Shown here: piece after piece, positions 1 through 64,000 of the stretch | Position numbering within the stretch: position 1 is the stretch's first letter | Layout: every line of letters starts with the position of its first letter | Source: Dyella sp. OK004 | GTDB lineage: Bacteria; Pseudomonadota; Gammaproteobacteria; Xanthomonadales; Rhodanobacteraceae | Reading direction: 5' to 3' | DNA: 64,000 nucleotides | Assembly: GCF_900114495.1 (NCBI RefSeq) | Contig: NZ_FOZI01000001.1 | Span: 73,132 to 137,131 of the forward strand | Position numbers and translations under genes: made by a program | The notes under the pieces: model-generated | What the model was told of the DNA's origin: nothing | What the model saw: only the letters and a program-made list of their open reading frames with translations | Databases searched by the model: none

Positions 1-115
1 GCAGGGGAGGGTTGGGGAGGGGTGGGTACTTGAGAAAGCGCTGCGGGCAAGGCAATCGCAAGAGCGTTACCCCCTCCCAGCCTCCCCCTGCAGGCAGGGG
101 GAGGAGCTAACAGCT
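1..115. repeat. Dispersed GC-rich inverted-repeat element, type B (cut by window edge)
   Basis: Two arms resembling each other in inverse orientation: a left arm with GCAGGGGAGGG followed by GTACTTGAG, and a right arm with CCCCCTCCC followed by CCCCCTGCAGGCAGGGGG. The same element recurs at about 7491-7611, 13064-13186, 21191-21332 and 25267-25386, always between genes. It can fold into a long hairpin. It is a non-coding repeat; ORFs read across it are artefacts. Confidence 0.75.
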
Positions 116-129
116 CGCAACCACGTGCT

Positions 130-1269
130 CTAGCCTTCACGGTACGGCCCCATCAGATCGGGATCGATATCCGGCGACGGCGGAATCGGCGGCGCAGCGT
201 CGTGCGCAACGGCCTGACGCAGCTGAAACACATAGGCCAGCACCTGCGCCACCGCGATATACAGAGACGCCGGAATCTCGCGCCCCAGTTCCGTGGTGGC
301 ATACAGCGCACGTGCCAGCGGCGGCGCCTCCACCATCGGAATGCGATGACTGCCGGCCACCTGGCGGATCTGCATCGCCAACACGTCCACACCCTTGGCG
401 ATCACGCGCGGCGCGCGCATGCGGCCGTCGTCGTACTTCAGCGCTACCGCGAAGTGGGTGGGGTTGGTCACCACCACGTCTGCCTTGGGCAACTCCTGCA
501 TCATGCGGCGGCGCGCCAGCTGGTGCTGCACCTGACGGATGCGCCCCTTGAGCTCGGGGTTACCCTCGTTCTCCTTCATCTCGTCGCGCACTTCCTGCTT
601 GCTCATGCGCAACTTCTTGGCGTAATCGAAACGCTGGTACAGCGCATCGATACCGCCGATCAGCGCCAGCATGGTGCCGAACAACAAGGCCGCACGCCCG
701 AGCAGCGACAACGCATGCGTGATCCCCGACACCACCGTGCCGCGCCCCGTGGCCTGCATGGCGTCCTGCGAATGCCACAACACCCACGCCAGGGCGGAAC
801 CAATGAACAGCAGCTTCAGCAACGACTTCGCCAGCTCCACCAGTCCGCGCAACGCAAAGATGCGCCCGAAACCGGCGATCGGATCAAGCCGGTCGAACTT
901 CGGCTCCAACGCCTGCCCACTGAAACTCAAACCACCGAGCAAGACCGGCGCGGCGAAAGTCGCCAGCAGCGTCGCCACCGCCACCGGCGTAAACAGCAAC
1001 AGCGCCTCACGCAAGGCCGCGCCCAGCACACGCGCAGGCAACTCGCCCGAGAACAAAGCCTCGCGCCCGTAGCCCAGACTCATCGCGTAGATCTTGTGCG
1101 CATGCAGATATGCCCGCTCGCCGCCACTCATCAAGGCGGCGACACCCGCCAGCACCACCATCGCGCCGGAGAGATCACGCGAGCGCGGGACATCACCCTT
1201 CTCCCGCGCTTCGCGCAGCTTTTTTTCTGAAGGTTGTTCGGTGCGTTCCTGATCGTCATGCTCGGACAT
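130..1269 (-). CDS. flhB: Flagellar type III export protein FlhB
   Basis: Inner-membrane component of the flagellar export gate that switches substrate class from hook to filament. The 379-residue product has the expected length. It opens with the charged N-terminus typical of FlhB (EQPSEKKLREAREKG), then four hydrophobic segments, then the cytoplasmic autocleavage motif NPTH in VVVTNPTHFAVALKYD near residue 267. It is the last gene of the minus-strand fliL-to-flhB run, 4 bp after the fliR stop. The switching event depends on FliK, whose gene lies at the far end of this window instead of adjacent. Identification is secure. Confidence 0.97.
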   Translation of the reverse strand: MSEHDDQERTEQPSEKKLREAREKGDVPRSRDLSGAMVVLAGVAALMSGGERAYLHAHKIYAMSLGYGREALFSGELPARVLGAALREALLLFTPVAVATLLATFAAPVLLGGLSFSGQALEPKFDRLDPIAGFGRIFALRGLVELAKSLLKLLFIGSALAWVLWHSQDAMQATGRGTVVSGITHALSLLGRAALLFGTMLALIGGIDALYQRFDYAKKLRMSKQEVRDEMKENEGNPELKGRIRQVQHQLARRRMMQELPKADVVVTNPTHFAVALKYDDGRMRAPRVIAKGVDVLAMQIRQVAGSHRIPMVEAPPLARALYATTELGREIPASLYIAVAQVLAYVFQLRQAVAHDAAPPIPPSPDIDPDLMGPYREG

Positions 1270-1273
1270 CGCC

Positions 1274-2044
1274 CTAGCCTCCGACCAGTTCGTGCATCAA
1301 CGACCACGCCGAATCCTGCAACGACGCAAATGCACCGGGCAGGCTGCGCAAAGCCAGCCACAGGGCGATAAAGCCCAGACAGATCGTGATCGGGAAACCC
1401 ACCGCGAACAGATTCATCGACGGCGCCGCGCGGCTGATCGCCGCAAAGCCCATATTCACCACCAGCAACGCCGTCATCGCCGGCAACGCCACCCGCACCG
1501 CGCCTGAGAACAACTGCGAGCCGAACGCCACCACCGCATGCAGGCCATTCGAAGTGATCGCATCCGCACCCGGCGGCAGGCTGGTGAAGCTGTCCGCCAG
1601 CAGCGCGATCAAACGCAAATGTCCATCCATCGCCAGGAACAACAGCGTCACCAGCAACAGATAAAACTGATTCAGTACCGGCGAACTGCCACCACCCTGC
1701 GGATTCACCACTTCGGCAAAGCCGAGACTCATGCTCTGCGCCACCAACTGCCCGCCGAACGCCACCGCCTCAAACGTCAGCCGCAACACAAAACCCACCG
1801 CCGCGCCGATCAACACCTGCCCCGCCATCGTGGCGACACCATCCGCCGTCATCGGATCGATCCGCGCCGGCGCCAGCGGCGCCAATACCATCGTCAACAA
1901 CAGAATCAACGCCACCCGGATCCGCGCCGGCAACACCGACGCCCCAAACACCGGCGCCATCAAAAACAACCCAGCCACCCGCCCCGTGGCCCACATCAAG
2001 CCACCAAGCCACACCGGCAACTGCGCCAGATCCACGCTCGTCAC
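1274..2044 (-). CDS. fliR: Flagellar export apparatus protein FliR
   Basis: Multi-span inner-membrane protein of the export gate with FliP and FliQ. About 256 residues, the normal family length, with several long hydrophobic helices (WATGRVAGLFLMAPVFGA; ARIRVALILLLTMVLAPL). The start chosen is a GTG at 2044, because its GTGA overlaps the fliQ stop and the protein then begins at MTSVDLAQLPVWLGG, the usual N-terminus. A longer upstream reading only translates fliQ sequence in another frame. Part of the fliL-flhB transcription unit. Confidence 0.95.
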   Translation of the reverse strand: MTSVDLAQLPVWLGGLMWATGRVAGLFLMAPVFGASVLPARIRVALILLLTMVLAPLAPARIDPMTADGVATMAGQVLIGAAVGFVLRLTFEAVAFGGQLVAQSMSLGFAEVVNPQGGGSSPVLNQFYLLLVTLLFLAMDGHLRLIALLADSFTSLPPGADAITSNGLHAVVAFGSQLFSGAVRVALPAMTALLVVNMGFAAISRAAPSMNLFAVGFPITICLGFIALWLALRSLPGAFASLQDSAWSLMHELVGG

Positions 2045-2310
2045 CGCACAGCCCCCGGCAACCCCTCGATCAAATGCCGCGTGAACTGCACCAGCGTGCG
2101 CAACATCCACGGCCCGGTGATCAACGCCACCAACGCCATCGCGATCAGCTTCGGGATGAAGCTGAGCGTCATTTCATTGATCTGCGTGGCGGCCTGGATC
2201 ACACCGATCAACAGACCGACGGCCAGCGCGGTGAGCAACAGCGGAGCGGCTACGAGCATCGCGACGTAAAGCGCGTGCTGGCCGAATTCGATGACGGATT
2301 CAGGCGTCAT
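2041..2310 (-). CDS. fliQ: Flagellar export apparatus protein FliQ
   Basis: Small two-helix inner-membrane subunit of the flagellar export gate. From the ATG at 2310 (MTPESVIEFGQHAL) the product is 89 residues, the standard FliQ length. It carries the two transmembrane helices separated by the conserved IQAATQINEMTLSFIPK loop. It overlaps fliR by 4 bp, indicating translational coupling. Unusually it is separated from fliP by 465 bp of repeats, whereas fliP and fliQ normally touch or overlap. Confidence 0.95.
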   Translation of the reverse strand: MTPESVIEFGQHALYVAMLVAAPLLLTALAVGLLIGVIQAATQINEMTLSFIPKLIAMALVALITGPWMLRTLVQFTRHLIEGLPGAVR

Positions 2311-2775
2311 GGCGACACCGACGAGAAAGGTTGCCAAAGAGAGGGGGGGAAAGCACGGCGATGCGAAGCGAGCCCGTAACGGGTCCCCTGTGGAGCGGTG
2401 AGGGTTGGACGATCAGGCCCCGTAGGGGGCGCAGGCAGGGATGCCTGCGCCTTTTCGACAGGACATGGATGTCCTGTCGAAAAGCCCGGCCGACCCTCAC
2501 GGACCCGCAGGCGTAGCCGGAGGGCGCGCAAGAGGGGTGCCTTTTCTTTTGGTTACTTTTCTTTGGGCAAGCAAAGAAAAGTGACTCGGACCGCGGCAGC
2601 GGTACGAAAGCCCGCGGCAGGCGAGCCAAGGCACGCAGACGCGACAACCGCGCGATAACGCCACTGGATTCCGGCCTGCGCCGGAATGACGAAGTAGGAA
2701 ATGGCGAACCGAGCACCCACCCCTCACCCCGGCCCTCTCCCCGGAGGGGAGAGGGAGAAAGAGCGCGTGGCGCCA
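2311..2775. repeat. Repeat-filled spacer between fliP and fliQ
   Basis: No gene is supported here; all frames are translations of dispersed repeats. Recognisable parts are a perfect hairpin at 2451-2484, a segment at about 2540-2610 (CTTTTCTTTTGGTTACTTTT then CGGACCGCGGCAGCGG) that recurs near 25143-25190 and 25513-25605, a GATTCCGGCCTGCGCCGGAAT palindrome near 2668, and a CCTCACCCCGGCCCTCTCC hairpin near 2725-2760. Several repeat families have collected at one point inside an otherwise compact operon. Confidence 0.7.
2451..2484. repeat. Perfect 16-bp hairpin in the fliP-fliQ spacer
   Basis: CTTTTCGACAGGACAT (2451-2466), two spacer bases, then its exact reverse complement ATGTCCTGTCGAAAAG (2469-2484). 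The near-zero loop makes this a cruciform-type palindrome. It could act as a processing or partial termination site inside the operon, or simply be the core of a mobile repeat. Confidence 0.75.
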
Positions 2776-3522
2776 TCATGAGTAAAAACTCCCCGCCAAC
2801 GTCCCCAACAAAAGCGCCCACCCATCCACCAACACAAACAACATAATCTTGAACGGCAACGAGATGATCATCGGCGACACCATCATCATGCCCATCGACA
2901 TCAACACACTCGCCACCACCAGATCGATAATCAGAAAGGGAATGAACAACAAAAACCCCATCTGAAACGCCGTCTTCAACTCGCTGGTGACAAACGCCGG
3001 CATCGCCACCCGGAACGGCACCGAACTTTTGTCGGCATACGGCTGCTCATTCGCCAACTTGGTAAACAACTGCAGATCCGCATCGCGCGTCTGATCCAGC
3101 ATGAAATGCTTGAACGGCGCTGCCGCCGCCGGAATCGCCTGCTCCACCGTCAGCTGGCCGTCCATGTACGGCTTCACGCCATCCTGATAAGCGTGGTTGA
3201 GCACCGGCGTCATCACGAACAACGTGAGAAAAAGCGCCAGCCCCAGCAGCACCTGATTCGGCGGCGTGGACTGCGTACCCAGCGCCTGTCGCAGAAAACC
3301 CAGCACGATGATGATGCGCGTGAACGAGGTCATCATCAGCAGGATCGCCGGCAACAGCGTCAGCACCGTCATCAGTGCCAGCAGCTGCAGGGACAAGGTC
3401 CAGCTCTGCCCGCCACCCGCGGCGTTCTGCACATTCAACACCGGAATGCCGGCCGGCTCCGCCAGCGCCGCGAACGGCGTCAGCAGCAACGCAGGAAGGA
3501 TCAGCGCACGCAGCCACTTCAT
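2776..3522 (-). CDS. fliP: Flagellar export gate protein FliP
   Basis: Core protein of the FliP5-FliQ4-FliR1 export gate. About 248 residues from the ATG at 3522 (MKWLRALILPALLL), beginning with a cleavable signal peptide as is normal for FliP. The family segments LLMMTSFTRIIIVLGFLRQALG and SVLMSMGMMMVSP are present, with four hydrophobic helices. The chosen start overlaps the fliO stop as ATGA; an in-frame codon five residues earlier is less likely. Confidence 0.96.
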   Translation of the reverse strand: MKWLRALILPALLLTPFAALAEPAGIPVLNVQNAAGGGQSWTLSLQLLALMTVLTLLPAILLMMTSFTRIIIVLGFLRQALGTQSTPPNQVLLGLALFLTLFVMTPVLNHAYQDGVKPYMDGQLTVEQAIPAAAAPFKHFMLDQTRDADLQLFTKLANEQPYADKSSVPFRVAMPAFVTSELKTAFQMGFLLFIPFLIIDLVVASVLMSMGMMMVSPMIISLPFKIMLFVLVDGWALLLGTLAGSFYS

Positions 3523-3887
3523 GATTTGCGCTTCCACAAACCGAGCACGTCGGCGAACGACGGAGCCGGCGCCGCAGGCGGCACATCGGCCGGCGCGGGC
3601 GCCACGCCTTCATACACATGCAAGGTGCGCATGCCGCCCGGCCCCACGCCAAGCAACAAGCGCTTGCCATCGGCATCCACCAGCAGCACGCGCTCGCGCG
3701 CACCGACCGCAAAGGATTCGACGCAGCGAATGCGCCGGCCACCCGGCTGCGTACGCGCCTGCAGGCGGCGACTGAGCCAGCCGGCAGCGAAGATCAGCAG
3801 GATGATGCCGGCCAAGCTCAACACTACGCGCAGTAATTCCGCGCCCACGCTGACATCGGCGACCGGCAAGGCGGCGGCGAGCATCAT
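3519..3887 (-). CDS. fliO: Flagellar biosynthesis protein FliO
   Basis: Single-span membrane protein that helps assemble FliP. About 122 residues with one N-terminal transmembrane helix (LSLAGIILLIFAAGWLSRRL), then a small globular domain with the FliO-like segment IRCVESFAVGARERVLLVDADGKRLLLGV. It lies between fliN and fliP and overlaps fliP by 4 bp. The start is uncertain: GTG, GTG, ATG and ATG codons follow each other at 3893-3884, and an ATG is preferred 5-8 nt after the GAGG in the fliN terminus. Confidence 0.9.
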   Translation of the reverse strand: MMLAAALPVADVSVGAELLRVVLSLAGIILLIFAAGWLSRRLQARTQPGGRRIRCVESFAVGARERVLLVDADGKRLLLGVGPGGMRTLHVYEGVAPAPADVPPAAPAPSFADVLGLWKRKS

Positions 3888-3894
3888 CACCACC

Positions 3895-4245
3895 TCAACG
3901 CAGCTTGCGCACGCGCTCGGCGGGGCTGATCACGTCGGTCAGGCGGATGCCGAACTTCTCGTTGATCACCACCACTTCGCCGTGCGCAACGAGAGTGCCG
4001 TTGACGAACACATCCAGCGGTTCACCGGCTGCGCGGTCCAGCTCCACCACTGAGCCCTGGTTGAGCTGCAGCAGGTTGCGGATGCTGATGCGTGTGCGGC
4101 CCACTTCCATCGCCAGCGTCACCGGCACGTCGAGGATCAGGTCGAGATTGACGTCGCCGCCCTCGCCCGCCACGCCGAGCATGGTTTCGTATTCGGGGCG
4201 GCCGGCGGGATCAAGCAGTGTGGCGGAATCGTTGGTGGTGCTCAT
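3895..4245 (-). CDS. fliN: Flagellar motor switch protein FliN
   Basis: C-ring component controlling rotation direction and export. 116 residues; the SpoA/FliN domain fills the C-terminal part, with LDLILDVPVTLAMEVGRTRISIRNLLQL and LVAHGEVVVINEKFGIRLTDVISPAERVRKL as clear family signatures. The start at 4245 overlaps the fliM stop as ATGA. Neighbours fliM and fliO match the conserved flagellar order. Confidence 0.97.
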   Translation of the reverse strand: MSTTNDSATLLDPAGRPEYETMLGVAGEGGDVNLDLILDVPVTLAMEVGRTRISIRNLLQLNQGSVVELDRAAGEPLDVFVNGTLVAHGEVVVINEKFGIRLTDVISPAERVRKLR

Positions 4246-5258
4246 GCGGAAGGGTTCCCGTTGGAGAAGTCGGCGGACGCGCGCACTTCGCGGCGGCCAG
4301 CCAAAGCTTGGAAGCGCACGGCCTTGTGGCCGCCGGATTTGCCGTGATGGCCGCGGAAGATCGGCACGTCCTCAGCGAACACCGTGCACAGTTCGGGCAG
4401 GTTCACCGGGATCACGTCACCGGGACGCAGGCGCAGGAAGTCGCCGATGTTCATGCTGGTTTCCAGCAACATGGTGCTGAGCTCGACTTCGGCATCCAGC
4501 ACTTCCTGATGCAGACTTTCCAGCCAGCGCTCGTCGCGCTCGACGCGGTCGCTCTGCACGCCGGCATCCAGCAACACGCGGATCGGCTCGACCATCGAAT
4601 ACGGCAGGGTCAAATGAATTTCGCCGCCACCGCCATCCAGTTCCACATGGAAGCGCGATACCACCACCGTCTCGGTGGGACTGACGATATTGGCGAACTG
4701 CGGATTGATCTCCGAATTGATGAATTCAAAGTTCAACGGCAGCACCGGCGCCCAAGCCTCCACCATCGCGACGAAGATCTCCGCCAACACGATCTGGATC
4801 ACACGCGATTCGGTTGGCGAGAAATCGCGACCTTCGATGCGCGCGTGGTAGCGGCCATCGCCGCCAAAAAAATTATCGATCACGGTGAAGACCAGGCGCG
4901 GCTCCATCACCATCAGCGCGGTGCCGCGCAGCGGCTTCACCCTTACCAGGTTCAGATTGCTCGGCACCGCCAGCCCGTGCACGTACTCGCTGAACTTCAT
5001 CATCTTCACGCCCAGCACCGAGACCTCGCAGGTCTTGCGCAGTACGCCGAAAACACCGGTGCGGAAGTAGCGCGCGAAGCGGTCGTTGACCATCTCCAGC
5101 GTCGGCAGGCGGCCGCGCACGATGCGGTCCTGCTGAGTGAAGTCGTAAGACAGCACCGCGTCTGTCGGCGGCGGCTCATCGCCACCGGTGGCCACCTCGC
5201 CACCGTTGACGCCATTGAGCAGCGCGTCGATTTCTTCCTGGGAGAGCAGCTCGCTCAC
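4242..5258 (-). CDS. fliM: Flagellar motor switch protein FliM
   Basis: C-ring protein that binds phospho-CheY and contacts FliG. 338 residues, usual length. The N-terminal CheY-binding motif is visible as LLSQEEIDALLNGV at residues 4-17, the middle domain carries the GGXG-type motif FFGGDGR near residue 153, and the C-terminal SpoA-like domain precedes the stop. Overlaps fliN by 4 bp and follows fliL after 7 bp. Confidence 0.97.
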   Translation of the reverse strand: MSELLSQEEIDALLNGVNGGEVATGGDEPPPTDAVLSYDFTQQDRIVRGRLPTLEMVNDRFARYFRTGVFGVLRKTCEVSVLGVKMMKFSEYVHGLAVPSNLNLVRVKPLRGTALMVMEPRLVFTVIDNFFGGDGRYHARIEGRDFSPTESRVIQIVLAEIFVAMVEAWAPVLPLNFEFINSEINPQFANIVSPTETVVVSRFHVELDGGGGEIHLTLPYSMVEPIRVLLDAGVQSDRVERDERWLESLHQEVLDAEVELSTMLLETSMNIGDFLRLRPGDVIPVNLPELCTVFAEDVPIFRGHHGKSGGHKAVRFQALAGRREVRASADFSNGNPSA

Positions 5259-5265
5259 GACACCC

Positions 5266-5781
5266 TCACTGCATCACAAAGCTGGTGAAATACAGCGCGT
5301 CCACACCGGGACGGCCGAGTTTGTCTTCCACAATCTTCTGCACCGCCGACAGCGCTTTCGACTGCAGCTTCTGCTTGCCCGTGGTATCGACCAGCGCGGT
5401 GTAGTCCTGGCTGGAGAACAGCATCACCAGCGCGTTGCGGATCACCGGATCGGCATCCTTCGCGGCCTGGATTGCGGCCGGGTCGTGCGCCATCAGGGTC
5501 ACGCCCACTTGCAGATAGCTGAGCGAATCCGCCTTCTGGAAATTCACCACGAAGGCTGGATCGAGCTGCAGATACAGCTCCGGCCCCTTCGGCTTGTCCG
5601 CACTCTTGGCGTCGGCCACATGTCCCGGCGTTGCCGCGCCATGACCACGCAGCGTGTACAAGGCATAGCCGCACACCGCCGATACCACCAGCAGCGCCAC
5701 CGCCAGAATTAAAACCACACTCCGCCCGCCACCTGCCTTCGTGGCGGGAACCTCGGCGGGAACTTGCTCAGCGTTCGACAT
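5266..5781 (-). CDS. fliL: Flagellar basal body-associated protein FliL
   Basis: Single-span inner-membrane protein that associates with the stator. 171 residues, with a short cytoplasmic segment, one membrane helix (SVVLILAVALLVVSAVCGYALY), and a periplasmic FliL domain including YLQLDPAFVVNFQ and the C-terminal YFTSFVMQ. First gene of the transcription unit, with an AGAGGT ribosome-binding site about 6 nt before the ATG. In related genomes fliK usually sits just upstream; here a ROK regulator occupies that place. Confidence 0.95.
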   Translation of the reverse strand: MSNAEQVPAEVPATKAGGGRSVVLILAVALLVVSAVCGYALYTLRGHGAATPGHVADAKSADKPKGPELYLQLDPAFVVNFQKADSLSYLQVGVTLMAHDPAAIQAAKDADPVIRNALVMLFSSQDYTALVDTTGKQKLQSKALSAVQKIVEDKLGRPGVDALYFTSFVMQ

Positions 5782-5810
5782 GCATGACCTCTAAAAGAAA
5801 ACGGATCCAT

Positions 5811-5840
5811 GCCCGGCAGCGATGCATCGCGGTGCCGGGC
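5811..5840 (-). promoter_or_regulatory. Stem-loop in the fliL 5' leader
   Basis: An inverted repeat with outer arms GCCCGGCA and TGCCGGGC encloses the self-complementary core GCGATGCATCGC. It lies between the predicted sigma-54 start point and the fliL ribosome-binding site, so it would form in the leader RNA. It may stabilise the transcript or modulate translation; the role is inferred. Confidence 0.6.
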
Positions 5841-5851
5841 CAAGGTCTAAA

Positions 5852-5867
5852 AGCAATCCGTGTGCCA
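5852..5867 (-). promoter_or_regulatory. Sigma-54 (RpoN) promoter of the fliL-flhB operon
   Basis: On the minus strand the sequence reads TGGCAC, five bases (ACGGA), TTGC, T, matching the consensus -24/-12 element (TGGCACG-N4-TTGCW) at all key positions with correct spacing. It lies about 70 bp upstream of the fliL ATG. Middle-class flagellar genes in Xanthomonadales and Pseudomonas are known to be driven by RpoN with FleQ. The rest of the 5782-6042 interval holds no gene. Confidence 0.85.
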
Positions 5868-6042
5868 TCTAGGGAAATGGCTTAGTGGTGCGGCTTGCGA
5901 CGGGCCGACGAGGAAGCGCGGCGTTTTATTGACGCGTGTCGGAGGGTTGTCGCGGCAATGCCACGGCGTCGGCATCGCCCTTCCCCGCATGAGGATCGGA
6001 AAATCATGTCGAAGACCAGCCTGCCTTCGCAGTTCGACGCTG

Positions 6043-7242
6043 TCAGGCTTTCAACAAGGCCTGATAGTCGGGGCTGAGTTCGGCAAGCACCACCAGCGCG
6101 GCCGCGCCAAGCGCCACGCAATCCGGTCCCGCCGTGCCCAGCTGGAGTCGCGCATGGGCGCGGTTCGCCCTGACGCTGACGGAGGGGAATAACGGCGGTG
6201 ACTGTTCGATCAGTCGCCCCAGGATGTCGTTGGAGAGGGTGCCGCCGATGAGTACGGTTTCCGGATCCAGCAGCGATTCCAGCACGCTAACCGCATGGCG
6301 AAGCGCAGGTACGGCTTCGGCCAGCCAGCGCTGAATGCCCGCGGTGTGTTTGCGGTCGGTCAGATCCAGATCGCTCAGGTTCTGATCGGCGCCAACACCC
6401 AAATGCTCCAGCAGGGATGCGCCGGAAACGTAGCGCTCCAGGCAGCCGCGCTTGCCGCAGTAGCAGGGCTTGCCGTTCGGCGTAACGATCACGTGGCCGA
6501 TTTCGCCGGCATTGCGCCAATGCCCGGAGTAGAGCCGGTTGTCGAGGTAGAACCCGGAACCGAGGCCGTGCCCGACGAACAGGTACGCGAAATCCCGCAT
6601 GCCACCGGCCACGCCATACAACCGCTCGCCCATCGCGGCAGCCGTCGCATCGTTCTCCATCAGCACGGGAAGCCCGGTTTTCTGGCGCAACACGGCGAGA
6701 CTCTGCTCGTCGTCCCAGCCGGGCATGCTGGTGGGGCCTACCGCGCTCATGCCTTCAACGCCAAAGGGGCCGGGCAGCGCAATGCCGATACCGAGCAATC
6801 GCTCAGCCGATACCTTGCGGCGAAACGCATCGATGCATTTCAGCAGCAGCGGCAAGGCCTCGGCAAAGGTCGGGTAGCTCACGGCGTGGACGCGCCGTCC
6901 GCGCGTGACTCCCTTCAAGTCCAGCAGTACCGCGACGATCTGATGCTGCTCGACGTGGAAGCCGATCGAGAAACCGCCGTCGGGGTTGATCGATAGCGGG
7001 ATGGGCGGCTGCCCTCGGGCGATCTTTTCGGGAGCGTGTGCCGACAGTTTCGATTCGGCGATCAACTCCGCGACGATGTTGGAGATGGTCTGCGCGGTGA
7101 GCGAGGTGAGCCGCGTCAGGTCCGCACGGGTCAGCCTGCCGGCTTGGCGGATGGCCTCCAGCACGACACGCCGATTGTGCAGCCGGGCATGTTCGAGGTT
7201 GGTCCCCGTGGTCGGCTTGTTGGACTTGGAAGACATCGGCAT
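6043..7242 (-). CDS. ROK-family transcriptional repressor, NagC/Mlc type
   Basis: Sugar-responsive DNA-binding regulator. The 399-residue product has an N-terminal winged helix-turn-helix (about residues 25-65, LTRADLTRLTSLTAQTISNIV) followed by a ROK sugar-binding domain. That domain carries GIGIALPGPF, the catalytic-like END (196-198), a glycine-rich GHGLGSGFYL and the zinc motif CYCGKRGCLE (260-269). It is divergent from the permease-kinase-receptor-GH20 locus that starts at 7793, with an AT-rich inverted repeat between them. By family analogy it should repress that locus and release DNA on binding GlcNAc or a phosphorylated amino sugar; the exact inducer is inferred. Confidence 0.88.
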   Translation of the reverse strand: MPMSSKSNKPTTGTNLEHARLHNRRVVLEAIRQAGRLTRADLTRLTSLTAQTISNIVAELIAESKLSAHAPEKIARGQPPIPLSINPDGGFSIGFHVEQHQIVAVLLDLKGVTRGRRVHAVSYPTFAEALPLLLKCIDAFRRKVSAERLLGIGIALPGPFGVEGMSAVGPTSMPGWDDEQSLAVLRQKTGLPVLMENDATAAAMGERLYGVAGGMRDFAYLFVGHGLGSGFYLDNRLYSGHWRNAGEIGHVIVTPNGKPCYCGKRGCLERYVSGASLLEHLGVGADQNLSDLDLTDRKHTAGIQRWLAEAVPALRHAVSVLESLLDPETVLIGGTLSNDILGRLIEQSPPLFPSVSVRANRAHARLQLGTAGPDCVALGAAALVVLAELSPDYQALLKA

Positions 7243-7490
7243 CGCTGGCGGTTCGCTATTTGAGGATAGTCAGACGCGGGATACGCGGCGCCATGCGGCG
7301 CCAGGCAAATCGCGGGTCAGTCGCCACGATGGGGCGGATGTTCGAGCCGGAAGGCGACTGGATTCTATATGCCGCCTTCAAGCGCCACCGCCGCCCCGCC
7401 TGGGCAATGACCTCATGCAACTCCAATGGACGATGCGTCGGAAACCCATCTGGCAACCTGATTGGTGGCGCGCCTCAGCTATGCGCTTTT

Positions 7491-7611
7491 CTCCTCCCCC
7501 TGCTAGCAGGGGGAGGTCGGGAGGGGGTGAGCTCTTGCGAAAACCTCTCATGGAAGCGCTTTCTCAAGTACTTCCCCCTCCCCAACCCTCCCCCGCAAGC
7601 GGGGGAGGGAG
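7491..7611. repeat. Dispersed inverted-repeat element, type B
   Basis: Two GC-rich arms in inverse orientation (CTCCCCCTGCTAGCAGGGGG... and ...CCCCCGCAAGCGGGGGAGGG) around a divergent centre containing TTTCTCAAGTACTT. Same family as the copies at 1-115 and 13064-13186. It sits in the 550-bp spacer between divergent genes, upstream of the operator candidate, and holds no gene. Confidence 0.75.
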
Positions 7612-7691
7612 TCAACCGCTCGCACTGCTGAGACTCAACACCAACTAGACCCCGGCGGCACCGCCCATGGCGAACACTACAACCTCACTCA

Positions 7692-7716
7692 ATTAATTTC
7701 TTCAACTTGAATTAAT
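7692..7716. promoter_or_regulatory. Candidate ROK-repressor operator
   Basis: AT-rich inverted repeat ATTAATT, 11 bases, AATTAAT in a GC-rich background. It lies 77 bp before the permease ATG and between the ROK regulator and its likely target operon. NagC/Mlc-type operators are AT-rich palindromes of similar size (TTATTT...AAATAA). Binding by the 6043-7242 product is inferred from position and symmetry. Confidence 0.5.
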
Positions 7717-7792
7717 AGAAAACTTGTGCTTTTCTTCGCTCAGCCAGCTCCTGCCCACCACCGTCACGCTGTTTCCGGAGATCGCCGAGAGC

Positions 7793-9196
7793 ATGCGAAG
7801 CCAGACGCACCCAGTCTCTGAGGCACCTCAGCTGAAACCGCGGCTGGGCCTGGCGTCGGCCGTGGCCCTCAACATGAGCCAGATGTGCGGCGCCGGCCCC
7901 TTCATCACCATTCCCGCGATGATCGTGGTGATGGGCGGCCCGCAGGCTTATCTCGGCTGGTTGCTCGGCGCCCTGCTGGCTCTGTGTGACGGCTTGGTCT
8001 GGGCCGAACTGGGCGCTTCCCTGCCCGGCGCCGGCGGCACTTATATCTATCTGCGGGAAGCCTTCGGCAAACGCACCGGCACGCTGCTGCCCTTTCTCTT
8101 CGTGTGGACGGCGATGCTGTTCATCCCGATGACCATGGCCACGGGCGTGATGGGCTTTGTCCAATATCTCGGCTGGTTCCTGCCGAAGATGAGCACGCTG
8201 CACGGCAACCTGATCGGGTTAGCGCTGATCTGGATCACCATCGGCCTGCTATGGCGCACCACGCGGTCAATCGGCCGGCTCGGCATCGCGCTGTGGATCG
8301 TGATGCTCGCCAGCATCGTCTGTCTGATCGCTGCCTCGCTATCGCACTTCAATGCCGCGCGCGCTTTCAGCTTTCCGGCAGGCGCGTTCGATCTGGGCAG
8401 CAGCGCGTTCTGGTTCGGGCTCGCGGGCAGCCTGACCATCGGCACCTACGACTACCTCGGCTACAACACCTCGGCGTACCTCGCGGCCGAAGTAAAGAAC
8501 CCGGGCAAGGTCATACCGGCCTCGATCGTGCTGTCGATCCTCGGCATGTTCGTGGTCTATTTCACGATGCAGATCGGCGTGCTCGGTGTGGTCGACTGGC
8601 ATCGCATGCTCGACCCGAACTCGGCGGCATTCAGTTCGGTGGCATCTGTCGTTCTGAATGAATCATGGGGCGCGAACGCCGCGGGCGTCGTCACCGTGCT
8701 GATCCTGATCACGGCGGCCGCGTCGGTGTTCGCCGGTTTGCTCGGCGGGTCGCGCGTGCCTTACGAGGCCGCGCGCGATGGCGTCTTCTTCAAGGCGTTT
8801 TCGCAGATTCACCCGCGCCTGGGCTTTCCTACTTGGGGCCTGCTGGCGATGGGTGTGCTGACTACGCTCGGCTTCGCCGTCGGGCGTCTCACCTCATTGA
8901 CCACGCTGATCCAGTTGCTGACCACGGTGATGATCCTGGTCCAGTCGGTGGCGCAGATCGCAGCGCTGTTCGCGTTGCGCCGCAACCGCCCGGAGCTAGA
9001 GCGCCCCTACAAGATGTGGCTATACCCCGTGCCCGCGCTGATCGCACTGCTCGGCTGGGTATACATCTACATGGCGTCGAACCAGAACGCGCCGGGCGCG
9101 TATCCCATCCAGTGGTCGCTGGCGTGGTTGCTGCTCGGATCGATCGCGCATCTGTGGTGGTCGCGTGCGCACGCACTGAAGGCGAAGCACGCATGA
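7793..9196 (+). CDS. APC-superfamily permease of the amino-sugar locus
   Basis: Integral membrane transporter of the amino acid-polyamine-organocation fold. About 467 residues with 12 predicted helices. The first-helix signature GLASAVALNMSQMCGAGPFITIP and the loop YEAARDGVFFKAFSQIHPRLGFPTWG are typical of the family. The start chosen is the ATG at 7793 (MRSQTHPV), with GGAG 12 nt upstream; an earlier TTG would add 23 unlike residues. It overlaps the following ROK kinase gene by 4 bp. Position in a GH20/NagX/ROK locus suggests it carries an amino sugar or a linked amino compound, although most family members move amino acids. Substrate unknown. Confidence 0.85.
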   Translation: MRSQTHPVSEAPQLKPRLGLASAVALNMSQMCGAGPFITIPAMIVVMGGPQAYLGWLLGALLALCDGLVWAELGASLPGAGGTYIYLREAFGKRTGTLLPFLFVWTAMLFIPMTMATGVMGFVQYLGWFLPKMSTLHGNLIGLALIWITIGLLWRTTRSIGRLGIALWIVMLASIVCLIAASLSHFNAARAFSFPAGAFDLGSSAFWFGLAGSLTIGTYDYLGYNTSAYLAAEVKNPGKVIPASIVLSILGMFVVYFTMQIGVLGVVDWHRMLDPNSAAFSSVASVVLNESWGANAAGVVTVLILITAAASVFAGLLGGSRVPYEAARDGVFFKAFSQIHPRLGFPTWGLLAMGVLTTLGFAVGRLTSLTTLIQLLTTVMILVQSVAQIAALFALRRNRPELERPYKMWLYPVPALIALLGWVYIYMASNQNAPGAYPIQWSLAWLLLGSIAHLWWSRAHALKAKHA

Positions 9197-10230
9197 GCCG
9201 GAACCTGCCAACCTCAGCGCAGGGCGTGTTGCTCGCGATCGACGTCGGCGGCACCAAGACGCAGATCGCCAGCTACGACACCGCTACCGGCAAGCTGCAT
9301 CGCGACCGGCTGGATACGCACGCAGCGGAACTCACTGGCCGCGCCGCGCTGCAACGACTCATCGCCGCGGCGAAACGTTGCGCGGCATCCGAAGGCAATG
9401 GCCCCCTGCTGGGCGTTGCCGCCGTCTTCCCCGGTGTAGTGCGCGAACGCCATCTGCGCATGGCGCCCAACACACCAGGGTTGGAAGGCATCGACTTGCA
9501 CGGCGAACTCGCCGCCGCTTTTGACACCACCGCCATCACGCTGGACAACGACGTGAAGGCCGGCGCCCTGGCCGAACATGCGTGGGGCGGACTGCGCGGC
9601 ACCGATCATGCGCTCTACCTCAACATCGGCACCGGCCTTGCCGCCGCGGCCATCATCAATGGCGAGGTCTATCGCGGTCGCAACGGTGCAGCACTGGAGA
9701 TCGGCTATCAGTTGACGCCTTTTCTCGACCAGCACGCGCCCGAACAGTGGCGTGGCTGGCGCGAAGGTGTCGCGCCAATGGAGGCGGTGTTTTCCGGCGC
9801 ATCGCTGGACGCGCTGGCGCAGCAGATGCTGGGGTCGGATCAGCGCGCCAAAGACCTGTTCCGCAGCACCGAGCCGCACGTGCAGCGCGAATTGCAGCGG
9901 CGGCTTCATGCCCTGGCGGCGCAGCTGGTGAATCTGTCGATCGCCTTCGACGTGGAGCGCATCGCCATTGGCGGCGGTGTCAACCAGCAATACCCCGTGC
10001 TTGAGCAGAATCTCGCGCAGTCACTGCAACGGCTGGTGCCATTTCCGCCCACCCTGGTGAGCGCGCGCTTCGCCGACGACGCGCCGCTGTGGGGCGCGCT
10101 GGAACTGGCACGCCGCGCTACCGACCTGCCGGCACTTCCGTCATCGATCTTCGACACATCCATGGGCGAGGCACCGGATGCCGTTAGCCAGCCATCCGCA
10201 GGGGCCAGGGAAGCCAAACAGCATCTGTAA
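9193..10230 (+). CDS. ROK-family sugar kinase lacking the zinc motif
   Basis: Predicted cytoplasmic hexose or N-acetylhexosamine kinase. About 345 residues beginning MSRNLPTSAQG at 9193, where ATGA overlaps the permease stop. Visible motifs are the phosphate loop LAIDVGGTKTQIASYD (about 14-29), the catalytic LDNDVKAGALAEHAWG and the glycine-rich YLNIGTGLAAA. The cysteine cluster CxCGxxGCxE of most bacterial ROK GlcNAc and glucose kinases is absent; the equivalent region reads GYQLTPFLDQHAPEQWRGWR. It may be a GlcNAc or glucosamine kinase by context, but specificity cannot be read from the sequence. Confidence 0.82.
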   Translation: MSRNLPTSAQGVLLAIDVGGTKTQIASYDTATGKLHRDRLDTHAAELTGRAALQRLIAAAKRCAASEGNGPLLGVAAVFPGVVRERHLRMAPNTPGLEGIDLHGELAAAFDTTAITLDNDVKAGALAEHAWGGLRGTDHALYLNIGTGLAAAAIINGEVYRGRNGAALEIGYQLTPFLDQHAPEQWRGWREGVAPMEAVFSGASLDALAQQMLGSDQRAKDLFRSTEPHVQRELQRRLHALAAQLVNLSIAFDVERIAIGGGVNQQYPVLEQNLAQSLQRLVPFPPTLVSARFADDAPLWGALELARRATDLPALPSSIFDTSMGEAPDAVSQPSAGAREAKQHL

Positions 10231-10315
10231 CCGACCAAGGCGTGCAGGTCGCGGCTGGGGAGCCGCACTCGTCATCGCCGACCGCAAAAATTCAGCACTG
10301 GAGGGGAGGACCACC

Positions 10316-13054
10316 ATGCAGCATCGAACATCTCTACTGGCAGCCGCCATCGTCGCCGGGCTGTGTTGCACGCCATGGCCGTCGCAGGCCCAGAGTACGA
10401 CGCCGCCGGCGTCGGGCACCGATACGAAACCGGCATCGAATCAGACCAGGGCCGAGGCGAAGAACGCCAAGGATCTCGCGGCAGTCACGGTCACCGGCAT
10501 TCGCGGCAGCATGGCCAAATCGCTGGACACCAAGCGCGATGCGGACGCGATCGTCGATGCGATCACCGCCGAGGACATCGGCAAATTCCCGAGCACCAAT
10601 GTCGCCGAGGCCATGGCGCAGATACCCGGCGTCACCATCGACCGGCGTTTCGGCCAGGGTGAGCGCGTCAGCATCGACGGTACCGATCCCAGCCTCAACC
10701 TCACCTTCCTCGATGGCCATCCGGTCGCACAAACGCCATGGCTGGTGGGCGAACAGCCCAATCGCGGCTTTGACTACACCCTGCTGGCGCCGGAGGTGCT
10801 GGGCCGCCTGGAGATCTACAAGTCACCGGAAGCGCGCCTGCCCGAAGGCAGCATCGGCGGCACCGTGATCATGCATACGCGTGAGCCGCTAGACCTGAAG
10901 GCGAACACCGTCACCGGCACGGTTGGTTTCAACTATGGCGACCAGGCCGACAAGGCGCGCCCGAACGCCTCCGTGTTGTACAGCTGGAAGAACACGCAAT
11001 CGACGCTCGGCGCATTGGTATCGGTGTCGCATTACGAAGAGCAGACGGATCGCCAGGGCACCGAGATCTTCAACTATCAGTCGATGAACGATGCCTCCCA
11101 GGTCAGCCCCCTGGTGACAGGCCTTCTCGCCAACGGCCAGGTGGCCGGCAGCGACCTCATGCCCGACTCGCTCAACGCGGCGTGGTTCCAGCAGCATCGC
11201 AAGCGCGACACGGTTACCGGCACCGTGCAGTACAAGCCGACGGATCGCCTGGAGTTCACCGCCAGCGCGCTGTATGTGCGCGAAAACTTCAGCAACTTCG
11301 AGCAGTCGCTGTATTTCCAGGGGCCTGAGCAAAACCTCGATGCGCTCACCACGCCGGCCAACCATGGCGTGGTCCAGGGCGGCCATGTCTGTGGTGCCGC
11401 GGCGGGCTGCTCGCCGACGATCTATCTCGACTCGTTCGCACGCAAGTCGGTGGTCACCACCAAGGGCCTGGATCTCAAGGGCAGTTACCGTGGCGATGGC
11501 TGGGAACTCACCGGCCAGACTGGCGCGAGCAAGGCCAGCAACACGCTGCAGGAGTATTACCTCGGCTTCTTGTACGGCGGCAGCTACAACTGGGACATCA
11601 AGCACGGCATCCACTTCGATGACCCCAGCGCAGCCCGCGACCCAACCAACTGGATCTCGCCCTCGGGCAGCGACAGCCTGCTGCGCAATCCGCTGTCCTC
11701 GCGGGATTTCTACGGCCAGCTCGATTTCAGCAAGGACTTCGACGGCGCGGTGAACCAAGTGCTGATCGGCGCGCGCTATACCCGCCACAACGAAGGCTCC
11801 GACTATCGCTCGTATGCGCAGGGCATCACCAACGGTTCGCTGGCGGATGTCGGTGGCATCAGCTACACCGACTTCCTCACCAGCAGCCACTTCTCCGGTT
11901 TCTCGGCGGATCAGCGCCGGCATGTGCAGACAACGGACGGCGCCGAGCTCGCTTGGATCGACCACAGCCCGATCGATTGGACGGCGGTGAGCCCGGCCAA
12001 CTACATCAACGGCACCTGGAGCGTGCGCCAGGAAGCGGAGGCGCTGTACGCCCAGGGCAATTTCAACGTCGATTCGTTCCGCGGCAACTTCGGCGTGCGC
12101 TACGTGCACACCAAGATCGACGGCAATTACATCCAGGCCGTCGGCGTGCCCGTCTACCCGGTGCCGGACGCATGGCGCAGGACATCGCAGGCCACTTACA
12201 ACGACTGGCTTCCTGCTTTCAATCTCGCCTACGACACTCAGCATGACGTGGTGCTGCGCCTCTCGGCCGCGAAAGTCATTTCGTGGGCGCCCTACAACCA
12301 GCTCGTGCCCAACACCTTCCTCAACGACGACATTCTCAACGGCACCGGCGGCAACGGCGGACTCCAGCCTTACAAGTCCTACAACTTCAATGCATCGGCC
12401 GAATGGTATTTCAGCTCACAGTCGGTGCTGGCCGCCTCGGTGTTCTACAAGCACGTACTCAACTACATCGACCAGGTCGCCAAAACCGAGCGCCTCTACA
12501 ACAGCTTCAACGACTCCGATCACGCCAACTTCGTGCAGAAGTACGTCAATGGCCAGTTAGGCAATTGCGACGTATCCGGTTACTGCGACTACACCGTCAT
12601 CCGCCCCTACAACGCAGGCGCCGGCAAGATCCGCGGCTTTACCTTGAACTACCAGCAGCCGTTCGGCGACACCGGGTTTGGCCTTTCCGCCAACTACACC
12701 TACACGCACGCACGCAACAGCACCGGTCAAGCGCTGCCCTACAGTTCGGACAACGCCATCAATCTCAGCCCGTACTACGAGAAAGGCCCGCTGTCCGCCC
12801 GCCTGATCTACGGCTGGCGCAGCAAATACCTGGCAGGCGGCTTTATCGCCGGCGCCGCGCCAGCCACGGTGGACGCCTATACCGAACTCGACGCGAGCCT
12901 GGGCTGGACCTTCAACCCCAATATCTCCGTCACGCTGGACGCGATGAACCTGCTCGACGAGAAATACTTCCAGTATCAGGACACCAAGCGCGAACCACTC
13001 AACACTTACACCACGGGTCGCCGGTACATGATGAATCTGCATTTCAAGTTTTAA
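10316..13054 (+). CDS. TonB-dependent oligosaccharide receptor
   Basis: Outer-membrane receptor for energised import. About 912 residues from the ATG at 10316, which has GGGAGGA 6 nt upstream, starting with a signal peptide (MQHRTSLLAAAIVAGLCC). The plug domain follows, including VTVTGIRGSMAKSLDTKR, IPGVTIDRRFGQGERVSIDGTDPSLNLTFLDG and EARLPEGSIGGTVIMHT. The beta-barrel ends in the aromatic terminus YMMNLHFKF. These are features of the Xanthomonas/Caulobacter carbohydrate receptor subfamily. It lies between the kinase and a GH20 hexosaminidase, so chitooligosaccharides or GlcNAc-containing glycans are the likely ligand. Confidence 0.92.
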   Translation: MQHRTSLLAAAIVAGLCCTPWPSQAQSTTPPASGTDTKPASNQTRAEAKNAKDLAAVTVTGIRGSMAKSLDTKRDADAIVDAITAEDIGKFPSTNVAEAMAQIPGVTIDRRFGQGERVSIDGTDPSLNLTFLDGHPVAQTPWLVGEQPNRGFDYTLLAPEVLGRLEIYKSPEARLPEGSIGGTVIMHTREPLDLKANTVTGTVGFNYGDQADKARPNASVLYSWKNTQSTLGALVSVSHYEEQTDRQGTEIFNYQSMNDASQVSPLVTGLLANGQVAGSDLMPDSLNAAWFQQHRKRDTVTGTVQYKPTDRLEFTASALYVRENFSNFEQSLYFQGPEQNLDALTTPANHGVVQGGHVCGAAAGCSPTIYLDSFARKSVVTTKGLDLKGSYRGDGWELTGQTGASKASNTLQEYYLGFLYGGSYNWDIKHGIHFDDPSAARDPTNWISPSGSDSLLRNPLSSRDFYGQLDFSKDFDGAVNQVLIGARYTRHNEGSDYRSYAQGITNGSLADVGGISYTDFLTSSHFSGFSADQRRHVQTTDGAELAWIDHSPIDWTAVSPANYINGTWSVRQEAEALYAQGNFNVDSFRGNFGVRYVHTKIDGNYIQAVGVPVYPVPDAWRRTSQATYNDWLPAFNLAYDTQHDVVLRLSAAKVISWAPYNQLVPNTFLNDDILNGTGGNGGLQPYKSYNFNASAEWYFSSQSVLAASVFYKHVLNYIDQVAKTERLYNSFNDSDHANFVQKYVNGQLGNCDVSGYCDYTVIRPYNAGAGKIRGFTLNYQQPFGDTGFGLSANYTYTHARNSTGQALPYSSDNAINLSPYYEKGPLSARLIYGWRSKYLAGGFIAGAAPATVDAYTELDASLGWTFNPNISVTLDAMNLLDEKYFQYQDTKREPLNTYTTGRRYMMNLHFKF

Positions 13055-13063
13055 GGATGTCTA

Positions 13064-13186
13064 ACTCCCTCCCCTGCTAGCAGGGGAGGGCTGGGGAGGG
13101 GGTGAGTACTTGAGAAAACGTTGCGTGAGACGCTTTCTCAAGTACTCACCCCCTCCCGACCTCCCCCTGCAAGCAGGGGGAGGAGA
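13064..13186. repeat. Dispersed inverted-repeat element, type B (most symmetric copy)
   Basis: Left arm CTCCCCTGCTAGCAGGGG ... GTGAGTACTTGAGAAA and right arm TTTCTCAAGTACTCAC ... CCCCCTGCAAGCAGGGGG mirror each other almost completely around a short centre (ACGTTGCGTGAGACGC). It fills the spacer between the receptor stop and the GH20 gene, and could act as a transcriptional boundary between them. Confidence 0.8.
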
Positions 13187-13297
13187 TTAAAAGCGAGCCC
13201 TTATATGCGCGGGAAGGCAAGCATCAGCCTCGGCTGAGATTCGACGCCATTTGGCGGAAAAGATGGACATGTCATTCACCAGACGTCGTCACCACTC

Positions 13298-15652
13298 ATG
13301 AAGATCAGTCCATTGAAGATCCTTCCTGTTTTCTTCAGCGCACTCTTTTTCCATTCGTGCCTCGCGTCCGCAAGTGCCGAGCTACCACTGATCCCCCGAC
13401 CCTCAACGGTGGAAACACACGAAGGGCAGTTGACCATCGGAGCGCGAATCGTGGTTCGCGTCGATCCCTCCGACCCGGCGGCACTTCGGGTAGCTCACGC
13501 GCTTTCGGACATGCTGGCACGTCTCGGTGGCCCATCCCTGACCGTCGGCGAAGGATCGCCGGCACAGGGACGGGCGGCCATGGAGCAAACCGTCATCGTC
13601 ATCAGCCGGCGCGCCGATGCGCCGGTCACGCAGTCCGAGGGTTACACCCTCGACGTCACAGCCAAGGCAGCGCGCATCATCGCCCGCGATGAAAGCGGGC
13701 TGTATTACGGCGCGGTGAGTCTGGCGCAGCTGGTCAGCGCTAACGCCACGGACAAAACATTCCATGTGCCGGCCGTACATATCGCCGACTGGCCGCGTTT
13801 CGCCTGGCGCGGCCTGATGATCGATTCGGCCAGGCATATGCAGAGCGTGGCTGAGATCGAGGGCATCCTCGAGCAGATGGCGCTGCACAAACTCAACGTA
13901 CTCCACTGGCATCTGACCGACGACCAGGGCTGGCGCATCGAGATCAAGCGCTACCCGGAACTGACCCACACCGGCGCATGGCGCACGCCGCCCGATGCCG
14001 GCAAGGACGGTGAGCCCGCGCGCTACGGCGGTTACTACAGCCAGGACGACATCCGGCATGTCGTGGCCTATGCCGCCGCGCGCCACATCACCGTCGTGCC
14101 GGAGCTGGACATGCCCGGCCACGCACAGGCGGCCGTCGCGGCGTATCCGCAGTTCGGCGTCACTGGCCAGCGTCCGGCGGTTTCGGCGGACTGGGGCGTC
14201 AATCCCTACCTCTACAACGTCGACGAGCCGACCCTGCATTTCCTCGAAGGCGTGCTCGATGAAGTGATGGCGCTGTTCCCCTCGCGCTATATCCACCTGG
14301 GCGGCGATGAAGCCATCAAGGATCAGTGGGAAGCATCGCCGGCCGTGCAACAGCGCATGCGCGCACTGGGCCTGCAACATCCCGAGCAACTGCAAAGCTG
14401 GTTGATGGGGCGCCTGGGTCACTACCTGGACAACCATGGCCGGCGCCTGATCGGCTGGGATGAGATCCTCGAAGGCGGCGTGCCTGGCGATGCCGCAGTG
14501 ATGTCCTGGCGCGGCATCAAAGGCATCGAACAGGCCACGCGCGCCGGCCACGATGTGGTTGTCGCCCCCGATCCCTTCCTCTACCTCGACTACGTGCAAA
14601 GCACCCGCAACGACGAAACCGCAGGGCGCCTGCCAATGCAGAGCCTGCAAAGCGTCTACGCATTCGAGATCGTGCCGCCAGAGCTTGCGGACACGCAGGT
14701 GCGGCGCATTCTGGGCGCGCAGGCCAATGTCTGGACGGAACATATGCCGACCGCAGCGCATCTCCAGCACGCCATTTTCCCGCGGCTCGATGCCTTGGCG
14801 GAGAACGTGTGGACGCCGGCCGACAAGCGGAACTGGCAAAGCTTCCTCGCCCGCCTTCCCGCACAGCTCGCCCGATATCGCCAGCAAGGCATTGGCTATG
14901 CGGACAGCGCGTATGCCGTGGATATCGGCGTGGATCGCCGACAGGCACTGGCCAGCAGCAAGGCGACCGTTACGCTCTCCAACCAGATTGGCAGCGGCGT
15001 CATCCACTACACGCTGGATGGGCCCCCGCCCGACACGCATTCACCCGTCTACACAAAACCGTTCACAGCGACCCTGCCGGTGACCATACGCGCAGCCACG
15101 CTGACCACATCCGGCAGCCTTCTGGCCAATACCCGCGAGCGCGTGCTGGACGAAGCGCATTTGCGCAGCCTCGAAGGAAACGAACTGACCGCCTGCCCGT
15201 CGGAACACATCGACGAGATGCGCGCGCAGCCGACGCCGGATGCTACGTCGCTGACGCCGACCTACACCATCAACGTCTTCGACAGTTGCCGGCTCACGCC
15301 ACCGCTGCCGCTCGACGGCGCCGCTGTCGTCAACATTGATCTGGCGCGCCTGCCCCGCAACGTCGCCCTCGCCCACGACGCCAAACTGATCACGAGTCGC
15401 GCCACGGCGACAAAGCATGGCGAGCTCGAGTTGCGCGCCGACCGCTGCGATGGGCCCGCCTTGTCGGTAACCAACCTCCCCGACCCGACCAGCTCACCGG
15501 CCCGCTTCACGCTGACGGCCGCACTGCCGCCGATGCATGGCACGCACTCGCTATGTCTTGTGATGACAGGATCACCGCAAGCGCCGTATTACGGCGTCGG
15601 CCGTCTGCAATGGCAGCCCGCCGCCGCGTCATTGAAGAAGCCGCGTCCATGA
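13298..15652 (+). CDS. Beta-N-acetylhexosaminidase, glycoside hydrolase family 20
   Basis: Secreted or periplasmic exo-enzyme releasing terminal GlcNAc/GalNAc. 784 residues: signal peptide (1-27), GH20 N-terminal domain to about 160, catalytic barrel with HWHLTDDQGWRIEIKRYP (203-220) and the acid/base pair D337-E338 in HLGGDEAIKDQWE, a chitobiase-type C-terminal domain (HYTLDGPPP) and a further beta-rich tail. The substrate-assisted mechanism of the family uses exactly this Asp-Glu pair. Overlaps the downstream NagX-like gene by 4 bp (ATGA), so the two are co-translated. Confidence 0.95.
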   Translation: MKISPLKILPVFFSALFFHSCLASASAELPLIPRPSTVETHEGQLTIGARIVVRVDPSDPAALRVAHALSDMLARLGGPSLTVGEGSPAQGRAAMEQTVIVISRRADAPVTQSEGYTLDVTAKAARIIARDESGLYYGAVSLAQLVSANATDKTFHVPAVHIADWPRFAWRGLMIDSARHMQSVAEIEGILEQMALHKLNVLHWHLTDDQGWRIEIKRYPELTHTGAWRTPPDAGKDGEPARYGGYYSQDDIRHVVAYAAARHITVVPELDMPGHAQAAVAAYPQFGVTGQRPAVSADWGVNPYLYNVDEPTLHFLEGVLDEVMALFPSRYIHLGGDEAIKDQWEASPAVQQRMRALGLQHPEQLQSWLMGRLGHYLDNHGRRLIGWDEILEGGVPGDAAVMSWRGIKGIEQATRAGHDVVVAPDPFLYLDYVQSTRNDETAGRLPMQSLQSVYAFEIVPPELADTQVRRILGAQANVWTEHMPTAAHLQHAIFPRLDALAENVWTPADKRNWQSFLARLPAQLARYRQQGIGYADSAYAVDIGVDRRQALASSKATVTLSNQIGSGVIHYTLDGPPPDTHSPVYTKPFTATLPVTIRAATLTTSGSLLANTRERVLDEAHLRSLEGNELTACPSEHIDEMRAQPTPDATSLTPTYTINVFDSCRLTPPLPLDGAAVVNIDLARLPRNVALAHDAKLITSRATATKHGELELRADRCDGPALSVTNLPDPTSSPARFTLTAALPPMHGTHSLCLVMTGSPQAPYYGVGRLQWQPAAASLKKPRP

Positions 15653-16722
15653 GCACGACGAGCACGCGCCTTTCATCGATCGATGCGTTGCGCGGCTGTA
15701 CCGTCGCCGCCATGTTGCTGGTGAACGACCCGGGGCTCGAAGCCCATGTCTATGCCCCGCTCGAACATGCGGCCTGGAACGGCTGCACGCCCACCGACCT
15801 GATCTTTCCCTTCTTTCTTTTCATTGTCGGCGTCTCCACCGCGCTCGCGTTCGAGCCGCGACTTGAACAAGGGGTATCGCCCGGTTTACTCACGCGGCAG
15901 GCGATGCAGCGTGCACTGCGCATCCTGCTTCTCGGTGTCGCCATCAACGTGCTCGAATGGTGGCTGATACCGGAAGCGCACTTGCGGCTGCCCGGTGTAT
16001 TGCAGCGGATCGGCCTGTGTTTCGCCGGAACCAGTCTGTTTGCGCTGTACGCACAACCGCGCACCTGGTGGACAGCTATCGTGTTCCTGCTGCTGGGTTA
16101 TTGGGGATTGCTGTGGGCGGGTGGCTCCCTCGACCCATGGGTGAACCTCGTCGATCGCTTCGACAGCACCGTGTTCGGTCGCGCCGTCTATCAGATCGAC
16201 GCCGGCACCGGCCGCGGTCACGACCCTGAAGGACTGCTCGGCACCCTGCCCTCGCTCGCGACCAGCCTGCTCGGCTTGTGCGCCGGCCATTGGTTGCGGG
16301 GCGGACATGCCAGAAGGCTGATCGGCGCCGGTCTCGCTGCATCACTCGTGGCGCTCGCCTGGTCGCATTGGCTGCCGTTCAACAAAAATCTCTGGACGCC
16401 GTCGTTCGTACTCTGGACCGGCGGCCTCGCCATGCTCGCGCTCTGGCTGTTCCACTATCTGATCGACCAGCGCGGCTGGCGTCCGCTGGGCCGGCGCTTT
16501 GGAGTCAATGCCCTTGCGGCTTATGCCGGCGCGGAAATCATGCAGATACTGATTCCCGCCAGCGGCCTGCAGGCTGCCATCGAATCGTTGCTGACAGCCA
16601 GGTCATCCGCGCAACATGCCGATCCCAGGCTGTTCTCGCTGGGGTACGCCATCGCTTTTGTTGCGCTCTGGTGGCTCATCGTTTTCGTGATGGATCGCAA
16701 GCGGATTTACGTGAGGCTGTAG
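15649..16722 (+). CDS. NagX-like membrane acyltransferase (heparan-alpha-glucosaminide N-acetyltransferase family)
   Basis: Polytopic inner-membrane protein of about 357 residues. The start SSIDALRGCTVAAMLLVNDPG and the segment CTPTDLIFPFFLFIVGVSTALAF are hallmarks of the DUF5009/HGSNAT-like family, called NagX in chitin and GlcNAc regulons. Around ten helices follow. The chosen start (15649) overlaps the GH20 stop as ATGA; a longer ORF merely reads GH20 codons out of frame. Role inferred: transport or acetylation of GlcNAc-containing sugars at the inner membrane. Confidence 0.88.
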   Translation: MSTTSTRLSSIDALRGCTVAAMLLVNDPGLEAHVYAPLEHAAWNGCTPTDLIFPFFLFIVGVSTALAFEPRLEQGVSPGLLTRQAMQRALRILLLGVAINVLEWWLIPEAHLRLPGVLQRIGLCFAGTSLFALYAQPRTWWTAIVFLLLGYWGLLWAGGSLDPWVNLVDRFDSTVFGRAVYQIDAGTGRGHDPEGLLGTLPSLATSLLGLCAGHWLRGGHARRLIGAGLAASLVALAWSHWLPFNKNLWTPSFVLWTGGLAMLALWLFHYLIDQRGWRPLGRRFGVNALAAYAGAEIMQILIPASGLQAAIESLLTARSSAQHADPRLFSLGYAIAFVALWWLIVFVMDRKRIYVRL

Positions 16723-16959
16723 CTCGCCGCGCCCTGGCTCAACAGCCCGTACCCATATCGTTTGAGCAGGTGGCCGCGGTGATTCCGGCTGGACCGGCTG
16801 CACCGCGGCGGTGGGTGTCGCATTGCTTGAGCTCGCAATGCTCGCCTCATGACCCTTGGCTTTTCCCCTTCCTGGCGCGCCGAAGTCGTACTGAGTTTCG
16901 TCGTCGCCTGCGGCAACCAAACACAGCCGGGGCAAGTGCCCCGCACCAGAACAGCCTTC

Positions 16960-17064
16960 TTACTTGGCGTTCTTCTTCTTTTCCTCCTTGGCCGCCTTCT
17001 TTTCTTTCATGGTCTTGGCCGGCTTCTTCTTATCGCTCTTCTTTGAATCCATACCCTTGCTCAT
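16960..17064 (-). CDS. Small lysine-rich protein
   Basis: 34-residue highly basic peptide, MSKGMDSKKSDKKKPAKTMK followed by EKKAAKEEKKKNAK, with a good GGGGAA ribosome-binding site 6 nt before the ATG at 17064. Short Lys/Ala-rich proteins of this kind occur in many proteobacteria, and nucleic-acid binding is a reasonable guess. A longer ORF upstream lacks a ribosome-binding site. The 16723-16959 and 17065-17386 spacers show no further gene. Confidence 0.65.
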   Translation of the reverse strand: MSKGMDSKKSDKKKPAKTMKEKKAAKEEKKKNAK

Positions 17065-17386
17065 ATCAATTCCCCGGTCATGGTTACAGTCTGTTGAACG
17101 CACATCGAGCGCCCCGTCCGCAAGCCCCTCGGGCTTGCGCTTGCAGGCATCCCGCCAGTGGAAGGCTACGCCAATCGGCGGATTCGTAAAACTGTGGTTT
17201 TGTGCGTTCGGCCAACCACCGCTCACCTCGCCAGGATGCCGCTAGGCACGGCCGTGTTGCCGCTTGTCCCAGGTCCGGTGCGTATTCGTCAGGAGCGACG
17301 CAATCTGGTTTGCCCCTGGCAGTTAGCAGAAGCCACCAAGCGAGTCCTTCGCCAGTGAGTAGGGGTGCCTTCCACTGAGGTTACCC

Positions 17387-18961
17387 ATGCGATCCGAAGC
17401 ACTGATCAAGCTCTCCTTTGCCATCGCCGCCAGCCTGTTGCTCAGTACGCCGGGCCACGCCGCGGACGCCGGCGCGCAGGCGTTGGTCTCCCGGGCGCTG
17501 AAGGCTATGGGCCAGACTCACGATCTGCACCAGGTGGCTGCCTTGCGCGCCGAAACCATCAGTGCAGCCTGGGATACGGTCGAATTCGACCATGCCGATG
17601 CGCCCTATATTTTCCAGGGGGCCGCCCATGCGACCGTCCTGGACGATATGCAGGGCGGCCGGCGGCTGACCGACGAGACCCAGCTCGGTGCCGGCGCGGA
17701 GCCTACCTCGCTGCACACCCGAACACTGCTGACGTCAACCGAAGAACGCACGGACAGAACCATGGCCGGCCAGCCGCTGAGGATCGTGCGTGACGACGCG
17801 CCGCCCGCGTGGAACGTCGATGAGCCGATCGCCGCACTCCTCCTTGCCGAAAAAGCCAACGATCTCGTGCGGGAGAAGGACGCTTCGCCACATGGCATTC
17901 CACAGCACGTCGTTTCGTACCACGTGGGGCGTTATCCCGTGCGCCTCTTTCTCGATGCCACCACCGGCCTACCCAGCGCCATCGAAGTCACGCGCGTACT
18001 ACAGCGCGCCAATAGCGTTGACCTCGCCTATAACGCCATGGGTGACCTGACTGATCGAATCGAGTTGATGAACTACGCGCTGTTCGATGGCGTGCGCTAT
18101 CCCGTGCAATCGGACCTGTACCGCAACGGCGTCCATCTGAGAACGACTGTCCGCAATGATCTGCACATGGATGCGGCACTCGATGCGAACGCGTTCGCGT
18201 TGCCCGTAACCTCCGTCCCCATATCCCACGCAATGCTGGATGACATTGCGCTCGGTCAACCCGTGGCGCTGGCGCCAGATCCCAAGGCCCCCATTACGGA
18301 AATCTCCCCCGGCATCGTGCAGATCCCCGGCTCATGGTTCAGCACCATCGTGCGCCAGGACGATGGGCTGGTGATCATCGATGCGCCCATCTCCACCGGC
18401 TATTCGCGAAAGGTGCTCGATGAAGCAGCGCGACGCTTTCCCGGCATGCGGGTGAAAGCACTGATCACGTCCACCGCGTTCTACTGGCACGTAGCCGGCG
18501 TGCGCGAATACGCAGCGCGCGGTATTCCGATCTACGTACGCGACCGCAACGTCGCCGTCATCCGCGCGATGCTCAATGCGCCACACACCCTAGCACCGGA
18601 TGAACTCGCAACCCATCCCGTCGCCCCCATCATTCGCCCGGTATCGAAAGCGACGGCCATCGGCCAGGGCCATAACGCGATCGTGCTGTATCCCGTGAAC
18701 GACGGTGAGCAGCCCATGGAAATGACCTGGATCGCCGGCGCGCACCTGCTGCATACCGGCGAGATGGTCATGCCACTGGGACCGAACGGTGCGCTGCTGC
18801 AACCCGAATCGCTGCTGGAATTGAAGCATTCGGTCGAGGCGACACCCATTGCCACCGACGGATTGCGCATGATTGGCATGCATATGCGCCCTACCGCGTG
18901 GGAGGCGCTGCTGAAAACGCTTAAAGATGCAGGCGTCGATGGAGCACCGGGCGCGACGTGA
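17387..18961 (+). CDS. Secreted protein with degenerate metallo-beta-lactamase fold
   Basis: 524 residues with a signal peptide (MRSEALIKLSFAIAASLLLSTPGHA). The N-terminal half has the outer-membrane-lipoprotein-like pattern often fused ahead of MBL domains. The C-terminal half keeps the MBL order IVQIPGSWFSTIVRQDDGLVIIDAP, then VKALITSTAFYWHVAGVREYAARGIPIYV. In active enzymes that second motif reads THxHxDHxGG; here only the last histidine survives, so metal binding is probably lost. Free-standing on the plus strand with no obvious operon partner. Likely a pseudo-enzyme; function unknown. Confidence 0.75.
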   Translation: MRSEALIKLSFAIAASLLLSTPGHAADAGAQALVSRALKAMGQTHDLHQVAALRAETISAAWDTVEFDHADAPYIFQGAAHATVLDDMQGGRRLTDETQLGAGAEPTSLHTRTLLTSTEERTDRTMAGQPLRIVRDDAPPAWNVDEPIAALLLAEKANDLVREKDASPHGIPQHVVSYHVGRYPVRLFLDATTGLPSAIEVTRVLQRANSVDLAYNAMGDLTDRIELMNYALFDGVRYPVQSDLYRNGVHLRTTVRNDLHMDAALDANAFALPVTSVPISHAMLDDIALGQPVALAPDPKAPITEISPGIVQIPGSWFSTIVRQDDGLVIIDAPISTGYSRKVLDEAARRFPGMRVKALITSTAFYWHVAGVREYAARGIPIYVRDRNVAVIRAMLNAPHTLAPDELATHPVAPIIRPVSKATAIGQGHNAIVLYPVNDGEQPMEMTWIAGAHLLHTGEMVMPLGPNGALLQPESLLELKHSVEATPIATDGLRMIGMHMRPTAWEALLKTLKDAGVDGAPGAT

Positions 18962-19073
18962 AGCGCACGAAAGGCTAGCCGGACCGACAAGTAGGTAATT
19001 GAGCGTCCAACTCAACCCGCGAAAGTCGCGCCCGACGCAGAGTGGCAGATCGAAACCGCGAATCCCCTTCCCC

Positions 19074-19508
19074 CTATCGCCTCGGCATGCGCTCGAATGT
19101 CGGCAAGCCATCGGGAATTTGATGAAAGGGTTGCTTGTCGACCGTGAAGATAGCCATCTGCGGATGGCCGAAAACGGCTGGATCGTCGAGTGTGCCGACT
19201 TTCAGAATGATGGCGTCCAGCCCGGGCCGCCGCGTAATCAGTTGCGTACCGCATGTCGCGCAGAATTCCCGGGTCACGGGATACTCGAGATCGCTTCGCG
19301 AAAACCGCCGCGGCTCTCCCTTGGTGTAACGGAAGCCATCGGGCGGCATCAGCAGGAACATATGCGGAGCACCGCCGCTGTAGTACTGACATTCGCGACA
19401 GTGACACTGCGCCTTCAACATGGGCGCACCTTCGGCGACGTAGCGGACCTCGCCGCAATAGCAGCCGCCTTCAAGCTTCACGGCATGGTCGTTATGAGTA
19501 GCGTGCAT
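19074..19508 (-). CDS. GFA-family (glutathione-dependent formaldehyde-activating-like) zinc protein
   Basis: About 144 residues from the ATG at 19508, which has GGAG 8 nt upstream. The zinc-binding cysteines of the CENP-V/GFA fold are complete: GGCYCGEVRY, AQCHCRECQYYSGG and REFCATCGTQL. The rest, including MFLLMPPDGFRYTKGEPRRFS, follows the family pattern. Most members have no tested activity. It lies downstream of the Fic gene on the same strand, about 150 bp away, and may be separately transcribed. Confidence 0.9.
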   Translation of the reverse strand: MHATHNDHAVKLEGGCYCGEVRYVAEGAPMLKAQCHCRECQYYSGGAPHMFLLMPPDGFRYTKGEPRRFSRSDLEYPVTREFCATCGTQLITRRPGLDAIILKVGTLDDPAVFGHPQMAIFTVDKQPFHQIPDGLPTFERMPRR

Positions 19509-19657
19509 GCGTTGATCTCCATATCGGGGCGCTGTTTGTGTTGCCTGTCGTACTAGCCTCTGATCGAAGGCGGCATCCTTTTGCGCATCGTCATCAGGTT
19601 GCACTCAACTAGCTCCGTTCCTTGTCCAAGCCTTTCTCCTTGTAGCGCAACAAAACA

Positions 19658-20992
19658 TCAGCCGCGCAGCTTTTTTCCGAGATTCGGCCGCGCGATGAAC
19701 ACGAAGGCCTTGCCTTGACGGTGCTGATCCATGAGACCGGCGTCAACCAGACCAAGCAGATCGGCGCGTGCCGTCTGATAGGAGGTGTCGTGTGTACGTC
19801 GATGTACGTCAATGGTGAAGAGCTTTTCCGGGTGCTTCAACGCATTAAGGAGAAGAGCACGCTGGCGATGATTAAGTTGACGAGCCAGCTTGCTGCCGGG
19901 CTTTAGCAAGGCAGCTGCATCTTCCTGGTCACGTTGCTTTCGGGCAATGTAGCCATGCACGCCGTCGATAGCCTCCAGCAACACATCGAGCTGATGCGAC
20001 ACAAAGTAGGTCGTATCGCTGCTGTCGGTTTCTGTGTACAGGTAGGAGCGTATGTATTGAGCCGGTGCTCGTTTGAGAATGCTTGATATCGACAGGTATT
20101 CCGACATCCAGAATCCAGAGCGCAGCATCGACCAATAGAAGAGTGTGCGAGCGGTGCGACCATTGCCATCAACGAACGGGTGGTCGTATCCGATCTGGAA
20201 GTGGATGATGATGGCACGCACGACCGGATGGATAAAATGCTCGTCATCGTCGGTTTGGTTGGCGAAATTGCACAGAGCCTGCAAGCGCGCCGGTAGCTCT
20301 CGGGCGAGTGGCGGAACGTGCAGGACATGGCCAGTTTCATCTTCGACCACGATGTCTTCGCCTTCGCGGCGTAGCCTGCCTGCACACCCTTCGTCTTCGA
20401 GTGTCCCTTCCGTAAGCATGCGATGCATTTCAAAAATGGCATCGGGCGTAAGCGGACGCTGCCGCCACTCTTTCAGCTCCCGCATGGCGACGTAGTTGTT
20501 CCAGATCATCCGCTCGCCGTAATCGCGCGGCTGACGGCCGCTGCGCAGCATGTCCTTGGCGACCTGGGTAGTCGTTGCCGCACCTTCCAGCTGCGATGAG
20601 GTCATCGCCTCTTCCATCAGCGAGCGCACCAAATAGCGTTCACGCATGCTGTCGGACTGAACACCGTCCTGGCCGCGAAGCGCGCCCGCAGCATCGCGCG
20701 CGACTAGAAACAACTTACGTTGGATGCTGTCGCTGAGCACCACCTTGAATGCGCTGTCGGTCTTATCCTCCAACGGCAGCCGGCGTTGCAGCGCAATCCG
20801 CGCCATCTTGATGCCTAGCCACCACTGTTCGGCTGTCAGTCCATCCGGGGGAGAAAGGTGGCGCAAATGGTCCCAATGCTCATAGCGGCCTTTCACCTCC
20901 GGCCCCGGATGCTTCGACATGATCCTGACCAGATCGCCGGAATACCGGTCGAACAGCTCGTTCCAGGGCGGAGGGGCAACGGGTAGTTTCAT
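19658..20992 (-). CDS. Fic-domain protein with intramolecular inhibitory helix and C-terminal winged helix
   Basis: Predicted AMP-transferase (Fic/DOC fold). 444 residues: an N-terminal inhibitory motif S-S-Q-L-E-G (132-137), fitting (S/T)xxxE(G/N) of class II Fic proteins; the active-site loop HPFVDGNGRTAR (271-282); and a C-terminal winged helix (about 385-444, TIDVHRRTHDTSYQTARADLLGLVDAGL). The flap residues and catalytic histidine are intact, so the protein should be competent but self-inhibited. An inverted repeat just upstream suggests autoregulation by the winged helix. Cellular target unknown. Confidence 0.92.
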   Translation of the reverse strand: MKLPVAPPPWNELFDRYSGDLVRIMSKHPGPEVKGRYEHWDHLRHLSPPDGLTAEQWWLGIKMARIALQRRLPLEDKTDSAFKVVLSDSIQRKLFLVARDAAGALRGQDGVQSDSMRERYLVRSLMEEAMTSSQLEGAATTTQVAKDMLRSGRQPRDYGERMIWNNYVAMRELKEWRQRPLTPDAIFEMHRMLTEGTLEDEGCAGRLRREGEDIVVEDETGHVLHVPPLARELPARLQALCNFANQTDDDEHFIHPVVRAIIIHFQIGYDHPFVDGNGRTARTLFYWSMLRSGFWMSEYLSISSILKRAPAQYIRSYLYTETDSSDTTYFVSHQLDVLLEAIDGVHGYIARKQRDQEDAAALLKPGSKLARQLNHRQRALLLNALKHPEKLFTIDVHRRTHDTSYQTARADLLGLVDAGLMDQHRQGKAFVFIARPNLGKKLRG

Positions 20993-21010
20993 CGGGCACC
21001 TGTCGATTTA

Positions 21011-21036
21011 CTACTAAAACATAACTAAATTAGTAG
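21011..21036 (-). promoter_or_regulatory. Inverted-repeat operator candidate upstream of fic
   Basis: CTACTAA and TTAGTAG separated by 12 A/T-rich bases, 19-44 bp upstream of the fic start codon, in the only AT-rich patch nearby. Perfect 7-bp arms with spacing for a dimeric winged-helix protein. Binding by the Fic C-terminal domain is inferred. Confidence 0.45.
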
Positions 21037-21190
21037 AAAAACGATAGTAGACCGCATGGCGACACGCCCCGACGGCCCTGCCCAGGCTAGCTAGCCACCG
21101 TCCCGGCGCCAGGCAAGGGAAGCATCGCCAGCGCCCTGTTCGCCCCACACAGAGACCTGATTAGCGTCGAATCTCAGCTCTGAGCACGCC

Positions 21191-21332
21191 TTTCCCCTCC
21201 CCTGTTTGCGACGCGAAGCTAGTCCCGTGGGACAGGGGAGACCGGGAGGGGGCCAACCCTTGCGAGAACCCCACCAGAAACGCCTTCTCAAGTACTCACC
21301 CCACCCCAACCCTCCCCTGTAAACAGGGGAGG
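21191..21332. repeat. Dispersed inverted-repeat element, type B (diverged)
   Basis: Arms CCCCTCCCCTGTTTGC...GGGACAGGGGAG and CTTCTCAAGTACTCACCCC...CCCCTGTAAACAGGGG. Same family as at 13064-13186, with an extra insertion in the left arm loop. Flanked by an imperfect inverted repeat of its own (TTAGCGTCGAATCTCAGCTC near 21161 and GCTGAGATTCGACGCTAA near 21342), which could be a target-site or outer-arm remnant. No gene. Confidence 0.7.
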
Positions 21333-21564
21333 GAGCTGATAGCTGAGATTCGACGCTAATCAGGACACAGCGAGAGGCGAACCCGATCCCGTTTTTGCCG
21401 AGGTTCGCTATGCTGCAACAACGGTATCGGGTTCACTCCAGGGCTGGAAGGAAATGAACCCACCCGGTTTCGAAAACCGATCTCGCCCCCTGTTTTGATA
21501 CGGACGCCCGGGAGCCACGTGATCCAAGTGAACTGCGATGTGATTGAAGGGCTTTGCGCGCGCC

Positions 21565-23109
21565 ATGGATGAGCGCAGGTCGGACTCCAAACGGGCGGCC
21601 GGCGTCTTCATCGCCCTGATCACTCTGGTCACATTGGCTGCCCTTTATGCGCCGCGCTTCAGGCCTCCCGCGGCAAAACCCAAAGCTCCCCCTTCGACGC
21701 GGCCGATCATGCCCACCGTCGAGCTGTGGCTGAGCACGGCGGATCGCCGACTGAAGCTGATGCAGCAGCTCAACATCGAGATGAGTGCCCGCGGCTCGTT
21801 GTCCTCCGATGTGGTCATCGACGTCCACAGCAAATATCAAACCATGGTCGGTTTCGGGGCGGCGATGACGGACTCGTCGGCGTGGTTGCTACAGAACAAA
21901 ATGAATCAGCTGCAGCGCGGCGCTTTGTTGCACGAGCTGTATGGCCCGCCACCCAACCTCAACCTAAACATGATGCGCCTGACCATCGGCGCCTCTGATT
22001 TCTCGTTGCAGCCGTACACCCTGGACGATGTTCCCATCGGCCAGACCGACCCGCAATTGCTGCACTTCAATGTCGCGTCCAACTTGCAAGATGTGATACC
22101 GACGGTGCGTGAGGTTCTTTCCATCAATCCGGAGCTGTACATCATCGCGTCGCCATGGAGCGCGCCGGCGTGGATGAAGACCAGCGAAAACCTGATCGGC
22201 GGGCAGTTGCTGGAGCAGTACGAAAGTGCGTACGTGGATTATCTCGTCAAGTACCTCGACACTTACCGCGGCTATGGCATCCCCATCTTCGCCTTGACCT
22301 TGCAAAACGAGCCCAACTTCATACCGATCACCTACCCCGGCATGGAAATGACTGCGGCCACGCGGGCGCGCATCGTCACGGAATATCTCGGCCCGAAGCT
22401 GGCAGGCCGCCGGCCAAAAACGCGCATCCTGGAATGGGATCACAACTGGAACCATCCCGAGCAGCCATCGAGTGTATTGGCCGACCCCGATACCGCGCGC
22501 TATATCGATGGCGTTGCCTGGCACTGCTACCAAGGCAGCCCCTATGCGCAGAGCCGCGTACATCGTGCGTATCCTCAAAAGGACACTTACATCACCGAAT
22601 GTTCCGGGGGTGATTGGGCGTCGAGCATCAACGGCGAGCTGATCTGGTTTACACGGAACCTGCTGATCGCCGGAATCAGGCAGTGGGCTCGCGGCGTCGT
22701 GTACTGGAACCTGGCGCTCGACGAGAACCACGGCCCGCATTTCGGCGGATGCGATGCCTGCAAGGGTGTGATCATGATCGACTCGCAGACGGGCGCGGTC
22801 AGCCGCAACGACGAATATTACGCGTTGGCGCACTTCAGCAGATTCGTTTTGCCCGGCGCCGTTCGGGTGGAATCCACCGCTACCGACAAGGGCATCGACA
22901 ATGTGGCATTCCAGAATGCTACCGATGGATCGATCGTTCTGGTGATAGTGAATAGCAATGCGGATACGCGCCGCGTCTCGGTGGCGGAAGGCCTGACCCG
23001 TTTCGAATACATGATGCCGCCGCAAAGCGTAGCGACCTTCGTATGGAACCCGGACCAAGTGGGTGCATGGGTGCGACGCGCTCTCTGGTGGTTGAAAAAG
23101 GCCCAGTAG
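21565..23109 (+). CDS. Glycoside hydrolase family 30 (glucosylceramidase / beta-1,6-glucanase type)
   Basis: About 514 residues with one N-terminal membrane helix (RAAGVFIALITLVTLAALYA) acting as signal-anchor. The GH30 barrel contains MVGFGAAMTDSSAW, MMRLTIGASDFS, IIASPWSAPAWMKTS, the acid/base Glu249 in LTLQNEPNF and the nucleophile Glu345 in YITECSGGDW, followed by the C-terminal beta-domain. Start taken at the ATG at 21565; a TTG seven codons earlier is possible. Convergent with the GH2 gene. Likely acts on beta-glucans or glucosyl-lipids; specificity not determinable. Confidence 0.9.
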   Translation: MDERRSDSKRAAGVFIALITLVTLAALYAPRFRPPAAKPKAPPSTRPIMPTVELWLSTADRRLKLMQQLNIEMSARGSLSSDVVIDVHSKYQTMVGFGAAMTDSSAWLLQNKMNQLQRGALLHELYGPPPNLNLNMMRLTIGASDFSLQPYTLDDVPIGQTDPQLLHFNVASNLQDVIPTVREVLSINPELYIIASPWSAPAWMKTSENLIGGQLLEQYESAYVDYLVKYLDTYRGYGIPIFALTLQNEPNFIPITYPGMEMTAATRARIVTEYLGPKLAGRRPKTRILEWDHNWNHPEQPSSVLADPDTARYIDGVAWHCYQGSPYAQSRVHRAYPQKDTYITECSGGDWASSINGELIWFTRNLLIAGIRQWARGVVYWNLALDENHGPHFGGCDACKGVIMIDSQTGAVSRNDEYYALAHFSRFVLPGAVRVESTATDKGIDNVAFQNATDGSIVLVIVNSNADTRRVSVAEGLTRFEYMMPPQSVATFVWNPDQVGAWVRRALWWLKKAQ

Positions 23110-23178
23110 CGGAATCTGTTTGTGTGCACGAGAGCTATCGGATGATCGGTAGCCTCATCGATCCATCACGCGCAGACC

Positions 23179-25041
23179 TCAGGGCTTCCCGCCTGCGCGT
23201 ATCGTCGCCTCATTGATCGCGCGCACCTTGGTCTCGTCCACCTTTTCGATCTTGCGGTCGTAGGTGAACAGGCCGTTGTGCTCACCCTCGACATCCGTGA
23301 TCTGGGTGTAGACGCTGCCGGACACGCCTATGGCCGGACCTTTGTCACGCAACACGGCGGTATTAGCGACGTAGCCGTCGTTCAGCGCGGCGTTGTCTTT
23401 CACCTCGCCGTACGGGTTGATGGGCGTGTTGGGCCAGACGTGGCCGGGAACACCCAGAGTCAGGCCGCCATGCTCACCGTCCATGGAGGCGCGCGTTGCG
23501 TCAGGGCTGGGCAGGCCAGGGCCCTGGTAGTCATGAACGTCGATGACGTCGCCGGCGTGCGGATCGCCCTTGGTGTCGCAGCAATTGAGGCCGCTGCGCG
23601 CGTTGACCAGACGCGAGGGGTCGAGTTGCTTGATCTGCGCAGCCAGCTCGGCGGCGGCAGGAATGCTCCACTGGCCCCAGCCTTCGTTGAACGGGATCCA
23701 GCCGATGATCGAGGTTTCGCCGTCGAGCTGGTCGACGATGGCCGAGACGTCGGCACGGAAGCTGGCCTTGTCGGCGGCGCTGAGCTTGTCGTTGCTCCCG
23801 GTCGGCAATGCTGGCATGTCCTGCCACACCATCAAGCCGATGCGGTCGGCCCAGTAGTACCAGCGCGCCGGCTCCACCTTGATGTGCTTGCGGATGGTGT
23901 TGAAGCCCAGGTCCTTGGTTTTCTGTATGTCGAACTTGAGCGCCGCGTCGGTGGGCGCGGTGTAGATGCCGTCCGGCCAGTAGCCCTGGTCCAGCGTAGC
24001 CAGTAGGAAGGTCGGCTTGCCGTTCAGCACGATGCGGTTGCGTCCGCCCAGCTTCGTGACGGCGATGGAGCGCAGGCCGGCATAGCTGGTTACCTCGTCG
24101 CGTTGATCGCCCTGCTTAAGCGTCGCTTTGAAGGTGTACAGGAAGGGATCCTGCGGGCTCCACGGGCGCGGATGCGCTATGGCCAGATGCAGCGGTTGGC
24201 CAGCCGGTCCGCTCGCCTCACCCACCGCCTTGCCATCCGCGTAGGCGGTGACATGCAGCGTGGCGTCCTCGCTGCGGCCGTGCAGTTTCGAAGTGACAGT
24301 GAAGGCATCCAGGCTGCTTGCCGGCGTGAAGTTCAGTTGCGCCACGCTGGTGACCGGCACCGGCTCCAGCCACACCGACTGCCAGATCCCCGAGGCCGCG
24401 GTGTAGAAGATGCCTTCGGGTTTCAGCCGCTGCTTGCCAACCATCACGTTGGCGCCGTCCACCGGCGCATGCACGGCAACGATGATCTCCTGCGGCCCGT
24501 GCGGGCGAAGCGCTGACGTAATGTCCGCGCCGAAGGATGTATAGCCGCCGGCATGGCGCGCCACCTGCGTACCGTTGACGTACACCGTGGCGTCGTGGCT
24601 CACCGCGCCGAAGTTCAGTCGCACGTGCTGGCCATGCGCGGTGAAGGCAGACGGGATGTCCACCAGCCGGCGGTAGAGCATGAAGTCCGAATGCTTTTGC
24701 ACGCCCGAGAGCACTGACTCGATCGGATATGGCACTAGCACTTGGTTCTTTAGCGCCTGGCCGAACGGCGGTGCGCCTTTCCCGTCGCCTGGTGCGTACT
24801 GCCATAGCCCGTTCAAGTTCATCCATTGCGGATGCTCCAGCGACGGGCGCGCCAGCTGCGGGCGCGGATACTCGGGCAACGCGTTGCCGGGCGACACCGC
24901 GGCTGTCCACGGCGTCGCTAATGGCGCGACTTTGCCGTTCCAGACTGTCGCCTGATCCGGCGCCGCCATGGCCATCGACGCAAAAACCATGGCCATAGCC
25001 ATCCAAGCGCTCGCGCTCCATACCTTGATGTTGCTCGTCAT
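23179..25041 (-). CDS. Glycoside hydrolase family 2 enzyme (beta-galactosidase/glucuronidase fold)
   Basis: 620 residues with a signal peptide (1-27). A sugar-binding jelly-roll domain (about 70-230, LYRRLVDIP, NFGAVSHDATVYVNGTQVARHAGGY) is followed by an Ig-like domain and a TIM barrel containing FNTIRKHIKVEPARWYYWADRIGLMVWQD and the acid/base Glu453 in PFNEGWGQWS. Shorter than classic LacZ, like the compact GH2 enzymes found in glycan-utilisation loci. On the same strand as the GH92 gene but separated from it by about 600 bp of repeats. Confidence 0.92.
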   Translation of the reverse strand: MTSNIKVWSASAWMAMAMVFASMAMAAPDQATVWNGKVAPLATPWTAAVSPGNALPEYPRPQLARPSLEHPQWMNLNGLWQYAPGDGKGAPPFGQALKNQVLVPYPIESVLSGVQKHSDFMLYRRLVDIPSAFTAHGQHVRLNFGAVSHDATVYVNGTQVARHAGGYTSFGADITSALRPHGPQEIIVAVHAPVDGANVMVGKQRLKPEGIFYTAASGIWQSVWLEPVPVTSVAQLNFTPASSLDAFTVTSKLHGRSEDATLHVTAYADGKAVGEASGPAGQPLHLAIAHPRPWSPQDPFLYTFKATLKQGDQRDEVTSYAGLRSIAVTKLGGRNRIVLNGKPTFLLATLDQGYWPDGIYTAPTDAALKFDIQKTKDLGFNTIRKHIKVEPARWYYWADRIGLMVWQDMPALPTGSNDKLSAADKASFRADVSAIVDQLDGETSIIGWIPFNEGWGQWSIPAAAELAAQIKQLDPSRLVNARSGLNCCDTKGDPHAGDVIDVHDYQGPGLPSPDATRASMDGEHGGLTLGVPGHVWPNTPINPYGEVKDNAALNDGYVANTAVLRDKGPAIGVSGSVYTQITDVEGEHNGLFTYDRKIEKVDETKVRAINEATIRAGGKP

Positions 25042-25070
25042 TTGCCCATCCTCATCAGATGTTGCTTTGT

Positions 25071-25640
25071 GGTTGCGACAATCGTTGCGCTGTCGCGACC
25101 TGGCCGCTTATGCAGCGGGCATTTCGGACGCCTGCCGGCGCCCGAGTCACTTTCTCTTTGCTGACCCAAAGAGAAAGTAACCAAAGAGAAATGGTCGGAA
25201 GAGCGAGGCGTGCTTTCGTAGCTGCGCATCTTCCAGTGTCAGGCTGCGGGATGGTTTTTCGCCTTGCTCCCTCCCCTGCTCGCAGGGGAGGGTTGGGGAG
25301 GGGTGAGTACTTGAGGAAGCGTATCGGGAGAGGTTTTCGCAAGGGCTCACCCCCTCCCGGCCTCCCCCTGCAAGCAGGGGGAGGAGAAAAGCGCGCGTGG
25401 CTCTGACTCGAAGCCAATCAGATCCAGAAGAGTGAGGACAGGAAGAGAAGCCCTCCAGACGTCTGACACTGGAAAAGGTGTAGCTACAAAGCACACCGCC
25501 TGCTCTTCAGGCCATTTCTCTTTGGTTACTTTCTCTTTGGGCCAGCAAAGAGAAAGTGACCCGGACCGCGGCAGCGGTTCGGAATGCCCGCTGCATAAGC
25601 GGCAAGCTCGCGATAACCCAACATCGCTGCTTCGCGAAGC
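25071..25640. repeat. Nested inverted-repeat block between GH2 and GH92 genes
   Basis: No gene. The outer arms are near-mirror images: 25071-25190 contains GCTTATGCAGCGGGCATTTC and GTCACTTTCTCTTTGCTG, and 25513-25640 contains CAGCAAAGAGAAAGTGAC and AATGCCCGCTGCATAAGC. Inside lies a type B element (25267-25386). The outer-arm family also occurs in the fliP-fliQ spacer (2540-2610). The block could form a long cruciform or transcript hairpin separating the two hydrolase genes. Confidence 0.75.
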
Positions 25641-25648
25641 CCCGGCGA

Positions 25649-28048
25649 TCACTGCCGGTCCACCGACATCGAAAGCGGCGCATCGCTCGCGTCAGCGCCC
25701 CAAGATTTGTTTGGCTCAGGCCCCATCACGAGCACCAGCGTGCCGCCGTTCGCGATGTCAGCATGGCTGAACCAGGGTTTGGTCCACGGCTTGCCGTTGA
25801 GCGTGGCGGACTGGATGTACATATTCCGGACCGAGTTGTTGTGCGCGACGATCTCGAAGATTTTGCCATTGCCCATGCGCAGGCGGACCCGGTCGAAGAT
25901 CGGACTGCCGAGGATGTAGTCGGGGCTGGAGGGATCGACCGGATAGAAGCCTATCGCGCTAAGCACATACCAGGATGAGGTCGAGCCTTGGTCGTCCATG
26001 CCGGGGAAGCCGTAGCCGCTGGCGTCGCTACCGTACAGCTCGGCGAGAATGCGGCGTATCAGCGCCTGCGTCTTCCAGGGCTGGCCGCTCCACGCATAGA
26101 GGTAGGCCGCCTGCTGGTCTGGCTGGTTGCCTTGCACGTACTGCCCAATCAAGCCGGTGCAGTCGCGGCAGATGCCTTTGGGTTGGTAGGGCGTGGAGAA
26201 GAATGCGTCGAGCTTGGCATTGAACGCGGCGCGTCCGCCGAGCAGATCGATCAACCCTTGCATGTCGTGCGGCACCAGCCACAGCGTGGACCAGCCCGAG
26301 GCTTCCTTCATCATGAAGTTGTAGTACGGCTCGCCCGGATCGAACGGCGAAATCCACTTGCCGTCTTCGGTGCGGCCGCGGAAGAAACCCACCGACGGAT
26401 CGAATGCGTTGCGGTAGTTCGCCGCGCGACGCATAAACATTTGAGCGTCTTCCGTCTTGCCGAGCCGACGGGCGACATCCGCCAGCGCGTGATCGTCCCA
26501 GGCGTATTCCAGCGTGGTGGCGACGCCCGCCTTGCCGCCAGCATAGGGCGGACTGGAACTTGCCGGCGGGACGATGTCAGAGATCCAGCCGCTCTTCATG
26601 TATTCGGCCAGGTAACCGCGCGGCCCGTTAGGATCGGTCGCGTTCTTGCGCAGGTACTCATAGGCGGCGGCGTAGTCGAACGGGATGCCGCGCTGCCACG
26701 CGCCGTCGTAGAGGAACACGGCATGGTCGCCATGGAACGACGTGTTCATGTAACCGCGTTCGCGTGCCATGTCCAGCTCGGAACGCATGATGTCCTGCAC
26801 CACCTGCGGCTCGAGCAGCATCAGCAGCGCGACCTGGTTGCGGCCGGTATCCCAGAAAGGCACCGGTCCGTAGCGGTCGTAGTCGGCGACTTGCACGTGG
26901 CCGTTGGTGTCGGTAAACCGATCGCCCTTGCGCACAACCAGCCGCGGGCTGGCGAAGGCGTGGTACAGCGTCGAATAGAACAGCATGCGCTGCTTCGGTG
27001 TGCCGCCGGTGACTTCAACACGGTCGAACAGTTGTGCCCATGCCGCGCGTGCCTGCGTGTGCACACGCTCGAAATTCCAATCAGGGTCCTCTGCGCGTAG
27101 CCGCTGTTCGGCCTCTTCAGCACTGTGGCCGTGAGCGATCTTCACCAGTACCTGCTCACCCGCCCGCGTGTCGAAGGTGCCGTAGGCGCCCGCGTAGCTG
27201 CCGGAGACGTTGCGCCGGCCAGCCTGTACATCCTCATTGCCGATCCCGTAACCCTGGTTAGTTTGGTCCGCACGGAAGGTGCCGAAACTGGCGAACGGCC
27301 GCGAGAACTCGGCAACGAACCAGGGGCCGTTCGAGTCGTGCTCCGATTTTCCATCCGCATTGACGCCGCGAAGGGTGCGGTCACCGACCACCTCCACCTT
27401 GCCGCCAGGACGGCGCAGGTTGACGACGACGTTCGAGCGGTGGCTCGCCGGAAAGGTGAAACGCATCAGGCTAGTCCACTGCGTCGCCGTCAGTTCGACC
27501 CGGGTGTGGAACGTGGCGAGATCGACTGCGTAGTAACCGGGCGATGCCTTTTCGCTCGCCTTGTCGTAGTACGACGGCGTGTAGTCCGGCGGCACGGTCC
27601 AGTCGCCCACCACCGGCATGACCATCGGCGCGCCGCGACCGCCATAGGTCGAGCCACCACCGCCGGTGAAACCGATCATCGTGGGGCGGCCATAGTCATA
27701 AGAGGTGGCGACGCCAGTGGGATAACTGAGATCCACGTTGATGTTGACCGGTGCCGCTTCGGTCGAACTTTGCGGCAGGCTCGCGCCCGGCGACGTCATG
27801 CCCGAATACAGCGGCTCGCCCGGCGGCGGCGCGTTGCCGATCAGCACCTGCCGGTCCAGCGGCGCGGTACCGACCAGCGGGTTAGCTTCATCAACGGCCT
27901 GCGTGGTGGATCGAGGCGCATGGCCGCTCTGGGCGTCGCTTGCGCCGATGGTTCCCAGCGCGACGATCGCCAGCACGATGCTCAGAGCAGTGTGCCGGTT
28001 GAGGATCAACGAGACGCAACGGCGAAGGTGTGCAAGAGATGGGTTCAT
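25649..28048 (-). CDS. Glycoside hydrolase family 92, alpha-1,2-mannosidase-like
   Basis: Secreted exo-mannosidase family acting on N-glycans or fungal/yeast mannan. 799 residues with a signal peptide ending near SDAQS, the N-terminal beta-sandwich (MIGFTGGGGSTYGGRGAPMVMPVVGDW) and the catalytic (alpha/alpha)6 domain. That domain carries the family signature DDQGSTSSWYVLSAIGFYPVDP at about 685-706. It lies 105 bp downstream of a large TonB receptor on the same strand, the usual pairing for glycan uptake. Confidence 0.94.
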   Translation of the reverse strand: MNPSLAHLRRCVSLILNRHTALSIVLAIVALGTIGASDAQSGHAPRSTTQAVDEANPLVGTAPLDRQVLIGNAPPPGEPLYSGMTSPGASLPQSSTEAAPVNINVDLSYPTGVATSYDYGRPTMIGFTGGGGSTYGGRGAPMVMPVVGDWTVPPDYTPSYYDKASEKASPGYYAVDLATFHTRVELTATQWTSLMRFTFPASHRSNVVVNLRRPGGKVEVVGDRTLRGVNADGKSEHDSNGPWFVAEFSRPFASFGTFRADQTNQGYGIGNEDVQAGRRNVSGSYAGAYGTFDTRAGEQVLVKIAHGHSAEEAEQRLRAEDPDWNFERVHTQARAAWAQLFDRVEVTGGTPKQRMLFYSTLYHAFASPRLVVRKGDRFTDTNGHVQVADYDRYGPVPFWDTGRNQVALLMLLEPQVVQDIMRSELDMARERGYMNTSFHGDHAVFLYDGAWQRGIPFDYAAAYEYLRKNATDPNGPRGYLAEYMKSGWISDIVPPASSSPPYAGGKAGVATTLEYAWDDHALADVARRLGKTEDAQMFMRRAANYRNAFDPSVGFFRGRTEDGKWISPFDPGEPYYNFMMKEASGWSTLWLVPHDMQGLIDLLGGRAAFNAKLDAFFSTPYQPKGICRDCTGLIGQYVQGNQPDQQAAYLYAWSGQPWKTQALIRRILAELYGSDASGYGFPGMDDQGSTSSWYVLSAIGFYPVDPSSPDYILGSPIFDRVRLRMGNGKIFEIVAHNNSVRNMYIQSATLNGKPWTKPWFSHADIANGGTLVLVMGPEPNKSWGADASDAPLSMSVDRQ

Positions 28049-28113
28049 GGTTTCCTCGGTGCGGAAATCAGCGCATCCGCTACCGTGCCGGCAGCAAAAG
28101 CAGAAGGCCGGGT

Positions 28114-28144
28114 AGCGGGGTCAGGCAGGACGCCCGACCCCGCT
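28114..28144 (-). promoter_or_regulatory. Intercistronic hairpin between TonB receptor and GH92 gene
   Basis: AGCGGGGTC and GACCCCGCT are exact complements separated by 13 bases, forming a strong stem in the receptor-GH92 transcript. No T-run follows on the minus strand, so it is not a standard intrinsic terminator. A role in mRNA stabilisation or partial attenuation would fit the expected excess of receptor over hydrolase; this is inference. Confidence 0.5.
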
Positions 28145-28153
28145 CGCCGTTTT

Positions 28154-31100
28154 TTAACCACCATCTCCGAACTTGTACGTGATGCCCATGTAGTACTGGC
28201 GTCCGGCATATTCGAGTTGGTATAGCCGCGCCGTGGTGTCGCCACCCAGGTATTGGCGAGGGGTGGAACGCGTCAGGTTGATGATCGACGCGGTCAACAT
28301 CAGGTGCTTGTTGAACTCGTAGTCGCCGTTCAAGTCGAGCTGGTGATAAGGCTGCGTATAGATCGGAAGACCCGATGACAGCCCTTGCATGGTCCGGCCC
28401 GTCCAGTTGCTGGTGGCGCGCAGCAGCAGTCCATTCTTTTCATAGAACACCGAAAGGTTCGCCGCGAACTTGGCGCTGCCGATCAGTTCCGATTTGCCCA
28501 CCTGCGTGTCGCCGAGCGAAACGGGGGTTTCGTTGGTCTTGTTGAGCGTGTAGTTGGCGATGTAGCCAAAGCCCATGTTGAAGGTGTGCTGCGTGTAGAT
28601 CTCCACACCCTTGGACGTGCCCGAGCGACCGTTGGCGTTGGTGCTGTACTGCATGAAGTTCTGCTGTGAGCCACCGACGTTCACGTTGATGTTGTTGACG
28701 GTGACTGGTACGACAAAGTTCTTCACCTTCTTCTGGAACAGGTCCACGCCGATCACTGATTCGGGCGCGTAATACCACTCGCCCGCCACGTCGAACTGCG
28801 TGGCCGTAAAGGGCTTCAGGCCCGCGTTGGCACCGCTGCCGTACCACCCGGGCAGAGGTGCGCCGAATTGCTTGCGGTCGTTGTAGTAGTCCTGCGTGTT
28901 GTTGGTGAGGCTGCCCAGCTGGGCCAGGTCGGTGTAGTTAGCGCGAGCCATTGCCTGTGATCCGGCGACGCGCACCACGACGTCGTGCGGGAGCGTCCAC
29001 GCGACATTGAAGCTGGGCAGGATCTTGTTGTACCGCTTGCTGGTGGTGGCATTGGTGAATGTCTCGATCACCGACTGTTCGCGCGGCAGATACTGGAAGT
29101 CACCCGGCGCGCATGGGCCGCCGGCGATGTTCTTACCGGTGGTCGGACAGATCAGGATGTTGCCGCCCGCATCGTGGTAATACACGGCGTTGTTGGTGGT
29201 GATGTCGTTGGCGACCGTGAGGTCCTGCTTCGTGCTGACGAAACGCAGGCCGACGTTGCCGCGCAGCGTGCCCGTATCGAAGTTGGCCTGGACATAGGCG
29301 GCCGCGATCTTTTCCTTGACCGTCGATTTGTCCTGGGGCTTGTTGTAGACCACCCGATCGTAGGTCGAGTTGAGATAGTTGTAGTAGGCCGGGAAATTGA
29401 TTGCCGGGAAGGTGTTGTCGTTGTAAGCCTCGGTATGACCATCCAACGGGTTCGGCAGCAGGAAGCCCGCTGGCAGCTGGCCAGCATTCGGATCGCAGGT
29501 CTGGAACTGCGACTTGGTGCCTTTGCAGTACCAACGCAGTTCGTTGCTCTGCTGCTCGGCGTGGTTGTTGCGGTACTTCACGCCAAACTGCAGCGATTGC
29601 ATCCAGCTGTCGTCGAAGGCCCACGTGAAGTCCGCCTGGGCGAAATTCTGCGAGGTCTTGGTATTGACCATGTTCGAGCCGGTCGAGCCAAGATCCACCT
29701 GTCCCTGGCCGGCCAGCATGTTCCGCAGCACATCAGGCGAGGCCGTGATGGTCGGCGTGCCGTTGAGCGTCCACGCGGCTCCGTTGCTGCCGTCCACCCA
29801 CTGGCCGTTGACGAAGTTACGCGGCTTGGCGGCCATGCCCAGCTCTACCGACGGACCACCCGTCGCCCAGGTGCGGCCGACGTTGAACGATCCGCTGAGG
29901 CTGCCGCCGGTATCCCACTCGCCTTCAAGGTTGAGGGTCTGCGACGTGGCCTTTTCAACGGAGTAATTGCCGTTGAGCCACGGTATCTCCGTGGAGCAGA
30001 CGTTCACCGCTTGTCGTTGCGCGCCGGTGACGGGGTTCGTCGTTGAGTTACAGCCCTGCCCGGCGCGCGGAAGAACGTAGTTCGCACCGGTGACGATGGT
30101 GTGCGACGAGTCGAACGTCAGACCGTTGGGAGCGAGCAACCTGCCCTGCTGGTCCGCGAAGTTGTTGTTGCTGGGCAGCCCCCACTCGGGAACCTCCAGG
30201 GTATTGGTGATCTGGGTCTGCTCGCGCTGGAAGCGGAAGTAGTTGCCTGTCAGCAGGAGGTGGTCGATGGGTTTGAACTGCAAGGTGGCTTGAGCGCCCT
30301 TGGACTTCAGGTCCAACTGGTTCCGGCTGGTGGCGAACTGCTGCGGCATCCAGTAGCCCGAATAGCCGTTGCCGGCCTGGTCGACCACCCCACCACCCGA
30401 CCACAGGGCCAGGTTGGGTGCCACGTCGGGGCCGTACGCCTGGCCATGCACGTTCGTCGGCTGATGGGTACACGTTGCTGTGTCGGTGCAGTTGTTGTCC
30501 CACCAGTGCCAGCTCGAGGCATTGGCCGTGTAGTCGATATCGCGACGCTTTAGGTACGAGCCCGCAACAAGGAAGCCGAAGGTCTCATCCTTGTTCTTCC
30601 AGGACCACAGCGCCGAGGCCTGGGGGGTGATCCTGCTGCTGTTGTCGGAGCCCGCGCCATTGAAGGAAACGAAGCCGTCATTGGACTTCATCTCCAGCGG
30701 ACGACGTGTGTGCAGGTCCACGTTGCCGCCAATGCCGCCTTCGTCCAGGCGCGCTTCCAGGCTCTTGTACAGCTTGATGTCCGAGAACATGTTGGCCGGC
30801 ATCAGCGTGTAGTTGAACGAACGCGTCAGGCCGGCCGAGGTATCGGCCGAGGCCACGTAGTTGCCATTCAATTCCGTCAGCGTGAGTTCGGGCGCGAGGC
30901 CACGGATGCTGACCGTCTTGCCTTCGCCGGACTCGCGTGTGATGACCACACCGGGAACGTGCGCGAGGGCGTCGGCGATGTTCTTCGCGGGAAACTGCGC
31001 GATGTTCTGCGCGTTGATCACCTCGACGATCGAATTGGAATCGCGCTTGTCCTGCATGTTCTGGTCGACCGACTGACGAAAGCTCGTGACGACGACCGTT

Positions 31101-31333
31101 TGCAGCGTTGTGGGGTTGGTGGCGTCCCCGGTTTTCTCTTTATTGGCTTTCTTGTCCTTCGCCTTTGCACTATCGGACGCTGGTGCCGGCGCCGGTGTTG
31201 TCGTTGCAGCAGGCGTAGATGTCTGCGCAAAGGCGACCGCTGGTACGCCGAGGCTGCCCCCAAATGACAAGGTCGCCAAGGCGAGTGCGGCGTACAACGG
31301 CTTGCGCGTAAATACGTGTGGCAGGTAAGTCAT
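28154..31333 (-). CDS. Large TonB-dependent receptor of the glycan-degradation locus
   Basis: About 1059 residues from the ATG at 31333 (MTYLPHVFTRKPLYAALALA, signal peptide). A Pro/Ala/Lys-rich linker follows (TPAATTTPAPAPASDSAKAK), then the plug (QTVVVTSFRQSVDQNMQDKR, IPGVVITRESGEGKTVSIRGLAPELTLTELNG) and a barrel ending in YMGITYKFGDGG. The Xanthomonas/Caulobacter subfamily typically imports complex oligosaccharides. Upstream in-frame sequence lacks a signal peptide, so the shorter start is preferred. Transcribed with GH92; two LacI-like palindromes lie upstream. Confidence 0.93.
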   Translation of the reverse strand: MTYLPHVFTRKPLYAALALATLSFGGSLGVPAVAFAQTSTPAATTTPAPAPASDSAKAKDKKANKEKTGDATNPTTLQTVVVTSFRQSVDQNMQDKRDSNSIVEVINAQNIAQFPAKNIADALAHVPGVVITRESGEGKTVSIRGLAPELTLTELNGNYVASADTSAGLTRSFNYTLMPANMFSDIKLYKSLEARLDEGGIGGNVDLHTRRPLEMKSNDGFVSFNGAGSDNSSRITPQASALWSWKNKDETFGFLVAGSYLKRRDIDYTANASSWHWWDNNCTDTATCTHQPTNVHGQAYGPDVAPNLALWSGGGVVDQAGNGYSGYWMPQQFATSRNQLDLKSKGAQATLQFKPIDHLLLTGNYFRFQREQTQITNTLEVPEWGLPSNNNFADQQGRLLAPNGLTFDSSHTIVTGANYVLPRAGQGCNSTTNPVTGAQRQAVNVCSTEIPWLNGNYSVEKATSQTLNLEGEWDTGGSLSGSFNVGRTWATGGPSVELGMAAKPRNFVNGQWVDGSNGAAWTLNGTPTITASPDVLRNMLAGQGQVDLGSTGSNMVNTKTSQNFAQADFTWAFDDSWMQSLQFGVKYRNNHAEQQSNELRWYCKGTKSQFQTCDPNAGQLPAGFLLPNPLDGHTEAYNDNTFPAINFPAYYNYLNSTYDRVVYNKPQDKSTVKEKIAAAYVQANFDTGTLRGNVGLRFVSTKQDLTVANDITTNNAVYYHDAGGNILICPTTGKNIAGGPCAPGDFQYLPREQSVIETFTNATTSKRYNKILPSFNVAWTLPHDVVVRVAGSQAMARANYTDLAQLGSLTNNTQDYYNDRKQFGAPLPGWYGSGANAGLKPFTATQFDVAGEWYYAPESVIGVDLFQKKVKNFVVPVTVNNINVNVGGSQQNFMQYSTNANGRSGTSKGVEIYTQHTFNMGFGYIANYTLNKTNETPVSLGDTQVGKSELIGSAKFAANLSVFYEKNGLLLRATSNWTGRTMQGLSSGLPIYTQPYHQLDLNGDYEFNKHLMLTASIINLTRSTPRQYLGGDTTARLYQLEYAGRQYYMGITYKFGDGG

Positions 31334-31448
31334 GTTCTTGATTCCCCTACTTTGGTATGCGCCCTTCAGGAGTCGGCGCGGTGATCCCCCGTTGATCACT
31401 GCTGCGATGCGCGGTTTATTGCAGCAGGCATCCTCCTTTTTTCTCGAA

Positions 31449-31462
31449 TTAGATCGATCTAA
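31449..31462 (-). promoter_or_regulatory. LacI-like operator upstream of the TonB receptor
   Basis: Perfect 14-bp palindrome TTAGATCGATCTAA with the central CG typical of LacI-family operators, about 115 bp before the receptor ATG. A second near-identical site lies at 31974-31987. No LacI gene is present in this window, so the regulator would be encoded elsewhere. Confidence 0.55.
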
Positions 31463-31973
31463 AATTTCGATATCCGACGGGCACTCGGCTCGTCAGCGGT
31501 GGATGTTTTTAAGGCCCCGGATGCGCTGCCGCGAAGGCCCGGGTCTGGCGTCGCCAAAGCGGCACGTCGCCGCTTGCACCGGCGCAGCCGGAGCCGGGCG
31601 CATTTTCCGAACGCCACTGCAATCTGCCGAAAAACAGCGGTTGCCGTCGTTGCGGTCGCCGATCGATGGATGGAACGCATCGACAGAACTCGCTGTCCTC
31701 CGCCCCGTGATTCGTGCGGGGAACAAGGCGGCCACTATCCCAGCGGCTGGCGACAGCCCCCGCGAACACGGGCACGCAGGCTGCGTGTGGGCCTGTCATT
31801 ACGGGAATACGGACAGTTTCTGGTTTCATGCGGCGACTCCCCAATCCCCTCAACCGGTTTGGCGGGAAGCAGCACATCCCGGACGGCGCCTGACGCGTGC
31901 GTCCATAGCTCCTCGCCCTCTCCAAGTCATTCGGATCCTTCGCAACTGCGATATGACCTGGATCACTCTTGAC

Positions 31974-31987
31974 TTGGATCGATCTAA
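31974..31987. promoter_or_regulatory. Second LacI-like operator
   Basis: TTGGATCGATCTAA, one mismatch from the 31449 palindrome and 525 bp away. The pair could support DNA looping or mark divergent promoters. The 31463-32252 interval otherwise shows no convincing gene: reading frames there lack ribosome-binding sites and recognisable folds. It also holds a 9-bp hairpin CTGCGGACA/TGTCCGCAG at 32091-32109 that resembles a relic of the palindrome found at 41.6-63.2 kb. Confidence 0.45.
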
Positions 31988-32252
31988 ATCCCCTTGGCGC
32001 AAATTAAGACGCTGAAGACGCAGCGTGTCACGCTGCGATGCAAAAACTCAGCTTCTGATTAATGGGGTTTGCGCCGGCTAGATCGCCAAACTGCGGACAG
32101 TGTCCGCAGTCGGAAGCGGGCAGCGACAACATGCCGAGCCGATGTTCTGCCCGCAACGTTCGTTTTCGAAAGCGGGCATCTGGAATGCGACCGAAGTAAA
32201 CCTCTGCCGGTGTGCGGCGCTTAGTTGGCCAGCGATACGCGAGGCAGCTCCC

Positions 32253-32804
32253 TCACGGGGCGTGCCACACATGCGCCAGGAACGGTGCCTCGACGGGTGG
32301 ATGGGCGACGCTGCCCGTGTAGTTAGTGATGGTGGACGCAGCGACGATCGCGATGACCTCAAGGAGATGATCCTTGCCGAAGCCTGCCGCGATGAACTGA
32401 TCGACATCCTGTTCGGCAAGGTGTCCGCGTTTCTCGATCAGTGTCCGTGCAAGCGTCGAGAGCGCAGCGAGCCTGGCGTCCTTCGGCGCACGCCGCTCAC
32501 GGATGGCTTGGACGTCGGCTGGATCGAGACCCTCGTTCAGCGCCAGCGCCGTATGAAACGCGACCGGCCATGCGCTTGCGTTGGTGACTGCGTTGGTGAG
32601 GAGAACGCACTGGATTTGCGCCTCGGTAAAACTGCCGCCGTGCACCTTTTGAAACAGTGCGACCAAGCTGCTGATCAGCACAGGAGAATTGGCCATCGCA
32701 CCAGCGATGTTGGGGATCATGCCGAATGCCTGCTGCAGATTCTGTAGCGCGGGCTTCGACAGTTCAGGGGCGGAGTCGGTGGTGTGAACTGGAAAGGTTT
32801 GCAT
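32253..32804 (-). CDS. Carboxymuconolactone decarboxylase/AhpD-like protein without the redox cysteines
   Basis: 183 residues. The central helix pair FTEAQIQCVLLTNAVTNASAWPVAFHTALALNEGL matches the AhpD fold, where the motif ExxxCxxCxxxH carries the peroxidase activity. Here the histidine remains but the two cysteines are replaced by Ser and Pro (SAWPVAFH), so a peroxidase role is unlikely. Divergent from the GlxA-type regulator at 32943, which may control it. Confidence 0.8.
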   Translation of the reverse strand: MQTFPVHTTDSAPELSKPALQNLQQAFGMIPNIAGAMANSPVLISSLVALFQKVHGGSFTEAQIQCVLLTNAVTNASAWPVAFHTALALNEGLDPADVQAIRERRAPKDARLAALSTLARTLIEKRGHLAEQDVDQFIAAGFGKDHLLEVIAIVAASTITNYTGSVAHPPVEAPFLAHVWHAP

Positions 32805-32942
32805 GATGTTCGACTTTTGTGGGGAGTGGGAAAAGCAGAAAAGGAGCCAATCTCGAAGTGGATGTCGTGGGCGACCACGGGCATCTCCGGGAGCTCGGCT
32901 AAACTGGACGCACCCATCATGCGAGGACAGGTTCCGGCACCT

Positions 32943-33989
32943 ATGCCAAATAACCCTCGATTCGCGCCAGAAACGGCCCGACCCGATTTGTTACGGCGAG
33001 TCGAAGTCGTTGCGTTTCCTGCCGTGCAGATGCTCGATCTCACCGGCCCTTTGCAGGTCTTCGCGTCGGCTAACGACACTCTCACCGAGGCAGGTCGAGC
33101 GCCGCACTACGCGCTCCATGTCGTGGCGCGCGAGGGAGTGCATGTCACCGCATCAAGTGGGCTTGGGCTGACAACGGAGGTGTTGTCGCCGCTGGATGTG
33201 ACGCTCGATACGTTGGTGATTGCCGGCGGCCCGGGTGTAGACGCGGCGGCGGCGGATCCGGCGCTGGTGGATTGGATACGAACGCGCGCCAGATCGGCGC
33301 GACGTGTCACTTCGGTCTGTACCGGTGCATTTCTACTCGCCGCTGCCGGCGCACTGGATGGCCGCCGCGCGACGACCCACTGGTCGTTCTGCACCGAGCT
33401 GGCGCGGCGCTTTCCCGCCGTGCGCGTCGAACCCGATCCGATCTTTGTGCGCGATGGCTCCGTTTGGACATCGGCTGGCGTAACCGCGGGCATCGACCTC
33501 GCCCTAGCCATGGTGGAAGAAGACCTCGGGCGCGACGTGGCGCTAGCTGTGGCACGTTACCTGGTGGTGTTTCTGAAGCGACCGGGTGGGCAGGCCCAAT
33601 TCAGTACGGCGCTCTCGTTGCAAGTGGCGGATGACAAGTTCGGCGCGCTGCATGCGTGGATCAGTACGCATCTGGCCCAGGACCTTTCGCTTGAAGTACT
33701 GGCCGAGCAGGTTGCAATGAGTGCGCGCAGCTTCAGCCGCCACTATCGCGAGACCACCGGCCTGACACCGGCCCGCGCCGTAGAGCGGCTGCGAGTCGAG
33801 GAAGCGCGCAGGTTGCTTTCAGAATCGCAGCTGCCGGTCAAACGGATTGCGCAGCGATGTGGGTTTGGCTCGGAAGAGACACTGCGGAGAAGCTTCCTGC
33901 GCCTGCTCGCCACGACACCACAGGATTACCGCGCGCGTTTCGGCTCAGCTAAGCAGGGTCAGATTCACTCATCCAACAAGGGAAAGTGA
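32943..33989 (+). CDS. GlxA-family transcriptional regulator (DJ-1/PfpI domain plus AraC HTH)
   Basis: About 348 residues from the ATG at 32943 (MPNNPRFAP). N-terminal DJ-1/PfpI-like domain (RVEVVAFPAVQMLDLTGPLQVF, VTSVCTGAFLLAAAGALDGRRATTHW), with the nucleophile-elbow cysteine present in SVCTGAF. C-terminal AraC double HTH (DLSLEVLAEQVAMSARSFSRHYRE ... VKRIAQRCGFGSEETLRRSF). Start uncertain; an ATG at 32919 is in frame. The last 11 or so residues (GQIHSSNKGK) are encoded by a dispersed repeat, so the natural C-terminus was probably altered. Divergent from the AhpD-like gene, its likely target. Confidence 0.88.
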   Translation: MPNNPRFAPETARPDLLRRVEVVAFPAVQMLDLTGPLQVFASANDTLTEAGRAPHYALHVVAREGVHVTASSGLGLTTEVLSPLDVTLDTLVIAGGPGVDAAAADPALVDWIRTRARSARRVTSVCTGAFLLAAAGALDGRRATTHWSFCTELARRFPAVRVEPDPIFVRDGSVWTSAGVTAGIDLALAMVEEDLGRDVALAVARYLVVFLKRPGGQAQFSTALSLQVADDKFGALHAWISTHLAQDLSLEVLAEQVAMSARSFSRHYRETTGLTPARAVERLRVEEARRLLSESQLPVKRIAQRCGFGSEETLRRSFLRLLATTPQDYRARFGSAKQGQIHSSNKGK

Positions 33990-33998
33990 ACCTGACCC
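33956..33998. repeat. Inverted repeat overlapping the end of the GlxA-type gene
   Basis: GGGTCAGATTCACT (from 33956) and AGTGAACCTGACCC (33985-33998) are near-complementary arms around ATCCAACAAGGGAA. Sequences of this type occur as dispersed repeats in many proteobacteria. It carries the stop codon of the upstream gene and may also function as a terminator hairpin, though no T-run follows. Confidence 0.6.
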
Positions 33999-34066
33999 CA
34001 TTGGCGTGACCCCGTTGGTGCGTTCTCAACCGATCGGTCCGGAGGGTGAGAGAGGCGCCCCGGACA

Positions 34067-34822
34067 TCAGATCCCGGCATACCATTCGTAGCCTTGATCC
34101 TCCCAATAGCCGCCCTGCCCATCACCGATATCCTCGAACGAATCGACCAGTTCGATGCGCGCCAGGTACTTCGCCTGCTTGTAGCCAAGCTGACGCCCGA
34201 TCCGCAGGCGCAAGGGCGCACCGTTCGGTACAGGCAATGGCTTGCCGTTCAACGCGAAGGCCAATAGGGTCTGCGGATGCCTGGCCTCGGCGATGTCGAT
34301 GCTCTCGTAGTAAGGCGTGTCTTCTTCCATGTCGTCAAAGCAGTGGAACATCACGAAGCGCGCCCGCGGATCGACGCCGACATGATCGAGCACGGCAGAA
34401 AGCAGCGTTCCCTGCCACTTGCCAATGGCGCTCCAGCCTTCTACGCAATCGTGCCGGGTGATTTGCGTGTGCACATCGAGGCCTTTGAGGTCCTCGATGG
34501 AAAGCATGGCCGGTCGGCTCACCAACCCGTCCACCTGAAGTTTGTAGTCGCGAAAATGGTTGGCCATCAGCGCCTGATAGGCAGGCGTGGTTGGCATGGT
34601 GGTGCCATTGGGATGGAACACTGCCGATATGTCAGCTTCGGTATATTCCTTCGCCATGCTGCTGGATGGCGACAGCAAGGCTTGCACGCGGCGATTCAGG
34701 CCTTCGGCCTTACCGAGCACTTTAGGTCCCCACACGGTTTGCGAAATACGGTCGCAGCCGGCAACGAGGATGCCAGCCGCACCTACGATGGCCATATGCA
34801 GGAACGAGCGGCGGTCAGTCAT
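34067..34822 (-). CDS. MsrP/YedY-like molybdopterin-dependent oxidoreductase
   Basis: About 251 residues from the ATG at 34822. Twin-arginine motif DRRSFLHM followed by a hydrophobic stretch and a lipobox-like LVAGC, so the protein is exported folded and possibly lipidated. The oxidoreductase domain keeps the molybdenum-ligating cysteine in TRHDCVEGWSAIGKWQG and the pterin-contact region PNGAPLRLRIGRQLGYKQAKYL. Overlaps the upstream cytochrome b gene by 8 bp, giving the usual catalytic subunit plus quinol-linked membrane subunit pair. Probably a periplasmic sulfoxide or related reductase; substrate unknown. Confidence 0.9.
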   Translation of the reverse strand: MTDRRSFLHMAIVGAAGILVAGCDRISQTVWGPKVLGKAEGLNRRVQALLSPSSSMAKEYTEADISAVFHPNGTTMPTTPAYQALMANHFRDYKLQVDGLVSRPAMLSIEDLKGLDVHTQITRHDCVEGWSAIGKWQGTLLSAVLDHVGVDPRARFVMFHCFDDMEEDTPYYESIDIAEARHPQTLLAFALNGKPLPVPNGAPLRLRIGRQLGYKQAKYLARIELVDSFEDIGDGQGGYWEDQGYEWYAGI

Positions 34823-35762
34823 GGGGGCGTTCCTCCGTCGGAGCGGATTCACTGGGCACATCCTCACTGGGCGTGTCCTCGCTCGGGGTGCTCGTATTGA
34901 TCGGCGTGGTGTTGATCGCGAAGTAGCCGGTGATCATGCCTCGCAGCTGGTTGAACACGCCGCTGATCAACACTTCGAACAGGTGGATCAGCACGAAGAC
35001 GACGAAGCCCCAGGCGATGATGAAATGGATGGTGCGGGCCGATTGTCGACCTCCGACGGCTTCGACCATGGGCGAAAGCACGGCATCCATGCGTGGCGAC
35101 ATGGCCAGACCCATCAGCACGATACCCACGCCGAATACGAAGATGACGGTCAGGTAGGCCAGTCGCTGCAGGATGTTGTAGCGCAACGCCTCTTCGCCAT
35201 GAGGGTGCTTAAAGCGCAAATGATCGACGATGGATCGCCCTATGCCGCGCCAGTCTGCCCCGGTGGGCCACAAGTCTCGTTGCAAGTGTCGCGTAGCCAC
35301 GGCGTAGCCGACATAGCACAGCCCGTTCAGCACAAACACCCAGGCAAAGAAGAAGTGCCAGCGTCGCCCCATCGCCAGCCATTGCGGGCCAGGCACGGTG
35401 AGCCAGGACGGAAACCCGCGCACTTGAGGGTTGCCGTCCTTTCCGCTCGAGACACCGAGAACGCCGGTAGTGGTGAACTCATGCTTCCCGATATGCGTAA
35501 CACCCACCAAGTTCCCCGCCGCGTCCTTGCGGGCGTCCAAGGCCAGAATTTCGGTTCCTTCGTCGGATCGATTGCCCCAGTACAGACTTGGGTGCGCGTT
35601 GAATATCTGCAGCCCGCTGAAGAGCATGAGCGTCAGCGCGATAACGTTGATCCAGTGCATGATCCGAATCGGCAGTGGGTGCCGATAGATCACCTTGCGC
35701 GATTCCGTAACCGCCATGGGAATCGGAGGGGATACGTCTGCATCAAGGCCTTCCGTACTCAT
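34815..35762 (-). CDS. Cytochrome b561-family membrane subunit
   Basis: About 315 residues from the ATG at 35762, which has GGAG 7 nt upstream. Four to five membrane helices with haem-ligating histidines in RIMHWINVIALTLMLFSGLQIF, RRWHFFFAWVFVLNGLCYV and TIHFIIAWGFVVFVLIHLFEVL. It should shuttle electrons from quinol to the molybdoprotein encoded next. The cytoplasmic tail carries a short degenerate repeat (TPSEDTPSEDVPSES) of unknown role. Confidence 0.9.
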   Translation of the reverse strand: MSTEGLDADVSPPIPMAVTESRKVIYRHPLPIRIMHWINVIALTLMLFSGLQIFNAHPSLYWGNRSDEGTEILALDARKDAAGNLVGVTHIGKHEFTTTGVLGVSSGKDGNPQVRGFPSWLTVPGPQWLAMGRRWHFFFAWVFVLNGLCYVGYAVATRHLQRDLWPTGADWRGIGRSIVDHLRFKHPHGEEALRYNILQRLAYLTVIFVFGVGIVLMGLAMSPRMDAVLSPMVEAVGGRQSARTIHFIIAWGFVVFVLIHLFEVLISGVFNQLRGMITGYFAINTTPINTSTPSEDTPSEDVPSESAPTEERPHD

Positions 35763-36038
35763 AGCCATACTCCGCGGAAGCAAGGCAAACCGAGCGGCAC
35801 GGCAATCAGCTTACTCCTGCCTCGGCGGTGGCGCGCCGATTTCGTTGGGGCCTTTGCGGAGAGCGGATACCACATGCGCCTCGGGTCGAAACGCAGTCGC
35901 TTGGCAGTCCAGGATTCCTGCGGACGTGGAATAGATAAGAGGGTCCCTAGCCGCACGGAAATCACCTTACATAGCCCCCTTGGATTGCCTAACTTGTCAT
36001 GTGCGCGGTGTGCGGCTATGCCTTCGAAGCCCTGCTCG

Positions 36039-37322
36039 TCATCTGTTTTCCATTTCGATAGCCGAGCTTACGGCTGAGGAAGATGCTTCCCCGTCTATGT
36101 GGCCTCCGGTCTTGCGCCATGCAGGGCGCAGCCCGTAGGTAAGGCTTCGCCAGAGCCACTCTACCGGGCCGAAATGAAAACGCCGCAACCACCAATAGCT
36201 GGCGATCGCCTGCAAGGAAAACACCATCACACCGACTAGCGTGACGGCGATAAGACCATAGCGCGGCCCTACCCCCAGGCCGATGCCATAGAACAATGCG
36301 ACGCCGACGATGCTTTGCAACAAGTAGTTAGTTAGCGCCATGCGCCCGACGGGTGCCAGCTTAGACAACCAACGCTGCGCGGATGGAAGCAGGTACAGCA
36401 ACACGAAACCGCAGGCCCAGGCGATGCCAACCGCCAATGGCGCCGTACGTTGAATCACGCGGGTCACGTATCTGCCGAGTTCGCTGTTGAGCAGGGGGAA
36501 CTCGGCACGCAGATCTGCCTGAAACGCTTCCACTAGCATCGCCCACAGGCCAACGACCAGGCTGCCAAGAAATAGCCGCCACAATAACTTGTGATGCTGC
36601 CGCGGGTGCTGCAGCAATCCGACACGGCCGGCCCAATAGCCAAGCAGAAAACGCCCTAATACGAATAGCAGCAGGGCCCAGTTGGTCGTGCGCGCCCATT
36701 GTGCGGTGAAAATATTTTGAAACAAGGCGACTGACCAGGAATCAGCGCCAAACGCCTGCAGTGCCTGGGCGTAGACGTCATTCGAGCGCGGAAACCCCTG
36801 CATCAATGGACGAATCCAAGGTAGCAGCAACGGCGGAAGCAGCAGCGCGCATACTAATCCGCTGCCGATCAACATGCGCGCACTTGCATGGCGAAACGGG
36901 AGCAGCAACAAACCGACGACGGCATAGGTCAACAAGATGTCGCCCCACCATATGAACCAGCCGTGGATCGCGCCGATTACGGCCAATACAAGCATTCGCC
37001 GCACATAACGACGGGTGCTCGCGGTATCCGTGCGCTCCATCTGCAATGCGAAACCCAGGCCGAACAACAGGGAGAACACGGTGATGGCTTTGATGTCCAC
37101 CAGCCACGTCATCAAAGCAGCCACAACCCGGTCCGACCCGGCGGTAATCAGATGTTCCTGCTGCTCCTCTGGAAGGAAGGCATACAGCGAAAGATAGGTC
37201 AGGTTGACCAGAAAGACGCCGAACAGAGCGAAGCCACGCAAGGAGTCAATCAGCTCATGACGCGTACGTACGGGTCGCGTGCTTATGACCGAGTGCGTGG
37301 ATGGGCGTGAGTAAGGTTCCAT
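36039..37322 (-). CDS. DUF418 membrane protein
   Basis: 427 residues with about ten membrane helices. N-terminal signature RHELIDSLRGFALFGVFLVNL, then DIKAITVFSLLFGLGFALQMER and IHGWFIWWGDILLTYAVVGLLL, then the C-terminal DUF418 domain including VGRMALTNYLLQSIVGVALFYGIGLG and GPVEWLWRSLTYG. Related to YeiB-type acyltransferase-like proteins. Stands alone; the flanking spacers (35763-36038 and 37323-37590) show no gene. Function unknown. Confidence 0.9.
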   Translation of the reverse strand: MEPYSRPSTHSVISTRPVRTRHELIDSLRGFALFGVFLVNLTYLSLYAFLPEEQQEHLITAGSDRVVAALMTWLVDIKAITVFSLLFGLGFALQMERTDTASTRRYVRRMLVLAVIGAIHGWFIWWGDILLTYAVVGLLLLPFRHASARMLIGSGLVCALLLPPLLLPWIRPLMQGFPRSNDVYAQALQAFGADSWSVALFQNIFTAQWARTTNWALLLFVLGRFLLGYWAGRVGLLQHPRQHHKLLWRLFLGSLVVGLWAMLVEAFQADLRAEFPLLNSELGRYVTRVIQRTAPLAVGIAWACGFVLLYLLPSAQRWLSKLAPVGRMALTNYLLQSIVGVALFYGIGLGVGPRYGLIAVTLVGVMVFSLQAIASYWWLRRFHFGPVEWLWRSLTYGLRPAWRKTGGHIDGEASSSAVSSAIEMENR

Positions 37323-37590
37323 CGATACTCCCGTAGAGGAACTGTCCGGACTTCTCTGGATCGGAAACGAGCATTTCCAACCGACTTCGTATGCCAGGGG
37401 TCTCCCCTATCCTCGCTCAAGAAAGAGCTACGAGCGAGTAGATATTGCCACCTTGCCTTCGTCATCGACGTGTTCGCACGCCGAATCGTAGGCCGGCGGA
37501 TCAGCACTTCGATGCGGACGGACTTTCTGCTCGCTGCGCTGGAACAGGTACCGGAAGAACCGGGTGACGCGAGCGTCATCCACGCGGCGA

Positions 37591-39156
37591 CTAGAGCAGG
37601 CCATCGATAGGAAGCAGGTGCAGCAGCGTCACTTCCGTGCGCCGCTTGGTGTTTGCAGCGGGATCGCGCTGATAAGTGACCGGCTTGCCATCATCCTCTG
37701 CCCGCCAGACGAGGTCGTGGGAAGCCGAATCGATCGTCACCTGATACGCATTGGAAGGCCGCGTCGCCGTATGGAAGAAGTCGCTGACGGCATGGGCCAA
37801 TCCAGGCGAATCTACGATGACGCCCATTTCGGTATTGAGCAACTTGGAGCGCTGATCCATGTTGAGAGAGCCGATGAAGACCTGATGGCCGTCCACGACG
37901 ATGGTCTTGGCGTGAAGACTGATACCCGACGATTTACCAATAGATGTGGATGACTGACTCTGGCCCGACGTTGGCTTGAGCTCATAGAGCTGCACGCCAC
38001 CTTCGGCCAGCGCCTTGCGATAGTGCACATAGCCCGCATGCGCCGCCGTCTCGTCAGTCGACGCCAGTGAGTTCGTCAGTATCTTGATGGACACGCCACT
38101 CTGTGCCAGCGACACGAGGTGCTTCGTGCCGGCATCACCGGGTATGAAGTATGGCGTCGTCGCCAGTATCTCGTGCTGCGCGCCGTCCACCATGGTCTTT
38201 AGCCGCGGGCCGATGCGCAGCGCCGGCACGTCGCCGGTGGCCTCGATCTTCTCTGGCTGATCGGCTACGAGCTCGGCATCGCCCCAGAACCATGCTCCTC
38301 GCCTGTCGGCGGTCGGCCCATCCGGCAACTCATCCAGCACGGCCTGCGCATAGTCGGATTGTGCAAATGCCCGCACCTCCTTCTGGAGAATCAATCGCGC
38401 GGCTGCAAGGCGCTGGCCAGAGCCATCCGTCTTCTTGAGCTGGTTGAGTGGATAGGCGGCATCGCAGTTCCAGTAAGCATCGAACGCTTCGGAAGCCTGC
38501 GGGACAACGGGGCCGATAGCCACCACGTCGAGGTCGCGGAAGCGCGTGTCGCTGCCCGCGTCGAAGTAAGGATCGCCAATATTGCGTCCGCCGATGACGG
38601 CCACGCTGTTGTCGACGATGAACGACTTGTTGTGCATACGCCGATTGAGGCGTCGCCATTCCAACATGAGCTGGGTGACACGGGACAGCAGCGTCGGGTC
38701 CCGCGTCTGGAATGGATTGAACAGCCGGACCTCGATGTTCGGATGCGAATCCAGCGCTTCGAACAGATGACCCTTGTCATCGAAGTTGTTGTCGTCGATG
38801 AGCATCCGGACACGCACGCCGCGATCGGCAGCGGCAAGAAGATGCTGCATCATCAGATGTCCGGTCATGTCGTTGGCAAAGATGTAGTACTGCAAGTCGA
38901 TCGAGTGCGCGGCATGATCGGCTAGCGCCACCCGACTTAGCAGGGCGTTCGTGCTCAATGTCAGCAACCGAAAGCCCGACTGGTGCGGATGCTTGTCCAC
39001 CTCCGAATGGGCGTACCGCGCTGATGCGGTATCGGCCGCTGTCGACAAGTGGTGCGTCTCCGCCTTCTCTGTGCTGGGCGGGAGCGTGGAGCACGCCTGA
39101 AGGAAAACACAAAGGATTGTGAAGGCGAACGCGACGACCCAACGATCTGTTCGCAT
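37591..39156 (-). CDS. Phospholipase D-family lipoprotein (cardiolipin synthase-like)
   Basis: 521 residues. N-terminal lipoprotein signal (FTILCVFLQAC, lipobox LQAC) followed by two PLD half-sites: HNKSFIVDNSVAVIGGRNIGDPYFD and HAKTIVVDGHQVFIGSLNMDQRS, each with HxKxxxxD. The arrangement resembles cardiolipin synthase C/YmdC-type proteins. The enzyme would be tethered in the periplasm and could remodel phospholipids. No operon partner; the 39157-39463 spacer downstream of the neighbouring gene is empty. Confidence 0.9.
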   Translation of the reverse strand: MRTDRWVVAFAFTILCVFLQACSTLPPSTEKAETHHLSTAADTASARYAHSEVDKHPHQSGFRLLTLSTNALLSRVALADHAAHSIDLQYYIFANDMTGHLMMQHLLAAADRGVRVRMLIDDNNFDDKGHLFEALDSHPNIEVRLFNPFQTRDPTLLSRVTQLMLEWRRLNRRMHNKSFIVDNSVAVIGGRNIGDPYFDAGSDTRFRDLDVVAIGPVVPQASEAFDAYWNCDAAYPLNQLKKTDGSGQRLAAARLILQKEVRAFAQSDYAQAVLDELPDGPTADRRGAWFWGDAELVADQPEKIEATGDVPALRIGPRLKTMVDGAQHEILATTPYFIPGDAGTKHLVSLAQSGVSIKILTNSLASTDETAAHAGYVHYRKALAEGGVQLYELKPTSGQSQSSTSIGKSSGISLHAKTIVVDGHQVFIGSLNMDQRSKLLNTEMGVIVDSPGLAHAVSDFFHTATRPSNAYQVTIDSASHDLVWRAEDDGKPVTYQRDPAANTKRRTEVTLLHLLPIDGLL

Positions 39157-39463
39157 ACCTACACCCTCAGATAGGCCAGCCAGTCCGCGACTCGTGGACC
39201 TTTCCCGCTCCGGTTACATCGTTCATTTAGCACAGCCAGGCCCTATCCCGACTGACCGCAGAAGTCTGCACCTGCTTGTTCAGGGTTGGTGCCGAAAGAT
39301 AGAGGCTTCCAGCCGAGCATTCCCGCTAACCATAGTCCCGGAATCCGCAACGCTAGAAGCACCAGGGATCGCCGGAGCCCCAATTCGGTCTCTCAACCTG
39401 ACTGGAGCCTCGACTGGGCGCAGTCGCTGACTTCGAATGAGCGCTTCCGAAACGCTCCGACGA

Positions 39464-41494
39464 TCAGCCAAGTGATGGAAACGCCGTGATGCGCAACTTG
39501 GCTCCCGCATACGGCACCAGCGTGATGGATTGCACGCTCTCATCGGTGGATGATTCGGCATGGGCCGGCACAGGATCGGCACTACCTTCCGACGCCTTCC
39601 AAGCGGGCACATAACGCCCTTGCATGGCTAGTCGCACGGCAGCCGCAGCACCTGCGAACGGCCTTTCGCCGACGGGGTGCTCGCTCACCGTGACAGGCAC
39701 ATCCGGCTTGATGCCGATATTCCAGCGCGAGCCGGGATACACCTGCCAATCGTTCGTTGGGGCACGCTTGCGCCAGACGACCCAGTTCTCCCCGATGGGG
39801 AATGCGTAGACCAAGGCCCCACGAGTGAAGCTCAGCGCGCCGTTGTAGCCATGCTCGATCTTTACCGCGGCGTTGAACGTCACTTCAACCGTATCGCCGG
39901 GCGCCCATATGCGATCAATCGTCGTGAAGCCAGGAGTCGTTTCGACCGGCGCTCCGTTCACTGCGATTCGCGTGCCCTGCGACCACGCGGGAATGCGCAA
40001 CCGCAAGGGGAACGCAACGGCACGGTGCGGCCTCAGTGTGATGCTGACGGTTTGCCGAAATGGATAATCGCTGACCTGCTCAACCACTAAGGGCACCGCA
40101 CGCACTACGGTCGTCACCGTACACGGCGCGTAGCCCATCGCAGCCAGCCCCTGCTCGGCCGTTGCCATCCACAAGCTATTGGCGAACTTCGGCCAGCCTT
40201 GATGGAAATTCGCCGTGCAGCAGCGGAAATTGGGCTCGAGTCCAAACAGATTCGATTCCGGCCCGTCGGTGGTCCACGGTTGACGGTGCAGACTGCATTC
40301 GACCTGGTTGGATTGCTGGTTGTACTGATGTGCCCACATGTCATCGGTCAGCGCACCCGGCAGCGCATTGAACGCGATGCGCTCCAGCCGATCGCCCAAC
40401 GCGGCATCGCCGGTAATGGCCAATGCCACCTCTAACGAAAACATGGTCTCTACCACCGTGCACAGCTCGGTGCCTTGCGAAGGACTGCGGCCGGCAAGAT
40501 GCTCATCGGCGGAAAACATGCCATTGGGCAAGCCGTGATACGTGTCCAGCATGCTCAGTTGATGATGTACGGCATCGCGATCGGTCCCGCTCCCCGACGC
40601 CACCGACCACACCGGAGACGCTTTCAACGCCTGTGCAATGTTGACGCCATACACCTGCAAGCCAAGGTCTTCCATAAAGGCATCGGAACCACCGGCTTGC
40701 TTGCGTAATGCGTCCGCATCGGTCTTCTCCGTGAAGGGGAAATGGGCAAACATGCTTTGCCAGTCGTAACCTTGCTGCTTGAGCAGATGCGCAAGCTCAA
40801 GCAATGCTGCATCACGAGTGCGCTGATAGAGCCACAGCACGGAAATGAGCTCGTCCTGCCATCGCATGCGCCCCCAATCGCGCAACGGCCGTGCAGGCAG
40901 CGCCTGCAACTGATAATGAAAATAACGCGTCATCAACGGCACAACGCGGGGATCGCCGGTGAGCTCGTGATACTGCGTCAGCACCTTGAGCATGACCATG
41001 CGCGGCCACCAGTCGTCATTGCTCCGCGGGCCGAACATGCCGTTTTCCCAAGGGTGGTCCAGCGTCCAGTCGATAAAACGCATCGCCTTCGCCTTGAGCT
41101 TCGGCGAATCCAGTTGCCATGCCAGCGGAACCAGCCCGTCGAGAAAATAGGGGCCGTCTTCCCACGACTCGCCTTTGCCGCCCAACCATCCACTATCCGG
41201 CCCAAGGATCGGCCAGAACTCATCGAGATGACCGCCCAGGCCGCCCGCCTGGATTTGCAGCTGCCGCAACAACCAGCCACTCGCCTTGATTGAACCGGTC
41301 GGCAGAAGCGCAAAGGGCTGTTGCATCAACGGCGCTTGCGTAAATAACGGCGCTTGTTGCGCACGCCCCGCAACCGCTTCTGCTGCCGATGTCGCGTCTG
41401 CGCGAAGCGGGCGGAATGTCATCGCACTCATCACCCCTGCCAAGGCCATGCCTTGCAGAAAGGAACGGCGGCTCATCGAAGACAGCGGTGGCAT
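39464..41494 (-). CDS. Glycoside hydrolase family 127 (beta-L-arabinofuranosidase-like, DUF1680)
   Basis: 676 residues with a twin-arginine signal (MSRRSFLQGMALAGVMSAM). The (alpha/alpha)6 barrel includes the family's zinc-thiolate site: Glu343 and Cys345 in TELCTVVE, and the adjacent Cys425-Cys426 in FRCCTANFHQGW, one of which is the catalytic nucleophile in studied GH127 enzymes. C-terminal beta domains follow. Start at 41494 has GAGAG 7 nt upstream. Suggests use of arabinose-containing plant glycans. It is the last ordinary gene before the palindrome-divided region. Confidence 0.92.
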   Translation of the reverse strand: MPPLSSMSRRSFLQGMALAGVMSAMTFRPLRADATSAAEAVAGRAQQAPLFTQAPLMQQPFALLPTGSIKASGWLLRQLQIQAGGLGGHLDEFWPILGPDSGWLGGKGESWEDGPYFLDGLVPLAWQLDSPKLKAKAMRFIDWTLDHPWENGMFGPRSNDDWWPRMVMLKVLTQYHELTGDPRVVPLMTRYFHYQLQALPARPLRDWGRMRWQDELISVLWLYQRTRDAALLELAHLLKQQGYDWQSMFAHFPFTEKTDADALRKQAGGSDAFMEDLGLQVYGVNIAQALKASPVWSVASGSGTDRDAVHHQLSMLDTYHGLPNGMFSADEHLAGRSPSQGTELCTVVETMFSLEVALAITGDAALGDRLERIAFNALPGALTDDMWAHQYNQQSNQVECSLHRQPWTTDGPESNLFGLEPNFRCCTANFHQGWPKFANSLWMATAEQGLAAMGYAPCTVTTVVRAVPLVVEQVSDYPFRQTVSITLRPHRAVAFPLRLRIPAWSQGTRIAVNGAPVETTPGFTTIDRIWAPGDTVEVTFNAAVKIEHGYNGALSFTRGALVYAFPIGENWVVWRKRAPTNDWQVYPGSRWNIGIKPDVPVTVSEHPVGERPFAGAAAAVRLAMQGRYVPAWKASEGSADPVPAHAESSTDESVQSITLVPYAGAKLRITAFPSLG

Positions 41495-41612
41495 GCGATT
41501 ACTCTCGGCCGGCGGCGATCCGGCGAGTGTTGTTCAATTGTCCGACAAATTCAAATAGGCCCGGGAATTTCGGCTTCATTCCAAGGGTGTCCGCTTTGAG
41601 TCGAAAGCGGAC

Positions 41613-41669
41613 ATTCAACACTGGAGTTAAGTGGAGCCGGAGGCGTCCGCCTTGAACGAATAGTTAGGC
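41613..41669 (-). other. attC-like integron recombination site
   Basis: On the minus strand the 57-bp stretch begins GCCTAAC (fits RYYYAAC), continues TATTCGTTCAAG, has a central region, then CTTAACTCC, and ends GTTGAAT (fits GTTRRRY). The TTCGTTCAAG and CTTAACTC boxes are those of classical 59-base elements. The stop codon TAA of the upstream VOC gene is inside the first core (GCC TAA C), as in genuine gene cassettes. No second site of equal quality and no integrase gene were found in the window. Confidence 0.65.
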
Positions 41670-42035
41670 AGCATGACTTGCTTCGTCATCACCATCCGCT
41701 AACGGAAAGAGCAGCTCGTTGTCATCGGGATCGTCAATCTGGATCACATCGTAGCCCCACCAGGATTTCTTGCTAGGAATGGAGCGCTCAGCAATTTCGC
41801 GCTTGAATTCCGCAATACCCTCACGAGTGAGCTCTACAAACAGGCGCCCTTTGTCTCTACGTCCAGCATCCTCGTAAAGAATAATTTCACAGCCCGCTCT
41901 ATCGACTTGACATACCTTGCCCTGCCCATCGCCCTCGTGCCACGCCCTTTTGAAACCAAGCATATCGGTATAGAAGTGCAATGCACGATTGACGTCACTG
42001 ACAAAGAGGACCGGCCTTGCATACCACCTATGCAT
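41664..42035 (-). CDS. VOC-family (glyoxalase/bleomycin-resistance fold) protein, cassette-like
   Basis: About 123 residues from the ATG at 42035 (GGAG 7 nt upstream). One vicinal-oxygen-chelate domain: HRWYARPVLFVSDVNRALHFYTDMLGFKRAWHE at the start, VDRAGCEIILYED in the middle and IDDPDDNELLFPLAD at the end, the last normally holding the metal-binding Glu. VOC proteins include glyoxalases, dioxygenases and antibiotic-binding proteins; no specific substrate can be inferred. The stop codon lies inside an attC-like site, as in an integron cassette. Confidence 0.85.
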   Translation of the reverse strand: MHRWYARPVLFVSDVNRALHFYTDMLGFKRAWHEGDGQGKVCQVDRAGCEIILYEDAGRRDKGRLFVELTREGIAEFKREIAERSIPSKKSWWGYDVIQIDDPDDNELLFPLADGDDEASHAA

Positions 42036-42301
42036 GATATTTCTCCGAGGGTACGTTGCGCGTCCCAACTACCGAATAGACGGACGTGCACGTCCGAATT
42101 ATAGATCTGCGCTCACCTGCTGAACGCGGCCCCTAGTCACCAACTGTCCGCTTTGGGTCGAAAGCAGACGTTAACGATGCCTCAAGCATCGCCAATCTAA
42201 GGGAACAGACTCTCTGAGCCGCTAAAGCGACTGCTTCCTACCCTGCTACACGGCTTTGCTCGGCGGCATCGGTTCTGACGAATTAGCGGGCTTTCATAGC
42301 A

Positions 42302-42613
42302 CTACGGCAGTCTGAACTTGCGAGTGGTGCGCAGCGGCCAGATGGATGTGAAGCGGGTGCCGCCTGCCACGCGGAAGGCGGCTGAAACGCCGTTCAGAAC
42401 GCCCAATCCTTCGAGAACGTCTTTTGCGCGCCGAAACGAATTTCGCGGGTCAGACGCAAGCATGAAAAGATTGATCTCTTTTGGACTGACATCGTAGCCC
42501 TCCAGTTCGACTGCATTGCCCAATGCCTCCTTCAACTTTCCCTCAATCGCTGCGAGAAAGGCTTCGTCGGCCAGAGACTTGCGCCAGAACTTGATGACGA
42601 GCTGATAATCCAT
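42302..42613 (-). CDS. Small conserved hypothetical protein
   Basis: 103 residues starting MDYQLVIKFWRKSLADEAFL. A compact alpha/beta pattern with AIEGKLKEALGNAVELEGYDVSPKEINLFMLASDP and AKDVLEGLGVLNGVSAAFRVAGGTRFTSIWP. No signal peptide or membrane helix. I do not recognise a characterised family. It begins 19 bp after the stop of a frameshifted membrane gene and may have been co-transcribed with it. Confidence 0.7.
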   Translation of the reverse strand: MDYQLVIKFWRKSLADEAFLAAIEGKLKEALGNAVELEGYDVSPKEINLFMLASDPRNSFRRAKDVLEGLGVLNGVSAAFRVAGGTRFTSIWPLRTTRKFRLP

Positions 42614-42632
42614 TGGGCGATTGTAAGCCCAA

Positions 42633-42855
42633 CTATCTCCACTTCCACCGAAAAACCCGAACCCGCCCCCAGATCAGTGCAACCCAACCGCCTGCGATGC
42701 CGTAGATCGCCAGCAATGCTCCGACAAACGGCAACGGAAGAAAGCGGATAAGTGGAAGCTAGAACCACCAAGCCAAAGCCGCAGAGCGCGCAAATGAAGG
42801 CCATCCCGCCACAGATAGCGGGGCCAAGCACTTCGCCTTCCTTAGCTAACCGCAT
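42633..42855 (-). pseudogene. Frameshifted small two-helix membrane protein
   Basis: The reading frame starts MRLAKEGEVLGPAICGGMAF and forms one membrane helix up to CGFGLVVLAS, then turns basic and non-hydrophobic. Moving frame near 42735-42765 restores a second helix, IRFLPLPFVGALLAIYGIAG then GWVALIWGRVRVFRWKWR, ending at a TAG at 42633-42635 just before the next gene. This is best explained by an indel in a formerly intact protein of about 74 residues. Confidence 0.6.
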
Positions 42856-42930
42856 GAGATCGCCCCTGCCTGCAACCTTCCCGCGGAGCCATCGAACAAT
42901 GTCCGCTAAGGGTTGGAAGCGGACCGTGCA

Positions 42931-43197
42931 CTAGCTCAGATGGAAGCCCACGATCAAGATCAATAACCCCATGCCAAACGCCGCTCCCATAGCCATCCAA
43001 AACCGGGTTCCTCGTACAAGCAAGGTCAAGGTGAACACGGCGCCTGCACACGAGTAGGAATCAACGGATGCCGAAGGATTGGACTGACTCCATGGCCTAA
43101 GAATGAGCAGATATTCCAAGGCGAAACATGTGATCACAAGCCGAGCGTGCCAATTCAAGTTCCATGATTTCGCCAATGTCATCGTCCCCGGCTTCAT
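42931..43197 (-). CDS. Small membrane protein (paralogue of 48067-48327)
   Basis: About 88 residues, with helices HARLVITCFALEYLLIL, CAGAVFTLTLLVRG and FWMAMGAAFGMGLLILIVGF. It aligns along its length with the product at 48067-48327: AKSWNLNWHARLVI against AREWNLSWRLRLVI, LLILRPWSQ against LLFARPWSG, and DSYSCAGAVFTLTLL against GAYTCSAAFLTLALV. Start uncertain (43236, 43197 or 43182). A palindrome copy begins 7 bp beyond the stop. Function unknown. Confidence 0.7.
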   Translation of the reverse strand: MKPGTMTLAKSWNLNWHARLVITCFALEYLLILRPWSQSNPSASVDSYSCAGAVFTLTLLVRGTRFWMAMGAAFGMGLLILIVGFHLS

Positions 43198-43383
43198 CGC
43201 GTGCACACACCGACGAAGTTGATCAATCGAAGCCATGGGTCGCGATCAGCGCGCCAGGATCTTGATCAGCGTTGGCCTATGGGCCGGAATCGGCCAGGAG
43301 CGGTCATATGTTTGTGCTGGAAGCACGCCCGCGACTTGATACAGTACGACGATAAACCCGCACGAACCTGAAGTGAGCCATCT

Positions 43384-43971
43384 ATGGGCAAATTACCTTC
43401 CCGTGCTATGCCGGAACCGCAGAGTTTTCGGTCATCAAAAGAACTTCGCGCATGGATGGCGAAGGAGCACGCCCGAGCCCGTGGTCTGCTCCTGCGAATT
43501 TACAAGAAAGACTCTGGTGTTCCATCGGTCACGTATGCCGAGGCGCTTGACCAGGCGCTATGTTTCGGTTGGATAGATGGGAAAAAGCTGCCGTTTGACG
43601 CGAACTCCTGGGTGCAAAAATTCACCCCGCGCAGGGCGAAAAGCGGTTGGTCCAAGATAAATGTTGCGCATGTGGATCGGCTTATCCAGGAGGGCCAAAT
43701 GACGCCTGCTGGTCTCAAGGAAGTAGAAGCGGCCAAAGCTGACGGGCGCTGGACCACTGCGTATGATTCTTCCGCTAACGCAACGGTGCCTCCGGAGTTC
43801 ATCGAGGAGCTCGCACGTAACGCCAAGGCAAAGCAGTTCTACGCAACGCTCAACAAAGCCAATCTGTATTCGATTGCCTACCGGTTGCAAACAGCAAAGC
43901 GCTCAGAGACAAAGATCAAGCGCATAAAACTGATTATCGATATGCTCGCGCGCGGCGAGAAATTTCACTGA
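43384..43971 (+). CDS. YdeI/OmpD-associated family protein
   Basis: 195 residues, cytoplasmic. Typical segments are SFRSSKELRAWMAKEHARARGLLLRIYKK, TYAEALDQALCFGWIDGKKLPFD, FTPRRAKSGWSKIN and VPPEFIEELARNAKAKQFYATLN, followed by a basic C-terminal helix (RSETKIKRIKLIIDML). The family is linked to resistance to peptides and antibiotics in some bacteria, but the biochemical activity is not known. One of the few plus-strand genes in this block; its flanking palindromes keep the common orientation. Confidence 0.88.
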   Translation: MGKLPSRAMPEPQSFRSSKELRAWMAKEHARARGLLLRIYKKDSGVPSVTYAEALDQALCFGWIDGKKLPFDANSWVQKFTPRRAKSGWSKINVAHVDRLIQEGQMTPAGLKEVEAAKADGRWTTAYDSSANATVPPEFIEELARNAKAKQFYATLNKANLYSIAYRLQTAKRSETKIKRIKLIIDMLARGEKFH

Positions 43972-44300
43972 CTGCCCAGGCCAGTGCGTCGAAGCACTGC
44001 CATTCGCCACTCCCGCGTCCATGATCGCCTCTCCTAAGCTGCCCTCTCCAGCCGCGGCCGCCGACAGGCCGCTTGGGGTCGAAAGCGGACACTGCCCGAC
44101 AGCGCACAAGCGGCCGATCTGTGTATGGGGCGGAAACGGACGTCGTGAGTTACAGGCTCCGCCAAGCGTCCACGTCACTCGACCCTCCAGCCAAATCCTG
44201 GCAGGGAGCATCGAAACACGCCTGTCTTTCAATCATAGGCCGACTGCGGTGCGGAAAATCGGCTCGCGCTGCCGAACCTCCGCAGCAACGTTGCTATTCA

Positions 44301-45026
44301 TTAAGTCGAATGGATCCACGCCAGCAACGCCTGGGTTGGTGGCGAGAACGCTACCGGGCCCGTAATCAGCATGCTGATCATGATGATACCAACGCCCCAT
44401 AGATAAGCTGCGTGTACCCGGCGTCGCGTGAACAGGTCATACGCTGGCCCGGCGAGGGCAAACAGCATGATCACCCCGAACATCACCATTGGTGCGGCAT
44501 GCCCGAACGAGTCCATGGGTAACAGCCGACCAACGCCAGGCCCGAGGATCGACACCGTGGCGCACAGCATCAGTCGGCGATGCCAGTCAGCCTGGCGGCG
44601 AAGCTTCACGCCCGCCGTCACCAGGACGCCGAACACGAGGATGCCAAGGGTGTTCATGGCGAGGAAGACAGCCGGCGGGAAAAATGATGGCACCAGGTTG
44701 TCGTGTATGGCGAGGAAAGTCGCGGTTAAGGCCATGACCACCATAGCCGCCGCAAGGACCGCGCCCGCCAGGCCGAGGCGTCGATGAAGCCGGATCGATC
44801 CGCGAAGGACCAGTGCCGGCTGCATCACCAACAGCACGACCCACAGCGAGAAGATTGCGCCGTGGACATAGAGGAGCACAGGCAAGCTTGGTGACGCAGT
44901 GAAGTCATCCGGAACCGTGCGGGAGAAACCCCCAATGATTACGGCGGCCATCACGAGCGACAGGATCAGATAGAACGCCGGTCGCGTTCTGGGCGCCGCA
45001 CGACCGGCCACGTCAATGCTGGTCAT
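44301..45026 (-). CDS. Conserved integral membrane protein
   Basis: About 241 residues from the ATG at 45026 (GGGGAA 6 nt upstream). Six to seven helices; histidines in LLYVHGAIFSLWVVLLVMQ and SIRLHRRLGLAGAVLAAAMVV and the QADWHRRLMLCATVSILGPGVGRLL segment recur in this uncharacterised family. The histidines within helices are reminiscent of haem-binding membrane proteins, but no ligand is established. The 43972-44300 and 45027-45477 spacers hold palindromes and no supported gene. Confidence 0.75.
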   Translation of the reverse strand: MTSIDVAGRAAPRTRPAFYLILSLVMAAVIIGGFSRTVPDDFTASPSLPVLLYVHGAIFSLWVVLLVMQPALVLRGSIRLHRRLGLAGAVLAAAMVVMALTATFLAIHDNLVPSFFPPAVFLAMNTLGILVFGVLVTAGVKLRRQADWHRRLMLCATVSILGPGVGRLLPMDSFGHAAPMVMFGVIMLFALAGPAYDLFTRRRVHAAYLWGVGIIMISMLITGPVAFSPPTQALLAWIHST

Positions 45027-45477
45027 TACACTTCCCCGATATCGAACACCCCGGAAGAATCGTAGCCGACACGATTCGCCGCGGACAGGCATCGAGCGCG
45101 GAAATAGGTGGACCAGACGCTCTATATCGAAAGTAGGCGCCGACATTCCCCCAGCTATTGCAGCTCAGCGCGCGTCCATATCCGACGGGTGGAATAACTA
45201 TCGGGCGAAGAACTGTCCGCTCCGGGTCGGAAGCGGACATCTCACTCATCAGTTACTCGTCTAGTGCCGACACCACTAGAACATTAAATCCTGAGTGTAG
45301 AAACCATCGCCGGCGCATGTCACACACTCGGCCTACGCCAACCGCCTGACTTGACGCAGCAACCGTTCGTCACGGCCCAGCGCCCGCCCATCACCCATCG
45401 CATGTCACGCATACCGGCCCGCGCCAATATGGGATCGCGCACCTCCACGTCCCCATCCAGCCAGGGCCACCATCGCC

Positions 45478-45990
45478 ATGAACCACATCCCATCGAAATC
45501 CCTCCTTAGCCGTCGCGCAAGCACGCTGCTGACGTCGCTCGCCATCGGCCTGACCAGTGTTGCCGGGCATGCCGCCGACACCACGCACGCCAAGCCCGAT
45601 GAAACCGCTCACACCGAAGCCGCCGTGCTTGCGACGGAGGATCATTGGGAGCAGGCCGAAGGCACCGGCGACCTGATGTATCTCGAGCAGTTGCTGATTC
45701 CCGAATACCGCTCCGTCGGGTTCAACGGAAACGTTCACGCCAAGGCCGACATTCTTGCCCATGCGACGAAGAATCGTGATTCGGACAAAGGCATGAAGGA
45801 GATCAAGGCCTATCTCAAAGCGCACCCCACCGGACATACCGTGGTGATTAGCGGCGACGTGGCCATCGTCTCGTTCTACGACCAGACCCTCGGCCCGCAA
45901 AAAGGCGTGCGGTCCTCCGATGTCTTCGTCTACTACAACGGCGGCTGGCACGCTGCGTATTCGCAGCATACGGAGGTCGGCAAGAGCTAA
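45478..45990 (+). CDS. Secreted SnoaL/DUF4440-like protein
   Basis: 170 residues with a signal peptide (SLLSRRASTLLTSLAIGLTSVAGHA). The mature part is an NTF2-like cone: AAVLATEDHWEQAEGTGDLMYLEQLLIPEYRSVGFNG, VVISGDVAIVSFYDQTLG and SSDVFVYYNGGWHAAYSQHTEV. DUF4440 domains are found in enzymes and in ligand-binding proteins; no catalytic residues can be assigned. Plus strand, isolated. Confidence 0.82.
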   Translation: MNHIPSKSLLSRRASTLLTSLAIGLTSVAGHAADTTHAKPDETAHTEAAVLATEDHWEQAEGTGDLMYLEQLLIPEYRSVGFNGNVHAKADILAHATKNRDSDKGMKEIKAYLKAHPTGHTVVISGDVAIVSFYDQTLGPQKGVRSSDVFVYYNGGWHAAYSQHTEVGKS

Positions 45991-46043
45991 GTGCATAGCG
46001 GGGTCAGGCTGAGCTGGCCCCGATCTTGGTACGGAGCCTGGCC

Positions 46044-46289
46044 CTAGTTTCCTGGTGGTCGCAACTCGCAGCTATCGACAACAGCAGCAAGTTCATCCGC
46101 GTGCTTGGCGAAGCACGCAAAAACGGGCCTGGCATCGACCTTCAGTGGCCTCGTCTTGGTGTCGGCACTGGCAGCGAGGTCAGCGAGTTGCCATAGCACG
46201 TCGCGGATCTCGCATAACCGGCGGTACGCGTGCTCGGGGAGGTCGTAGTGCAGCGCGAGGGGCTGCGGCTTGCGTGCGATACCGGCCAT
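46044..46289 (-). CDS. XAC0095-like small protein
   Basis: About 81 residues from the ATG at 46289 (GGAGACACC upstream). The segment HYDLPEHAYRRLCEIRDVLWQLADLAASAD resembles the Xanthomonadaceae-restricted XAC0095 family as I recall it, helical and cytoplasmic. Its presence supports the taxonomic placement. Function unknown. Confidence 0.6.
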   Translation of the reverse strand: MAGIARKPQPLALHYDLPEHAYRRLCEIRDVLWQLADLAASADTKTRPLKVDARPVFACFAKHADELAAVVDSCELRPPGN

Positions 46290-46533
46290 GGTGGTGTCTC
46301 CTTGGCGTGGACTCGTTGGTTTCGCCCAGGTGCGGCACACCGTGCGCAATGCACGACGTGCCGCGGGGCGATCACAGGACTCAAGGGCTCACCGACGGCT
46401 CATGCGTGAGCGCCGGTGCGGTGTGATTGAAGAAGTGGATCGCAGCGTCTGCACTTTCCATCGAGGCACGCGGCAACGCGCCGGGTGCAACGGCATAAGT
46501 GGATTCGCATGGAAACGGCAGCGCCGCGGTTCC

Positions 46534-46635
46534 TCAATCGTGTTCGCTGATAACGCGAACCGCCCGGTTGATCGGTGAGGGTGCCGCCGAGGGGTTTGGC
46601 GGGCGAGCAAGTACCGTATGATCTGGCCTAGCCAT
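46534..46635 (-). CDS. Possible 33-residue peptide
   Basis: MARPDHTVLARPPNPSAAPS and then PINRAVRVISEHD, with a well-placed GGAGTTGAT before the ATG at 46635. Pro/Arg-rich and without a signal peptide. Supported only by the ribosome-binding site; may be chance. The interval 46636-46985 upstream shows no gene. Confidence 0.35.
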   Translation of the reverse strand: MARPDHTVLARPPNPSAAPSPINRAVRVISEHD

Positions 46636-46985
46636 ATCAACTCCTGTGTAAGTTGGTTTGGTTAGCGAGTCAGGGGTGCTCCAACACCTCTGGCTCGCGC
46701 TTCTACACTGCATCACTGCAATGGTTGCTTGCGTCGACGTGAGACAGACTCCGCGAGCAACGGAACGAAGCTAGCAAAAGATCAGATGGACGTCTGTAGG
46801 GATTGGACTGCACGCTACGTGCGGAATGTGTCGGCTGCTGGTGGTGTTTGCGAATGCTGTCTATAGGAGCGCCAGCCACTCCTCTGCTGCGAGCCATTCG
46901 ACTTGAGCTTCGTGGGCAGTCTGCGGTTCCGGGAGAGCTAACTCTGAAAATCCAATACGCCCGGGTTTCGCCGCCTTTGGACATC

Positions 46986-47450
46986 TCAGCGAGGGATGTC
47001 ACCTCGGTTTACTTCCCAGAAGGTTTTGCCCGAGTGGGATCGGTCAATGAAGTAGTGGTAGTTCCCCGAACGTATCGCGTCCATGGCGGCCACCGCGTCC
47101 TCGACTGTCTTTTTGTCGGTATGCGTCAGCAGATCGTGAAGTGTCGGCAATGCGTCCGGCCTCAGCGAGTAGGCGAGCAATCCGCACGCGCGATAACGCA
47201 CCAGGGATGCCCTGTCCTTGCATCCAAGAACTCCGAGTTGAAACGCCTCTTCGCTGATGCGAGCAAATCCCGTTGCGTAGAACAGCAGCGAAACTCTTGC
47301 CCGTGCCTGACGAAATTTCGGGTACGCCTCAAGAAAATGAGGCACGACCAGGGCGCCAAGTGGCTTTAACTTCTGCCATACGTCCTCATGCTCCAAGGAC
47401 GAAGGCGACTGGAAGCGCAAAACGTGCTCGTGAATTGCTGCAGTTTCCAT
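46986..47450 (-). CDS. HEAT-repeat-like hypothetical protein
   Basis: About 154 residues from the ATG at 47450 (GGAGACAG directly upstream). Helical repeats typical of HEAT/PBS-lyase proteins are visible: ISEEAFQLGVLGCKDRASLVRYRACGLLAYSLRPDALPTLHDLLTH, TDKKTVEDAVAAMDAIRSGNYHYF. It follows the YcxB-like gene by 22 bp with no palindrome between them, so the two form one unit. Function unknown. Confidence 0.7.
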   Translation of the reverse strand: METAAIHEHVLRFQSPSSLEHEDVWQKLKPLGALVVPHFLEAYPKFRQARARVSLLFYATGFARISEEAFQLGVLGCKDRASLVRYRACGLLAYSLRPDALPTLHDLLTHTDKKTVEDAVAAMDAIRSGNYHYFIDRSHSGKTFWEVNRGDIPR

Positions 47451-47472
47451 CTGTCTCCATGTCCCTGATGAC

Positions 47473-47955
47473 CTAACGAGAAGCGACCGCTTCGTGCCAG
47501 CGCTTGGCGTCTTGAAGAAAAGCCTCTTTCGCAGCCCGATCGGAAAATGCTCGCTCCGGAACAAGTATCGAATTACCGGAGGTACTGACGATCGCTATGA
47601 GGCCGAAGGCACTCTCAATCGATGCGACCTGCCCCCAGGACCGCGAGCCGGACTTTCTCCCAATCTGCGTAGACCAACCTTCGGGCCCCACATCTAGAAT
47701 GCGTTCCTTGCTCTTGAACATCACCTGTGGCCACGCCGCCATCAGGGTGATCAAAATCAACGCTGTCAGCAGGAATCCGACCAAGAGTTTGCTCGGCCCA
47801 AGCTTGGTGCCCGACAGCGCCACGATCATCCCAAATGCAGCTGCGGCGCTTAGTAGGTGCCACCACCAATACTTGGCTCGCCAAACACGCCAATACCACC
47901 GCCAGACCTCCATGCGGCCCGATCGGTAGCGAAGGGAATAGGTTTGCTCGCTCAT
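47473..47955 (-). CDS. YcxB-like membrane protein
   Basis: About 160 residues from the ATG at 47955 (MSEQTYSLRYRSG). Two helices (KYWWWHLLSAAAAFGMIVALSG; KLLVGFLLTALILITLMAAW) precede a PH-like C-terminal domain, LDVGPEGWSTQIGRKSGSRSWGQVASIES ... NSILVPERAFSDRAAKEAFLQDAKRW, the pattern of YcxB proteins. A longer ORF extends the N-terminus into the palindrome at 48028 (HVRFRLIADI) and is an artefact. Confidence 0.75.
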   Translation of the reverse strand: MSEQTYSLRYRSGRMEVWRWYWRVWRAKYWWWHLLSAAAAFGMIVALSGTKLGPSKLLVGFLLTALILITLMAAWPQVMFKSKERILDVGPEGWSTQIGRKSGSRSWGQVASIESAFGLIAIVSTSGNSILVPERAFSDRAAKEAFLQDAKRWHEAVASR

Positions 47956-48066
47956 ATTTTCCATACGTCGCGCATCTTCCATGGCCCCCCGATGTCTCTT
48001 ACTAGAGACCCATTGTGAGCTTGCAATGTCCGCTATGAGCCGGAAGCGGACATGCGAAGCCACCGA

Positions 48067-48327
48067 CTACCGCAACAAATGAACCAAATTGATTATGACC
48101 TCTGCGAGTACCGGCACTGCAAGCGCCGCACAAACGGCCACCCAAAGTCGCGTTTGCCTCGGAACCAGCGCCAAGGTTAGGAATGCCGCCGAGCAGGTAT
48201 ACGCACCTATCGCAATCGACTGATTGAGCCCACTCCATGGCCTGGCGAAAAGCAGGTATCCCACAGCACAGCAGGCGATTACCAACCGCAATCGCCAACT
48301 CAGGTTCCACTCCCTTGCCATCCCCAT
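48067..48327 (-). CDS. Small membrane protein (paralogue of 42931-43197)
   Basis: 86 residues, MGMAREWNLSWRLRLVIACC then three hydrophobic segments. Clearly homologous with the 42931 product (shared WNLxW, LRPWS/ARPWS and YxCxxAxxTLxL patterns), about 5 kb away. Each copy is bounded by a palindrome within 16 bp of its stop codon. Function unknown; the pair shows that gene-plus-palindrome units have been duplicated or independently acquired. Confidence 0.7.
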   Translation of the reverse strand: MGMAREWNLSWRLRLVIACCAVGYLLFARPWSGLNQSIAIGAYTCSAAFLTLALVPRQTRLWVAVCAALAVPVLAEVIINLVHLLR

Positions 48328-48402
48328 GCAGCCCTCTCTACATGTTTTTAAGAAAAGTATCGCAATGTCCGCTATGGGTCGATAGCGGACCTTGGCGTCA
48401 TG

Positions 48403-48795
48403 CTACATGACATGAATCTCGTTCAGCTTTATCTCCAAGCCCGCGTCAGTTTCAACGACAACGAACGTTGCCGTGAGATCTGATGCAAGGCCATCAATAT
48501 TGAGGTCGTACCAGATCTCCGCGATCTCGCCTCTCCTATTGCGAGCCCAGCGACTCACTTCTTTTCTCTGAGTGATGTCAGTCGGCTCGCCATACACCGT
48601 AACTCGTTGCGCCGGATCGCGCCGGTCATAGGCTTTGATTACATCTCGCACGAGTGAGGGCGACCATTTCATTTCAGGAACATGGCCGGTAAATGCGAAC
48701 GCGCCCTCATAGTTCTCTTGCTCCATGAGCGCGGCCCAGCGATCAGCAAACTCGATGAGCTGATCATCAGTGGCGGAGAGCGGCAGACGTTCCAT
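48403..48795 (-). CDS. Hypothetical cytoplasmic protein
   Basis: 130 residues, acidic and without signal or membrane segments: LIEFADRWAALMEQENYEGAFAFTG, VIKAYDRRDPAQRVTVYGEPTDITQRKEVSRWAR, EIAEIWYDLNIDGLASDLTATFVVVETD. The mixed alpha/beta pattern could be an NTF2-like or immunity-type fold, but I do not recognise it. Flanked by palindromes at 48367 and 48843. Confidence 0.65.
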   Translation of the reverse strand: MERLPLSATDDQLIEFADRWAALMEQENYEGAFAFTGHVPEMKWSPSLVRDVIKAYDRRDPAQRVTVYGEPTDITQRKEVSRWARNRRGEIAEIWYDLNIDGLASDLTATFVVVETDAGLEIKLNEIHVM

Positions 48796-48923
48796 TGCTG
48801 TCTAGCTCCTCGGTTAGCGAGTCCAGGTAAATCCTTGCTGACGTCCGCTTCGGGTCGGAAGCGGACATTACGCAAATGATGAGGCCTCACGAAGATCACG
48901 AGTGAGGCTCAAGAGCTCGCGGA

Positions 48924-49397
48924 TCAATGGCCATAGCTGATGACGCGTGTGATTTGCCATTTACCATGGTCGTTGCGCCACACGTGAACAAGCCGAGGTG
49001 TCGCCGTAAGTTCATCGGGCTTGCCCGGCTCCACAATCCAAAAGCGATGTGTGGCGATTTCGACCGCGCCGTAGTCTTTAATTGGATATACCTCAAGCGT
49101 CCCGGGGACTATTTCGCGTCGAAGTTTGGAAACATTGTTTGGGCCACACCGCCCCTTGAAGGCCGGAATCAACTGATCGCGTGTCGTCGTTACCGCATCG
49201 TTGTCCTGATAGAACTCTATGTCGTCCGCCAAGTAGCGCTTCCACGCTTCAAAATTGCAGGTATTGAAAGCATCGAAAAGCGCTTTATCAAGCGCCGCAA
49301 TGGTGTCATGCAGGGATGCAGGCGACTCCGCTCGCAGAGGAAAGGCTGCAATCAATAGCATCAGCGAAGAAGTCACAATCGCATGGAGCCTTTTCAT
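48924..49397 (-). CDS. Secreted NTF2/SnoaL-like protein
   Basis: 157 residues with a signal peptide (MKRLHAIVTSSLMLLIAAFPLRA). The mature domain TIAALDKALFDAFNTCNFEAWKRYLADDIEFYQDN ... RLVHVWRNDHGKWQITRVISYGH is a DUF4440/nuclear-transport-factor-2 fold. Second such secreted protein in the block (see 45478). Ligand unknown. Confidence 0.82.
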   Translation of the reverse strand: MKRLHAIVTSSLMLLIAAFPLRAESPASLHDTIAALDKALFDAFNTCNFEAWKRYLADDIEFYQDNDAVTTTRDQLIPAFKGRCGPNNVSKLRREIVPGTLEVYPIKDYGAVEIATHRFWIVEPGKPDELTATPRLVHVWRNDHGKWQITRVISYGH

Positions 49398-49558
49398 CGT
49401 TCGTACCTTTCTTCGGTGGCGAATTCAATTCTGAAGTGCATCACCTGATGGGGTGAAGCCGCCCAGGCGCGCTAGCCTGGGCGGCTTCACCGCCAAGCGG
49501 AACTGCACATGAGTGTGTATGTCCGCTTCGGGTCGGAAGCGGACCTCCCGGCGGTCAT

Positions 49559-49948
49559 CTAGTCTTCGCACTTTGACGGCACTGCGTCCTCGCCAAAATG
49601 CATCTCGACTGCCGTTCGCACCAAACCCGGATAAGCAAACCAGTATTGGCGCCTCGTAGCATCCGTCACGAAGTCAGCACCGTAGTCATTGATGGCCAAG
49701 CGGCGCTCGAACTCCGACAACGGGGCTCGATCAAAGCTGAGAAGCACGCGCCTATAGTGGGTCATCAGGCGCCTGAAATCTCCAACGCAACTGATTCCGA
49801 GCGCTCCCAGTTCTGTCACCAACTCCTCGAATGAACCATCACCGTAGTCATTCCTTCGCGGAAAGAGGTTCGACATAGCTTGGTGTATCAGGGCTCCGGT
49901 TAGGGGCCTTTCGTAGGCGATCCGCCTAGCGGGTAATCGACTCACCAT
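49559..49948 (-). CDS. Hypothetical protein
   Basis: About 129 residues from the ATG at 49948 with AAGGGGG upstream. Helical, containing RNDYGDGSFEELVTELGALGISCVGDFRRLMTHYRRVLLSFD and a C-terminal WFAYPGLVRTAVEMHFGEDA. The repeated patterns NDYGDGS and NDYGADF are notable. Not recognised; no signal peptide. An upstream extension reads through the degenerate palindrome at 49966 and is not real. Confidence 0.6.
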   Translation of the reverse strand: MVSRLPARRIAYERPLTGALIHQAMSNLFPRRNDYGDGSFEELVTELGALGISCVGDFRRLMTHYRRVLLSFDRAPLSEFERRLAINDYGADFVTDATRRQYWFAYPGLVRTAVEMHFGEDAVPSKCED

Positions 49949-50004
49949 TGCCCCCTTGTGGAAATATCCGCTCCGGGTCAAAAGCAGATACTTGTTCCTA
50001 AGCA

Positions 50005-50445
50005 TCACTGCGATTGTGCGGAGTAAATATGCTTCAACTCTGCGATGAGATGTCCGTTTTGGTCTTTCCGGATCAGGGCTTCCACGTCTAGCCTGGTCTT
50101 GGTGGGGCACACCAGTTGACCGAGTTTCTCGCAACGATCCTTCGCCAGTTTAAAAAACGAAGTCACGCTCTCATCGCCGCGCGTATAAAACGGGTCAACT
50201 ACATTGATCGATCTCGGCGGATTGCAGGCGTCGTCAAGAAGTGCCCCGTAGTACATCTCGTCTGTCGCGTAAATCGCCTGGATCCGAACAACGCGTGCCA
50301 TGAAGGCGTCCGGCCGCTGGACGACGGTACAGATGCTTGCCGAATCTTCATGCTGCGAGTCACCTTGCGCAGAGAGCGCCGGCTACAAGATAAAAAGCGG
50401 CAGGACCATCAGCATTCGGAAAAAGCGACTTTCGACGCTCGGCAT
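50005..50445 (-). pseudogene. Secreted hypothetical protein interrupted by an in-frame stop
   Basis: A strong ribosome-binding site (GGAGGGGG) precedes an ATG at 50445 that starts MPSVESRFFRMLMVLPLFIL, then a TAG codon, then PALSAQGDSQHEDSASICTV in the same frame, running on into the long ORF from 50301 to 50005 (MARVVRIQAIYATDEMYYGALLDDACNPPR). The stop falls within the signal peptide, so the exported product is lost unless it is read through. The mature domain has cysteines in DDACNPP, KDRCEKL and LVCPTKT. Family not recognised. Confidence 0.65.
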
Positions 50446-50589
50446 TTCACCCCCTCCAAGAAAAGCCAAACCGACCGTTTTGTGATGTCCGCCTCGGGTC
50501 GGAAGCGGACGTCAGGCATCTCAAGACCTGGCGAATCTATTTCCAGTTACGCATGCGGGATACGACGGTGCAATGATCGCCCCCTGACA

Positions 50590-50611
50590 TAGTTAGATGA
50601 TTAGCTAACTA
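50590..50611 (+). promoter_or_regulatory. ArsR-type operator
   Basis: TAGTTAG, eight bases, CTAACTA: perfect 7-bp inverted repeat 8 bp before the ATG of the ArsR gene. ArsR/SmtB repressors bind palindromes of this size overlapping their own promoters. No clear ribosome-binding site lies between it and the ATG. Confidence 0.6.
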
Positions 50612-50618
50612 TCACATC

Positions 50619-50915
50619 ATGAGCAAGGTATTCAAAGCCCTTTCCGATCCCACCCGCCGGCGGGTACTGCAGCTCCTGCGTAAAGGGCCGATGACTGCAG
50701 GCGATCTCTGCGACCAATTCAACGTTTCCAAGCCGACCATGTCGGCGCACTTCGCGGTGCTGAAGGAGGCCGACTTGGTGCACGCCGAGAAGGCCGGCAA
50801 GTCCGTCACCTATCACTTGAAGCTCTCGGTGCTTGAAGAGGCGTTACTGGGCTTCGTCCATTCGTTCGGCTTGGGCGCGGAGGCGCCGGAGCCTAAGAAG
50901 GAGACTGCACGATGA
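50619..50915 (+). CDS. ArsR-family repressor, autorepressor (SdpR-like) type
   Basis: 98 residues: winged helix-turn-helix with MSKVFKALSDPTRRRVLQLLRKGPMTAGDLCDQFNVSKPTMSAHFAVLKEADLVHAEKAGKSVTYHLKLSVLEEAL. It lacks the classical metal-binding ELCVCDL motif, so it is not an arsenic sensor of the standard kind. The following membrane gene overlaps by 4 bp (ATGA). ArsR plus small membrane protein is the layout of sdpR-sdpI immunity operons, in which the membrane protein sequesters the repressor. Confidence 0.88.
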   Translation: MSKVFKALSDPTRRRVLQLLRKGPMTAGDLCDQFNVSKPTMSAHFAVLKEADLVHAEKAGKSVTYHLKLSVLEEALLGFVHSFGLGAEAPEPKKETAR

Positions 50916-51289
50916 AAAAGGAACTGATTGGAAGTCTCGCTTGGGCGGGCGTCATGCTCGCCCTGGCGCTCGGCGCGACCTTCGCGCACAAGCTGGGCTA
51001 TATCGACCGCGACACAGTCACACGCGTGGTCATCGGCATTATCGGGCTCTGGATGGCCTGGTATGGCAACCGGATGCCCAAGACCATGGTCCCGGTCCCT
51101 GCCTGCGCCGGCCAGGCCAGGCGGGTCGCGAGCTGGTCCTTGGTGCTGAGCGGGCTTGTCTATGCCGGACTGTGGGCGTTCGCACCCATTCCGGTAGCGA
51201 CAACGGCCGGGACTGTCGCAGTCTTGGCGGGTATAGCAGTCACGCTTGGCTATTGCCTGTCGTTGCGAGCCAAGGCGAAAGCCGCCTAA
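50912..51289 (+). CDS. Small four-helix membrane protein coupled to ArsR repressor
   Basis: 125 residues with helices at about 8-28, 36-52, 70-90 and 93-115 (MLALALGATFAHKLGYIDR, VVIGIIGLWMAWYGNRMPK, WSLVLSGLVYAGLWAFAP, VAVLAGIAVTLGYCLSL). Translationally coupled to the ArsR gene. SdpI-like in layout and topology, though sequence similarity is not obvious by eye. A palindrome copy at 51331 follows. Confidence 0.75.
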   Translation: MKKELIGSLAWAGVMLALALGATFAHKLGYIDRDTVTRVVIGIIGLWMAWYGNRMPKTMVPVPACAGQARRVASWSLVLSGLVYAGLWAFAPIPVATTAGTVAVLAGIAVTLGYCLSLRAKAKAA

Positions 51290-51388
51290 TTCAGGCTCTC
51301 CTCGGGCTCGCGAGCTTGGTGGCCCGTGATGTCCGCTTTGGGTCGATAGCGGACGTCGCATAAGTGCCGCCGAACTTCGCCCGACACC

Positions 51389-51577
51389 CTAATCTTTCAC
51401 TGGCCAGAGTATTGCCTGCGCGACGACTACATGGTCTCCATTGAATGTCGCCGCAGGAGAGCCGTACAGCTCGTAACCAAGACTTAGTGCCTCGGACACT
51501 CGTTGACAGAATGCAGCATCATCCTTGCCCGTGAGCAAGCGATATCGAGGCAAGCCATTGGGCGGCAGATTAGACAT
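51389..51577 (-). CDS. DUF1737 protein
   Basis: 62 residues. LPRYRLLTGKDDAAFCQRVSEALSLGYELYGSPAATFNGDHVVVAQAILWP is the full DUF1737 pattern (YRxLTG, FCxRVSEAL, GYxLYGSPA, AQA). Small cytoplasmic proteins of unknown role, found in many proteobacteria. Bounded by palindromes at 51331 and 51617. Confidence 0.85.
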   Translation of the reverse strand: MSNLPPNGLPRYRLLTGKDDAAFCQRVSEALSLGYELYGSPAATFNGDHVVVAQAILWPVKD

Positions 51578-51651
51578 CTTGAGAATCCCCTAACGTTGCT
51601 TCACGCAATGGACTAAGTCCGCTCCGGGTCGAAAGCGGACCTCGCGGAACT

Positions 51652-52149
51652 CTAGTTGTCGAACAAATCCGCTGTCTTCCGAGCGTCATCCAGCGTATTT
51701 GCGGATATCCAGAATTTGTCACCATGAAAGGGGACTTGGATATAGCTTGCTACGACAACTTCTTGCTTTACCGTCAGTACTATTGGCTGCGGATTTCCGT
51801 GATCTGTAAGTTTTGCGAGCTTCAGAGCACTATCCGGATCGAGCTTTAGGATGACATCGAATTGGTCGAGTTTCTCGTTCTTGCCAATAGCTATCGCGAT
51901 TAGCTTCACGCCTTCAACCTGCTTACCTACGTCAATGCACTCGATTTGGTGCATATAGCCCACAGCACGGGCGGAACGTCTCAAATCGCTTCTATCCTCA
52001 CTCCGAGTCGTAGCCCCACAACCTATGGCGAACGCAACTGGAGCGAAGGAATGCTTCGTTCTGATGACCTCGCTATCGCCTGGTGCCGCCGCGGTGAACG
52101 CGGGCAAGCAGCAAAGAAGTAGTAGCCAAGACAATCCCTTCCAATTCAT
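51652..52149 (-). CDS. Secreted hypothetical protein, SecD-head-like
   Basis: 165 residues with a signal peptide (MNWKGLSWLLLLCCLPAFTA). The C-terminal stretch LDPDSALKLAKLTDHGNPQPIVLTVKQEVVVASYIQVPFHGDKFWISANTLDDARKTADL resembles the P1-head substrate loop of SecD, where a similar leucine/aspartate-rich strand order occurs. That resemblance is by eye only; it may be a stand-alone periplasmic relative. Confidence 0.65.
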   Translation of the reverse strand: MNWKGLSWLLLLCCLPAFTAAAPGDSEVIRTKHSFAPVAFAIGCGATTRSEDRSDLRRSARAVGYMHQIECIDVGKQVEGVKLIAIAIGKNEKLDQFDVILKLDPDSALKLAKLTDHGNPQPIVLTVKQEVVVASYIQVPFHGDKFWISANTLDDARKTADLFDN

Positions 52150-52250
52150 CCCTTGCTCCTATCGGTGCCTAGTGGTATCGGACAAATAGCCGCTTTGCGC
52201 CAGGACCGCTATGGGTCGGAAGCGAACGCCTTGCGATCTTCGCCCAAGCG

Positions 52251-52697
52251 TCAATTCTTCGGAATGTCGATCATGAACCCTGGTTCCTGTGCGGCCCGGA
52301 CTTGGCTATTGGACATGTGAAAATCAATGGGCGTGGCGACCGTTTCCCTCACATTCTCACCATCGAAAACACTGATCTTTGCCGCATCGTTGTCGAGTGG
52401 CGTAACGAGCGCCCTTCCTAAGAAGACCCCAAGATCTATGCCTGTGCTCTTCTCCGAAATTTCATGGAAGTTCGCGGGCCATCGGCCATAGAAATAGCGG
52501 AAAAGACGGCACGCGAGCGAAAGTTTGGTCGCCTCGTTCATGACTTTGGCTTGGTAGTCCGAGAGAGGATGTTCTGCGTAACGGTCCACTCGGGATGATG
52601 TGACTGTCGGCGGTGAACCTATCGATGCCGACTCACTGCTCTGTGCGAACACGGCACAAGGCACAAGCAGAAAAATAACCCCCAAAAATCTGTGCAC
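52251..52697 (-). CDS. Secreted hypothetical protein
   Basis: About 148 residues from a GTG at 52697 preceded by AGGGGGGGAGA. Signal peptide MHRFLGVIFLLVPCAVFA, then a low-complexity Ser/Thr segment and a domain with RLFRYFYGRWPANFHEISEKSTGIDLGVFLGRALVTPLD. An ATG 15 codons earlier is in frame but would bury the signal peptide. Not recognised. Confidence 0.6.
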   Translation of the reverse strand: MHRFLGVIFLLVPCAVFAQSSESASIGSPPTVTSSRVDRYAEHPLSDYQAKVMNEATKLSLACRLFRYFYGRWPANFHEISEKSTGIDLGVFLGRALVTPLDNDAAKISVFDGENVRETVATPIDFHMSNSQVRAAQEPGFMIDIPKN

Positions 52698-52775
52698 TCT
52701 CCCCCCCTGTAGAAAAGGTGACGCTTGATGGTTTCCAGGCATCTCCGTATGTCCGCTTCGGGTCGATAGCGGACC

Positions 52776-53165
52776 TTAGCCCGCGAACGTCGCCCTTCTG
52801 TCCTCCGCCCTGACCATTAAGACGAATGGATTCATCGACCTTCCATTAAAAGCTGATTTGAACTCCTGGTTCACGTACGAAATCTCGATCGCGCTTCCCA
52901 CTTTGAGCTCGCATTGGGCCACGCTGGTCTCTATCTGAAGTAGCCACCGCGAATGCTCACCGTCGGCATCGATCACTTCCACCTCCGGGAAGTCCCCGGC
53001 ACGGCCAGTCCAAAATTGAGCGATGGTGCCTTGCAATACTTGGGTGGGAAGTTCCTTGTTCCAGATGTTGTCCCACCACTCTTCCGAGCCAAGCAACCCA
53101 TGCGTGATCTTAAGTCCGACTGCCCCGAGCTCAGGGACGCCTCCTGCACATGCTCGATTGTCCAT
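52776..53165 (-). CDS. Hypothetical protein, possibly frameshifted at the 5' end
   Basis: 129 residues, VPELGAVGLKITHGLLGSEEWWDNIWNKELPTQVLQGTIAQFWTG ... GEHSRWLLQIETSVAQCELKVGSAIEISYVNQEF. The ATG at 53165 has no ribosome-binding site, while another frame begins at 53197 with MKVIYDLRDDRWTIEHVQEA after GGGAA. The natural protein may start there and shift frame near 53120-53150. Not recognised. Confidence 0.55.
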   Translation of the reverse strand: MDNRACAGGVPELGAVGLKITHGLLGSEEWWDNIWNKELPTQVLQGTIAQFWTGRAGDFPEVEVIDADGEHSRWLLQIETSVAQCELKVGSAIEISYVNQEFKSAFNGRSMNPFVLMVRAEDRRATFAG

Positions 53166-53246
53166 CGATCGTCGCGAAGGTCATAGATAACTTTCATGCG
53201 ATTCCCAAGGCTCACTTTTGGTCTGCTTTGGGTCGGAAGCGGACCT

Positions 53247-54083
53247 TTAACTCAACACTGCCCGCGACTTGATGTACGCACGAATCCGATCCTCGTCCGC
53301 GCTGGTCGCCGGGTTGTACACGATCATTCCCAGATCCGGCCGCCCATCAACAGCGAAGGCGGAAAACTCAAGCTCCAGGAGACCCAGTTCGGCATGGTGC
53401 AGGCGCTTTACGCCCTCTCCGTAGGCGTTGACGTCGTTGGCCAGCCATAGCACTTCGAACTCGGGACTCAGTCGGGACAGCTCTTCAACGAACTGGCCGA
53501 TCTCCGCAACAGCGCCCGCACGCGCAGCGTCTGCACGAAATGCGCCGACAACGAACCGGGCCACGCTTTGCCAGTCTTCCTGCGCGGCGCGTACCCGTGA
53601 ATTGGAAAAGATCAGCCGCAAAATATTCCTCTCTGCGGGAGGTAGCGCACCGTAGTCCGTGAGCACAGCCGCCGCTGCGCGGTTCCAGGCCACGACATCC
53701 CATAGGGCGGTCTTGACGATCGCGGGGCTGACCTCCATCGCCTCGAGTACACGTTGCAGCCGCGGCGTGACGCCTTCAACGGCTCTGTAACGGACTTCGG
53801 GTGGATGACCGAGGCCCAGTATGAAAAGGTGTTCGCGCTCCGGTTCGGTCAGCATCAGCCCGCTGGCGATACGGTTGAGCACATCTGCCGAGGGCGCCCC
53901 TCCCCGCCCCTGCTCCAGCCAGGTGTACCAGGTGGGGCTTATGTTGGCGCGTTGGGCGACCTCTTCCCTGCGCAGGCCTGGCGTGCGCCGGCGCCCGCCA
54001 GTGAAGCCAAAGGCAGCCGGGTCGAGCCGGTTGCGCCGGTCTTTCAAATAGGTGCCGAGCTGATTGCCGATAGGCGTAGACAT
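53247..54083 (-). CDS. MmyB-like helix-turn-helix transcriptional regulator
   Basis: 278 residues. N-terminal Xre-type HTH preceded by LGTYLKDRRNRLDPAAFGFTGGRRRTPGLRREEVAQRANISPTWYTWLEQGRG, then an MmyB ligand-binding domain (VVAWNRAAAAVLTDYGALPPAERNILRLIF, HHAELGLLELEFSAFAVDGRPDLGMIVYNP), which in this family binds a fatty acid. Divergent from an NAD-dependent reductase gene at 54182; this pairing of MmyB regulator with SDR gene is common and suggests direct control of the neighbour. Confidence 0.93.
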   Translation of the reverse strand: MSTPIGNQLGTYLKDRRNRLDPAAFGFTGGRRRTPGLRREEVAQRANISPTWYTWLEQGRGGAPSADVLNRIASGLMLTEPEREHLFILGLGHPPEVRYRAVEGVTPRLQRVLEAMEVSPAIVKTALWDVVAWNRAAAAVLTDYGALPPAERNILRLIFSNSRVRAAQEDWQSVARFVVGAFRADAARAGAVAEIGQFVEELSRLSPEFEVLWLANDVNAYGEGVKRLHHAELGLLELEFSAFAVDGRPDLGMIVYNPATSADEDRIRAYIKSRAVLS

Positions 54084-54181
54084 GGCGATCCTGTTGGTTC
54101 TTATACCCTGATAACGTCACTTCTTTACCAGTATGAGCGCTGGAATAAGTTAGATCCAATACCCATCTTTGGAGACTCTCC

Positions 54182-55078
54182 ATGCGCATATTCCTGACCG
54201 GCGCGACCGGCTTTATCGGCTCCCGGATCGTGCCGGAGTTGCTCGCCGCCGGACATCGCGTTCTTGGCATGACACGATCGGATGAGGGTGCGCATGCTCT
54301 CGCCTACGCTGGCGCCGAGGTGCATCGCGGCCATCTGGAAGATCTGGACAGTCTGCGCAGCGGCGCAGCCAAGGCGGACGCCGTGATCCACACCGCGTTC
54401 GATCATGATTTCTCCAATTTCGTCGCCAACTGCGAGAAGGATCGGCAGGCCATCAAGGCAATGGGTTCGGCGCTGGCGGGTTCCGACCGTCCGCTGCTGA
54501 TCACGTCGGGAACGGGCATGGGAAGCACCATGCCAGGCAAGCCTGCGACCGAGGATGTCTTCAATACAGAACATCCCAACCCGCGGTCGGCATCGGAGGT
54601 CGCGGGGGCGGAGATGCTCGCGGCTGGTGTCGCCGTGTCAGTCGTGCGGCTTCCGCAGGTGCATGACACGGTGAGGCAGGGCCTTATCAGCCCGTTGATC
54701 GCCATGGCCCGCGCCAAAGGTGTATCGGCCTATGTCGGCGAAGGGCTCAACCATTGGCCAGCTGCGCATGTGCTCGACGTGGCGCGGCTCTATCGGCTGG
54801 CGATCGAGAAATGCGAGCCGGGCGCGCGCTATCACGCCGTTGCCGAAGAGGGTATTCGTGTTCGCGATATCGCCGAAGTGATCGGTGCAGGCTTGGGTGT
54901 GCCCGCAAAGTCCATCTCGCCGAGTGATGCGGGAGATCATTTCGGATGGTTGGCCGGATTCGTCGGCATGGACCTATTGGCGTCGAGCGCGTGGACACGC
55001 AAGGTTCTGGAATGGCATCCGAGCGGCCCAGGCCTGCTAGACGATCTCGAACGGATGGACTACTCCAGCGTCCGCTGA
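54182..55078 (+). CDS. SDR-family NAD(P)-dependent epimerase/reductase
   Basis: 298 residues. Rossmann motif MRIFLTGATGFIGSRIVPELLAAGH (GxxGxxG) and a second strand ending in D/E-poor R31, favouring NADPH. The active-site Tyr-x-x-x-Lys of extended SDRs is replaced by a non-canonical region (SASEVAGAEMLAA), common in atypical members. Divergently transcribed from the MmyB-like regulator. Probably oxidoreductase activity on a small carbonyl or flavin-like substrate; uncertain. Confidence 0.9.
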   Translation: MRIFLTGATGFIGSRIVPELLAAGHRVLGMTRSDEGAHALAYAGAEVHRGHLEDLDSLRSGAAKADAVIHTAFDHDFSNFVANCEKDRQAIKAMGSALAGSDRPLLITSGTGMGSTMPGKPATEDVFNTEHPNPRSASEVAGAEMLAAGVAVSVVRLPQVHDTVRQGLISPLIAMARAKGVSAYVGEGLNHWPAAHVLDVARLYRLAIEKCEPGARYHAVAEEGIRVRDIAEVIGAGLGVPAKSISPSDAGDHFGWLAGFVGMDLLASSAWTRKVLEWHPSGPGLLDDLERMDYSSVR

Positions 55079-55138
55079 ACGATCTACCTGTTTCAATGTG
55101 TTGCAACGACCGCCTGAAGTCGCAGTCGAAAGCAGACA

Positions 55139-55438
55139 TTAGCTGGTGCCTTGATGCTGTCCCGAATCCAAGTTGACCCAAAGCTCGGAACCAATGCCGG
55201 TTTCCAGTTCGGTCCATTGGTCGCCCACGAGGATGCCTAGTGTCGTGGCCTCAGTGAAGCACTTAGGAAACGGCTGTACGCCAAGCGCGGTCAACGTACG
55301 TCGGTGCCCGGTAGGTAAGCGCAGTTCGAAGAGGTCACCAGCTTGAAGCATTGCGTCCTTCTGTTTGGTACGACCGACTAGGACGACACCCTGCTTAGGC
55401 GTCTCTAGGGCATCAGCAATGTCGAGAAGCTTCTTCAT
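55139..55438 (-). CDS. Hypothetical small protein
   Basis: 99 residues from the ATG at 55438: MKKLLDIADALETPKQGVVL, then a beta-rich middle (KDAMLQAGDLFELRLPTGHRRTLTALGVQPF) and GDQWTELETGIGSELWVNL. No signal or helix. Between palindromes 55108 and 55468. An N-terminal extension through the 55468 palindrome should be disregarded. Function unknown. Confidence 0.6.
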   Translation of the reverse strand: MKKLLDIADALETPKQGVVLVGRTKQKDAMLQAGDLFELRLPTGHRRTLTALGVQPFPKCFTEATTLGILVGDQWTELETGIGSELWVNLDSGQHQGTS

Positions 55439-55519
55439 AGCACCGTCCTTAGATGGGGAAGTGGCTTGTCCGCTTTGGGTCGGAAGCGGACATTCGTTCA
55501 TTGAACGCTCGACCCCAAG

Positions 55520-55843
55520 TTACTGCCCGAAAATAAGCTCCGGATGAGTAAAGGTCACCCAGAGAAAGATCAGTCCAGCACCCATTGCGAACGCATTGAG
55601 CACCCTGATCACGATGATGCGCCGACGCATCTCCCGCCCATGCTTTGAGGCGGGCAGTCGCCGGTCAAAGAGCATGCCAGTCAAGCAAAACCAAGAACCA
55701 ATATCCCACCAGTGAAGCGAGCCATCACGCGTTTTGAAGTAACCCGGGTCAACGCCTCTGAGTTGTCGCGCGACACGCCAGGTCATCAAATTGATGCAAA
55801 TGATCGCCAACCCCAAGGCATCCACTACATGCCCATACCGCAT
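55520..55843 (-). CDS. Small membrane protein
   Basis: 107 residues with about three hydrophobic segments (VVDALGLAIICINLMTW, WWDIGSWFCLTGMLF, IIVIRVLNAFAMGAGLIFLWVTF). Arg/Lys-rich loops on one side. Not recognised. Flanked by palindromes at 55468 and 55886. Confidence 0.6.
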   Translation of the reverse strand: MRYGHVVDALGLAIICINLMTWRVARQLRGVDPGYFKTRDGSLHWWDIGSWFCLTGMLFDRRLPASKHGREMRRRIIVIRVLNAFAMGAGLIFLWVTFTHPELIFGQ

Positions 55844-55918
55844 CTTCCCCTCCCTTTAGGATCACGACCGCTTCCGAGCAAAATGGTCCGCTTCGGGTCG
55901 GAAGCGGACACTTACCAC

Positions 55919-56731
55919 TCAGGCCTGCTCTCGAGCAACGGGCACCTCTACCGTCTTGGCCGCTGCCGCATTGGCTATCAGTCCGCTGCGGCAAGCCAGA
56001 AACCAGATGGCGCCCAGCGGTAACGACATCCCCATGATCACTGGGCCATAAGGGCTACCAAAGCCGGAGGCTCCAAACAGCTGGATCGACAGCAACTGAA
56101 AGTCGAAGGCTCCCGTGGTCCAGTTGAAGCGCAGCGTCGCGAAGCCGAGCAGGGTACTGAGTGCCCACAACCATTTGCGGCGTGCGATCGGGGTACGTAG
56201 ACAGAGCACGAAGGCATAGAGGCTCAAAGCCGGAATAACAATACAAGCGAGCAACACGATCCAGTGGGCCGCCCCTTTGCCACTGAGCGTAAAAGCGTTT
56301 TGGCGTTCTAAAGATTGCGCCATTCGCTGCACATGCACGCCCTCCACGCGTATGGCGTCACCCTCTCCAGCCAGCACCACGTTGCCAAGCACCCATCCAT
56401 CGGTAAACTCATACTCATAGGTGAGGTTATAGCGGCTGGCCCCGTTGATAATCATCGTATTGGTGCCGACCAGCTTTACTGCACGGGGCGCCCCGGCGGG
56501 AAAGTATCCGGTGAGTTCCTTCAGTTTGGCCTCGATGCTCGGGTCTTGCCGAAGCGCATCGTCGAGCTTGGCCTTGATGGGCTCCATATCACCCTGCCGC
56601 ACCTGATCGAGCACGGATCGTGCGATTTCTGCTGCCGGGTGAGGCGTGAGCTTGTCGATCAATGCCTGCTGGCTGCAGGCCGCCAACAACAGGCACGTGC
56701 ACACGATCATGATGCGAAAGAATGAGGCCAT
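55919..56731 (-). CDS. Membrane-anchored lipoprotein-like hypothetical protein
   Basis: About 270 residues from the ATG at 56731 (GGGGAAG upstream). Lipoprotein signal MASFFRIMIVCTCLLLAACS, an extracytoplasmic domain (IARSVLDQVRQGDMEPIKAKLDDALRQDP, YNLTYEYEFTDGWVLGNVVL), then a C-terminal half with three or four membrane helices (WIVLLACIVIPALSLYAFVLCL, PVIMGMSLPLGAIWFLACRSG). An unusual combination of lipobox and polytopic tail; not recognised. The 56732-56972 spacer contains only a degenerate palindrome. Confidence 0.65.
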   Translation of the reverse strand: MASFFRIMIVCTCLLLAACSQQALIDKLTPHPAAEIARSVLDQVRQGDMEPIKAKLDDALRQDPSIEAKLKELTGYFPAGAPRAVKLVGTNTMIINGASRYNLTYEYEFTDGWVLGNVVLAGEGDAIRVEGVHVQRMAQSLERQNAFTLSGKGAAHWIVLLACIVIPALSLYAFVLCLRTPIARRKWLWALSTLLGFATLRFNWTTGAFDFQLLSIQLFGASGFGSPYGPVIMGMSLPLGAIWFLACRSGLIANAAAAKTVEVPVAREQA

Positions 56732-56972
56732 GACTTCCCCTGTGAAAGACCTGCATAAGTGGCTAATCAGTATCGGTCGTCCACCGACGGACCACCAGAG
56801 TCCCGGATTTCCCAGAGTATCAATTGGGGAACCTTTGCTTGGCAGCCGTGCCCTCTTTCGAAGAGCGCAAGCGTGCATTCGCTATCTGGTTCCATCCATA
56901 ATTGATGGCCCAGTAGTTGCCTCCCCCGAGGCCTAACCCATTGGGTTCGCTACCGGTCGGAAGCGGACCTTC

Positions 56973-57383
56973 CTATTCTCGTGAGAGAAGGAACTTACTG
57001 ATTCTTCGGCGCAACTCCAAGTCATCCATGTGCTTGGCTTCGTCGTCCGCAGCTATTGCATATTCGCGAGCCAATTCATCCTCACCCTTGGCTTTGTGGC
57101 GTTCTGCCAATGCAAACCGGATCGATACGCGAAAGTCCCGCATTTCCTCACCCGAGGAACCATCGAGAGCCCTCTGGTAAATCGGCACTGCAATGCTGTC
57201 GTCAATGGTGAAGTCCGCAAGAGTTTCCCAGAGGAAAGGGTGGTCATACCATGCAAGGCTTTGCGTCTCGCAATAGTCCCTTAGCGCGTTGTAAGCCGAC
57301 CAATATTTTTCGCGCTGCTCTTCGTTCGCCAGTTGCACCGCAAACTCCATAACGCGGTCCCAAACGTCTGCTCTGATATCCAT
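56973..57383 (-). CDS. Helical repeat hypothetical protein
   Basis: 136 residues from the ATG at 57383: MDIRADVWDRVMEFAVQLAN, then FTIDDSIAVPIYQRALDGSSGEEMRDFRVSIRFALAERHKAKGEDELAREYAIAADDEAKHMDDLELRRRISKFL. Paired helices suggest a TPR-like fold. An upstream extension reads the 57424 palindrome. Cytoplasmic; function unknown. Confidence 0.65.
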   Translation of the reverse strand: MDIRADVWDRVMEFAVQLANEEQREKYWSAYNALRDYCETQSLAWYDHPFLWETLADFTIDDSIAVPIYQRALDGSSGEEMRDFRVSIRFALAERHKAKGEDELAREYAIAADDEAKHMDDLELRRRISKFLLSRE

Positions 57384-57448
57384 GTGCCCGATCCTTCGAT
57401 CCAACTGTGGCCTTGCCGTCTGGGCCCGCTTTGGGTCGGAAGCGGACT

Positions 57449-57727
57449 TTAGCCAATGTGATTCACAACCACGCCCGCGACGAGCACAACACCCCATAGG
57501 GCCAGAAGCGTCTTGTAGAACGCACTCCTAAACCTGAGACCATCGTGCGTCAGCAGACGATCAATGAACAGTGTGGTTAAAGGATTGCCCAACGTGAGCC
57601 GGGGATATTCCGGGTCGGACAGTACCTTGTACTTCGCGCCGCGAGCAATGAACACGACAAAGAACGCCGATAAGCAAATAAAGGTCGTCACAATCCCACC
57701 GGAAAAAATGTCCAAGGCGATCATCAT
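57449..57727 (-). CDS. Small membrane protein
   Basis: 92 residues with an N-terminal helix (IVTTFICLSAFFVVFIARGA) and a C-terminal helix (FYKTLLALWGVVLVAGVVV). The stop lies 2 bp from the palindrome at 57424. Not recognised. Confidence 0.6.
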   Translation of the reverse strand: MMIALDIFSGGIVTTFICLSAFFVVFIARGAKYKVLSDPEYPRLTLGNPLTTLFIDRLLTHDGLRFRSAFYKTLLALWGVVLVAGVVVNHIG

Positions 57728-57769
57728 TCATTCCCCTAGTTCGACCGGACCCATCTTGTTTGTGTCGCC

Positions 57770-58063
57770 TCAATTTCCGCCGTTAGCAGGTGGGCTGGGC
57801 GGATGGGAGCCCAAATAGACATCGGCGGGATCTCGACGCGGTTCGTCGGGATAGCCGGTCGGCGATACGAATCCACGTTGAGTCCACATGAACATGCCAA
57901 TGAGCAGACCACCAAGGACAGGAACCAGCCAAACAAGCAGCGCTTGTCCGATTTTCTGTCGGATGCTGAGGCCTTGATTGATGACGATCGCCAAGGTGAC
58001 GGCGACATTCAATGCGCCGAGCACGAACAGTGCTTCCTTCAACACATCATGCCAATTCATCAA
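57770..58063 (-). CDS. Small membrane protein
   Basis: 97 residues, two helices (LFVLGALNVAVTLAIVINQG; IGQALLVWLVPVLGGLLIGMFMW) and a Pro-rich C-terminal tail. The VWLVPVLGGLLIG stretch resembles short PLDc_N-type membrane segments. Function unknown. Palindrome 58077 lies upstream of the start. Confidence 0.6.
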   Translation of the reverse strand: MMNWHDVLKEALFVLGALNVAVTLAIVINQGLSIRQKIGQALLVWLVPVLGGLLIGMFMWTQRGFVSPTGYPDEPRRDPADVYLGSHPPSPPANGGN

Positions 58064-58103
58064 TCCCCCTAAGAATGTCCGCTTTGGATCGGAAGCCGAC
58101 TGA

Positions 58104-58679
58104 TCACGTCACCCAGACTGGAAAGCGCACAAGTGCCTTCCATTGGCCATTGATACGGTGCAGATATACGTAAGCCCCCTGTCCACACAGGCTGCCACAG
58201 TGAAGAACAACATAGACAACGGCGACGTCTCTACTCGGCGCATATCCGGGCAGGCTAACGGACATCCAACCTGTGGCTCCAGGAAGCGATTCGTGCATCT
58301 TCTTCCAGCCCTCGCCGAGTGAAATTTTGCCGGCAACCTCATGCAAAGGCTCAGAGAAGGCCTGGATCTCTTTGTCCTCGCGCAACTGAACTCCTCGACA
58401 CGAAAGCCCCCCTGGTAGAGAAACGGCAGACATATTTCTACGCTTCAAATCGTCGAACGCGCCCGACTCGTCGGCACCGCCTATGTCGGCGGCTGCACCT
58501 GGGGCGACAGCCTTGGATGAGAGAATCACGTAGCCGTTATTTGACTGACACTGCGACTGAAGAACGGCCCGGAGGACCGGCGCATCCTCTCTTTGAGCAA
58601 CTGAGGATTCTTCGCTTGCCTGCGCTGACAGATATGGCAACACGCAGAACATCACGATCGCGATCAACCTTTTGAACAT
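58104..58679 (-). CDS. Secreted hypothetical protein
   Basis: About 191 residues from the ATG at 58679 (GGGGAGAGG upstream), with a signal peptide MFKRLIAIVMFCVLPYLSAQA. The mature part VLQSQCQSNNGYVILSSKAVAPG ... GGLSCRGVQLRED ... YAPSRDVAVVYVVLHCGSLCGQGAYVYLHRINGQWK contains four cysteines, probably disulfide-bonded. The ending VVLHCGSLCGxGxYVYLxxxxGxWK is typical of a group of uncharacterised secreted proteins. Confidence 0.65.
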   Translation of the reverse strand: MFKRLIAIVMFCVLPYLSAQASEESSVAQREDAPVLRAVLQSQCQSNNGYVILSSKAVAPGAAADIGGADESGAFDDLKRRNMSAVSLPGGLSCRGVQLREDKEIQAFSEPLHEVAGKISLGEGWKKMHESLPGATGWMSVSLPGYAPSRDVAVVYVVLHCGSLCGQGAYVYLHRINGQWKALVRFPVWVT

Positions 58680-58774
58680 GTCCTCTCCCCTGATTTCTGA
58701 CCCAAATCCCTTTTGCCCCCCCTCTAGAATGTCTGCTATGAGTCGGAAGCGGGCTTTGCCAAAATGCCTCTTTG

Positions 58775-59101
58775 TCAGCAACCACCGGCGATTCCATGTA
58801 GGAACTCACCAAAGGCCTCTGAGATTGTCACGGGCGCAATGTAATAGACCCACCCTAGAGCACCTCCAACGTAGTACCCCAAAATTCCGCTTCCAATCAC
58901 CAGTGTTGCCCGCTTCTTTGAACGCGTGGCATAGAGTTCGAACATGCCTAGAACCAGCGTGCATAACACTGCGATTGCGAATGCAAGATCACGGGGATAT
59001 CGGTGACCGCCGCATTGCGACATCCCCAGATAGAAGCTTTCAGCTCCCGCGATAAGCACAGCTCCAACGGCGGCAGATATCCAATCCGGTGCTCCATGCA
59101 C
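58775..59101 (-). CDS. Small membrane protein
   Basis: 108 residues with three or four hydrophobic segments (ISAAVGAVLIAGAESFYLG, LAFAIAVLCTLVLGMFELY, LVIGSGILGYYVGGALGWVYYI). No recognised family. The ATG at 59101 has AGGGGGT upstream. Palindrome 58731 lies just beyond the stop. Confidence 0.6.
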   Translation of the reverse strand: MHGAPDWISAAVGAVLIAGAESFYLGMSQCGGHRYPRDLAFAIAVLCTLVLGMFELYATRSKKRATLVIGSGILGYYVGGALGWVYYIAPVTISEAFGEFLHGIAGGC

Positions 59102-59200
59102 CCCCTCTGCTGACCAGCCCGAAGTGTCGCCCCAATTAGTGTCCCCGGGCTGCCGGGCTTATGTCGGGCCCGGGCGAAGGCCGACCTAAGTGCTTCTTCG

Positions 59201-59677
59201 TTACTTGCGACCCTTAAGGCTTTGAGTGACCCGAATCGCCGTCGACCGCTCGCTTGCCAACCCAGAGTTGCCGCAGTTGTCTACGAAGTCCGCCGGGAGA
59301 GGCTCCTTCCCCGCAAACTCTGGTTCGGACGATTGCTCAATAAAAAGCAGATAGTCCTTTCCCTCAACCATCGGGAAGCGTGAAGTCGTGTTCGGGGAGA
59401 CAAGCTTGACCGATCTAGGCGGCCGACCCTTATAAACGGCCAAAACCTTGACTTCATAGATGGTCCAGTCAAAGCCGGCCGGATCATCTGGGCTCGAAAT
59501 ATTCTTGGTGCGCGTCGGCCGACCGAGCACGACGAACTTTGAGCTTGCGTACTCGGCTGCGACGGTGAGATGACGAGGCACATCAACCGGGCCACTGAGA
59601 TCAACGCATGCGCCATGGGACGCCAAAGGAATCGACAGCGATAGGTACGCCAGAAGAAACCAGCATCGGCGCGGCAT
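59201..59677 (-). CDS. Secreted hypothetical protein
   Basis: About 158 residues from the ATG at 59677: signal peptide MPRRCWFLLAYLSLSIPLAS, then an OB-like pattern AAEYASSKFVVLGRPTRTK ... DWTIYEVKVLAVYKGRPPRSVKLVSPNTTSRFPMVEGKDYLLFIEQS and a C-terminal VDNCGNSG. This pattern (FxVxxVYKG ... LxxGxxYLLF ... CGxS) resembles netrin/TIMP-like secreted domains in bacteria. Assignment tentative. Confidence 0.65.
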   Translation of the reverse strand: MPRRCWFLLAYLSLSIPLASHGACVDLSGPVDVPRHLTVAAEYASSKFVVLGRPTRTKNISSPDDPAGFDWTIYEVKVLAVYKGRPPRSVKLVSPNTTSRFPMVEGKDYLLFIEQSSEPEFAGKEPLPADFVDNCGNSGLASERSTAIRVTQSLKGRK

Positions 59678-59769
59678 TAACCTAATCGAGTCCACAGGCC
59701 CCTCACTGTCCGTGATTAGGTCAAATTGTGCCAAGGTCTGCTTCGGGGCGGAAGCAGACCTGAGCGAAA

Positions 59770-60222
59770 CTAACGCTTGGGCTCCCACAGCTCGACCTTG
59801 TTTCCTTCGGGATCCAAAATCCAGGCAAAGCGGCCGTTGGGGTCTTTGTCGTCACGCTTAAGAACCGTGACCCCCTTTGATCGCAACCGCGCGAGCAACG
59901 CATCCATATCATCCACGGCGTAGTTGATCATCAATCCACTCGTCGATGGCGCGAAGTAATTTGTCGCCGCGGGAAACGCATTCCATGCCAGCACGGGAGG
60001 ATGCTTTGGCGCGTCATAGTGGAGCGCCGCGCCTCCCCAGGCTTCCACCGGCATGCCAAGAACATCGCGATACCACGCCGCGAGAGCCTTGGGGTCCTTC
60101 GCCTTGAAAAATATTCCGCCGACACCGGTGATGTGTCCGGCTGGAGGCGCGGATGCGGCCGTCGCCAAGCCGGTTATTGAAAGCACGGTTAGACATAGAA
60201 GGAAAATCGATCGCCGCTTCAT
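59770..60222 (-). CDS. Secreted VOC-family protein
   Basis: 150 residues from the ATG at 60222 (AGGGGG upstream) with a signal peptide MKRRSIFLLCLTVLSITGLATA, unusual for VOC proteins, which are normally cytoplasmic. Domain segments are GVGGIFFKAKDPKALAAWYRDVLGMPVE, INYAVDDMDALLARLRSKGVTVLK and FAWILDPEGNKVELWEP with the terminal Glu metal ligand. An extension upstream through the 60271 palindrome (VRFRPIADI) is false. Confidence 0.85.
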   Translation of the reverse strand: MKRRSIFLLCLTVLSITGLATAASAPPAGHITGVGGIFFKAKDPKALAAWYRDVLGMPVEAWGGAALHYDAPKHPPVLAWNAFPAATNYFAPSTSGLMINYAVDDMDALLARLRSKGVTVLKRDDKDPNGRFAWILDPEGNKVELWEPKR

Positions 60223-60316
60223 CAAAGCCCCCTGAGTTTGTGTGGCTTGCCCCATTCTGATTGCAGGTATGTCCGCTATGGGTCGGAAGCGGACCTTACG
60301 AGAATCACCCAACTGC

Positions 60317-60718
60317 CTACTGTGCCGACATGGCGCTCATGTGGAGAAGCCCCCACCCATGGCCGTCCAGGTCGACAAAACTGTGCGTGTACATGAAGCC
60401 AAAATCCTCCGGCTTGTCGTAGGTCGAGCCACCCGCTGCGATCGCTTTGGCGACGAGACTGTCTACCTCCTCGCGGCTCTCGCAACTGAGGGAGAGGAGA
60501 ACCTCGACGGCCTTGCTCGTGTCGCAGATGGCCTTGGGCGTGAAGTCGCGAAACCTGGCATGCGTAAGCAACATTACGGAAATCGTGTCGCTGACGACGA
60601 TGCACGCGCCAGCGTCGTCGGTGAACTGTGGATGGCGGGAGAAGCCAAGTGCCTCGAAGAAGGCGATTGACTTCGAGAGGTTGGCGACGGGGAGATTGAT
60701 GAACACTCGTTTGCTCAC
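60317..60718 (-). CDS. VOC-family protein
   Basis: 133 residues: MSKRVFINLPVANLSKSIAFFEALGFSRHPQF ... ACIVVSDTISVMLLTHARF ... YDKPEDFGFMYTHSFVDLDGHGWGLLHMS. Close to the lactoylglutathione-lyase-like group often annotated as extradiol dioxygenase-like. Cytoplasmic. Start at 60718 has GGAGAAATTC upstream. Neighbour of the secreted VOC protein, separated by the 60271 palindrome. Confidence 0.88.
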   Translation of the reverse strand: MSKRVFINLPVANLSKSIAFFEALGFSRHPQFTDDAGACIVVSDTISVMLLTHARFRDFTPKAICDTSKAVEVLLSLSCESREEVDSLVAKAIAAGGSTYDKPEDFGFMYTHSFVDLDGHGWGLLHMSAMSAQ

Positions 60719-60994
60719 GAATTTCTCCTTTGTGCTGTTGGTAGCGATGATGTGCGTTGGTGCTTAACTACCTAATAGATCGACGCGCGCTTCCGGCGAA
60801 CAATCTGGCGCAAGGCGGCGTCGACTGCCTCCTCGGGAGGTCCGCTACGGATCGGAGGCGGACATCCACAAGCGTAAACCTTCACAACCGTATTCCGCGA
60901 TGAGCGTGATATCCCCCCCCCTTGGCAAATCACCTACTGGAGCCAGCCACCTGCAGGTCCGCTCCAGCAGAAGAACCGCCGCCGTATTGCAGCG

Positions 60995-61558
60995 CTAGAG
61001 ACCCTCGATCAACCCCAGGATCTTCTGATATTGCTCCAAGTGATCGGGCGCCTTGATCATGTGCACCAATACAGCCGCAATCGCCGCCTGCTTCACCATG
61101 GCCATACCGGTTTCCTGTGACACCTTCTGCAATTCGCGCAAAGCGCCGGCTACCGTGTTCATGATGTCCCGCGCCGCATGGGACCAGGAACCAGCGTTAT
61201 CGAGTCCGTGCTTATTCGCCGACTCGATCGCCTGCTCGATGTGCGCCAAGGCGTCCGGTGAGGTTGTGGCCGCCAGCGTCTGCGGCAGAGCAGAAGCCTT
61301 GTTTTCGTCGGGCGGTGTAGCGTTATCCGCGCTGTCCATAGACAACAGTTGCATCACGGCTTGCGTAGTCGCGGCTTGCATCAGGACGTTACTTTGCTGC
61401 TGGCTACTAACGGCATTATGCGCGGCATTGACCAGGGCCTGTGCCGCGCCCTGATAGAGCTGGCTCAGGGAAATGGCCAGCGCACCGCCAGGGATCTGGG
61501 AGCTGGCTTGCGTTACGGCATCGCTGATTTGAGGGTTAACCGAGGACGGCATCGACAT
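60995..61558 (-). CDS. RebB-like R-body protein
   Basis: About 187 residues from the ATG at 61558 (GGAGCTCTC upstream). MSMPSSVNPQISDAVTQASS then GALAISLSQLYQGAAQALVNAAHNAVSSQQQSNVLMQAATTQAVMQLLSMD is the RebB/R-body signature (VNxQITDAVTQ ... LYQ ... ALANAAxNAxxxQQQ). R-bodies are extendable protein ribbons first known from Caedibacter. The Ala/Gln-rich C-terminal half is longer than in minimal RebB proteins. No rebA, rebC or rebD companion is visible in the window, so it is an orphan here. Confidence 0.78.
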   Translation of the reverse strand: MSMPSSVNPQISDAVTQASSQIPGGALAISLSQLYQGAAQALVNAAHNAVSSQQQSNVLMQAATTQAVMQLLSMDSADNATPPDENKASALPQTLAATTSPDALAHIEQAIESANKHGLDNAGSWSHAARDIMNTVAGALRELQKVSQETGMAMVKQAAIAAVLVHMIKAPDHLEQYQKILGLIEGL

Positions 61559-61867
61559 GAGAGCTCCTTCAGAGTAGTGGGTCACCTGATAGCGCTTTAT
61601 TTAATCTGCGCAGTAAGTCAGGACATCTAATGCTTCGGTGTGCATGGCCAGTCAAAAAATGTTTTCAGCATGGTCAGCCCGCTTTCGATCAAGCTCTTCC
61701 ATTGCCGGTGATGTCCTATTCGGATCGAAAGTGGACAGTTCGAGCTAGCCGAGCACGTACGCCAATCGCAAAGCTAGGTAGCCATCACGTACCGCAATGA
61801 AGCTGAGCCATCCATGCCAAGAAGCACGAAGGCAAACATGCCCTCGCTCTTGATTCACAACGTGGAA

Positions 61868-62638
61868 TCATTTGTCGTCACCGCCCAGCAGGGAACCTAC
61901 GATGCCCCCGAGCAAAGCACCACCGACAGTCGCTCGCCCACCACCGCCCTCGCTACTTGGCAGGTACTCGGCAATCTGGTGCGCCAGGCGCGAGATGGGC
62001 AATGTTTGCAGCCACACCGTGCCGGGGCCGGTCAGCGACGCCAGGAAGATGCCGTCGCCGCCGAAGATCGCATTCTTGATGCCGGGCACCGTGGTGATCT
62101 GAAAGTTGACCGAGGCCTGGAACGCACCGACGTGCCCGGGGTGAACCCGCAAAGTTTCGCCGGGCGCCAGATCCTTCCGGATAAGCTCACCGGAGAGTTC
62201 CAGCCAGGCCGTACCCGTGCCGCCAAGCTTCTGCAGCATGAAGCCACTGCCGCCGAAAATGCCGGCGCCCAGCGACTGTTGAAAACCCACGCTGATGGTG
62301 ACTTGTGGCGTGGCGCAGAGAAAACCGTGCCGATGCACAAGGTATTCGTTACCCGGGCTTACCGTTACCGGCACGATATGCCCCGGTACTTTGGTGGCAA
62401 AGGCCACCTCTCCCGGCGCCCGCATGGCCCGGTACTCGGTCATGAACAAGCTTCCGCCGCCGACCACGCGCTTGAACGCACCAAACAGACCCCCACCGCC
62501 ACCCATCTGGGTGTGAGTGGTCATCTGGATCGATGAAGTCATCCACGAAAGCTCTCCGCTTTCTGCGAAGACGCTGTCGTTGGGATCAAGCTGCACTTCC
62601 AGCACGGGCATCACCGTGCCCTGAATACGCGTCTGCAT
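61868..62638 (-). CDS. AIM24/TIGR00266-family protein
   Basis: 256 residues. The beta-rich trimer-forming fold is visible from MPVLEVQLDPNDSVFAESGELSWMTSSIQMTT through GGSLFMTEYRA, GIFGGSGFMLQKLGGTGTAWLELSGE and FGGDGIFLASLTGPGTVWLQTLP, with the repeated SGFxLQKLxGxG/GDGIFLAxLxGxG pattern. The tail is glycine-rich (GGGGRATVGGALLGGIVGSLLGG), typical of the bacterial members. The family is widespread but without a defined activity. The 61559-61867 spacer upstream of the RebB-like gene carries a degenerate palindrome only. Confidence 0.9.
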   Translation of the reverse strand: MQTRIQGTVMPVLEVQLDPNDSVFAESGELSWMTSSIQMTTHTQMGGGGGLFGAFKRVVGGGSLFMTEYRAMRAPGEVAFATKVPGHIVPVTVSPGNEYLVHRHGFLCATPQVTISVGFQQSLGAGIFGGSGFMLQKLGGTGTAWLELSGELIRKDLAPGETLRVHPGHVGAFQASVNFQITTVPGIKNAIFGGDGIFLASLTGPGTVWLQTLPISRLAHQIAEYLPSSEGGGGRATVGGALLGGIVGSLLGGDDK

Positions 62639-62695
62639 AGAGTGTTCTCGTGATGATGGATGGTTGTCTGGGAGTTTTCGAAATCAGTGTGCGCT

Positions 62696-62824
62696 TTAGG
62701 TCGAAAGCGGCGCTATCGCGCCATCATGCTCTTCGATGACGACAGCTTGCGCACGAATAGTGGCGGCGTGCGCCAACGGAGTAACAGCGGCCAAGAGGCA
62801 CGCCATCGGCAACATCCATTTCAT
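62696..62824 (-). pseudogene. Secreted-protein remnant ending in a palindrome
   Basis: After GGGGGGGCGAAC the ATG at 62824 begins MKWMLPMACLLAAVTPLAHA, a good signal peptide with an AHA cleavage site. Then TIRAQAVVIEEHDGAIAPLS runs straight into the degenerate palindrome at 62689-62712, which supplies the TAA. The 42-residue product looks like the N-terminus of a secreted protein cut off by palindrome insertion or deletion; a functional short peptide is the alternative. Confidence 0.5.
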
Positions 62825-63175
62825 GTTCGCCCCCCCTGAAGAATGCTTCCCTGCACAACCCATTGGCTATCAGCGGCGTGCCTGCCACCGCAGGCGTTCC
62901 TCACGCAGCTGACTAACTATGACGGAGCCGCGCGCCTAGACGAATACCCGTCGTCGGTCTCCCGAAGTGATGCACTAGTTCGTAGGCCGCGTGGCGCCTA
63001 ATCGTGCAGGGGTGAAAAGGTGACGGTCAATATGCTGATGTGGTCGTTCGTGAAATTCGGGGCGAGCGCCAGCAGGAATGACTGGGGCACCTATCGCAGC
63101 ACTTGGGGCGAAAGAATTTGCGCCATGGACACCACCATGAGTGGGGGTAGGCGGACCTAAAGATCGATGCTTTAG
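62825..63175. other. Spacer without supported gene
   Basis: About 350 bp before the last palindrome (63176-63199). Reading frames here have no ribosome-binding site, no recognisable fold and pass through the palindrome. Nothing else identified. Confidence 0.5.
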
Positions 63176-63240
63176 GTCCGCTTCGGGTCGAGAGCGGACA
63201 TTATCAGACCGCCAACGCGACAACCTTGCCGCCACGCCAA

Positions 63241-64000
63241 TCAAGCAAAAGTATCAAGCAACCCAATAACTACCGGCTGCGCAACCTGCCCCACCGACTC
63301 CGCTTCATTCGCGAACGGATCCCCAGCCTGCCCCGCCTGCTCACGCCCACCACCCTGACCGCCCTGCTGCCCCACCTGTGCCTGCCCCAATGACAACCCA
63401 TGCCCGGCCAGCATCAGATCAAGCTGCCCAAGGGTCTGCTGCACGGCGGTAACGGCCGAGGGATGCTGCGCGGTAAAGCTCACGTCGACGCGGCCGTGTT
63501 CGACGCTGACTTTCACGTCGAGCTGGCCGAGTTCTTCCGGGCGCAGGCGGATGCGTGCCTGTTTGATGTCCTGGCCGCCGAGCCACGCAACTTGCTGGCC
63601 GAGTTCCTGCGCGAAGGCGGGTGTGTTGGCGGGGGCATCCATTTTCAGGACGTGCGGTGCGGGTGTGCCGCCGGGGCCTGAGTGAATGTTCAACGGTGCG
63701 GCGAGCAAGTCGACGGCCGATGTCTCGGTGGATTTATGCGGCTCCGCGCTGGACTGGCCGATGTCGCTTGCGGCGAGTGCGGCTACGTCGACTATCGGAG
63801 TGGCTGCAGCTGCACCCGCTGGCGATGCATCTGCCGTATTGCCTGTCATGGCGCCGCCGGGATGAAGTTGCAGTGCGGTCTTGTTGCCGGTTAACGATAA
63901 ACCTGAGGACTTGCTTGCCTGTGCGGTGGACGCGGGTGTCGCTGCGCCTTGCCCCAGCATGGCCAGTACCGCAGCGGCCAGCACATTGCCGTTGCGTGCG
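63241..64000 (-). CDS. fliK: Flagellar hook-length control protein FliK, C-terminal part (runs off the window)
   Basis: The frame is open to the right edge, so only the last 253 or so residues are present. The C-terminal Flg_hook domain is clear: FAQELGQQVAWLGGQDIKQARIRLRPEELGQLDVKVSVEHGRVDVSFTAQHPSAVTAVQQTLGQLDLMLAGHGLSLGQAQV, followed by a Gln/Gly-rich tail. The preceding part is Ala/Thr/Ser-rich, as in FliK linkers. FliK measures the hook and triggers the FlhB switch. Its stop lies only 41 bp from the last palindrome of the block, and its expected neighbour fliL is 57 kb away. Confidence 0.92.
   Translation of the reverse strand, partial: ARNGNVLAAAVLAMLGQGAATPASTAQASKSSGLSLTGNKTALQLHPGGAMTGNTADASPAGAAAATPIVDVAALAASDIGQSSAEPHKSTETSAVDLLAAPLNIHSGPGGTPAPHVLKMDAPANTPAFAQELGQQVAWLGGQDIKQARIRLRPEELGQLDVKVSVEHGRVDVSFTAQHPSAVTAVQQTLGQLDLMLAGHGLSLGQAQVGQQGGQGGGREQAGQAGDPFANEAESVGQVAQPVVIGLLDTFA

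Follow-up and report, generated by a model that had tools for sequence, protein, structure and literature searches.

The array in the window and its relatives

Within the window (the whole 64,000-nucleotide stretch analyzed here), a putative cassette array, array 1, occupies 41589..63199 and comprises 28 plus-strand sites enclosing 27 intervals, most of which hold a single minus-strand gene. This layout is drawn from consensus, repeat, matrix and ORF-orientation analyses. A search of the window with the 24-bp consensus (up to 3 mismatches) gave 21 matches, all on the plus strand, and 100 shuffles gave 0. The repeat search returned one family of 28 copies spanning 41583-63199, and a weight matrix built from 66 copies in the genome (28 from array 1 and 38 others) located 28 sites on the plus strand and 0 on the minus strand of 41000-64000. 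All 28 score at least 20 and the best score elsewhere in the window is 8.1, in line with an earlier sequence-only reading, which held the element to be nearly absent from the remainder. That reading had counted 29 copies facing one way; the shared orientation is borne out, and the count becomes 28 by both repeat family and matrix. The copy it placed at 55108 has decayed to a half-site (scores there peak at −6.3), and its relic at 32091-32120, where GTCCGC and GAAGCGGGC are present, has a shortened middle and scores −8.9.

Site 1 (41589..41612) forms the outer left edge of the array, and chromosomal homology to a relative (genome G003) ends at 41580, 9 bp short of it. The repeat family then places, all on the plus strand, site 2 at 42146..42169, site 3 at 42901..42924, site 4 at 44067..44090, site 5 at 45215..45238, site 6 at 48028..48051, site 7 at 48367..48390, site 8 at 48843..48866, site 9 at 49521..49544, site 10 at 49966..49989, site 11 at 50487..50510, site 12 at 51331..51354, site 13 at 51617..51640, site 14 at 52204..52227, site 15 at 52751..52774, site 16 at 53221..53244, site 17 at 55468..55491, site 18 at 55886..55909, site 19 at 56945..56968, site 20 at 57424..57447, site 21 at 58077..58100, site 22 at 58731..58754, site 23 at 59736..59759, site 24 at 60271..60294, site 25 at 60840..60863, and the diverged sites 26 (61713..61736) and 27 (62689..62712). 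Site 28 (63176..63199) is the outer right edge and adjoins fliK; the C-terminal part of FliK (63241..63984, minus strand) belongs to a chromosomal gene outside the array. Sites are spaced 286-2813 bp apart (median 587). One unit (53247..55078) carries two genes, an MmyB-like regulator on the minus strand and an NAD-dependent epimerase on the plus strand, and this pair is found together on plasmids too. Rfam gave 0 matches in 40000-64000. The array region has 34 ORFs; PADLOC reported no hit among the ten given to it, and thus those ten lend themselves to no defence-island reading.

Across the genome, 53 matches (up to 3 mismatches) fall into three one-strand clusters and two solitary copies. 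The two further arrays (arrays 2 and 3) are nearly uniform in direction, and only one copy inside a cluster faces the other way, namely the site beyond a recombinase gene. Had copies elsewhere in the genome been randomly oriented, this would have spoken against the sequence-only reading; the check did not show such a pattern. In 26 array loci from the family, neighboring sites face the same direction in 204 of 207 pairs; one of the 3 opposite-facing pairs brackets the recombinase gene. Six loci added later gave 61 same-direction pairs out of 61. Five viral contigs each carry one exact site. The arrays resolve into 194 units of 150-1600 bp (median 459), and where a dominant ORF is present it lies in one orientation relative to the site in 168 of 176 units, with a median of 14 bp from stop codon to site. 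Site polarity is constant even for the 8 units of the 176 whose gene runs the opposite way.

Anatomy of the site and exact cassette units

The conserved unit is AAT-GTCCGCTTYGGGTCGRAAGCGGAC-MTT, which at 30 bp is slightly longer than the 24-bp element first described. It consists of two inverted 11-bp arms, both with the same consensus, around an 8-bp asymmetric middle. Outside these 30 bp, no position in the rest of the 60 bp on either side exceeds 0.25 bits, and no complementarity extends past them, the 30-bp site reaching 3 bp past the 24-bp element on either side. The attC sites of integrons measure 57-141 bp, and the lack of pairing beyond 30 bp therefore leaves no such attC here; nor does the alignment of copies contain conservation around the site matching attC L boxes. 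As single-stranded DNA the site folds to a hairpin of about −10 kcal/mol (four folds, three sites), and the same alignment shows no T-run after the site.

To compare cassette boundaries with sites, homology matches (HSPs) were used; the set includes related genomes, and its 95 HSPs are not fully independent. Eleven of the 95 have exact site-to-site limits in each of the two copies, and the 500 circular-shift controls gave 0. Counted by single ends, 35 of 190 coincide with a site in each copy, compared with a mean of 0.13 and a maximum of 2 in the 500 controls; the other 155 lie away from sites. The earlier suggestion that unit boundaries coincide with the palindromes thus holds for a clear minority of matches, far above chance, and boundaries unrelated to the palindromes, a result that would have contradicted it, were looked for and not seen. 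The later loci behave alike, with 2 of 22 HSPs running site to site and 16 of 44 ends on sites (controls at most 0 and 1). In array 1, the cassette at 49521..49989 (minus strand) is matched from site to site by a homologue in genome G001 (L208:10820-11290, 79.6% identity), and the cassette at 58731..59174 (minus strand) has a 92% copy in array 2 of its own genome. Homology of the latter extends from site 22 to about 59174; at that end the array 2 copy carries a site (L040:2164) and the window just a site trace. Two further site-to-site cassettes, 98.7% and 99.0% identical, link different genera and have different flanks.

These units bear on two rival readings. In the first, the element is a REP- or MITE-like repeat inserting near gene ends, or a transcription terminator, as its hairpin and its position close behind stop codons would suggest; yet its polarity does not flip with the reversed genes, whole gene units rather than the repeat alone recur between different flanks, solitary copies number only two in the genome, and the T-run is missing. 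This explanation is highly improbable, and the terminator and REP readings were rejected on polarity together with the exact recurrence of whole genes. In the second, which we regard as unlikely, a site-specific system formed the arrays long ago, and homologous recombination between repeats is all that shuffles them today. The rarity of an intact enzyme among array-rich genomes (see below) fits this idea; the near-identical cassettes shared by two genera with differing flanks do not, and a 30-bp repeat is short for homologous recombination.

The place of exchange can be narrowed from the flanks. Identity changes from 0.26 outside to 0.95 inside at left ends (n = 10) and from 0.25 to 0.93 at right ends (n = 6). 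Over 21 ends, the outer arm has 51 mismatches, the middle 22 and the inner arm 17; for the 10 ends at 96% identity or above the counts are 19, 9 and 3, respectively. The threefold excess in the outer arm over the 21 ends places the exchange in the middle of the site, within which an invariant core masks the exact base. A constant junction place had been proposed as a check, and the mismatches indeed switch sides in the site middle. Both the boundary and the mismatch results support the earlier proposal that site- and orientation-specific recombination captures or spreads units. Beside fliK itself, no array lies within 20 kb in five other genomes of the genus (G001-G005), so this position affords no clean before-and-after comparison and is uninformative.

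Sites of the loxP type, as used by Cre-loxP and Flp-FRT, have an asymmetric 8-bp spacer, which determines direction, flanked by two arms in inverted orientation. Its inverted arms, asymmetric spacer and exchange mapped to that spacer lead us to read the element as a tyrosine-recombinase core site like loxP, not as an attC. The palindrome and loop of the sequence-only reading are present, but are better read as such a double-stranded core site. Exchange in the site middle also argues against recombination of folded single strands, and the reaction is probably double-stranded.

The candidate recombinase

A candidate enzyme is encoded outside the window, adjoining array 3. This 207-residue recombinase has one intact copy in the genome, which heads array 3, is transcribed away from it and has a site on either side. 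The protein consists of a catalytic domain only, with no N-terminal core-binding domain, and its catalytic domain holds the R, K, H-x-x-R, H and Y that characterize the PF00589 tyrosine recombinases. Residues R58, K86, H155, R158, H181 and Y190 are invariant in 30 aligned sequences, and we take them to be catalytic. Cre is among the structural matches of the predicted model.

Homologues occur in 39 of 299 Pseudomonadota genomes sampled, about one in eight. A general hairpin detector was mostly negative around their genes, and for this reason a half-site analysis was undertaken; this recovered, de novo, inverted half-sites like those of the arrays on either side of the homologue genes (74 and 77 thinned flanks). 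In each of two pairs from Pseudomonas, the homologous stretch shared by the recombinase units starts and stops in mid-site. Two loci (L094 and L203) have several sites with genes between them next to the recombinase gene. From this evidence, the 207-residue, catalytic-domain-only family is most likely the array recombinase.

Several observations count against this assignment. The sites at L094 and L203 are of mixed orientation (4 and 2 at L094), and at L203 the mutual arrangement of gene and site differs. Arrays adjoin the recombinase in only 3 of 116 loci or remnants (36 + 80, sets that may share organisms). The strong signal around the genes is that of half-sites: in the set of 80 loci the full-array-site matrix gives only 6 sites at 300 bp or less from the gene, a density of 0.127 per kb compared with 0.028 further away. 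The middles of the flanking sites are mostly of GGCC type, versus GGGTC in the present arrays. An intact recombinase (E 1e-20) is found in only one of ten array-rich genomes of the family (at least 8 site matches each), the present one; genome G001 has a broken copy and G032 a 29-residue remnant. Co-occurrence across genomes is weak: among 39 genomes that carry the recombinase, 16 have a related site pattern, as do 68 of the 260 that lack it. A degenerate pattern (3 mismatches) matched 154 of 299 genomes and was dropped from this comparison because its reversed control matched widely too.

The persistence of arrays in genomes without the 207-residue gene would also fit movement of the cassettes by host XerC/XerD, and the dif modules of Acinetobacter plasmids (PMC13141974) set a precedent for XerCD rearranging gene modules by means of 28-bp sites. 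We consider this doubtful, since the same consensus in both arms suits one enzyme rather than two and the half-site is tied to the 207-residue gene family. The candidate is itself no Xer protein: it scores 74 bits to XerA against a cut-off of 220, and falls short of the XerA, XerC and XerD cut-offs and two-domain architecture. In both systems, sites of about 28-30 bp delimit the gene modules, exchange occurs within the site and spacer identity matters. However, dif modules as PMC13141974 describes them are plasmid-borne and use two host enzymes on unlike XerC and XerD arms, a 6-bp middle and neighbors that alternate in orientation, whereas the present arrays are chromosomal, with like arms, an 8-bp middle, one orientation and a dedicated candidate enzyme.

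Cre-loxP and Flp-FRT share with this site the inverted arms around an 8-bp asymmetric spacer. Their arms are 13 bp, compared with 11 bp here, where the natural use would be cassette collection. Invertases of the FimB/FimE type are also about 200 residues long and without a separate core-binding domain, and they flip one promoter. The candidate is weakly similar to two NCBIfam tyrosine-type DNA invertase models, at 33.5 and 19.7 bits, far under the cut-offs of 222 and 221.

Probable cassette collection outside the integron

The closest parallel in layout is the integron, well known as the device with which bacteria collect single genes in ordered arrays. An ordinary chromosomal integron, or a derived CALIN, with IntI and Xanthomonadales-type attC would account for a plan of mostly one gene per cassette, a site after the stop codon, uniform direction and a recombinase that heads the array facing away, and for the many array genes without a known family. 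It is nevertheless very unlikely: a protein search of the genome found no IntI above the cut-off, the 207-residue enzyme scores 23 bits to the IntI profile (cut-off 265), the attC R-box motif occurs in only 11 of 250 sites, both R boxes lie within 70 bp in 6 of 250 versus 3.6 in shuffles, and exchange takes place at the middle of the site, not its edge. As PMC8618304 describes integrons, the two share tandem, mostly one-gene cassettes of one ORF and a site in uniform orientation, a recombinase placed at the array head like intI, arrays that lack a recombinase, and exact cassettes common to different lineages. The present enzyme differs in its profile and in its missing N-terminal domain, and the site differs in its 30-bp length, like arms and lack of R boxes.

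Taken together, these data make it quite likely that the array is made up of mobile gene cassettes, and that conservative site-specific recombination via a tyrosine recombinase has assembled and rearranged it. The enzyme would bind the arms and, like Cre at loxP, exchange strands within the middle, and a circular cassette with one site would recombine with a site in the array. As the asymmetric middles must match, a cassette would enter in one direction only, which may explain the uniformity of the arrays. Arrays 1 and 2, which have no recombinase gene, would be served in trans or stranded, like integron CALINs. Middles differ between lineages (GGGTC, GGCC, GGCGC, GGCAC and GGCTA), and these lineages would therefore be separate recombination pools.

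Searches by system, sequence or peptide, with preprints and most subscription papers outside their scope, found no paper describing this system, and no such recombinase family appears in the available parts of two tyrosine-recombinase classification papers (PMC8138268, PMC3414803). We favor, with moderate confidence, a second, independently evolved cassette collector that would combine a minimal one-domain tyrosine recombinase, 30-bp double-stranded sites and directional chromosomal arrays, and would capture single genes by loxP-like chemistry where integrons rely on folded attC sites. If so, the existence of a distinct system with its own enzyme and site would mean that this design arose more than once. 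It would also reveal a store of genes invisible to attC-based tools, and would supply compact pairs of recombinase and site for testing, natural spacer variants included.

Site anatomy and array orientation

Alignment of 66 copies from the Dyella sp. OK004 genome defines a conserved stretch of 30 bp, AAT GTCCGCTT YGGGTCGR AAGCGGAC MTT, whose two arms form an inverted repeat around an asymmetric middle. Across these copies, no position in the 60-bp flanks exceeds 0.25 bits, and complementarity between opposite flank positions is about that expected from composition, with no extra pairing. Predicted single-strand folds reach about −10 kcal/mol (four folds of three sites), and a site hairpin is possible. 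In the window, a consensus search returned 21 matches at ≤3 mismatches, all on the plus strand (none in 100 shuffles of the sequence). A repeat family has 28 copies, plus strand only (41583–63199), and a weight matrix places 28 sites on the plus strand and none on the minus strand of the array region (array 1). The uniform orientation described by the sequence-only reading therefore stands for 28 copies, all plus, and its count of 29 does not: the element at 55108, taken there for a copy, and the relic-like stretch at 32091 are decayed or partial, with matrix scores below 0.

Sites in the window are spaced by a median of 587 bp (range 286–2813 bp). The longest stretch in which no site is recognised (2.8 kb, 45239–48027) holds a DUF4440 gene on the plus strand and, on the minus strand, a gene whose HEAT match falls below the cut-off; the gap may be the result of site decay. 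A two-gene unit (53247–55078) encodes an MmyB-like regulator and an epimerase with no recognised site between the genes. An 8-kb query containing this pair matches 118 plasmid records, and the pair is covered in 12 of the 12 plasmid matches listed, at ~67–69% identity. A RebB family gene (Pfam 'Killing trait', 60995–61558) also lies inside array 1.

Across the 4.96-Mb genome, 53 matches at ≤3 mismatches form three clusters (array 1 at C8:114.7–136.3 kb, plus; C7:158.3–183.0 kb, minus; C8:1083.1–1092.4 kb, minus) and two solitary copies. The matrix detects 20 sites in array 2, all minus and some weak (scores from 17), and array 3 has 17 on the minus strand and two on the plus strand, one on the far side of a recombinase gene and the other 8 kb away, at position 1045 of the array 3 locus (L037). 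Random orientation elsewhere in the genome, an outcome that would have spoken against the earlier reading, was not seen: the other copies form clusters of nearly one strand each, so that their orientation is not random and they are not dispersed over the genome. Among 26 array loci (three from this genome, the remaining 23 from eight further members of its family), neighbouring sites ≤2.5 kb apart agree in direction 204 times and disagree three times, and one discordant pair brackets the recombinase gene. Six later loci (genomes G024 and G004) give 61 agreeing and 0 disagreeing pairs. At the level of sequence, site anatomy, near-uniform orientation and the orientation of genes relative to sites are established. 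Sites with the same arms, other middles (GGCGC, GGCAC) and wider spacing were observed in two further genomes (G344:C2 76177–131989 and G234:C13 76259–87437), in a single orientation inside each contig. Such lineage-specific middles suggest what could be separate recombination pools.

Cassette units and the point of exchange

Like-oriented sites in the 26 loci enclose 194 intervals of 150–1600 bp, with a median length of 459 bp. In 176 of these, an ORF spans at least half of the interval, and 168 of the 176 dominant ORFs share one orientation with respect to the site. Median distances are 14 bp between the stop codon and one site and 31 bp between the start codon and the other; this closeness of start codons to the neighbouring site suggests that cassette expression would depend on outside promoters. 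At E 0.001, Pfam gives no match for 19 of the 34 scanned window ORFs of the array region; those with matches include glyoxalases, SnoaL/DUF4440, an ArsR-type regulator, epimerase, RebB and AIM24.

All-against-all comparison of the 26 loci yielded 95 homology matches (HSPs) of at least 120 bp, an end being counted as on a site when ≤20 bp from the site centre in both sequences. Both ends fall on sites in both sequences in 11 of the 95 HSPs, as do 35 of the 190 single ends, compared with at most 0 HSPs and 2 ends in 500 control slidings of the sites around each locus. In a later set of loci, 2 of 22 HSPs run from site to site and 16 of 44 ends coincide with sites; the controls reached no more than 0 and 1. 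Most HSPs end off sites, and many are either remote from any site or matches between diverged copies. Genomes of different genera (G007 and G001) share two cassettes, one of 764 bp at 98.7% identity and one of 391 bp at 99.0%, and in both the identity stops at the sites.

To locate the exchange, 16 ends in pairs of at least 88% identity were aligned: identity changes from 0.26 outside to 0.95 inside at left ends (10) and from 0.93 inside to 0.25 outside at right ends (6). Adding the later loci brings the total to 21 ends, with 51 mismatches in the 11-base outer arm, 22 in the 8 middle bases and 17 in the inner arm; the corresponding counts at the 10 ends from pairs of at least 96% identity are 19, 9 and 3. 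The drop follows the first middle base, at the point where the GGGTC core starts, and since this core is invariant the exact exchange base is masked. L037:16151 and L039:13491 share the cassette together with a right arm of unusual sequence but have different left arms, and L037:15933 and L039:13273 have a common left arm and different right arms; inner arms are identical at some ends, not all. Cre and Xer exchange strands in the middle of the site, and the folded attC reaction does so at the site edge. The mid-site exchange seen here, unlike that of folded attC, argues for a reaction that would be double-stranded.

A candidate recombinase and the sites near its gene

The start of a 207-aa recombinase ORF (L037:9183–9806, minus) lies 61 bp from the beginning of array 3, whose genes run away from it, as in the integron plan. 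The only domain match is the PF00589 catalytic domain. R58, K86, H155, R158, H181 and Y190, the presumed catalytic residues, do not vary across an alignment of 30 sequences. The predicted structure (mean pLDDT 85.8) has Foldseek matches that include XerA, XerH, Cre and an integron integrase, with TM-scores of about 0.5–0.6. Scores against NCBIfam models fall far short of their cut-offs: 74 bits for XerA (220), 33.5 and 19.7 for two tyrosine-type DNA invertases (222 and 221) and 23 for IntI (265). The genome has no second close copy, two other matches being at 28–29% identity. A larger integrase (PF13356, PF22022, PF00589; L037:18491–19750) lies just past the far end of array 3. Of 299 Pseudomonadota genomes sampled, 39 contain homologues of the 207-aa recombinase at E 1e-40 or better; at E 1e-20, homologues of it occur in 439 plasmid records. 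In a clinical Pseudomonas aeruginosa plasmid (L059:7527–12591), annotated phosphonate transport/dehydrogenase genes and a LysR regulator gene are followed by the recombinase gene.

In the best 80 recombinase loci among the matches listed, de novo analysis found cCGGCCAaaAGCgG.C.tT downstream (log-likelihood 342 vs 76 for the best shuffled set; 77 thinned flanks) and cGgCcGCTtttGGcCG upstream (220 vs 53; 74 flanks), the latter ranking below ribosome-binding and start-codon motifs. Together they correspond to an array site with a GGCC middle, one motif for each of its inverted halves. The full-site matrix finds only 6 sites ≤300 bp from the gene in these loci, or 0.127 per kb vs 0.028 further off. 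In two of 15 recombinase-unit pairs (L141/L143 and L152/L159), homology starts and stops midway through the flanking sites; the remaining pairs have one or both ends elsewhere, often at or just past the downstream site. Exact cassette units, exchange inside the site and the half-sites that flank genes of the recombinase family are likewise established at the level of sequence.

Three of 116 recombinase loci or remnants, namely that of this genome, L094 and L203, have several sites separated by genes next to the recombinase gene. In L094, each gene ends just before a site, four sites pointing one way and two the opposite. L203 (6632–9905) has two site types beside the recombinase, with ATGGCTAA-like and TTGACCCA middles; in two places the types form a composite behind a gene, at a distance of 57 bp from each other, which differs from the simple sites of other loci. 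In a further locus (L097:1072–6007, genome G203), the gene lies amid six weaker sites of mixed orientation. A 29-residue remnant lies 2.7 kb from an array in genome G032, and in G001 a broken copy (L240:2377–2798) lies at a distance of 1.6 kb from fliK, with no sites recognised near it. The array beside fliK in the window genome has no recombinase, and the broken G001 copy is likewise near fliK; the two may represent a shared ancestral locus.

At E 1e-20, only one of the family's ten array-rich genomes, this one, has an intact recombinase gene, and in the phylum sample related sites occur in 16 of 39 genomes with the recombinase vs 68 of 260 without, a weak association. Both results count against the enzyme assignment: either the arrays outlive the enzyme or another enzyme serves them. 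Integron arrays without integrase (CALINs) outlast their enzyme (PMC8618304), and arrays without an enzyme here may persist likewise. The cassette nature of the arrays is independent of this question; the enzyme assignment depends on it. We infer that the 207-aa recombinase is the probable enzyme, that arrays 1 and 2 would be served in trans and that cassettes would pass through circular intermediates.

Relation to known cassette systems

The system works like an integron but differs in two defining features, the IntI-type integrase and attC sites. It has site size and within-site exchange in common with dif modules, whose enzymes, arm asymmetry and alternating orientation, as described in PMC13141974, are absent here. 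A literature search, within incomplete coverage, found no description of this cassette system. We rate the arrays as a distinct form within a known kind, cassette arrays made by tyrosine recombinases; if the enzyme is confirmed, the system would merit a class of its own.
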